A stretch of 23,182 nt of DNA from IMG/VR virus record IMGVR_UViG_3300047557_001211, positions 1 through 23,182 of that record. The stretch is one strand, 5' to 3'. The stretch's first letter is position 1, and each line of letters begins with the position of its first letter. The notes below the pieces were generated by a model, which made no database searches, had not been told where the DNA came from, and saw only the letters and a list, made by a program, of their open reading frames with translations. Positions 1-23,182 of the stretch are shown one piece after another. The DNA comes from a virus. The position numbers and the translations under genes are program-made.

Positions 1-272
1 TCAATTGTTGTGATACCAGAAGTATCATTATATGTGGCAGTTAAGCCTGTTCCTCCAGATACGGAAGAACCAATTACGTCTTGAATTACTTCTGTAGAAC
101 CAGAGGCTGGCACCCACTCAGTTCCATTGTAGAAGTACAAAACCGCTGCTGTTGTATCAAAGTAAATTTGACCTGCTACTGGGCTTGACGGCGCAGTGCT
201 GAGGTTTTGGATTCTGGCATTTAAAAGCTCATTTTTGTTGAGATTTATGCCAGTTACGAATAATCTTGCCAT
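1..272 (-). CDS. Tail/fibre-type structural protein, C-terminus beyond left edge
   Basis: This is an open frame on the minus strand that starts at an ATG at 272 and is still open at base 1, giving about 90 residues. GGAG lies 5 bases before the start. Residues about 38-54 read [17 protein letters not shown] followed by TEWVPASG, the pattern seen in phage tail-fibre and minor tail proteins that list display segments (GxxYFDTTxxxLYxYNGTxW). The rest is Gly/Ser/Thr rich. It starts 9 bases after the stop of the 282-734 gene, which has a similar segment, so the two probably belong to one tail or fibre operon. The exact role is not recognised. The truncation comes from the window edge, not from mutation. 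Confidence 0.8.
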
Positions 273-281
273 TTTTTCTCC

Positions 282-734
282 TTACGACAGGTACGCTGTC
301 CCTGAAAACGGTTGAGCCATTGTCAGTGTTATTTGATTGATACTATTATAATCTATTCCAGTTTCCAATATATCGCCAGCGCTAGTCTTTACGGTGACAT
401 TTGGATAAAATCCCATATTATGTGTAATTGGAACTGAATATATTCCAGATACTGGGCCAGTTACTTGATTTATCTCCCAAGAATAGGAGAAGGCAAAGTC
501 GGTTGGTTCTTGGAATAATGTTATTATTGTTGCGCCAGACCAGGTTGTATCAGATAGCTTTGGTCCATAAAATTCAGTAGTTGTAGTATTATAGTAAAAA
601 TCTCCCTGAAGCCCCAAATTATTTGAAGGTGCTCCAGATCCATTTAGGATTGTTCTTCCTCTTGGTCCTTGTGGGCCAGGGCTTGAAACAACTAATTCAT
701 TCTTTATTTCTGTTACTATAAGATTTTCTGTCAT
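282..734 (-). CDS. Minor tail / fibre-like protein with short collagen-like segment
   Basis: The protein has 150 aa. Residues about 17-27 contain GPQGPRG, a short collagen-like Gly-x-y stretch. Then follows QGDFYYNTTTTEFYGPK, the display-type motif shared with the next gene (FYYNTTTxxFYGP versus [15 protein letters not shown]). The C-terminal part (VPITHNMGFYPNVTVKTSAGDILETGIDY...) resembles a beta-rich domain common at the ends of phage minor tail proteins. The start ATG at 734 overlaps the TGA stop of the upstream gene (ATGA), so translation is probably coupled. A structural virion role is well supported by type and context. The specific position in the tail is unknown. Confidence 0.8.
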   Translation of the reverse strand: MTENLIVTEIKNELVVSSPGPQGPRGRTILNGSGAPSNNLGLQGDFYYNTTTTEFYGPKLSDTTWSGATIITLFQEPTDFAFSYSWEINQVTGPVSGIYSVPITHNMGFYPNVTVKTSAGDILETGIDYNSINQITLTMAQPFSGTAYLS

Positions 735-1078
735 ATTGTGACCGATCTACTCAAAGTTAGGAATCCCTCTATCAGCTTAGTTCTATTAGAATTGCTATCT
801 ACTATTACAAGGTCATAAGCGGATTTTGGATAGAATAGTTTATTTGTTTGAGTAGGAGTCATCTTACAAGTGATCTTACCTAAAGATCCATCAATTGTAA
901 TTCCACCAGAAGGTGATGTTAAGGTAAATGCTAATTTACTGCCGCCCTTCGTATCTCTTGCTTGAAGTTTTGCGGTAGCTCCAGTTAAGTTGATAGGATT
1001 ATTGTTTGCATCCTTATACTCAACTATAAATGAGAAGGTGGTATTTTGATCCACCTCAAAGTTTTTTTGTACTGCCAT
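731..1078 (-). CDS. Small Ig-like virion protein (BppU-N-like)
   Basis: The protein has 115 aa. The fold signature is a beta-sandwich: MAVQKNFEVDQNTTFSF, then DANNNPINLTGATAKLQARD, then a Thr/Gly-rich middle and a final strand with LIEGFLTLSRSVTI. This is the pattern of small phage proteins related to the N-terminal domain of BppU-type baseplate proteins (family resemblance from memory, not searched). It is the first gene after a hairpin at 1102-1132 and overlaps the next tail gene by ATGA. GGAGA lies about 12 bases before the ATG. It is probably a virion accessory or fibre-attachment protein. Confidence 0.75.
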   Translation of the reverse strand: MAVQKNFEVDQNTTFSFIVEYKDANNNPINLTGATAKLQARDTKGGSKLAFTLTSPSGGITIDGSLGKITCKMTPTQTNKLFYPKSAYDLVIVDSNSNRTKLIEGFLTLSRSVTI

Positions 1079-1101
1079 TTGCCGAAAATCTCCTAAATAG
1101 G

Positions 1102-1132
1102 AAAACTCCTATGCTTATTTTAGCACAGGAGT
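1102..1132 (-). terminator. Rho-independent terminator or attenuator between holin-like and tail genes
   Basis: The inverted repeat ACTCCTATGC (1105-1114) / GCACAGGAGT (1123-1132) pairs over 10 positions with one G-T pair and an 8-base loop. Read on the minus strand it is followed by TTTTCC. The U-run is short, so it may only reduce read-through from the holin-like gene into the tail genes. Confidence 0.6.
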
Positions 1133-1152
1133 CTTCCAAATCGTATATTAAA

Positions 1153-1380
1153 TTATGGCTTCTTTGTAAACCCAAAGCTTGTCTCGTTTGGATTAAGAGC
1201 CTTAAGAAGAACTGGCAATACAGCAGCTAGTCCACCCTTAATTAAATCTGCTGGGTCAGTTTGTCCTGCTAAATACAGTGCAATTGTTGCTCCCAGAAAA
1301 TGACGGCCATAGCTTGCTAAAGCCGCTAGAATTTTCTCCTGCATTGTTACCTTTCCATCGCTATTCAGATCTTGTTTCAT
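1153..1380 (-). CDS. Holin-like small membrane protein with EF-hand-type loop
   Basis: The chosen start (ATG at 1380) has GGAGG at ideal spacing and gives 75 aa. A longer frame to 1425 would lack a good ribosome site. Residues 4-15, DLNSDGKVTMQE, match the 12-residue EF-hand calcium loop at positions 1, 3, 5, 6, 8 and 12. Two hydrophobic stretches follow, about residues 20-40 (LAALASYGRHFLGATIALYLAG) and 48-62 (IKGGLAAVLPVLLKAL). Size and topology fit a phage holin or similar membrane protein. No endolysin is adjacent on this strand, although a transglycosylase lies 3.2 kb away on the other strand. Its role as holin is inferred from size and topology only. Confidence 0.7.
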   Translation of the reverse strand: MKQDLNSDGKVTMQEKILAALASYGRHFLGATIALYLAGQTDPADLIKGGLAAVLPVLLKALNPNETSFGFTKKP

Positions 1381-1445
1381 AAGATCCTCCTTTTCTGGGC
1401 GTTGTGCCCAGGAATTTGAGGTCATGCCTCAACTCTATTATACTA

Positions 1446-3380
1446 CTAAGCAGAAATATCCACAATCTCGCAATTTCCATCTGATGTGCATGCAAGGGTC
1501 TGGGTTCCACTTGTTCCATCTTCTGTTTCATAAAATGACAAATCTTCCCAACGAATAGATTTTGGCATTTTAGCAAGAAGTTCTTCATATTCTTCTTTTG
1601 TTACTTCTTGGTATGGAGCTTGCTTGTATGTATGATCAGAATATGGAAGGAATGAAATACCTGACACCTCATCAAAATGCTTGTATACCCAAGCACCTAC
1701 TTCCATCCATTCATCTTCTTTTACAGATACAGTAATTGATGGCTTATGCTCACACCATTCACGCTGATATACAAGCCATGTATTTAAATGATCAATAGCT
1801 GTAAGGTCATCACGAACAATTGCACCTTCTGGTGCTTTTACTGGAAATGAGAATACATAAGTATCATTTGGTTTCATAAAATCATCTTCTACTGGAATTC
1901 CGACTTCCTTAAGAAATGTTGATAACGGATCTTTTTTGTCCCCACGAACTGTTCTAATGTAATATTGAGAATGCCAGGGGTGCATTCCAGAAGAAACACC
2001 AACTAATTGAGAAACTGTGCCAGATGGCTTAACGCATGTAATTGCAGCCGACTCATTGATTCCAATATTTGCAGCTTCAATTTTATTAATATCTCTAGCT
2101 AAAGAACGAATGTCTTTTAAAAATAATCCTAACTCATTTAATCCCTTTTTACCAGACATAAAACTATGTCCAAACTGTCCCGTAAGAGAAACCCCTAGCA
2201 AACGCTCTTCTTCTGTATTGTCTTTCCAAACTTTGCGAAGATACTTAAAATCTGTTAATGTTGATTGCCATGTTCCAAGAATTGTAGCTAATCGTACTTT
2301 ATTTTCAATTTCTGGAAGCGTGTCATCCTCACGAATTACAACTTCGGATAAATTACAAAACTGATAAGGTCTAAGGATAATTTCTGAGCAAGGGTTAGTT
2401 CCATAATGGATTTCTGGATCCCTGCGTCCCCACCGTGCTGCTTGCTTTTGAGCAGCGGCAACATTGTAAATTCCACGCTCACCTGATTTTGAATCATAAA
2501 GATTTTTCCACTCGGTAATAAACTGTTCCATTTCTGGCTTACGAGAATATGCCACTGAGTTATTTGACAAGGCTCTTTGAGAATTATTTTCCCACCAGTT
2601 ACCTGACTTTGCTGCAGCCATTTCAATATCGTTAATATTAGAAAGCGAAATCATAGCAGAACGGCGAACACCACCAACAACAACAATTTCACCAATTTTA
2701 CACATAATGTCATGAGCCTCAATCGGCTTTAGTTGTCGTCCTGCTGCATTCTTAAATTTTGCAATTGTAAAATCAAATAGGTTTACTAATGGTTGTGGAC
2801 CAGACGAACGCCCACCCATTGTTTTAAGACGAGCACCAGCAGGTCGCAACTTGCTAACATTGATTGCTGGAATCTGGCCAGCCCAAAGCATTGCAAGAAG
2901 CTCACGGTATGCTTTTGCCCACCCAGTCTTTGAATCTTCAACTACAATAACTGTATCAGATTTTTCAAATGATTCTGGAACGGCAGGAAGCTTATTGACA
3001 TACTTATATTCAACAGAAAATCCAACTCCAGTTCCACACATCAAGATGTACATTGTTTCATCAAATGAACGTGGATTATCTACTGGAACAAACGAACAAT
3101 TATATCCAGCAACATGATCCCTATCTAATGCAGCACCCGCAGTCATTACAGATCGCATTGATGGCATTACATTTCTGCTATAAACAGCTTCTTTTAACTC
3201 TGTGACTGTTTTTGTATCTGGAATATAAGAATGATTCTTTTCAAGATGATCCAACATAAAGTCAAAGTAGCGATCTACGGTTTCACCCCATGTCTCTCTG
3301 CGGTTCTCATCTGAGATCCATCTTGCATAACGAGACAATGCAATAAAATTCTCGTAGGGGTTTTCAATAATTCTTGACAT
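1446..3380 (-). CDS. nrdJ: Adenosylcobalamin-dependent (class II) ribonucleotide reductase, monomeric type
   Basis: The 644-aa protein reduces ribonucleotides to deoxyribonucleotides using a cobalamin-generated thiyl radical, supplying dNTPs for phage replication. It has the pattern of the Lactobacillus leichmannii RTPR family. NPCSE at 329-333 gives N329, C331 (thiyl site) and E333. C95 and C342 form the reducible pair, with the C331-C342 spacing of 11 as in RTPR. C631 and C637 (CTSDGNC) are the C-terminal shuttle cysteines. CGTGVGFS at 115-122 and MGGRSSGPQPL near 188-198 are conserved. At 644 residues it is shorter than the roughly 740-aa bacterial enzyme but keeps every catalytic residue. 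It lies downstream of the glycosyltransferase and upstream of the holin-like gene, all minus strand. AGGAGA and AAAAGGTG lie upstream of the ATG. No class I subunit is present in the window. Confidence 0.95.
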   Translation of the reverse strand: MSRIIENPYENFIALSRYARWISDENRRETWGETVDRYFDFMLDHLEKNHSYIPDTKTVTELKEAVYSRNVMPSMRSVMTAGAALDRDHVAGYNCSFVPVDNPRSFDETMYILMCGTGVGFSVEYKYVNKLPAVPESFEKSDTVIVVEDSKTGWAKAYRELLAMLWAGQIPAINVSKLRPAGARLKTMGGRSSGPQPLVNLFDFTIAKFKNAAGRQLKPIEAHDIMCKIGEIVVVGGVRRSAMISLSNINDIEMAAAKSGNWWENNSQRALSNNSVAYSRKPEMEQFITEWKNLYDSKSGERGIYNVAAAQKQAARWGRRDPEIHYGTNPCSEIILRPYQFCNLSEVVIREDDTLPEIENKVRLATILGTWQSTLTDFKYLRKVWKDNTEEERLLGVSLTGQFGHSFMSGKKGLNELGLFLKDIRSLARDINKIEAANIGINESAAITCVKPSGTVSQLVGVSSGMHPWHSQYYIRTVRGDKKDPLSTFLKEVGIPVEDDFMKPNDTYVFSFPVKAPEGAIVRDDLTAIDHLNTWLVYQREWCEHKPSITVSVKEDEWMEVGAWVYKHFDEVSGISFLPYSDHTYKQAPYQEVTKEEYEELLAKMPKSIRWEDLSFYETEDGTSGTQTLACTSDGNCEIVDISA

Positions 3381-3469
3381 TTATGTGACACCTTTTCTCC
3401 TACCACCGTAGGCTGTTTAAATTTCGGAAGACTCTAATTCTATCAAAAGATATTTATAGAGGGAAGGTG

Positions 3470-4462
3470 TTATGAAAATCTTTTTACAATATGATCAAAC
3501 GCATTATTGGTCAACTGCAACCAATTGTATTCTTCATGTATCTTAGTTGACTGAGTAAAATAATAACCAGAATACGCTTTTGCGTTATCTGCAAAATCTT
3601 TCATAACCTCAAGTAAATGTTGATACTCTGGTTCAAAAACTTGTCCTGGATGTGGAAATGGCCATGGAGAATCTATAAGTTTTGATTTTAACTTTAATGG
3701 ACCTATAAATTTTTTGTAATGTGCCCAATCATAAGTTGAAATAACTGGCATACCGCTTGCAAGTGCTTGTAATGGGATAAAGCCAAATCCTTCGCCATAA
3801 CTTGGATAAATTAAAACATCGTGATCATAATAAAGATCTAACATTTGTTTTTCATCATAGTTATCCTCAATAAGATTTATGTTACTAAACTTTTCGTGGG
3901 GAAGCCCAATGATCTCTTTATCTATATAATTATTATAGACACGAGTAGTATTATTTTTATATGCTTTTATTGTAAGTTCATAATCTGGATTATTTCCAAA
4001 TAGGTGTATAAACGCATCTACTACCATCTGCCCGCCTTTTCTTGGAGCAGGTTCTCCTACATGTAAAAACTTAATCTTATCTTTTTGTGTTCTTTTAATT
4101 GGCTTCCATAAATCTGAATCTATTCCATGTGGAAATACTCTAACATCCTTTAATCCATTTGCTTCAAAAATTTCTTTACACCAATTTGAAGTTGTCCAGA
4201 TCTCATTACATGCATACATTTTTTCAAACCATTCGGGTGGAAGTTTTGTAGATTCCCACGGAGTATAACTAATTTGATATTGTTTACGATGTAATTTAAA
4301 ATGATTTGGTTGAGAAAAGTTTAATTGAACTGGAGATTTTGCATCTTGATATGGAATTTCATGTCCTAATTTATTTAAAGATTCTACAATATGATAGCCA
4401 GCATAACCATATCCTACTGATCTATTAAAGTTTGCCCTTAGTGTTGAAAACGAAATTCTCAT
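3470..4462 (-). CDS. GT4-type (GT-B fold) glycosyltransferase
   Basis: The protein has 330 aa. It probably transfers a sugar from a nucleotide-sugar donor, either to phage DNA, virion or host envelope; the acceptor cannot be told. The C-terminal nucleotide-sugar site is recognisable: FLHVGEPAPRKGG (about 132-144), then YPSYGEGFGFIPLQALASGMPVI (about 219-241). The usual E-x7-E motif of GT4 enzymes appears as E224-x7-Q232, so the second acid is replaced by Gln. PHGID at 111-115 is the usual linker. The N-terminal domain begins with a beta strand and a YGYAGYHI acceptor-side segment. No strong ribosome site precedes the ATG at 4462. It opens the minus-strand block that continues to RNR. Confidence 0.88.
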   Translation of the reverse strand: MRISFSTLRANFNRSVGYGYAGYHIVESLNKLGHEIPYQDAKSPVQLNFSQPNHFKLHRKQYQISYTPWESTKLPPEWFEKMYACNEIWTTSNWCKEIFEANGLKDVRVFPHGIDSDLWKPIKRTQKDKIKFLHVGEPAPRKGGQMVVDAFIHLFGNNPDYELTIKAYKNNTTRVYNNYIDKEIIGLPHEKFSNINLIEDNYDEKQMLDLYYDHDVLIYPSYGEGFGFIPLQALASGMPVISTYDWAHYKKFIGPLKLKSKLIDSPWPFPHPGQVFEPEYQHLLEVMKDFADNAKAYSGYYFTQSTKIHEEYNWLQLTNNAFDHIVKRFS

Positions 4463-4483
4463 ATTATTTCTTGGTCAACTGGC

Positions 4484-4513
4484 TTGACACAATTTATCCG
4501 CCAATGCTATTAT
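4484..4513 (+). promoter_or_regulatory. Promoter for the transglycosylase gene
   Basis: A perfect -35 TTGACA (4484-4489) is separated by 18 bases from TATTAT (4508-4513), which is preceded by TGC as in an extended -10. Transcription would begin near 4520, just before the GGAGG at 4534-4538. Confidence 0.85.
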
Positions 4514-4546
4514 TGTAGTTCGCTATCTCTAAAGGAGGAAATGCCA

Positions 4547-5113
4547 ATGGAGAGAATAAAGCAACGCTTAAGCGAAGTTGCCCATAGTTGGACTGTTATA
4601 GGAATGATAACATTATTTCTATTTGGAGTCCAGCCTGGACCAACCGAAACTTTAGCATTAGAGGCAAAACTACAAAAAGTTGAAGCCCCTAAGTTACAAG
4701 CAAAACAACTAAAGAAAGAAACCTTAGAACGATACAGCAATGCTGTTTACAAGCCTTCTGAGATGCTTACAGACAAAGAGCTAAAACAATTGCTCAAGGC
4801 TGTGGGCTTTGAAGGAAAAGCCTTAAAACAGGCTTGGGCTGTTGCTAAGTCGGAATCCAACGGGAGACCAATGGCTTACAACGGTAACAGGAAAACTGGA
4901 GACAGTTCCTATGGGATTTTTCAGATCAATATGTTGGGTAATCTTGGCATAGATCGTAAAGAAAAATTCAACCTGAGATCAAATGTACTATTGTTTGATC
5001 CAGTAATAAATGCAGAGATAGCGTATTATATGACCAGGGGCGGAATTGACTGGTCTAGCTGGAAGGGAATAACCCCTTCCGCTAAGAAATGGCTAGAGAA
5101 ATTTCCTAGTTAG
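4547..5113 (+). CDS. Lytic transglycosylase / SLT-like muralytic protein with N-terminal membrane anchor
   Basis: The start at 4547 is preferred: GGAGG lies 8 bases upstream, while an upstream ATG at 4484 is inside the promoter and the ATG at 4541 is too close to the ribosome site. The product is 188 aa. A hydrophobic segment at about 14-30 (SWTVIGMITLFLFGV) is a signal anchor, followed by a Lys/Gln-rich linker. The catalytic domain starts near 75. ESNGRPMAYN at 103-112 places the catalytic Glu at E103, followed by SYGIFQINM at 121-129, the lysozyme-like GxxQIN motif of SLT transglycosylases. It cleaves peptidoglycan and could serve lysis or DNA entry. It overlaps the next gene by TAGTG. Confidence 0.88.
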   Translation: MERIKQRLSEVAHSWTVIGMITLFLFGVQPGPTETLALEAKLQKVEAPKLQAKQLKKETLERYSNAVYKPSEMLTDKELKQLLKAVGFEGKALKQAWAVAKSESNGRPMAYNGNRKTGDSSYGIFQINMLGNLGIDRKEKFNLRSNVLLFDPVINAEIAYYMTRGGIDWSSWKGITPSAKKWLEKFPS

Positions 5114-5337
5114 TGGAGAGTATGAGAAAGATACAGTACGTATCTAAATATATTGCTCTTGCAGAAGAAGGCCTTGTTCCTAAATTGGAATGTCCAATGG
5201 ATCAGGGCCTTCTTTTTCCCAATCAAGATTTGGAGGGCAATGATTATTTATATTGCCTTTCCTGTAATTACAAAAATATCATAGGCATTGAAGTTTACGA
5301 TAACATTATTGAAATGGTAGAAAGTAATGGAAAATAA
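5113..5337 (+). CDS. Small protein with CP..CLSC zinc-ribbon-like motif
   Basis: The protein has 74 aa if the GTG at 5113 (overlapping the upstream TAG) is used, or 71 aa from the ATG at 5122, whose GGAG is only 3 bases away; the start is uncertain. ECPMD near residue 26 and YCLSC near 48 supply three cysteines plus an Asp that could form a partial zinc ribbon. The C-terminal half is acidic. It overlaps the next gene by 11 bases and is in the operon of the transglycosylase. I do not recognise a function. Confidence 0.65.
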   Translation: MESMRKIQYVSKYIALAEEGLVPKLECPMDQGLLFPNQDLEGNDYLYCLSCNYKNIIGIEVYDNIIEMVESNGK

Positions 5338-5542
5338 TCCAGAATCACAGAATCTAGAAGATAACCTTCCTATGGTTAATTACATTATGCTTCATAGAAT
5401 TTATGATTTGCTTACCCTTATTGCCTCCGAACTTGTAAAAGATCCAGAGAAGGTAAATAAGATGATTCAATATCATGAACTAGGATATTTGTTAGGACCA
5501 GGACCTTCATATACTCCGCAAGAAACTTCTGAAGAATCCTAG
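5327..5542 (+). CDS. Hypothetical small acidic phage protein
   Basis: The 71-aa product begins ENNPESQNLED and has a helical centre (IMLHRIYDLLTLIASELV, about 20-37) and a C-terminal segment GYLLGPGPSYTPQE. Similar short helical proteins with a YLLGPxPxY-like tail sit near structural genes in actinobacteriophages (from memory). It starts inside the end of the previous gene and ends at the -35 of the next promoter, so it closes the transglycosylase operon. Function unknown. Confidence 0.7.
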   Translation: MENNPESQNLEDNLPMVNYIMLHRIYDLLTLIASELVKDPEKVNKMIQYHELGYLLGPGPSYTPQETSEES

Positions 5543-5571
5543 TTGACTTAAAATATTTTTTATGTGATACT
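5543..5571 (+). promoter_or_regulatory. Promoter upstream of a structured RNA
   Basis: TTGACT (5543-5548), a 17-base spacer and GATACT (5566-5571) preceded by TGT form a plausible vegetative promoter. The predicted start, about 7 bases further, coincides with G5578, the first base of a stem. The -35 lies in a TAGTTGACT motif that recurs elsewhere in the window. Confidence 0.7.
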
Positions 5572-5577
5572 TTGATA

Positions 5578-5670
5578 GTATGGGTTGCAGCGTCCCACCG
5601 ATAGCTCCCCATACATGTGCTTCGGCGCAGCAGAACCCATTCGGATCCGCCTCTGAATGGGTTTTGTCCT
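5578..5670 (+). ncRNA. Putative structured small RNA
   Basis: Between a promoter and a terminator lies a 90-nt stretch with no plausible coding start. GTATGGG (5578-5584) pairs with CCCATAC (5608-5614). A small TGC-TTCGG-GCA hairpin follows near 5618-5629, then the terminator stem AACCCATTC / GAATGGGTT with TTTT. The first stem begins exactly at the predicted transcription start. I do not recognise it as a known RNA family. It could alternatively be a leader or attenuator for the virion genes that follow. Confidence 0.5.
5634..5670 (+). terminator. Rho-independent terminator
   Basis: AACCCATTC (5634-5642) and GAATGGGTT (5655-5663) form a 9-bp stem with a 12-base loop, followed by a T-rich stretch (TTTGTCCTTTTT). 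It ends the 5578 transcript. Confidence 0.75.
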
Positions 5671-5679
5671 TTTTGGGGG

Positions 5680-5685
5680 TATAAT
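5680..5685 (+). promoter_or_regulatory. -10 hexamer positioned for a leaderless mRNA
   Basis: TATAAT sits 6 bases before the ATG at 5692, so initiation would fall at or next to the start codon. No clear -35 and no good ribosome site are seen. This is the geometry of leaderless genes, which are common in Actinobacteria. Confidence 0.5.
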
Positions 5686-5691
5686 AAGAGA

Positions 5692-5958
5692 ATGCCAGTT
5701 AAGCATAATATATTAACAATAGGATCTACCCAAACGCATATGACAAATTGGAATGCGTTGAGATCTGAATCTTCATTAATTATAAAAAACATTTCTTTTA
5801 ACAATGTATACATTGGAGCAACTGGCGTAACTACATCAAATTATGGTTTTAGACTTTTGCCAGAACAAACTTTAAGCATTACCCTCGGACCATACGATGA
5901 AATTTATGCAATTACTGACTCTTCGGCGGAAGTAGCAATATTGGTATTGGAGAACTAA
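5692..5958 (+). CDS. Small virion-associated protein (hypothetical)
   Basis: The protein has 88 aa from the ATG at 5692. A longer frame from 5617 would start inside the terminator stem region and is rejected. The product looks all-beta: HNILTIGSTQTHMTNWNAL, then SSLIIKNISFNNVYIGATGV, then LLPEQTLSITLGPYDEIYAITDSSAEVAILVLEN. This pattern of a short protein reporting NVYIGxxGVTxxxGxxL is frequent next to phage tail or decoration genes. It overlaps the next gene by TAATG. A structural role is inferred from fold type and neighbour. Confidence 0.75.
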   Translation: MPVKHNILTIGSTQTHMTNWNALRSESSLIIKNISFNNVYIGATGVTTSNYGFRLLPEQTLSITLGPYDEIYAITDSSAEVAILVLEN

Positions 5959-7193
5959 TGGCAACATATATAAATGCTACATCTGGAATACCGCAGTATT
6001 CTCCATCTACCCCTGCCTCATTCGGATTTGATGCATTCGGCAGAACAAAAATTGCACAACCATATACACTTTTTGACAATCAGCATAGATATACATCTGG
6101 TGATGAATTCAGTGATTTAACAAGCGGCACTGCTACAGTATCCTACCTAGAAAATGAATCTACAGATGTTTTAACAATAGGAACTGCTTCTGGAGATAAG
6201 ATCTATAGAGAATCCAAAAAAGTATTTCCTTATCAGCCTGGAAAAGCTTTAACAGTATTTCAAACTTTTGTTTTTAGTCCAGCCAAGACTGGGCTTAGAC
6301 AAAGGGTTGGATATTTTTCCAGACAAAATGGAGTATATTTACAGCAACATGGATCTAGTGTGTCGGTAGTTCGTAGAACTTATACTAGTGGGGCAATTGA
6401 AGAAGAAATTGTAAATCAATCTAATTGGAATATTGATCCTATGAATGGATTTGGTCCAAGTAGAGTATCTTTAGACCTAACAAAAGCACAAATATTATTT
6501 ATGGAATTTGAGTGGCTTGGAGTAGGATCTGCTAAAGTAGGTTTTGCCATAGATGGTCAATTTATAACAGTGCATCAATTTAATCATGCTAATATTATAA
6601 ATAAAGTTTATATGACCACAGCAACACTTCCGCTTCGCTATGAAATTGAAAATATTGCTACTACGGAAAGCTCCAGTTCATTTAAGCAAATATGTGCATC
6701 TATATTATCTAATGGCGGCTATGACAGAAAACCAGAAGTATGGTCTGCTTCTAGAGCAGCGCTATTTCAAAATATAGGAACAGCATTTGTTCCATTAGCT
6801 GCAGTTCGTTTAAAGGCAACAAGAATGGATTCTGTAGTACAGATAGCAAGACTTAATATAGCTACTACATCAAATAACTTATTTGAATATGCTTTATTAA
6901 GAAATCCAACAATTACAGGCGGAACATGGGTAGAAAACACTCCGACACAGGATACTGAGTACAACATAACAGCAACTTCTCTTACTGGCGGGACAGTTGT
7001 TCGTAGAGGGTTTCTTGCAGGATCTAATCAAAATAATGCAGCAACAGATTTAGAGATAGAAAATAGCTTTGATCTACAATTGGGAAGAACAAATTCAGAT
7101 ACTCCAGTATCAGATATTTATTGTTTAGCTATAAGAACTCTTACTAGTACTGGTGACGCTGTTGGATCTATCCAATGGCATGAATTAATCTGA
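5958..7193 (+). CDS. Large virion structural protein of the kind seen in aquatic phages
   Basis: The protein has 411 aa. The N-terminal region PASFGFDAFGRTKIAQPYTLFDNQHRY and the following DEFSDLTSGTATVSYLENES are very like a virion structural protein that recurs in marine and freshwater virus genomes (recognised from memory). The protein is predicted all-beta, with a lectin-like middle (FQTFVFSPAKTGLRQRVGYF, WLGVGSAKVGFAIDG). The end carries repeated beta strands and no obvious enzymatic motif. Start codon overlaps the previous stop (TAATG). Its stop at 7193 meets the 3' end of the convergent tRNA-Thr with no terminator between them. Confidence 0.82.
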   Translation: MATYINATSGIPQYSPSTPASFGFDAFGRTKIAQPYTLFDNQHRYTSGDEFSDLTSGTATVSYLENESTDVLTIGTASGDKIYRESKKVFPYQPGKALTVFQTFVFSPAKTGLRQRVGYFSRQNGVYLQQHGSSVSVVRRTYTSGAIEEEIVNQSNWNIDPMNGFGPSRVSLDLTKAQILFMEFEWLGVGSAKVGFAIDGQFITVHQFNHANIINKVYMTTATLPLRYEIENIATTESSSSFKQICASILSNGGYDRKPEVWSASRAALFQNIGTAFVPLAAVRLKATRMDSVVQIARLNIATTSNNLFEYALLRNPTITGGTWVENTPTQDTEYNITATSLTGGTVVRRGFLAGSNQNNAATDLEIENSFDLQLGRTNSDTPVSDIYCLAIRTLTSTGDAVGSIQWHELI

Positions 7194-7264
7194 GCCCCCC
7201 GTCAGGATTGAACTGACGACCTTCCGCTTACAAGGCGGATGCTCTACCACTGAGCTAGGGAGGC
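7193..7264 (-). tRNA. tRNA-Thr (anticodon TGT)
   Basis: Cloverleaf on the minus strand: acceptor GCCTCCC / GGGGGGC, anticodon stem TCCGC / GCGGA with loop CTTGTAA, T arm GTCAG-TTCAATC-CTGAC. Reads ACA. No CCA is encoded. It is the last of five tRNAs transcribed from 7567. Confidence 0.93.
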
Positions 7265-7265
7265 G

Positions 7266-7338
7266 TACCCATAGTTGGATTTGAACCAACGCTTTGACGA
7301 TTTTAAGTCGTCTGCCTCTACCGCTGGGCTATATGGGC
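7266..7338 (-). tRNA. tRNA with anticodon TAA (Leu), short variable loop
   Basis: Acceptor GCCCATA / TATGGGT (one G-T), anticodon stem GACGA / TCGTC with loop CTTAAAA, T arm GTTGG-TTCAAAT-CCAAC. The anticodon TAA predicts leucine (UUA). The variable region is only about 5 bases (AAAGC), whereas bacterial leucine tRNAs have a long variable arm. No CCA is encoded. Confidence 0.88.
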
Positions 7339-7342
7339 CTAG

Positions 7343-7415
7343 CATCTCCAACGGGGTTTGAACCCGTGTTACCGCCGTGAAAGGGCGATGTCCTAGGCCA
7401 CTAGACGATGGAGAC
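7343..7415 (-). tRNA. tRNA-Glu (anticodon TTC)
   Basis: Acceptor GTCTCCA / TGGAGAT, anticodon stem TCGCC / GGCGG (with one wobble or mismatch position) around loop CTTTCAC, T arm ACGGG-TTCAAAC-CCCGT. Reads GAA. Discriminator G, no encoded CCA. Confidence 0.92.
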
Positions 7416-7416
7416 C

Positions 7417-7490
7417 TGGAGCGGACGACGGGAATTGAACCCGCACCATTAGCTTGGAAGGCTAAAGCACTACCATTATGCAACATCCGC
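7417..7490 (-). tRNA. tRNA-Gly (anticodon TCC), CCA encoded
   Basis: Acceptor GCGGATG / CGTCCGC, anticodon stem TTAGC / GCTAA with loop CTTCCAA, T arm CGGG-TTCAATT-CCCG. Reads GGA. The sequence after the acceptor is TCCA, so this is the only tRNA in the cluster with CCA in the DNA. Confidence 0.93.
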
Positions 7491-7494
7491 CTAG

Positions 7495-7567
7495 CTGGTC
7501 TGGTAGGACTCGGACCTACGACCTAGGAGTTAACAGCTCCCCGCTCTGCCAACTGAGCTACAGACCA
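7495..7567 (-). tRNA. tRNA-Asn (anticodon GTT)
   Basis: Acceptor TGGTCTG / CAGACCA, anticodon stem GGGAG / CTCCT with loop CTGTTAA, T arm GTAGG-TCCGAGT-CCTAC. Reads AAC and AAU. First tRNA of the minus-strand cluster, about 9 bases after the -10 of its promoter. Confidence 0.93.
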
Positions 7568-7575
7568 ATGATTTT

Positions 7576-7604
7576 ATTCTACTAAATAGTGAAATTGCAG
7601 TCAA
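7576..7604 (-). promoter_or_regulatory. Promoter of the five-tRNA cluster
   Basis: On the minus strand TTGACT (7604-7599), a 17-base spacer and TAGAAT (7581-7576) lie just before tRNA-Asn. The predicted start falls within a few bases of the tRNA 5' end. Confidence 0.8.
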
Positions 7605-7662
7605 TAAGTGCCGAAAATTGCGGCGGCGGACTAGAAGAGATCCTACCCCAATATACCCTATA

Positions 7663-7782
7663 TTACACCTTTACCATATGCACACAATCAGAACACAAAT
7701 AATATAATATACCTTGATGATCTATCTTAGATGTATATGATATATTCTTTCTGCAAAGAGTGCAAAGAGGATAGGTTTCCAT
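7663..7782 (-). CDS. 39-aa CxxC/CxxC zinc-ribbon-like microprotein
   Basis: The ATG at 7782 follows immediately after the TAA stop of the HNH gene (TAAATG), so it is probably made by re-initiation. The product begins METYPLCTLCRKN and ends YYLCSDCVHMVKV. Two CxxC pairs (LCTLC and LCSDC) about 24 residues apart would bind one zinc ion as a minimal zinc ribbon. It is too short to be an enzyme. It may be an accessory to the HNH protein or a DNA- or RNA-binding peptide; neither is shown. Confidence 0.65.
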   Translation of the reverse strand: METYPLCTLCRKNISYTSKIDHQGILYYLCSDCVHMVKV

Positions 7783-8073
7783 TTATCCCGCCCTTTTTTC
7801 TTTAATTGATTTTCTCATATGAGTTCTTGCCCTATGACAATTTGAACAGACTACTTCGCATTTGGCGATTTCTTCATCTATCTTCTTCTTAGATAATGTA
7901 GGGACAAGTTCCATTACATTTTTTTGCTTCTTCCCCCGAACATGATCAAAATCCATGACATAATAGGGGTACTGTATCTTGCAATCAGCGCAAGGATGTC
8001 TTTCTTTGTATTCTCTAATATAATTATAGAGATGCGCTTTTTGCTTAGCTACAGAGACTTTCTCAGTCTTCAT
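7783..8073 (-). CDS. HNH endonuclease family protein
   Basis: The 96-aa product starts at the ATG at 8073. A TTG at 8094 would add 7 residues but lies at the -10-like TATACT (8090-8085, preceded by TGC). The HNH core is PCADC, then DFDHVRGKKQKNV with the first catalytic His, then CEVVCSNCHRARTH; CADC and CSNC are the zinc pairs. The family nicks or cuts DNA and in phages occurs as homing nucleases or packaging helpers. It is not near terminase genes here, so a free-standing homing type is more likely. The start has little leader and no ribosome site. Confidence 0.88.
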   Translation of the reverse strand: MKTEKVSVAKQKAHLYNYIREYKERHPCADCKIQYPYYVMDFDHVRGKKQKNVMELVPTLSKKKIDEEIAKCEVVCSNCHRARTHMRKSIKEKRAG

Positions 8074-8166
8074 ACTATGATCAAAGTATAGCAAGAAGAA
8101 TTTTCTAAGTTTCCCGCCGAATTTAATTTTTATTTAATTTTAGTCGTTTATAAATATTCTAGTTGA

Positions 8167-8343
8167 CTACTTTTGTCCATTATATAATGTAATTGAATCC
8201 ATAAGATTAACATGTCTTGCTGTTACATATCCACCATTTTTGTCTAATTGGTCTCTTGCAGATTCTTCATCTTCCGCCAAGATCTGAATGACCATATTGA
8301 CTTCATAGGTGAAGCATGATGTTTCTTCTAATTTGTCTGGCAT
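8167..8343 (-). CDS. Hypothetical small acidic protein
   Basis: The protein has 58 aa, MPDKLEETSCFTYEVNM at the start and LMDSITLYNGQK at the end. AAGGAA overlaps the stop of the upstream HNH gene and lies 6 bases before the ATG, giving a tight operon link. The pattern EVNMVIQILAEDEESARDQLDKNGG resembles short phage proteins with a beta strand followed by an EEEArxxL helix (a beta-alpha element often annotated as hypothetical). Function unknown. Confidence 0.72.
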   Translation of the reverse strand: MPDKLEETSCFTYEVNMVIQILAEDEESARDQLDKNGGYVTARHVNLMDSITLYNGQK

Positions 8344-8351
8344 ATTATTCC

Positions 8352-8654
8352 TTAATTTACTTTATATAAATGATCTTTATTTATATATGTTTTTAGCCTA
8401 TGGCAATTTGCACAAAGAGTTTGAAGATTAGTGATATCGTTGTTTTTATGATCCCCGTCAATATGATCAATATCTAGTTGAACTTTACTTATAGCTGCAA
8501 AACCACACAGCTCACAATAATCTTTTTTTAAGTAATTTCTAGACTTATTATTCTTGCATGTATGGCAATATCTATGATATATTTGCCTACCATTATATTT
8601 ACCCGCCGATGTTTGCTTATTTCCACAAGCACACATTCCTTGTTTATATCTCAT
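8352..8654 (-). CDS. HNH endonuclease with extra N-terminal zinc finger
   Basis: The 100-aa protein has two zinc modules. The first uses CACG near 8-11 and CHTC near 30-33. The second is the HNH domain: YCELCGF, then LDIDHIDGDHKNNDITNLQTLCANCHRLKT, with the first His of the motif in DIDHIDGD, the Asn in NLQTL and CANC/H at the end. This is the textbook homing-type HNH pattern. It starts the minus-strand operon with the 58-aa, 96-aa and 39-aa genes. A TATAAT (8679-8674) lies 20 bases upstream. Confidence 0.92.
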   Translation of the reverse strand: MRYKQGMCACGNKQTSAGKYNGRQIYHRYCHTCKNNKSRNYLKKDYCELCGFAAISKVQLDIDHIDGDHKNNDITNLQTLCANCHRLKTYINKDHLYKVN

Positions 8655-8809
8655 ATATCCTATATCTTTATATATTATATCTGGGGATTTAGATCTTTTA
8701 GGAAATGCCCCCTTTATCCCCCATTGGAAAAATCACCAACTTGGGATAAAGAGAAGCTTACATCTGGTACATTTGAGTCCACAGTGTAACGCCCCCACAA
8801 ACCACGATA

Positions 8810-8839
8810 AGTATAACATGGAAAAATTTGTCAGGTCAA
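8810..8839 (-). promoter_or_regulatory. Leftward promoter toward the HNH operon
   Basis: On the minus strand TTGACC (8839-8834), 18 bases, then TATACT (8815-8810) preceded by TGT. The transcript would have a leader of about 150 nt before the HNH ATG at 8654. Confidence 0.65.
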
Positions 8840-9045
8840 TAGCTTATAAAATATTTTCTAGTCAACTACAATTTAGGATTTATAAAATGTTAATATAGAT
8901 TTTATTTGTATGATGCGCTATATATTTAGAATCGGACATTTAGGATAGTCCGCCCATATCGGACACCAAATCAATCCATTTGTGATATTTATCACACGAT
9001 CCATTTGCCCATTTGTAACATATGTCCGAATTGTCCTCTTGATGT

Positions 9046-9067
9046 TGTCGGTGGGGTCGTGTAAGGT
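9046..9067 (+). promoter_or_regulatory. TGTCGG-N10-TAAGGT promoter module 1
   Basis: TGTCGG 9046-9051, 10 bases, TAAGGT 9062-9067. TTGATG at 9039-9044 could serve as -35 with a 17-base spacer. Drives the gene at 9099, with leader AACAAGAAAGAAGG. Confidence 0.6.
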
Positions 9068-9098
9068 TATAGACATGAACAAGAAAGAAGGTGCCAAT

Positions 9099-9314
9099 AT
9101 GGCAATCAAGACATTGACCAAATACGACATGATAAAGGTTGGAGACCTTATCTCATTCCCCTCATCCATGAATCTAATCAAGAGTGGCGTGATAGTCCGA
9201 ATCAAGGGACTCAATGGACACGCTAAGGAAATATGGACAGAGAATGGCGGTAGATTCATCGCCTCCCGACATGCTCAGAATAAGTTTGATGTGTATCGTG
9301 AGCGGCGTGACTAA
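9099..9314 (+). CDS. Hypothetical early protein
   Basis: The 71-aa product (MAIKTLTKYDMIKVGDLISF...) uses the ATG at 9099 with GAAGG 7 bases upstream. The ATG at 9075 in the same frame (MNKKEGAN...) lies 7 bases after the -10 and could be a leaderless alternative. The sequence GDLISFPSSMNLIKSGVIVRIKG followed by GRFIASRHAQNKFDVY suggests a small beta-barrel (SH3- or KOW-like). I do not recognise a family. It is the first gene of the rightward region. Confidence 0.7.
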   Translation: MAIKTLTKYDMIKVGDLISFPSSMNLIKSGVIVRIKGLNGHAKEIWTENGGRFIASRHAQNKFDVYRERRD

Positions 9315-9339
9315 CATCACACCGCCAGCCCTTGACCGA

Positions 9340-9361
9340 TGTCGTAGGGCTATGCTAAGGT
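9340..9361 (+). promoter_or_regulatory. TGTCGT-N10-TAAGGT promoter module 2
   Basis: TGTCGT 9340-9345 and TAAGGT 9356-9361, with TTGACC (9332-9337) 18 bases before the -10. The leader AACGAAAGGAA (9370-9380) follows. Confidence 0.6.
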
Positions 9362-9386
9362 TTGACCATAACGAAAGGAACAGCAA

Positions 9387-9512
9387 ATGAAGAATGAGAA
9401 TACAATATACGCAACAGATGAGATTTGTGAAGAGCAACTATGCGACGGCTACGGATGTGCGCCTTGCTCAATAGAGTTTGACGGATATTTCACACCTACT
9501 TACAGAATCTAA
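9387..9512 (+). CDS. 41-aa cysteine-rich acidic microprotein
   Basis: The start ATG is preceded by AACGAAAGGAACAGCAA. The peptide has four cysteines (EICEEQLCDGYGCAPCSIEF) that could bind zinc or an iron-sulfur centre. Its stop TAA overlaps the AACGAAAGG leader of the next gene, so the genes are packed head to tail. Function unknown. Confidence 0.65.
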   Translation: MKNENTIYATDEICEEQLCDGYGCAPCSIEFDGYFTPTYRI

Positions 9513-9527
9513 CGAAAGGAATAGAAG

Positions 9528-9611
9528 ATGAAAGAAGATTTGGTATCGGGTGCGATGGGCGTTATTATTGTCCTCGCCTTGATGTATATTGTTAGCATTG
9601 TAATCAACTAG
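9528..9611 (+). CDS. 27-aa single-pass membrane microprotein
   Basis: The start follows AACGAAAGGAATAGAAG. After a short polar head (MKEDLVSGA) the peptide is one hydrophobic helix (MGVIIVLALMYIVSIVIN). It would insert in the host membrane. Too short for family recognition, but the conserved leader supports translation. The next leader (GAAAAGGAA) begins at its stop. Confidence 0.6.
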   Translation: MKEDLVSGAMGVIIVLALMYIVSIVIN

Positions 9612-9625
9612 AAAAGGAACAGAAA

Positions 9626-9778
9626 ATGAAAATCAAAGCCTCGCTATGGGATAGCACAAAAACACGGATTCTCGGTATTGAGAACTTCGCAAATACAAAA
9701 GAACTCCAAGACTTCATGAAGGAGTTACAAGTAGTAGAACCGAAAGCAAGTTATAGAGTAATGGAGGTTAGCAAGTAA
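9626..9778 (+). CDS. Hypothetical 50-aa protein
   Basis: The start is set by GAAAAGGAACAGAAA. The product MKIKASLWDSTKTRILGIEN... with TKELQDFMKELQVVEPKASY is a small beta-alpha-beta type peptide, otherwise unrecognised. It ends with GGAGG inside its last codons and a TAATG overlap with the next gene, so the two are coupled. Confidence 0.65.
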   Translation: MKIKASLWDSTKTRILGIENFANTKELQDFMKELQVVEPKASYRVMEVSK

Positions 9779-9924
9779 TGATGACGAAATGGGATACCAT
9801 CCAAGCGGATGTCGCAGATGCTTACATTCACCTTGACGAAATACAAGAAGAGGAAAGCGATTCCCTCTACTTTGAGGACTTAGAGAATGTAACACTAGAT
9901 GATTTGTTTGGAGAGTTGGCATAA
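9778..9924 (+). CDS. Hypothetical 48-aa acidic protein
   Basis: The start ATG overlaps the preceding TAA, with GGAGG 9 bases upstream inside the previous gene. The peptide is strongly acidic (HLDEIQEEESDSLYFEDLENVTLDDLFGELA) and likely helical; small acidic phage proteins often bind host DNA-binding or transcription factors, but that is only a possibility here. Confidence 0.65.
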   Translation: MMTKWDTIQADVADAYIHLDEIQEEESDSLYFEDLENVTLDDLFGELA

Positions 9925-9997
9925 ATAAATAAAATCACGGCGTGTCGCCTTGACAAAAAGGCGGGGCGCCCTTAACTGCTGTGGGGGCCATGTCCGT

Positions 9998-10029
9998 TTT
10001 ACGGCAATTGTAAAAAATGCCCTAAAAGT
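9998..10029 (+). repeat. 32-bp TTTACGAC element, copy A
   Basis: TTTACGGC, then AAAAAATGCCCTAAAAGT in the conserved phase. A GTGGGGGCC sequence lies 10-20 bases upstream, as in copy B. Confidence 0.75.
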
Positions 10030-10147
10030 CTGTCAAGTTTTAGATCGGCGTGTCGCAAACTATTTTTGTGATGTTGGTCTCATCAAAATGACTAATAAAA
10101 AAATATTTCGCAAATTGTCCGATTTATACGCATTTATAATTAGGTAA

Positions 10148-10169
10148 TGTCGGGGATGTGTGTTATACT
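10148..10169 (+). promoter_or_regulatory. TGTCGG-N10-TATACT promoter module 3
   Basis: TGTCGG 10148-10153 and TATACT 10164-10169, followed by CTCACCATAACGAAAGGA, the standard leader, before the ATG at 10194. Confidence 0.75.
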
Positions 10170-10193
10170 CTCACCATAACGAAAGGACAACTG

Positions 10194-10340
10194 ATGAATT
10201 ATCAACAACTGAAAGAGGCTCAAGATAAGCAACGAGCCAAAGAAATGGAAAGAATCAACACTCTCCTAGAGGCTTCATTCGCTAACCGTAAGCCTCGCCC
10301 TCTCAATGATGAATACGAATTAGGGCAGTTAGACCGATAG
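10194..10340 (+). CDS. Hypothetical 48-aa helical protein
   Basis: The start has AACGAAAGGACAACTG directly upstream; a longer frame from 10158 would begin inside the promoter. The product is charged and helical (NYQQLKEAQDKQRAKEMERINTLLEASF) with a short C-terminal tail NRKPRPLNDEYELGQLDR. It may be a coiled-coil partner protein. Function unknown. The next promoter module starts at the base after its stop. Confidence 0.7.
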   Translation: MNYQQLKEAQDKQRAKEMERINTLLEASFANRKPRPLNDEYELGQLDR

Positions 10341-10362
10341 TGTCGGTGGCTTGCTATATAAT
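10341..10362 (+). promoter_or_regulatory. TGTCGG-N10-TATAAT promoter module 4, long leader
   Basis: TGTCGG 10341-10346 and TATAAT 10357-10362. Unlike the other modules, about 85 bases separate it from the next start. This leader holds GGAGATGTTCT (10393-) pairing roughly with AGAATCTCC (to 10431), followed by CAACGAAAGG. Confidence 0.65.
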
Positions 10363-10451
10363 AACTGAATAACGGAAACAGAGGCAGTTTCGGAGATGTT
10401 CTCGCCTAATGTCCTAAGTAAGAATCTCCACCAACGAAAGGAAAAACTGAA

Positions 10452-10661
10452 ATGAAAACCTATACCGTAGAGAGTCTCCTAATTGGAAAGACTTATCAAC
10501 CTGAATCCACCGCCCGAAAAGATAGGGGTGGCGTAATCACTCACGCCGAGAAGCGTAGAAATGTCTGGTCTGGCAGAGAAGCGGAAGCCTATGCGATTCG
10601 CTTCACGAATCCCGACGGCTGGGATTCATGGGCTACCGTTGTCGTATCACTAGCCGATTAG
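10452..10661 (+). CDS. Hypothetical early protein, 69 aa
   Basis: The start follows CCAACGAAAGGAAAAACTGAA. The product MKTYTVESLLIGKTYQPE... carries RGGVITHAEKRRNVWSGREAEAYAIRFTNPDGWDSWATVVVSLAD. The GxTYQP and AIRFTNPDGWDSWATV pieces suggest a compact beta-rich domain. I do not recognise a family. Its end runs into promoter module 5. Confidence 0.75.
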   Translation: MKTYTVESLLIGKTYQPESTARKDRGGVITHAEKRRNVWSGREAEAYAIRFTNPDGWDSWATVVVSLAD

Positions 10662-10666
10662 GCTAG

Positions 10667-10688
10667 TGTCTGACCCTAATGCTATAAT
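10667..10688 (+). promoter_or_regulatory. TGTCTG-N10-TATAAT promoter module 5
   Basis: TGTCTG 10667-10672, TATAAT 10683-10688, then CTGACCCATAACGAAAGGAAAA. TCTGACCC is directly repeated on both sides of the -10. Confidence 0.7.
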
Positions 10689-10716
10689 CTGACCCATAAC
10701 GAAAGGAAAACTGAAA

Positions 10717-10860
10717 ATGAAAAACCTACTAATTTCATACATCGCCGATGTTGATAATGAGCAACAGGCACAGGCTCACCTGAACGCCTTGCTCTACATT
10801 CTTCCCGAACACTACAGAGATAAGTTTCTTCTTATTGATGTGTTAGAAGTGGAGATCTGA
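10717..10860 (+). CDS. Hypothetical 47-aa protein
   Basis: The start is set by AACGAAAGGAAAACTGAAA. The product MKNLLISYIADVDNEQQAQAHLNALLYILPEHYRDKFLLIDVLEVEI has a beta-alpha-beta pattern. Not recognised. It ends four bases before the ATG of the next small frame. Confidence 0.65.
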   Translation: MKNLLISYIADVDNEQQAQAHLNALLYILPEHYRDKFLLIDVLEVEI

Positions 10861-10863
10861 AAA

Positions 10864-10977
10864 ATGAATCTTGACCAATTCCGCCAATATGTCACCGAAC
10901 AACGCAAAGCGAGTCTCGCCGAAGCGTTGTCGGTGCTCACCGCTACAATGTCCGAAACACAACGAAAGGAAAACTAA
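10864..10977 (+). CDS. 37-aa frame that encloses a complete promoter module
   Basis: The frame begins ATG 4 bases after the previous stop with GGAG 10 bases upstream, and reads MNLDQFRQYVTEQRKASLAEALSVLTATMS... ending ETQRKEN. Its second half is the TGTCGG-N10-TACAAT module and the AACGAAAGGAAAACTAATG leader of the next gene, so those residues encode the control signals. The product could be a real helical microprotein with overlapping function, or a chance open frame. Confidence 0.5.
   Translation: MNLDQFRQYVTEQRKASLAEALSVLTATMSETQRKEN
10928..10949 (+). promoter_or_regulatory. TGTCGG-N10-TACAAT promoter module 6, inside a reading frame
   Basis: TGTCGG 10928-10933 and TACAAT 10944-10949, then AACGAAAGGAAAACTA before the ATG at 10977. 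Lies within the 37-aa frame. Confidence 0.65.
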
Positions 10978-11120
10978 TGGAGATGATTCAGACACTTTCA
11001 TATTCATGCGATACATGTAACGGAAAGGGTTATGTGTATTGGCGCAACCGCCACGAATATGATGTAGAAAAATGCGAATGCCGAGACGGCGACCTATTCA
11101 CGAACGGAGAAAACGACTAA
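10977..11120 (+). CDS. 47-aa DnaJ-type zinc-finger-like protein
   Basis: The start overlaps the previous stop (TAATG) and has AACGAAAGGAAAA upstream. SCDTCNGKGYVYW matches the CxxCxGxG repeat of DnaJ cysteine-rich domains, and KCECRDGDLF supplies the second cysteine pair. One zinc site is likely. Such single-repeat proteins are common in phages, with unknown partners. It overlaps the next gene by TAATG. Confidence 0.75.
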   Translation: MEMIQTLSYSCDTCNGKGYVYWRNRHEYDVEKCECRDGDLFTNGEND

Positions 11121-11311
11121 TGATGACGAGAAAAGACTATGTAGAGACGGCGAAGATTCTCAACTACATGAGCGACAAGATTCACCCTTCGCTATTCTCT
11201 AAAACTGTAAATGATTTCGCTCAAATGTTTGCGAAAGATAATCCGCGCTTTGATGTAAAGCGATTTCACGAAGCGAGTAATTATCGTGTTCCGCAACTTA
11301 GAACGAATTAG
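11120..11311 (+). CDS. Small phage protein of the NPRFD...RF type
   Basis: The 63-aa product begins MMTRKDYVETAKILNYMSDKI and ends with FAQMFAKDNPRFDVKRFHEASNY. This arrangement (MTRKDYxxxAxxL ... FAxxFAxDNPRFDxxRFxxA) is a widespread hypothetical protein of actinobacteriophages, recognised from memory. Its role is unknown. The start overlaps the preceding stop; a longer frame from 11072 lies wholly in the zinc-finger gene and is rejected. Confidence 0.82.
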   Translation: MMTRKDYVETAKILNYMSDKIHPSLFSKTVNDFAQMFAKDNPRFDVKRFHEASNYRVPQLRTN

Positions 11312-11418
11312 AAAAGTTATGGAAATCCGTCGCAGTAATGCGGCGGGTTTCGTAAAATCCAAAAAACAATATTCACGCAAGCGAAAACATAAAAATAAAA
11401 TTGACGAATAGCTGAAAA

Positions 11419-11447
11419 GCCCGCAAGAGCTGTGGGGGCCTTTTTTT
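11419..11447 (+). terminator. Probable terminator before repeat copy B
   Basis: GCCCGCA and TGTGGGGGC form an imperfect GC-rich hairpin (11419-11439) directly followed by seven T. The GCTGTGGGGGCC part is also present before copy A. Confidence 0.6.
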
Positions 11448-11448
11448 A

Positions 11449-11480
11449 TTTACGACACGCCGAAAAAATCCCGTAAAATT
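11449..11480 (+). repeat. 32-bp TTTACGAC element, copy B
   Basis: TTTACGAC with AAAAAATCCCGTAAAATT in phase. CGACACGCCG (11453-11462) is the exact inverse of CGGCGTGTCG found in the other boundary regions. Promoter module 7 follows 7 bases later. Confidence 0.8.
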
Positions 11481-11487
11481 TCGGGGA

Positions 11488-11509
11488 TGTCGGAGGCTTC
11501 TGCTATACT
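11488..11509 (+). promoter_or_regulatory. TGTCGG-N10-TATACT promoter module 7
   Basis: TGTCGG 11488-11493 and TATACT 11504-11509, then CTCGCCATAGCC and the leader AAATGAAAGGAAAACTA. Confidence 0.75.
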
Positions 11510-11538
11510 CTCGCCATAGCCAAATGAAAGGAAAACTA

Positions 11539-11691
11539 ATGATTTGCCAAATGTGTGAATATGACGAAAATGTAAGTCTGTCTATCAACACCGACACGCT
11601 ATGCGATACGCATTATTTCCAATGGGCGGATGAAAAATTAGCCTATGAATATGATATTGTTCGCAACTTTGATATGGATGTGTACGCATGA
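11539..11691 (+). CDS. 50-aa acidic protein with CxxC, partner of GP88
   Basis: The start has TGAAAGGAAAACTA upstream. MICQMCEYDENVSL has a CxxC pair, and LCDTHYFQWADEK a further Cys and His, so a zinc site of the C-x2-C...C-x2-H type is likely. The last codons overlap the GP88 start (ATGA), so the two are translated together and may act together. Confidence 0.72.
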   Translation: MICQMCEYDENVSLSINTDTLCDTHYFQWADEKLAYEYDIVRNFDMDVYA

Positions 11692-12407
11692 AACTAAAAC
11701 GCTCAAAAGATAGAAAGGTAACTAATGCTGTCTCGCCTAATGGAAAAACTCCAACAATCGCAAATACTTTTGGACTTCCTGCTGGTAAGTCTTTCAGTTG
11801 CCCTGGTGCTACTAGTATCTGTGAAAGTGTCTGCTATGCTGGCAAATTAGAAAAGATCTATAAAGGTGTTAGAGATGTTCTAATTCATAACTGGGATCTT
11901 CTACGCAATGAAGACCGAATGGGCATGTATTCTCTACTTTCCGACATGATTGCCGATTTCAAGGCCGATTGTGTCAAGCGCAATGCCGAGATGTTATTTC
12001 GTATCCACTGGGACGGCGATTTCTTCTCCGATGAATACGCACACGCATGGCGTCTAGTTATTGAAGAGCAACCCGATGTTAGATTCTGGGTGTATACACG
12101 TGTCCCCTCTGCTGTCGCTATCTTGAAAGATATTCCTAACCTGTCTTTATATTTCTCTACCGACGACGAGAATCGGGAGGTAGCGAAAGATCTACGCAAT
12201 GAACACGGTACACGTCTCGCATATTTGGGAAAGACATTCGCCGTAACCGAATCAGTCATGAAAGAATTGACTGGCAAGGTAGGCGCTAAGTGCCCTGAAA
12301 ATAATAAATCCATTCCGCTTATTTCTAGCAATGGGTCCGCATGCGTGTCATGTGGTCTCTGTGTATTTGGAAAAGCGGATATTAGATTCTCTGCGAGTAA
12401 AAAATAA
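11688..12407 (+). CDS. GP88-like phage protein with two cysteine clusters
   Basis: The 239-aa protein matches the GP88 family first described in mycobacteriophages (recognised from memory). Residues 25-50 carry NTFGLPAGKSFSCPGATSIC..VCYAG with C38, C45 and C49. The centre has RIHWDGDFFSDEYAHAW (105-121) and VRFWVYTRVP (131-140). The C-terminus has C202, C219, C222 and C225 (SACVSCGLCVFG), arranged like an iron-sulfur site. The alternating strand/helix pattern with an N-terminal cysteine triplet suggests a TIM-barrel metalloenzyme; activity is not known to me. The gene is coupled to the 50-aa CxxC gene upstream and overlaps a membrane microprotein downstream by TAATG. Confidence 0.85.
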   Translation: MKLKRSKDRKVTNAVSPNGKTPTIANTFGLPAGKSFSCPGATSICESVCYAGKLEKIYKGVRDVLIHNWDLLRNEDRMGMYSLLSDMIADFKADCVKRNAEMLFRIHWDGDFFSDEYAHAWRLVIEEQPDVRFWVYTRVPSAVAILKDIPNLSLYFSTDDENREVAKDLRNEHGTRLAYLGKTFAVTESVMKELTGKVGAKCPENNKSIPLISSNGSACVSCGLCVFGKADIRFSASKK

Positions 12408-12505
12408 TGGCAAATACTCTGGGACAAATATTTGGCGGGATCTTATTTCTAGTAATGTTCTCGCCACTGTTTCTTGCAATCTATTTCTTGACAAAAATGA
12501 AATAG
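12407..12505 (+). CDS. 32-aa single-pass membrane microprotein
   Basis: The ATG overlaps the GP88 stop (TAATG). The peptide MANTLGQIFGGILFLVMFSPLFLAIYFLTKMK is one hydrophobic helix with a basic end, so it should sit in the membrane with the C-terminus inside. The gene's stop is part of the terminator stem that follows. Function unknown. Confidence 0.65.
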   Translation: MANTLGQIFGGILFLVMFSPLFLAIYFLTKMK

Positions 12506-12538
12506 GCCCCGCAGGCCCGCAATTAATGCGGGGGCCCC
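12505..12538 (+). terminator. GC-rich hairpin after the GP88 operon
   Basis: GGCCCCGCA (12505-12513) can pair with TGCGGGGGCC (12527-12536), and CCCGCA (12516-12521) competes for TGCGGG. There is no U-run, so termination may be weak or factor-dependent. Confidence 0.5.
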
Positions 12539-12544
12539 GTGTGA

Positions 12545-12576
12545 TTTACGACACATCTGAAAAATGCCCTGAAATT
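12545..12576 (+). repeat. 32-bp TTTACGAC element, copy C
   Basis: TTTACGAC with GAAAAATGCCCTGAAATT in phase. CGGCGTGTCGC follows at 12579-12589, then promoter module 8. Confidence 0.8.
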
Positions 12577-12596
12577 CTCGGCGTGTCGCAGGGCAT

Positions 12597-12618
12597 TGTC
12601 GGAGGGCTATGCTAGACT
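12597..12618 (+). promoter_or_regulatory. TGTCGG-N10-TAGACT promoter module 8
   Basis: TGTCGG 12597-12602 and TAGACT 12613-12618, followed by AACAACAACGAAAGGAAAG before the ATG at 12646. Confidence 0.7.
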
Positions 12619-12645
12619 ACGGCTAACAACAACGAAAGGAAAGAA

Positions 12646-12849
12646 ATGCTAATCCCACACTCGCTTCAGTTTGTAACTGAAATTGATGACTTTCATCCAA
12701 ATGCCACTATGATTCAGAATATGCCTGAACAATATCGTCAGATTATGTTTGAGCAAATGCTAGTAGACCTTGTTGCTCCAAGGCTCCAGGATATCTTAGA
12801 TGAACTCAACGCAGGTAATTCATGGGCTACTCTAAGGGTGGCAGACTAA
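12646..12849 (+). CDS. Hypothetical 67-aa helical protein
   Basis: The start follows ACGAAAGGAAAGAA. The product MLIPHSLQFVTEIDDFHPNATM continues with MPEQYRQIMFEQMLVDLVAPRLQDILDEL, a mostly helical, acidic sequence. Not recognised. TAATG links it to the next gene. Confidence 0.75.
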   Translation: MLIPHSLQFVTEIDDFHPNATMIQNMPEQYRQIMFEQMLVDLVAPRLQDILDELNAGNSWATLRVAD

Positions 12850-13136
12850 TGTTAGCCACCGCCCTGAAAATATTAGAAGCAACTAATGAGACTATCCATT
12901 CACAGGATATCATGGGCTTGGCGGGAGAATTACACTCCCGCCGAAATGAGCTTGATGACGAAACATTCGCCAAATTCTTATATATGTATTCGGCGGCTAT
13001 ATCGTCAAAGGTAGCGGATAAGGTTGCTCTTGCGTGTCTTGGAGAAAACGACTATAATCTGATGACCGATGTAGTAATGGAAATGGATGACCTGACCGAC
13101 GATGTATTGAGAGAGGATAGAGAAAATGGGAAGTAA
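12849..13136 (+). CDS. Hypothetical 95-aa helical protein
   Basis: The start overlaps the preceding stop (TAATG); a frame from 12822 overlaps the upstream gene and has no ribosome site. The protein is all-helical with many acidic residues (LATALKILEATNETIHSQDIMGLAGELHSRRNELDDETFAKFLYMYSAAISS...). The pattern of two helical pairs resembles small phage proteins annotated as hypothetical. It overlaps the next gene by 11 bases. Confidence 0.75.
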   Translation: MLATALKILEATNETIHSQDIMGLAGELHSRRNELDDETFAKFLYMYSAAISSKVADKVALACLGENDYNLMTDVVMEMDDLTDDVLREDRENGK

Positions 13137-13413
13137 TCTTGCTTATGACTTGGCTAATGATGAATTAGGCTTAGACTTGGAAACCGCTATTGGATGGCAC
13201 TTACAGGGGAATCATTACCCGCCCGTCCCGCTATCAATGGTAGAACCTTGCATTCAGGCTATTGAGGCATATTGGGATATGGATATAGATCGTGAAATCC
13301 CAATGCCTGAAGGTGTTACCTATAGAGGTCAAAACACTTCACCCGCATGGGCTATCATAGAACAGCATCACCTAGATGCTTGGTGTGAGGAAAGTTACAC
13401 AGACGAAGAATAG
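13126..13413 (+). CDS. Hypothetical 95-aa protein of common actinophage type
   Basis: The product begins MGSNLAYDLANDELGLDLETAIGWHLQGNHYPPVPLSMVEPCIQAIEAY and ends with WCEESYTDEE. The YPPVPxSMVExxxxAIxAYxxxDxDxxIxMPEGVxYRG segment recurs in actinobacteriophage genomes near replication or early genes (from memory). The start lies within the previous gene's last codons. Function unknown. Confidence 0.8.
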   Translation: MGSNLAYDLANDELGLDLETAIGWHLQGNHYPPVPLSMVEPCIQAIEAYWDMDIDREIPMPEGVTYRGQNTSPAWAIIEQHHLDAWCEESYTDEE

Positions 13414-13417
13414 GCAT

Positions 13418-13439
13418 TGTCGGTGGGCTAGTGTATAAT
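13418..13439 (+). promoter_or_regulatory. TGTCGG-N10-TATAAT promoter module 9 with perfect flanking inverted repeat
   Basis: TGTCGG 13418-13423 and TATAAT 13434-13439. GGGCTAG before and CTAGCCC after the -10 form a perfect 7-bp inverted repeat around it. Leader AACAGAAAGGAAA. Confidence 0.8.
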
Positions 13440-13470
13440 CTAGCCCATCACACAACAGAAAGGAAATGGC

Positions 13471-13629
13471 GTGAGCAACAAAAAAATAATCAATCTTATG
13501 AATGAATATGGCTATGAGTTAGATAATGACGGGCAGGTAGTTATCTACACAGGCTTGTATGAGCATAATGATGGCAAACTATATTCTGAACCCGAAGAAT
13601 ATGAAGATGATGAGGAAGATGAGGACTAA
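13471..13629 (+). CDS. 52-aa acidic protein, GTG start
   Basis: GTG at 13471 is preceded by CAGAAAGGAAATGGC; the ATG three bases earlier would stop at once. The product (V)SNKKIINLMNEYGYELDNDGQVVIYTGLYEHNDGK ends in a run of Glu/Asp. The DNDGQVVIYTGLY strand resembles DGDEGEIVILTGSVL in the next gene, so the two may be diverged duplicates. Function unknown. Confidence 0.72.
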   Translation: MSNKKIINLMNEYGYELDNDGQVVIYTGLYEHNDGKLYSEPEEYEDDEEDED

Positions 13630-13764
13630 ATGACCTTTGATGAGATGGTGGCTCAGGTGTTACCTATATTCCCTGATGCCCTATTCCATGATGGCGATGA
13701 AGGTGAGATCGTGATTCTCACAGGCTCCGTTCTAAGAAATAACAAACTAGAGCCAATAAACTAA
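13630..13764 (+). CDS. 44-aa protein, possible paralogue of its upstream neighbour
   Basis: ATG directly follows the preceding TAA (TAAATG). Product MTFDEMVAQVLPIFPDALFHDGDEGEIVILTGSVLRNNKLEPIN. A helix followed by the HDGDEGEIVILTG hairpin matches the layout of the upstream 52-aa protein. Its stop is directly followed by the TGTCGG of the next module. Confidence 0.68.
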   Translation: MTFDEMVAQVLPIFPDALFHDGDEGEIVILTGSVLRNNKLEPIN

Positions 13765-13786
13765 TGTCGGTGGGGGCATGTATAAT
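13765..13786 (+). promoter_or_regulatory. TGTCGG-N10-TATAAT promoter module 10
   Basis: TGTCGG 13765-13770, TATAAT 13781-13786. GGGGCA and TGTCCCC flank the -10 as a near inverted repeat. Leader AACAGAAAGGAAAC. Confidence 0.78.
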
Positions 13787-13816
13787 GTCCCCATCACCTA
13801 ACAGAAAGGAAACAAA

Positions 13817-13963
13817 ATGCTAGAGGTTGGACAAACCTTCACAACTACAAAGAGTGGGGTAGTTGGTATTATCAAGGCTATTGATAATCACCCATCAGGC
13901 ACGAATCGTATTCTGCTTGATGTAAATGGGACAGAGCGTTGGACTAGCGTATCCGTCCGATAA
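13817..13963 (+). CDS. 48-aa small beta-barrel-like protein
   Basis: The start follows CAGAAAGGAAACAAA. The product MLEVGQTFTTTKSGVVGIIKAIDNH...NRILLDVNGTERWTSVSVR has the strand pattern of a five-stranded SH3-like barrel and a G-GVVG-I hinge typical of short phage nucleic-acid-associated proteins. No family assignment. It ends eight bases before a strong hairpin. Confidence 0.72.
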   Translation: MLEVGQTFTTTKSGVVGIIKAIDNHPSGTNRILLDVNGTERWTSVSVR

Positions 13964-13971
13964 TCCCCAAA

Positions 13972-13994
13972 GGCGCACCGCTTGTCGGTGCGCC
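13972..13994 (+). terminator. 9-bp perfect hairpin overlapping a TGTCGG site
   Basis: GGCGCACCG (13972-13980) and CGGTGCGCC (13986-13994) with loop CTTGT. It follows a stop codon at 13963 and contains the TGTCGG of module 11, so it may act as a terminator, an operator, or both. There is no U-run. Confidence 0.6.
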
Positions 13995-14004
13995 CTGCTA
14001 TAAT
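13983..14004 (+). promoter_or_regulatory. TGTCGG-N10-TATAAT promoter module 11
   Basis: TGTCGG 13983-13988, TATAAT 13999-14004, then AACTAACGAAAGGGAAATA before the ATG at 14032. Confidence 0.78.
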
Positions 14005-14031
14005 CTGCTAACAACTAACGAAAGGGAAATA

Positions 14032-14460
14032 ATGAGTAACCGCAGAGGCAAGGCTATCAATGTGAAGATAGCAACAAGCAAGGTAATCAAGGCTCTTGAG
14101 ACTAAACACGCAGAACTCAAGAAGCAACAGAAGGAACAGGCTACCAAAGAGAAAGCCTATGAGAAGGCAGTTGCTGACCGCCAGAAGAAAATCATTGAGT
14201 TGGCTACCGCTAAAATCTCTAAGGCAGAAAACTTCAGAGTATCTGAGCGTGGGTGGAATAACATGGTGAACATTGACTTTGATATTCCAAAGGCATTGAT
14301 TAGCCTACCTGATGAGGTAAAGCGTGACCATGTTATCTGGCATGAGCACCAATACACGGAAGCCTTTGAGGAACTTGAGAACGCTATTCGTATTCTCAAG
14401 ATGACCGATGAGGAAGTTGTATCAACCTCAACATATCAGGCAGTTGCTAGATACCTCTAG
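14032..14460 (+). CDS. Hypothetical coiled-coil protein, 142 aa
   Basis: The start is fixed by ACGAAAGGGAAATA. Residues about 14-60 are a Lys/Glu/Ala-rich coiled coil (ETKHAELKKQQKEQATKEKAYEKAVADRQKKIIELA). A C-terminal part with VSERGWNNMVNIDFDIPKALISLPDEVKRDH and a second helix (TEAFEELENAIRILKM) follows. It may form a scaffold or inhibit a host protein; no family is recognised. It is a single-gene unit with its own promoter module and a strong terminator. Confidence 0.8.
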   Translation: MSNRRGKAINVKIATSKVIKALETKHAELKKQQKEQATKEKAYEKAVADRQKKIIELATAKISKAENFRVSERGWNNMVNIDFDIPKALISLPDEVKRDHVIWHEHQYTEAFEELENAIRILKMTDEEVVSTSTYQAVARYL

Positions 14461-14466
14461 CAAATC

Positions 14467-14491
14467 AGGGGGGCTTGACGAAAGCCCCCCT
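14467..14491 (+). terminator. Strong hairpin terminator
   Basis: AGGGGGGCTT (14467-14476) and AAGCCCCCCT (14482-14491) form a 10-bp stem with a 5-base loop. The tail is CTAATAAT, so the U-run is weak. Confidence 0.7.
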
Positions 14492-14664
14492 CTAATAATA
14501 TAATAATAGAAATGGCTATCGCCCCTCTCACCTGAGCATGTGAAAGGAATAGATAAACTACTCAAAGTCTATAAGGGGTATGACTATAAATAAGACCTCG
14601 CTTCGTCCTAAGCATGACGGCGGAAAAAACTGCTTATCCTTATCCCTACTAACAAAGGAAAGAA

Positions 14665-14910
14665 ATGCGAAACCGATTTCGTATTGAGATCTTTGACGAA
14701 ATCAAAGATAATGATTTGACTATCTATTCAGATCAAGGTGTAGACCGAGATCATCTAGTTGAAATCATGTTCAGTAATGCCCGCCGATTTCAAGGCAATG
14801 TAAAAGCATTCGTCTATGATTCGCTGAAGAAAAAGAAAACAGCGGCGGCTAGGCTTTCAATGGAAACAATCTCAAACATAAATAAACATAAGTTGACACG
14901 GGTCCTCTAG
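14665..14910 (+). CDS. Hypothetical basic protein, 81 aa
   Basis: The start follows AACAAAGGAAAGAA. No TGTCGG module is seen upstream, and the 170 bases before it hold only very short frames (such as MTINKTSLRPK... from 14580) that I cannot support. The product MRNRFRIEIFDEIKDNDLTIYSDQGVDRDHLVEIMFSNARRFQGN has a beta-rich start with a helix, then KAFVYDSLKKKKTAAARL. A beta-alpha protein with a basic tail suggests nucleic acid contact. Not recognised. Confidence 0.75.
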   Translation: MRNRFRIEIFDEIKDNDLTIYSDQGVDRDHLVEIMFSNARRFQGNVKAFVYDSLKKKKTAAARLSMETISNINKHKLTRVL

Positions 14911-14935
14911 GGCCCGCATTAAGCTGCGGGGTTTT
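14911..14935 (+). terminator. Rho-independent terminator
   Basis: CCCGCA (14913-14918) and TGCGGG (14925-14930) with loop TTAAGC, followed by GTTTT. It follows the stop codon at 14910 directly. Confidence 0.65.
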
Positions 14936-14962
14936 CCACAGGTTTACGACGGCCTGTGGAAA
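14933..14962 (+). repeat. Inverted repeat TTTCCACAGG / CCTGTGGAAA with TTTACGAC in the loop
   Basis: A perfect 10-bp inverted repeat (14933-14942 and 14953-14962) with a 10-base loop that is the start of element copy D. A related hairpin is at 21051-21081. Confidence 0.8.
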
Positions 14963-14974
14963 TCTCCCAAAACC
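14943..14974 (+). repeat. 32-bp TTTACGAC element, copy D (diverged)
   Basis: TTTACGAC is intact. The second block reads GGAAATCTCCCAAAACC, the weakest match of the nine, because the stem CCTGTGGAAA overlaps it. Confidence 0.6.
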
Positions 14975-14987
14975 TAGATTAGGGACA

Positions 14988-15009
14988 TGTCGGAGGGGTG
15001 TGCTATAAT
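14988..15009 (+). promoter_or_regulatory. TGTCGG-N10-TATAAT promoter module 12
   Basis: TGTCGG 14988-14993, TATAAT 15004-15009. GGTG and CACC flank the -10. Leader AACTAGAAAGGAAAAA. Confidence 0.8.
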
Positions 15010-15040
15010 CTCACCATCAACTAAACTAGAAAGGAAAAAA

Positions 15041-16051
15041 ATGGCTCACAATCTAGAAATAGAAAACGGCGAAGTTGCTTTTGCTCTTCGTGGTAAGCCT
15101 GCGTGGCACAATCTCGCAAATCGTATCTTCTCACAAGATGAGGAAGTTACAACTCAACTTATGTTAGATGAGGCGAAACTATCCAACTGGAATGTTCGTC
15201 TCTCTCCTGTGTCTGATTTCATTCCTGCCGATTGGAATGATTCTAGCGGTGCTCAATATGTAATCCGCACCAATCCATTCAATCAAGGGACGGATGTTCT
15301 ATCTGTTGTCGGTTCTCGCTATCAGGTAGTTCAAAATGAGGACTTGTTCTCATTCGCTGATAATATCCTTGACGGCGATTCTCGCTGTGCTTGGGAATCG
15401 GCTGGTTCATTGAGGAAGGGTAAAGTCGTATTCGGCTCTCTTACTGTTCCTCGTGAGATGGTGCTAGACCCACAAGGTGCTAACGATAAGACACAACTTT
15501 ATCTTATTGTTTGGACATCACACGACGGGTCTGTTGCTGTTCAGGCAGCGATTACACCTGTGCGTGTAGTTTGCCAAAACACCTTGAATCTTGCTATGCG
15601 TAACGCTAAGCAGTCATTCAAGATTCGCCACACCCAATCGGTGGATGGTCGGATTGCTGTTGCTCGTGAGACTCTCGGTCTTGCGCTTGGATACTTTGAT
15701 TCGTTTGAGGCTGAGGCGAAAGCCCTCTTTGAGCAGTCTGTAACCGATAAGCAGTTCAACGATATTATTCTCACGGCTTATCCTAAGCCTGAGAAGGATT
15801 CGGCTAAGATTGCTTTGACTAAGTGGGAAAACAAGGTCACGCTAATCAATGACCTGTATTTCAACTCTCCAACTAATGCCAATATCAAGGGCACGAAGTG
15901 GGGCGTTCTCAACGCCATGACTGAGCGTTTGGATTATTTCCGAAATGTTCGCAAGAATAACACGGAATCCCAATATGCTTCCGCTTCGGGGTTTGACCCA
16001 CTTATCACGGCAGAAAAAAATAAGTTGTTACAACTTGTAAAGTCTGCCTAA
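15041..16051 (+). CDS. DUF932 / TIGR03299 phage-plasmid-like protein
   Basis: The start at 15041 follows AGAAAGGAAAAAA; a longer frame from 14987 begins in the promoter. The product is 336 aa. The opening MAHNLEIENGEVAFALRGKPAWHNLANR is the family signature (MAHxLxxxNGxxxxxxxGxxPWHxLG). Further family segments are GSRYQVVQNEDLFSFADNIL, a Gly/Lys-rich KGKVVFGSLTVPREMV and ITPVRVVCQNTLNLAM. The family is common on phages and plasmids; its molecular role is not known to me, although a DNA-related role is often proposed. It is a single-gene unit between module 12 and a GC hairpin. Confidence 0.92.
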   Translation: MAHNLEIENGEVAFALRGKPAWHNLANRIFSQDEEVTTQLMLDEAKLSNWNVRLSPVSDFIPADWNDSSGAQYVIRTNPFNQGTDVLSVVGSRYQVVQNEDLFSFADNILDGDSRCAWESAGSLRKGKVVFGSLTVPREMVLDPQGANDKTQLYLIVWTSHDGSVAVQAAITPVRVVCQNTLNLAMRNAKQSFKIRHTQSVDGRIAVARETLGLALGYFDSFEAEAKALFEQSVTDKQFNDIILTAYPKPEKDSAKIALTKWENKVTLINDLYFNSPTNANIKGTKWGVLNAMTERLDYFRNVRKNNTESQYASASGFDPLITAEKNKLLQLVKSA

Positions 16052-16056
16052 CAACT

Positions 16057-16076
16057 AGGGGGCCGAGAGGCCCCCT
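16057..16076 (+). terminator. GC hairpin after the DUF932 gene
   Basis: AGGGGGCC (16057-16064), loop GAGA, GGCCCCCT (16069-16076). No U-run; it separates the gene from tRNA-Asp, which starts 6 bases later, so it may act in processing. Confidence 0.55.
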
Positions 16077-16081
16077 CCACT

Positions 16082-16156
16082 GGTCCCTTGGCTTAGCCTG
16101 GTAAAAGCGCCACCTTGTCACGGTGGAGATCACGAGTTCAAATCTCGTAGGGATCG
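16082..16156 (+). tRNA. tRNA-Asp (anticodon GTC)
   Basis: Acceptor GGTCCCT / AGGGATC, anticodon stem CCACC / GGTGG with loop TTGTCAC, T arm ACGAG-TTCAAAT-CTCGT. Reads GAC and GAU. No encoded CCA. It stands alone, on the opposite strand from the main tRNA cluster, and has no obvious promoter of its own. Confidence 0.92.
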
Positions 16157-16189
16157 CAAGCCCGCAGGAGCTAAGAGCTAATTAAGCGC

Positions 16190-16221
16190 TTTACGACATT
16201 TATAAAAAACCCCCTAGAAAT
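16190..16221 (+). repeat. 32-bp TTTACGAC element, copy E
   Basis: TTTACGAC with AAAAAACCCCCTAGAAAT in phase. GCCCGCAGGAGCT upstream is like GCCCGCAAGAGCT before copy B. Confidence 0.75.
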
Positions 16222-16231
16222 CCTTGACCCA

Positions 16232-16253
16232 TGTCGGACCCCTGGTGTATACT
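16232..16253 (+). promoter_or_regulatory. TGTCGG-N10-TATACT promoter module 13, leaderless geometry
   Basis: TGTCGG 16232-16237 and TATACT 16248-16253, with TTGACC (16224-16229) 18 bases upstream. The ATG of the next gene is 7 bases after the -10, so the mRNA would be leaderless. Confidence 0.72.
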
Positions 16254-16260
16254 CTGGCCC

Positions 16261-16893
16261 ATGACAAACGAAATATATACATTTGTATGTGAGCCTAATG
16301 AATGCGATGCATTAGTTGAATTTATTCCATCCGACGGGTTTGGTTTCCCTAACGGTGAAGTAAAAATGACATGTGCATGTGGTAGACAGATGAACTGGAT
16401 ATCTGCTAGAATCAGCCCAACAAACGAAAAGGAGAAAGAAATGCAAGACACACGATATGACGTCAATGCAACAATGCTTGTACGTACAACCGATTATACA
16501 ACTGGGGTAACAACGGATGTCCCAGTAACCCCTCTTGATGTAGAGACCATGCAACGCAAGATAAACAATCTTGAAACAAGGCTTACTTATCATGAGAAGA
16601 TGATTACTCAAATCAAAGAGAATCTAACTTATGCTGGTTGGTATATGTCATCTGTAGATAAGGAAGATGTGCTTGCTGATTTGTGTTCTATTATTGGACA
16701 CGAGCCAATCGCAGTCCTTCGCTTCTCTGCTAATATTACGGTTGAGGGCAGTGTTGAAGTTCCTCTATCTGAGGCAGAAGACTATGATTTGAGATATGAT
16801 TTGCAGGATGACCTTACTGTAGAATCTAATAACTTCAATCTAGGAATCAACTCATATTATGTTGAAGATATCGTGAATCAGGAGTGGGAATAA
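16261..16893 (+). CDS. Zinc-ribbon plus C-terminal domain protein with a possible internal start
   Basis: The ATG at 16261 lies 7 bases after a -10, so a leaderless start is likely; the frame from 16231 begins in the promoter. The product is 210 aa. Residues about 9-50 have FVCEPNECDAL and MTCACGRQ, giving a C4 zinc ribbon. Then ACGAAAAGGAGAAAGAA and an in-frame ATG at 16441 give a second start for a 150-aa form (MQDTRYDVNATMLVRTTDY...) with a helix at about 95-120 (METMQRKINNLETRLTYHEKMITQIKEN). The gene could therefore make a long zinc form and a short form. Function unknown. It overlaps the next gene by TAATG. Confidence 0.75.
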   Translation: MTNEIYTFVCEPNECDALVEFIPSDGFGFPNGEVKMTCACGRQMNWISARISPTNEKEKEMQDTRYDVNATMLVRTTDYTTGVTTDVPVTPLDVETMQRKINNLETRLTYHEKMITQIKENLTYAGWYMSSVDKEDVLADLCSIIGHEPIAVLRFSANITVEGSVEVPLSEAEDYDLRYDLQDDLTVESNNFNLGINSYYVEDIVNQEWE

Positions 16894-17132
16894 TGTACTA
16901 CCAACTCCGTGCTAATACTAAGCGTTCCTTTGACTCCGCCTTCTTTGAGGCGGAGTTGATTGGACTAGACCCTGAATATCTAAATGATTTTATATTTGAA
17001 ATCGCCACAGGCAATATTGAAAAGGTTACAGCCTTGATTTCAAAGCATAAGTTAGATATACTTGAGGAATCAGATTTTGGATACAATCAGTATTCTAACA
17101 AGTATGAAGGGAGCGGAAGTGTCCGAATATAA
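16893..17132 (+). CDS. Hypothetical 79-aa protein
   Basis: The start overlaps the preceding stop (TAATG) with GGAG upstream. Product MYYQLRANTKRSFDSAFFEAELIGLDPEYLNDFIFEIATGNIEKVTALISKHKLDILEES. Two helices after a beta strand. Not recognised. It is followed by a closely packed run of small genes. Confidence 0.72.
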   Translation: MYYQLRANTKRSFDSAFFEAELIGLDPEYLNDFIFEIATGNIEKVTALISKHKLDILEESDFGYNQYSNKYEGSGSVRI

Positions 17133-17277
17133 GGAAGGCTTTGAGGATGGTGTTACCTTTACTCGTGAGGTTATTATCAATAACCTCCGCCAATGGGCGG
17201 AAACCCACGAGGACGGAGAAACATTAGACTGGGTAGCAGACCAAATAGAGTTTGGGAAACTAGATAATGATGTCTGA
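17119..17277 (+). CDS. 52-aa acidic protein, GTG start
   Basis: GTG at 17119 is preferred: GGGAG lies 5 bases upstream. An in-frame ATG at 17104 has no ribosome site. The product (V)SEYKEGFEDGVTFTREVIINNLRQWAETHEDGETLDWVADQIEFGKLDNDV matches a pattern common in actinobacteriophages, a short SExxxGxxDGxxFxRE head followed by a helical acidic tail. Function unknown. It overlaps both neighbours. Confidence 0.72.
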   Translation: MSEYKEGFEDGVTFTREVIINNLRQWAETHEDGETLDWVADQIEFGKLDNDV

Positions 17278-17467
17278 TTTAGAATGGATCAAATGTGATT
17301 CCTGTTCGGCTCAGGCTTTATTTATAGCCCGCTCAACTAATGGTGAACTATACTTTTGTGGCCACCACAAAAATAAGTTCTCCGCAGGCCTTGACAAGTG
17401 GGCCTATGAAATTATAGAATGTAATAAGACAGAAGAAGTTCCCCAACTACAAACGGAAGAGGTATAA
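17267..17467 (+). CDS. CDSC...CGHH zinc protein (DUF7455-like)
   Basis: The 66-aa product has KCDSCSAQALFIARSTNGELYFCGHHKNKF. The C-x2-C ... C-G-H-H layout with GELYFCGHH is that of a small zinc protein found in many actinobacteria and their phages (DUF7455 as I recall). It probably binds one zinc ion; the partner is unknown. It overlaps the previous gene by 11 bases, and its stop is one base before the next ATG. Confidence 0.82.
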   Translation: MMSDLEWIKCDSCSAQALFIARSTNGELYFCGHHKNKFSAGLDKWAYEIIECNKTEEVPQLQTEEV

Positions 17468-17468
17468 A

Positions 17469-17867
17469 ATGGGAGACAGAGCAAACTTTGTATTTGTACA
17501 GGATAGCGGTGAGACCATTGTCCTATACGGCCACTGGGCTGGATACAACATGTTAGAGAAGTTGGCGGATGCAGTAGCCAAGGCACAGCCACGGTGGTCC
17601 GACTCAGGCTATGCAACACGTATCGCAGTCAGTCAGATGATCAACGAATTCTGGGACAGCGGAACTGGCTGGGGACTGTATGTCAACGAAATTACAGATA
17701 ACGAGCACAGAATTCCAGTTGTAAATTGGAAAGATAGAACGTTCAGTCTACACCAAGAGGACCGTTCGCCAGGCAATAAAGTCAGAGGAATGAGCAATAA
17801 CGCTATCTTCACGATGGACCTCTCAGCATTCGTGGAGAAATACAGCGACGCCAAGATTTTGGTATAA
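17469..17867 (+). CDS. MGDRANF-family hypothetical phage protein
   Basis: The 132-aa product begins MGDRANFVFVQDSGETIVLYGHWAGYNMLEKLADAV, a very characteristic opening found in many actinobacteriophage proteins. The middle is beta-rich (TGWGLYVNEITDNEHRIPVV) and the end is FTMDLSAFVEKYSDAKILV. Role unknown to me. The ATG lies one base after the preceding stop. Its last codons overlap a TGGTATAAT extended -10 at 17860-17868. Confidence 0.85.
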   Translation: MGDRANFVFVQDSGETIVLYGHWAGYNMLEKLADAVAKAQPRWSDSGYATRIAVSQMINEFWDSGTGWGLYVNEITDNEHRIPVVNWKDRTFSLHQEDRSPGNKVRGMSNNAIFTMDLSAFVEKYSDAKILV

Positions 17868-17868
17868 T
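17860..17868 (+). promoter_or_regulatory. Extended -10 promoter inside the end of the MGDRANF gene
   Basis: TGGTATAAT is a perfect extended -10 (TGnTATAAT). No good -35 is seen. Transcription would start near 17875. Confidence 0.55.
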
Positions 17869-17874
17869 AGATCT

Positions 17875-18010
17875 TGGTCCTCTGACCGTTCAAACAGGGT
17901 GCGGCTATTAGGTTAGTCACCGAGTCGCTAAGTAATGCAGCGTTTACTTATTTCCTTTCGTTTGGCTAGCAGCCCTGATTATAAAGGCCCCGCCCCAGCG
18001 GGGTCTTTTT
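17875..18010 (+). ncRNA. Putative small RNA with anti-leader sequence
   Basis: Between the extended -10 and a terminator lies a gene-free stretch. TTATTTCCTTTCGTT (17948-17962) is the exact complement of AACGAAAGGAAATAA, and thus of the core of most ribosome-binding leaders in this window. A transcript of about 135 nt could pair with many of them. The alternative is a minus-strand copy of a promoter-leader module: TATAAT (17983-17978) lies 15 bases before AACGAAAGG on that strand, within the range seen elsewhere, but it has no TGTCGG box and no start codon at the right distance. Confidence 0.4.
17986..18010 (+). terminator. Rho-independent terminator
   Basis: GGCCCCGC (17986-17993) and GCGGGGTC (17999-18006 region) form a GC-rich stem followed by TCTTTTTC. 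It is one of the best terminators of the window. Confidence 0.8.
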
Positions 18011-18045
18011 CATTTGCCCACAACAGCTAAGGGACAAATCTTTGT

Positions 18046-18077
18046 TTTACGACATGATCTAAAAATGCCCTAAAAAT
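18046..18077 (+). repeat. 32-bp TTTACGAC element, copy F
   Basis: TTTACGAC with CTAAAAATGCCCTAAAAAT in phase, nearly identical to copy A in the second block. Confidence 0.8.
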
Positions 18078-18100
18078 GTGAGGCATGTCATATAGACCAA

Positions 18101-18122
18101 TGTCAGGGGGGTGTTATATAAT
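18101..18122 (+). promoter_or_regulatory. TGTCAG-N10-TATAAT promoter module 14
   Basis: TGTCAG 18101-18106, TATAAT 18117-18122, with TAGACC 18 bases before the -10. Leader CAACGAAAGGAATAAT precedes the ATG at 18147. Confidence 0.75.
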
Positions 18123-18146
18123 GGGGGAAACAACGAAAGGAATAAT

Positions 18147-18869
18147 ATGCCTAATTGGGTATTCAATACTGTAACAATTCAAGGTCCAAAGGACGAAATA
18201 GATTATATCAAAGATAAACTAAATGCACCATTTACTCGTGAACACGAGAATTGGAGTACTGAGAAGCAAGCAATGGTTACTGAGACTTATACGTATTCTA
18301 ATCCTGTATTTGCTTTCTGGAATATCATTCGTCCCACCGACCTTGTTGAATATGCTAAACAACCTAAACATGATTTTGAGAAGGGTAATGATTGGTATTC
18401 ATTCAATAGCCGTGAATGGGGTACTAAATGGGATGTAGCCGTAGGCGACGAAGGACTACATGATTCTACTGAATTGGTAGATTATATTTCTAATGGTAAG
18501 GATAACTGGTTAGTATATAGATTTGATACTGCTTGGTCTCCACCTGTTTCTGCCCTTCAAAAACTATCTCTGAAAGTTCCTACATCTGTAATTACTCTTG
18601 AATGGCAAGAGGAGCAGGGCTTCGGTGGTGAGATGGAATTTCTCAGGGGTAAACTAATCTCAGAATCAAGTTATGATTCTAGATGCATGGACTGTGATGC
18701 ATATGACACCATGGAGTATTGTGAGGAAAATGACTGTGGCAACATATGTTCATCTTGTAACTATTTGGGCGAGGCAGACCTTGAATGTGTAGAGGAATGT
18801 CAGACCCATAAGATATACTTGAATGAGAAGCATGTCCCTGATTATAGAATGGAGAAGACAAATGGATAG
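18147..18869 (+). CDS. Api92-like / DUF1281-type protein with C-terminal cysteine cluster
   Basis: The start follows ACGAAAGGAATAAT. The product has 240 aa. The start MPNWVFNTVTIQGPKDEIDYIKDKL is the signature of the Api92-like family (MPNWxxNxVxxxG), a ferredoxin-like fold found on plasmids and phages. REWGTKWDVAV (about 88-98) and the LVYRFDTAWSPPVSALQKLS segment are also typical of it. The last 55 residues add a cysteine-rich tail (RCMDCDAYDTMEYCEENDCGNICSSCNYLGEADLECVEEC) with ten cysteines that may bind two or more metal ions. Function unknown. It overlaps the next gene by 8 bases. Confidence 0.85.
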   Translation: MPNWVFNTVTIQGPKDEIDYIKDKLNAPFTREHENWSTEKQAMVTETYTYSNPVFAFWNIIRPTDLVEYAKQPKHDFEKGNDWYSFNSREWGTKWDVAVGDEGLHDSTELVDYISNGKDNWLVYRFDTAWSPPVSALQKLSLKVPTSVITLEWQEEQGFGGEMEFLRGKLISESSYDSRCMDCDAYDTMEYCEENDCGNICSSCNYLGEADLECVEECQTHKIYLNEKHVPDYRMEKTNG

Positions 18870-19086
18870 TTTCCTAACTACCCTCCCAGAAGAACAAGTT
18901 GTAGATATGTATGAAGCAATATCAGTAACACTGCTTGACCAATGGGTGGATACAAATCTAGACGAAGGTCAAATGTGGCATGACTATCAAGTTATATCTA
19001 TGTCTGATAGTCCTGAGTTTTATGAGGCATTCAATAAGTATTATCACCTGAATCCAGGCGATGATTTATATTTGGGGGAATCATGA
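18862..19086 (+). CDS. Hypothetical 74-aa acidic protein
   Basis: The ATG at 18862 has GGAGAAG upstream and overlaps the previous gene by 8 bases. Product MDSFLTTLPEEQVVDMYEAISVTLLDQWVDTNLDEGQMWHDYQVIS... ends LNPGDDLYLGES. Helical and acidic, unrecognised. ATGA overlap with the next gene. Confidence 0.75.
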   Translation: MDSFLTTLPEEQVVDMYEAISVTLLDQWVDTNLDEGQMWHDYQVISMSDSPEFYEAFNKYYHLNPGDDLYLGES

Positions 19087-19313
19087 CAGATTCATTTATT
19101 GAATATGCCAAACTACATATACTTAGTTTGGAACAAGATCTAGAGAATATAAAAGAAGAAATGGGACAGTCAGAAGAAGGCTCTCCTGATTTCTTTAGTC
19201 TTGACTATGAGTATAATCACATTGCTGGACAGTTACTTACTGCCCGTCATTTATTGACGGTTTATGGGGACCTGTTATATAATGGAAATCTACGAAAGGA
19301 ATATAATGGCTAG
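19083..19313 (+). CDS. Hypothetical helical protein enclosing the next gene's promoter
   Basis: The 76-aa product MTDSFIEYAKLHILSLEQDLENIKEEMGQSEEGS has two helices typical of a coiled-coil hairpin, the second reading YNHIAGQLLTARHLLTVYGDL. Its last 20 codons contain TTGACG-N18-TATAAT and the ACGAAAGGAATATA leader of the next gene. The ATG overlaps the previous stop (ATGA). Function unknown. Confidence 0.75.
   Translation: MTDSFIEYAKLHILSLEQDLENIKEEMGQSEEGSPDFFSLDYEYNHIAGQLLTARHLLTVYGDLLYNGNLRKEYNG
19254..19283 (+). promoter_or_regulatory. Canonical promoter within a coding sequence
   Basis: TTGACG (19254-19259), 18 bases, TATAAT (19278-19283), then CTACGAAAGGAATATA and the ATG at 19306. 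Unlike the 14 modules it has no TGTCGG at -28. Confidence 0.7.
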
Positions 19314-19476
19314 GCACGTAATCAAGTACACATCAGAATCATGGCGACATGTAGAGGTTGAAGGCGACACTCCAGAGGAGGCCCTACGCAATTTCCGTAA
19401 TGAGGAGAATGTCTATTGGGAGACTGACTCTGAGTTTGACGTATTTGTGGACTATGAGCATGCGGAGGTTGAGTAA
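19306..19476 (+). CDS. Hypothetical 56-aa protein
   Basis: The start follows ACGAAAGGAATATA; a frame from 19264 lies upstream of the ribosome site. Product MARHVIKYTSESWRHVEVEGDTPEEALRNFRNEENVYWETDSEFDVFVDYEHAEVE is a beta-alpha-beta unit of the VEGDTPEEALxxF type, often seen as a small phage hypothetical protein. TAATG overlap with the next gene. Confidence 0.75.
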   Translation: MARHVIKYTSESWRHVEVEGDTPEEALRNFRNEENVYWETDSEFDVFVDYEHAEVE

Positions 19477-19832
19477 TGCAAGACATTGACCTACAAGATA
19501 TGGCACGACGGGACTCAGAATTTATCGCTATGGAAAAGGTTATTGATAGCCTTAGAGAGTTAGATTTATTCCCGTCACTAACATGGGTATATGTATGGGA
19601 TATCATTCGTGAAAAGTATGAATCTTATTCAGGAGACCCAGAAGATTGGCAGGATGTAATAGTGCCTGCTGGTATTACCCTAAAAGATATTTGGGACAAG
19701 TTGTTTGAAACAGCAGACGACAATGAGTTTACTCTAGAATATGGTTTGGAAACATTGCACGAGCATGTGGAAGACTGGATGAGAAATCATGATTTCCTTA
19801 CCGTGCTAGACGAAGATGGGTGGTTAGAATAA
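19476..19832 (+). CDS. Hypothetical 118-aa acidic protein
   Basis: Start overlaps the previous stop. Product MQDIDLQDMARRDSEFIAMEKVIDSLRELDLFPSLTWVYVWDIIREKYESYSGDPEDWQDVIVPAGITLKDIWDKLFETADDNEFTLEYGLETLHEHVEDWM... is helical with many Asp, Glu and Trp residues. The arrangement DIWDKLFE...FTLEYGLETLHEHVEDWM recurs in actinophage proteins of unknown role. TAATG overlap with the following gene. Confidence 0.78.
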   Translation: MQDIDLQDMARRDSEFIAMEKVIDSLRELDLFPSLTWVYVWDIIREKYESYSGDPEDWQDVIVPAGITLKDIWDKLFETADDNEFTLEYGLETLHEHVEDWMRNHDFLTVLDEDGWLE

Positions 19833-20107
19833 TGCTAGTAACTGATGAACTGGAGCCCCGCATTCAAAGGCTGGTTGACGCTGGCCTTAGCGGGACCGAC
19901 ATTCTCCACGGAGAGCTCAAAAATATGATGTACGAGGCCGAACAAGAATATCTACAACTGGAGGAGAATGCGGACTCAGATGAGGAGTATGAGGATACGG
20001 TGCGGCGGCTAATGTTGGAGGGTTATCTAAATGCATTAGTCAGCATATATGCTCTTACATATAATCTAAGTTTTGCTATCCAAGAAAGGGCGGCAGCACG
20101 TGGCTAA
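19832..20107 (+). CDS. Hypothetical 91-aa helical protein
   Basis: The start is taken at the TAATG overlap. Product MLVTDELEPRIQRLVDAGLSGTDILHGELKNMMYEAEQEYLQLEENADSDEEYEDTVRRLMLEGYLNALVSIYALTYNLSFAIQERAAARG. Amphipathic helices with an acidic middle. It overlaps the next gene by 8 bases. Confidence 0.75.
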   Translation: MLVTDELEPRIQRLVDAGLSGTDILHGELKNMMYEAEQEYLQLEENADSDEEYEDTVRRLMLEGYLNALVSIYALTYNLSFAIQERAAARG

Positions 20108-20297
20108 ATTCAGAGTCTATGGATCTAAAGAAATCAAGTATTACATGGATGTGGAGGCGGAAGACATGATGGCTGCTGTAAAAGCAGCAGATAAGTCTGA
20201 TTCACATCTATGGATTCAAATGGAGGACGACGATACAATTGACCCATTTGATGTAGTAGATAACGAAGAGTATGTGGATTTGTCTACAAATCTCTAA
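20100..20297 (+). CDS. Small alpha/beta protein, GTG start
   Basis: GTG at 20100 has AAAGGGCGG upstream; an ATG is not available. Product (V)AKFRVYGSKEIKYYMDVEAEDMMAAVKAADKSDSHLWIQMEDDDTIDPFDVVDNEEYVDLSTNL. The MAKFRVY... EVEAEDEEEA pattern is a common small phage fold (beta strand, helix, strands). Unknown role. Confidence 0.72.
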   Translation: MAKFRVYGSKEIKYYMDVEAEDMMAAVKAADKSDSHLWIQMEDDDTIDPFDVVDNEEYVDLSTNL

Positions 20298-20342
20298 ATA
20301 AATATAACTAAATAGATATGGGCTTAGGGGCCCAAAAATAGC

Positions 20343-20374
20343 TTTACGAGGGGTATTTACAAATTCCTGGAAAT
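20343..20374 (+). repeat. 32-bp TTTACGAC element, copy G (diverged)
   Basis: TTTACGAG with ACAAATTCCTGGAAAT in phase; the second block differs because a GGGTATTT / AAATACCC inverted repeat occupies it. GGGGCCC lies 13 bases upstream. Confidence 0.6.
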
Positions 20375-20384
20375 ACCCTATAAT
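20351..20384 (+). promoter_or_regulatory. Promoter with operator-like inverted repeat for the Lsr2-like gene
   Basis: TTTACA (20356-20361), 17 bases, TATAAT (20379-20384). A perfect 8-bp inverted repeat, GGGTATTT (20351-20358) / AAATACCC (20371-20378), covers the -35 and abuts the -10, suggesting a repressor site. Confidence 0.65.
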
Positions 20385-20413
20385 AGAAATAACCGATCTA
20401 GAAAGGATCAAAT

Positions 20414-20563
20414 ATGTCAAACCCGACAACTACACGTGAGTATCTCAAGGCTCAGGGAATTACTGTTGGCCGCCGTGGCCGCTTCTCTGCAGCAGCAAAG
20501 AATGCAATTCAGGAGGCCGTCAAGAAGGGCGTAGTCTTTTCTGATAGCAAGAACGCTAAGTAA
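20414..20563 (+). CDS. Lsr2 C-terminal-like DNA-binding microprotein
   Basis: The 49-aa product starts after AGAAAGGATCAAAT. Residues 8-31, REYLKAQGITVGRRGRFSAA, resemble the C-terminal domain of Lsr2 (REWAxxNGYEVSxRGRIPxxV), where RGR enters the AT-rich minor groove. Here RRGRF lies at 20-24 and a helix with KNAIQEAVKKGV follows. The protein lacks the Lsr2 oligomerisation domain, so it could compete with host Lsr2 or bind AT-rich phage DNA. The basis is sequence resemblance by eye only. A strong promoter with an inverted-repeat operator precedes it and a strong hairpin follows. Confidence 0.7.
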   Translation: MSNPTTTREYLKAQGITVGRRGRFSAAAKNAIQEAVKKGVVFSDSKNAK

Positions 20564-20570
20564 TAACCTT

Positions 20571-20603
20571 GGGGGAGGTTGGGCTACTTGCTCAACTTCC
20601 CCC
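20571..20603 (+). terminator. Strong hairpin after the Lsr2-like gene
   Basis: GGGGGAGGTTG (20571-20581) and CAACTTCCCCC (20593-20603) pair over 11 positions with one wobble. No U-run follows, so termination may rely on other factors. Confidence 0.6.
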
Positions 20604-20642
20604 ACCTATGGTAAGATGTAAGGTCAATGAAAGGCGGAAAGA

Positions 20643-21026
20643 ATGGCACAGTCACCAGAACAGAAGTTAGTCAAGCAAGTAGTAGAGGCACTAGATAATC
20701 ATTGGTTCAATCCAGCATTATTCGCAGATATTATAACTACAGATTATACAGTTTATACTCAGAATAAACTTATTGAACTCATCAAGTGGATTATCCGATT
20801 TGAGCAACGCAGATTCCAATATGAGTGGGATACAGGTATGTCCTCTAATGAACTGCTCCAAGCGGATGCTCTAGCAGATGTCCTCAATGGCATGGAGCCA
20901 GCGATTGATACCCGTAAATTCGTGGATTCATTGCCAGCGGCGGAGAAGAAAGAAGTAGACACCTCTTGGGTCCATAGAACACATCATGGACAAGAAGCAA
21001 GAATAGATACATACGGAATCGTTTGA
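20643..21026 (+). CDS. Hypothetical 127-aa protein
   Basis: The start follows GAAAGGCGGAAAGA. Product MAQSPEQKLVKQVVEALDNHWFNPALFADIITTDYTVYTQNKLIELIKWIIRFEQRRFQYEWDTGMSSNELLQADALADVLN... ends with SWVHRTHHGQEARIDTYGIV. Helical, with FEQRRFQYEWDTG reminiscent of small phage proteins of unknown role. It is the last gene before the gene-free stretch, and a hairpin terminator follows 25 bases downstream. Confidence 0.78.
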   Translation: MAQSPEQKLVKQVVEALDNHWFNPALFADIITTDYTVYTQNKLIELIKWIIRFEQRRFQYEWDTGMSSNELLQADALADVLNGMEPAIDTRKFVDSLPAAEKKEVDTSWVHRTHHGQEARIDTYGIV

Positions 21027-21050
21027 TCTAAACATAAAACAAATATAACA

Positions 21051-21086
21051 TATCCACAGGGTTATCCACATCCTGTGGATATTTTT
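21051..21086 (+). terminator. Terminator hairpin with a DnaA-box sequence in the loop
   Basis: TATCCACAGG (21051-21060) / CCTGTGGATA (21072-21081) form a perfect 10-bp stem, followed by TTTTT. The 11-base loop, GTTATCCACAT, contains TTATCCACA (21062-21070), the consensus bacterial DnaA box. Functions as terminator, DnaA site or both. Confidence 0.7.
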
Positions 21087-21113
21087 ATGTGATCATAAGG
21101 GCCAAGCTGCTGC

Positions 21114-21145
21114 TTTACGAAGAATCAAAAAAAATCGCAGAAATT
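21114..21145 (+). repeat. 32-bp TTTACGAC element, copy H
   Basis: TTTACGAA with AAAAAAAATCGCAGAAATT in phase. GGGCCAAG lies 13 bases upstream. Confidence 0.72.
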
Positions 21146-21248
21146 GTGGCCAATATTAAACATTATCTATTAAAATGTTTACCATATCTGTCAAAATAAC
21201 ATACATTTAATCTAGTTTTATATATGAATTTAAGGGCCAAATTAGCTA

Positions 21249-21280
21249 TTTACGACGACATGTAAAAAATCGCAGAAATT
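21249..21280 (+). repeat. 32-bp TTTACGAC element, copy I
   Basis: TTTACGAC with AAAAAATCGCAGAAATT in phase, sharing the block ATCGCAGAAATT with copy H. GGGCCAAATTAGCTA lies directly upstream. Confidence 0.78.
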
Positions 21281-21500
21281 TTGGGCATATATCTATTGAC
21301 ATATATGGGTCCAAATGGTATTACGTCTCAATATATGATATGGTCAATTACACATATGTCTACAAATAGATATATATCTAACATTTAGCTATTAATTTCT
21401 AACCATTTTACTCCACAATGCTCCACTTTACTCCACTTTAAAGGCCCTACAAGGCCTATAGGAGACAAGAAAACGGAGGGGGAATGGAAGATCCTTTGGA

Positions 21501-21689
21501 CTATTTGGAAGAATTTTCTCTTGCCCATATACAGCTTGGGCATAGAAATAATATTCTATGTAAATCTGGATATATTTCTAGTTGACTAGATTTCTTACAA
21601 TCAAAGCAAAATGAGATTCTTTTCTTATTCTCTTTGCGTATCATATCTAGGTATATATGGTGTTTAGAATTGTAATACCTGTTGCTCAT
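21501..21689 (-). CDS. 62-aa CxxC zinc-ribbon-like protein
   Basis: The ATG at 21689 lies within the end of the nuclease gene (26-base overlap). Product MSNRYYNSKHHIYLDMIRKENKKRISFCFDCKKSSQLEIYPDLHRILFLCPSCIWARENSSK has CFDC and CPSC about 20 residues apart, a zinc ribbon with basic flanks. No strong ribosome site; translation may be coupled to the nuclease. A short plus-strand frame (21484-21585) overlaps it, but the cysteine pattern favours this frame. Confidence 0.58.
   Translation of the reverse strand: MSNRYYNSKHHIYLDMIRKENKKRISFCFDCKKSSQLEIYPDLHRILFLCPSCIWARENSSK
21577..21590. promoter_or_regulatory. Near-palindrome TCTAGT-TG-ACTAGA
   Basis: A 14-bp inverted repeat with a 2-base centre. 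Close copies are at 5539-5549, 8159-8169 and 8858-8868. It lies within the zinc-ribbon gene. Operator-like. Confidence 0.45.
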
Positions 21690-22263
21690 ACACCACCGCC
21701 CCGTTTATTGGAATAATTGTAGGCTTGCCTACCAGTTCTTCCGAAATGCTGGTCCAAAGCTGATAGCTCATAGAATATCTGATAGAGGCAGACATATCGC
21801 TCTTATTGATAAAATCCATAGAGTCATTAGAATACCACTGCCCCGTATAATCTAGGGCATTCTTATCAAATATAAATAGGTAGTAAACCTTTACTTTAGG
21901 GTTAAAGTCTTTCTTAGATAGACATACATATAAATCTGATCTATGATCTATAATGCTCTCTATTCTCTCTTCCCTCGTTTTATGTTTAGTCAAACGAGAT
22001 CCTGAGAATGTAAGGAATCCGTCTTTATATGTCCCTGATTTAATACTTATGGATCCCCCGCCTGTTTCCATATCTAGACTAATTCTATGGCTTCTATTCG
22101 GCTCCCAATCGTTGAGGATGCCTCCTTCGTTGAGGGAATCTGAAACCAGTTCTTCTAAATATTCCCCCGTACATGGAAGGCGATATAGCGCATGGTGAGC
22201 GTGAAGCTTCTCTGTCAGTTTAGGAATGAGGGTCGCTTTTATCTCATTTATATCCCTATTCAT
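21664..22263 (-). CDS. PD-(D/E)xK-like nuclease (restriction-endonuclease type)
   Basis: The 199-aa form starts at 22263, whose ATG overlaps the stop of the upstream membrane microprotein, with AGGAG 12 bases upstream. A longer frame to 22314 (216 aa) lies in that gene and has no ribosome site. Residues 37-38 (EYLEELVSD) give an acidic helix, and RISLDMETGGGSISIKSG supplies D64 and S73-I74-K75, a D-x8-S-x-K variant of the PD-(D/E)xK core. SGSRLTKHKT and IIDHRSDLYVCLS follow. The fold resembles type II restriction-like and phage homing nucleases. The specificity is not visible. It could cut host or competitor DNA. Confidence 0.62.
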   Translation of the reverse strand: MNRDINEIKATLIPKLTEKLHAHHALYRLPCTGEYLEELVSDSLNEGGILNDWEPNRSHRISLDMETGGGSISIKSGTYKDGFLTFSGSRLTKHKTREERIESIIDHRSDLYVCLSKKDFNPKVKVYYLFIFDKNALDYTGQWYSNDSMDFINKSDMSASIRYSMSYQLWTSISEELVGKPTIIPINGAVVYEQQVLQF

Positions 22264-22366
22264 TCGGATATGGATCTCCTGGCCAACAATAATAACAGCC
22301 CTGCTTCCAGGCAAAATAATTAATGATGGCGAATATGATGATCAGCATGATGACAAATGGCTTCAT
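22256..22366 (-). CDS. 36-aa membrane microprotein coupled to the nuclease
   Basis: ATG at 22366 begins MKPFVIMLIIIFAIINYFAW, one transmembrane helix, then KQGCYYCWPGDPYPNE with a CYYC pair. The stop overlaps the nuclease ATG (ATGAATAG), and the nuclease's AGGAG lies in its last codons. It is small but has a clear signal-anchor profile. Function unknown; the coupling to a nuclease is notable. Confidence 0.6.
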   Translation of the reverse strand: MKPFVIMLIIIFAIINYFAWKQGCYYCWPGDPYPNE

Positions 22367-22411
22367 GTTCTTCTCTCTTCCGCCGCACTTTTTCGCATCA
22401 CTAATTGCGAT

Positions 22412-22516
22412 CTAATTAGGGTTAATTTCTATAAATGTAGTTCTTTTATCAGTAAGGATGCTTACGATAATATATTCCATTAGATTAAATTCTTTATCAA
22501 ATTGTTGTTCATTCAT
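22412..22516 (-). CDS. 34-aa hypothetical protein overlapping the end of thyX
   Basis: The ATG at 22516 lies in the last codons of thyX, with GAGG 6 bases upstream. Product MNEQQFDKEFNLMEYIIVSILTDKRTTFIEINPN is an alpha/beta peptide, otherwise unrecognised. It may be translated by coupling to thyX. Could be a chance frame. Confidence 0.5.
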   Translation of the reverse strand: MNEQQFDKEFNLMEYIIVSILTDKRTTFIEINPN

Positions 22517-23182
22517 TATTGCCTCTTTCCGCCCAAGCTTTATATGTCTTGGGGAATGCCTCGTTTACCACCCTTAAAACCGCCCTAGCGTACTCCTGGA
22601 TCTCAAACTGAGCATCGTGGGGTAATCGCTGGTCAAGGAAGGTTAGAACGCCCTGTAGGCTTACTGTCCACCGCCAGCGGACATACATGGCATAAGCTGG
22701 TAGGAATAGCCTAGCAATCTCTGGAGCCACTCCACAATGTAGGGCATCGTGATAGTGCCTTAGACCATTTTCTACGGTCTCTGTGAGCCTATCTGTAAGC
22801 ACCGTACCCTGCATAGAATTTATAGGCTCTCCTGAGCCTTGCTTAGAATTCTCTGGCTTTGATCTCCATTTGTCTGGATCTGGAATATAAAACTCTTCAT
22901 TCTCTGTAATATATCGCCTGGAGGACTCATTCCAGCCATTCTGATCGTCTATGTGGGTAGATGAGACTGCGTATTTCCACCACTGCCTAGCTACAAATAG
23001 TGGTGCGTATACTTCAAATGTAAGGGCAGCATGGCGAAATGGGGATGTATGATTCTCACGGATTAGAAAGTCTAGTAGCTTTTGATCCCTGACAGAAAAT
23101 TCTGTAGACTCTTTATCATAGGAAACTCTAGCTGCATTTACTATTGAAAGATCGCTTCCTAATTTGTCCGCCAGCTTTACGT
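22509..23182 (-). CDS. thyX: Flavin-dependent thymidylate synthase ThyX, 5' part beyond the right edge
   Basis: About 224 residues are visible on the minus strand, open at the window edge. ThyX makes dTMP from dUMP with FAD, NADPH and methylene-folate, and complements RNR in supplying DNA precursors. Family segments in order: NAARVSYDK, LLDFLIRENHTSPFRHAALTFEVYAPLFVARQWWKY, NESSRRY, then EIARLFLPAYAMYVRWRWTVSLQGVLTFLDQRL and AQFEIQEYA. The signature motif RHRxxSxNExSxRY appears altered: after VARQW comes WKYAVSS, then about 9 extra residues (THIDDQNGW) before NESSRRY. The rest of the active-site pattern is intact, so the enzyme may be a divergent ThyX subgroup. Confidence 0.9.
   Translation of the reverse strand, partial: VKLADKLGSDLSIVNAARVSYDKESTEFSVRDQKLLDFLIRENHTSPFRHAALTFEVYAPLFVARQWWKYAVSSTHIDDQNGWNESSRRYITENEEFYIPDPDKWRSKPENSKQGSGEPINSMQGTVLTDRLTETVENGLRHYHDALHCGVAPEIARLFLPAYAMYVRWRWTVSLQGVLTFLDQRLPHDAQFEIQEYARAVLRVVNEAFPKTYKAWAERGNNE

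Follow-up and report, generated by a model that had tools for sequence, protein, structure and literature searches.

What is the short sequence that recurs between the genes of the 23,182-base viral record analysed here (hereafter the window), and what might it do there? A sequence-only reading had aligned nine plus-strand intergenic copies in a single phase, and the coordinates, strand, register and intergenic position of all nine could be verified. The copies were scored with a two-block weight matrix (TTTACGA, a gap of 7–9 nt and AAAWnCCnGGAAATT) derived from 74 copies, of which 68 came from relatives and six (A–F) from the window. The cores, all on the + strand, lie at 9998–10029 (copy A, 27.9 bits), 11449–11480 (B, 25.9 bits), 12545–12576 (C, 31.9 bits), 14943–14974 (D, 18.0 bits), 16190–16221 (E, 27.7 bits, directly 3′ of tRNA-Asp), 18046–18077 (F, 27.5 bits), 20343–20374 (G, 21.4 bits), 21114–21145 (H, 19.0 bits) and 21249–21280 (I, 22.8 bits). 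They occupy the top nine matrix ranks in the window (18.0–31.9 bits), with the tenth-ranked match scoring 12.1 bits and no shuffle out of 30 exceeding 16.0 bits, which indicates nine copies and no tenth. The scores of A–F are slightly favoured because these copies are among the matrix sources; G, H and I are absent from the sources, yet outrank all remaining window sequence. A strict pattern with three mismatches recovers only E, F, G and I, against a chance expectation of none, because the consensus first proposed was slightly off.

The register of the proposed 32-bp core stands, whereas its extent and its block-two consensus had to be revised. In A–F, the element reaches upstream to a GCCCGCA...TGnGGGG arm ~30 nt away and spans ~62 nt in total, the arms starting at 9968 (A), 11419 (B), 12515 (C), 14912 (D), 16160 (E) and 18016 (F). 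The GCCCGCA arm is missing from copies G, H and I, which carry GGGC(C) in its place. Block two is nearer to AAAWnCCnGGAAATT, a near palindrome, and the non-redundant consensus reads GCCCGCA-loop-TGnGGGG, ~12 nt, TTACG, ~14 nt and AAAAnnCCCnGAAATT. The GC hairpin previously described upstream of most copies was found for copies A–D. The upstream stem scores 4.77, compared to 4.66 when shuffled, and shows no covariation beyond the conserved sequence of the 5′ arm. A terminator scan called the arm of copy B as a terminator hairpin with a T-run and called none of the remaining copies. As the arm is kept as sequence without covariation, a function beyond termination is possible.

A profile seeded with A–F and the region upstream of DUF932 (cut-off E≤0.01) gave 425 matches in 80/80 related viral contigs, all on the + strand, which is the early-gene strand, and zero matches at the same cut-off in reversed DNA. 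Within the window, it scores A at E=8.6e-6, B at 3e-8, C at 3.5e-7, D at 8.4e-9, E at 5.7e-7, F at 0.0018 and G at 0.0006. Related phages keep the element at these same boundaries, with a D-like copy standing upstream of DUF932 in most relatives inspected. In complete contigs, the copies are restricted to one early region of ~10–15 kb (3/3 long contigs), which is also enriched in TGTCRG-N10-TATAMT promoters. The genes of the window and of a 119.8-kb relative are syntenic with those of Streptomyces phage EGole (identity ~60% for capsid, ~59% for terminase and ~65% for ribonucleotide reductase), which makes the freshwater group a relative lineage of Stanwilliamsviridae. In this freshwater lineage of actinobacterial phages, the element is a feature of the early control region. 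The integrase and resolvase families PF00589 and PF00239 have no match in the contigs of seven relatives; temperate-phage repression was rejected on this ground, and these phages look virulent, as their BE-cluster relatives are described to be (PMC10690885).

Most copies are followed by an early promoter. Copy B has TGTCGG-N10-TATACT on its 3′ side (11488–11509, + strand), a pattern found in the window and in relatives, and further promoters of the TGTCGG class were located by pattern on the + strand at 10148, 10341, 10667, 12597, 13418, 13765, 13983, 14988, 16232 and 18101. An early promoter lies within 300 nt downstream of 223 of 316 distinct copies, compared to nine found in upstream control windows. 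The distance, 30–170 nt when measured to the TGTCRG box, varies widely; helical phasing of element and promoter is suggestive, and is not specific because other periods score too. A MotA-like reading of TGTCRG was set aside; the aligned promoters lack a conserved −35. The sequence-only reading had itself doubted that TTTACG and a distal TAAAAT-like sequence form a −35 and −10, and this arrangement is rejected for eight of the nine copies; only G has a good sigma-70 promoter, in a different register.

Copy G overlaps the core promoter of a small gene. The promoter, TTTACA-N17-TATAAT (20356–20384, + strand, found by pattern and by promoter scan), holds block two of copy G in its spacer. On its 3′ side lies the gene for mini-Lsr2 (20414–20563, + strand), a protein of 49 aa that matches only the DNA-binding domain of Lsr2. 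It matches the Lsr2-like family phrog_6269 at E=3.5e-9, misses the cut-off for PF23359 at E=0.0056, and is 44–49% identical to the Lsr2-like proteins of Karimac and Wakanda; a PDB search with it as the query returned nothing. The mini-Lsr2 gene occurs at 50 loci, and block two sits within its promoter in nearly all of 14 diverse examples from relatives.

Copies H and I form a pair in a gene-free gap 3′ of the last early gene. The position of the pair is conserved (that of H in four relatives), and in an alignment of the window with four relatives both cores rank with the most strongly conserved blocks that the gap contains. These two copies had been described as having no promoter module, which does not hold for I: a promoter-like TTGACA-N17-TATTAC (21296–21324, + strand) follows it in the sequence and the alignment, with the first hexamer largely kept and its GACA core shared without change by all five aligned sequences. 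Three 10-bp iteron-like repeats, CTCCACnnTn (21411–21440, + strand), lie where the gap ends and are kept in four of the five sequences. A hairpin of DnaA-box-like sequences followed by a T-run (21050–21082, + strand) was scored as a terminator. DnaA boxes in this freshwater gap are not conserved across the aligned relatives.

The core is also present in Streptomyces phages of both Stanwilliamsviridae subfamilies, Boydwoodruffvirinae and Loccivirinae. In EGole, we verified a terminal repeat of 11,341 bp, inside which the best matches fall: those at 674, 639, 427 and 293 lie near the genome end and that at 10427 lies upstream of the first early gene, all oriented with early transcription. The same cluster occurs in Karimac, Wofford, Tomas, Mildred21 and Bmoc, and across six Boydwoodruffvirinae genomes ~215–240 bp separate the outermost TTTACGA from the genome end. 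The Loccivirinae copies (28.0 bits in Beuffert and 22.5 bits in Wakanda) occupy a gene-free gap of ~1 kb, with several kb between them and the terminal repeat, the genome end of Wakanda being ~6 kb from the cluster. They are oriented against the adjacent genes, so that polarity relative to transcription is not universal. Region-wise shuffles give 0.005–0.03 matches of at least 14 bits on average versus one or two observed. EGole, MindFlayer and MulchMansion have DnaA boxes ~50–150 bp beyond the terminal repeat, and the gaps of Wakanda and Beuffert contain such boxes too. In these Streptomyces phages most early promoters lack the element, and Lsr2-like genes occur in early regions or terminal repeats. 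Rhodococcus phage Grayson and Microbacterium phage Magritte gave no match that stands out. Exact-pattern scans gave no matches in viral contigs, the patterns being strict, and none in host genomes, where sites may nevertheless exist given the same strictness. MiniFlayer, a satellite without key replication genes that relies on a helper from this phage family (PMC10690885), has no element above noise, and the satellite MulchRoom has one weak match, inside its terminase gene.

The spacers of the element are themselves patterned. Among 148 non-redundant copies, a DnaA box lies left of TTACG in 35, nearly always starting at −12 (31 starts counted), and right of it in 33, at ~+8 to +12 and in either orientation; shuffled spacers gave ~0 for both. 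TGTG-N8-CACA spans TTACG in 17 of the 148, with shuffles near zero, and a Crp-like TGTGA-N6-TCA follows just downstream in 52, compared to 0.05 in shuffles. The spacer of copy D is an inverted DnaA-box-like pair, TTTTCCACAGG/CCTGTGGAAA. By consensus, we read these sequences as candidate DnaA boxes and Crp-like sites, which suggest that the phage may read the state of its host. The right DnaA box occurs in either orientation; its inversion abolishes pairing and is nevertheless tolerated, favouring DNA-binding proteins over an RNA hairpin. A more far-reaching scheme would make the element a module of the whole phage family, in which a phage-specific bipartite site is combined with interchangeable DnaA and Crp-like sites and host replication and nutrient state gate early transcription and the presumptive origin; we offer it tentatively and consider it unlikely.

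Taken as a whole, the element is best read as a putative asymmetric, bipartite operator of the early control region that turns down early promoters, a reading to which we give about an even chance. TTTACGA and the CCnGG near-palindrome are ~21 bp apart, or two helical turns, and would most likely be bound by a DNA-binding protein that the phage encodes, or else by a host protein conserved among actinobacteria. On block two of copy G, within the promoter spacer, such a protein would occlude the core promoter and exclude RNA polymerase, whereas at A–F repression would act from upstream of the early promoters. Because the spacers often hold host-factor sites, competition or cooperation between the bound complex and host regulators is probable. 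The sites, their polarity, conservation and confinement, and the embedded DnaA-like and Crp-like sequences are observed; protein binding, repression and the nature of the binder we infer. The dedicated binder suggested by the sequence-only reading, which might be a repressor, a transcription factor or a replication protein, accords with the near-fixed spacing, the kept boundaries, the failure of shuffles and the rejection of a −35/−10 in 8/9 copies. All three lineages keep the element either in the gene-free gap or at the genome end, so that it may have a further role at this place, close to the presumptive replication origin.

That last location is central to a different and rather unlikely reading, in which the element is the site of a replication initiator, the gap with H, I, the promoter and the CTCCAC iterons is the origin, and the copies at early genes are autoregulatory or secondary. 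In three lineages, the cluster does occupy a gap free of genes, and in Wakanda it does so although the genome end is ~6 kb away; conserved iterons adjoin H and I, and DnaA boxes lie just outside the terminal repeat of three Streptomyces phages and in the gaps of two others. However, most freshwater copies are at early promoters, the freshwater gap has no conserved DnaA boxes, and the element is not convincingly present in the satellites MiniFlayer, where nothing exceeds noise, and MulchRoom, with its weak match in coding sequence. Proximity to the physical terminus of the genome could instead point to packaging, injection or end recognition, given the narrow distance range of the outermost TTTACGA in six Boydwoodruffvirinae genomes and the verified repeat of EGole. 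This proposal is very improbable and was dropped because of the Loccivirinae, whose clusters are several kb from the terminal repeat; the freshwater copies, moreover, are spread across 11 kb and mostly at early promoters.

An element acting in RNA, as a regulated terminator, a 3′ processing hairpin or a structured RNA ending each upstream operon, is quite unlikely, although copies A–D have an arm that resembles a hairpin, the scan takes copy B for an intrinsic terminator and the flanks of TTACG pair slightly above shuffled partners (5.5 versus 4.8). It has no Rfam match, the upstream stem lacks covariation, a DnaA box in both orientations at one place would break the hairpin, and G begins ahead of a promoter and extends into it, while G, H and I lack the arm. 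A terminator/antiterminator switch was likewise dropped after Rfam, folding, mutual-information and stem tests revealed no conserved RNA. The overlap of copy G with the mini-Lsr2 promoter in relatives, together with the Lsr2-like genes of Streptomyces phages, would suit sites at which Lsr2-type silencing or counter-silencing nucleates, mini-Lsr2 being the binder. Lsr2 is thought to bind AT-rich DNA loosely, and a fixed TTTACGA block with a ~21-bp spacing is unexpected for such a protein, making this role decidedly doubtful. It is hardly credible that the element is a core promoter, with TTTACG as −35 and a −10 near its end, or a chance alignment: one weak promoter-like call at 11452 (copy B) supports the former, but no −10 is conserved at a fixed distance and the early promoters lie downstream, and the shuffles speak against the latter.

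Early-gene control in large terminal-repeat actinophages appears little studied, and the open-access literature searched held neither an account of it nor a description of this element. An element recognisable by sequence across Stanwilliamsviridae and their freshwater relatives predicts the places where a control protein would bind, and the cultured Streptomyces phages make this prediction testable.

As a repeated phage regulatory site, the element resembles an already known kind. Like the DnaA-box clusters of oriC, it contains TTATCCACA boxes, which stand at fixed offsets in roughly one in four non-redundant copies, and in Streptomyces relatives DnaA boxes lie near the gap; unlike in oriC, the boxes are optional and the conserved core differs. 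The start-associated repeats (SAS/ESAS) of cluster K mycobacteriophages are repeated intergenic elements near gene starts. Our element shares these properties and is likewise found in an actinophage, but its sequence is different, its places are the gene-free gap and the DNA upstream of promoters, and it has no tie to start codons. In halovirus HF2, classes of intergenic repeats carry promoters (PMC8707807); here too, intergenic repeats are tied to virus promoters, although the promoter is a separate downstream module in all copies except G. T5, SPO1 and cluster BE phages have early regions in long terminal repeats (PMC5764925), a small-gene region inside which the element lies in BE phages; for those early regions, the open-access literature searched yielded no description of a comparable cis-element. 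The stoperators of cluster A mycobacteriophages are asymmetric repressor sites (PMC9283540). Compared to these, the element is longer and bipartite, is restricted to the early region and the gap whereas stoperators are genome-wide, has no temperate context as judged by the lack of integrase families in seven contigs, and takes the opposite polarity in Loccivirinae. Nevertheless, both are present in actinobacterial phages as many asymmetric intergenic copies, which in the freshwater clade all share one orientation.

One class of early promoters in the window (10148-18122) and in its freshwater relatives has AATGTCRGTGg followed by TATAMT, with a distance of 10 nt from TGTCRG to TATAMT. Across the loci, 409 distinct copies of this promoter class were counted, the majority of which lie in the early region on one strand, and their TGTCRG falls between the places where -35 and -10 elements normally lie. 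Consensus matches to Crp-like sites (TGTGA-N6-TCACA) are common upstream of the early promoters of the freshwater loci, 25-85 nt after the TTACG of the repeated bipartite element, as is the motif CGTGTCG/CGACACG.

The gene for a 49-residue mini-Lsr2 (20414-20563), which matches the DNA-binding domain of Lsr2 alone, is kept beside the gene-free stretch that carries element copies H and I; its product is possibly a competitor of the host Lsr2. A lone tRNA-Asp gene (16082-16157) sits between the DUF932 gene and element copy E (16190-16221), and some relatives also have a tRNA directly after DUF932.

In Streptomyces phage EGole, several early promoters resemble the freshwater class, in the form TGTCnn-N10-TAGACT, and many early genes are preceded by intergenic hairpins similar to GGGCCCTTCGGGGCCC and palindromes similar to TGTCGGGCCCGGACA. 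EGole (124219-124263), MindFlayer (~118000) and MulchMansion (~122833-122925) have two to four DnaA boxes, assigned by consensus, outside the right terminal repeat, ~50-150 bp from its start and adjoining the conserved GTGTGTAATGG at the cut. The satellite MulchRoom (OQ784832) has one element match (18.0 bits; exceeded in two of 60 shuffles), which shows extended similarity to the element of its helper family. This match lies in the terminase gene and again in the repeat copy of that gene, at 1479 and 14657.
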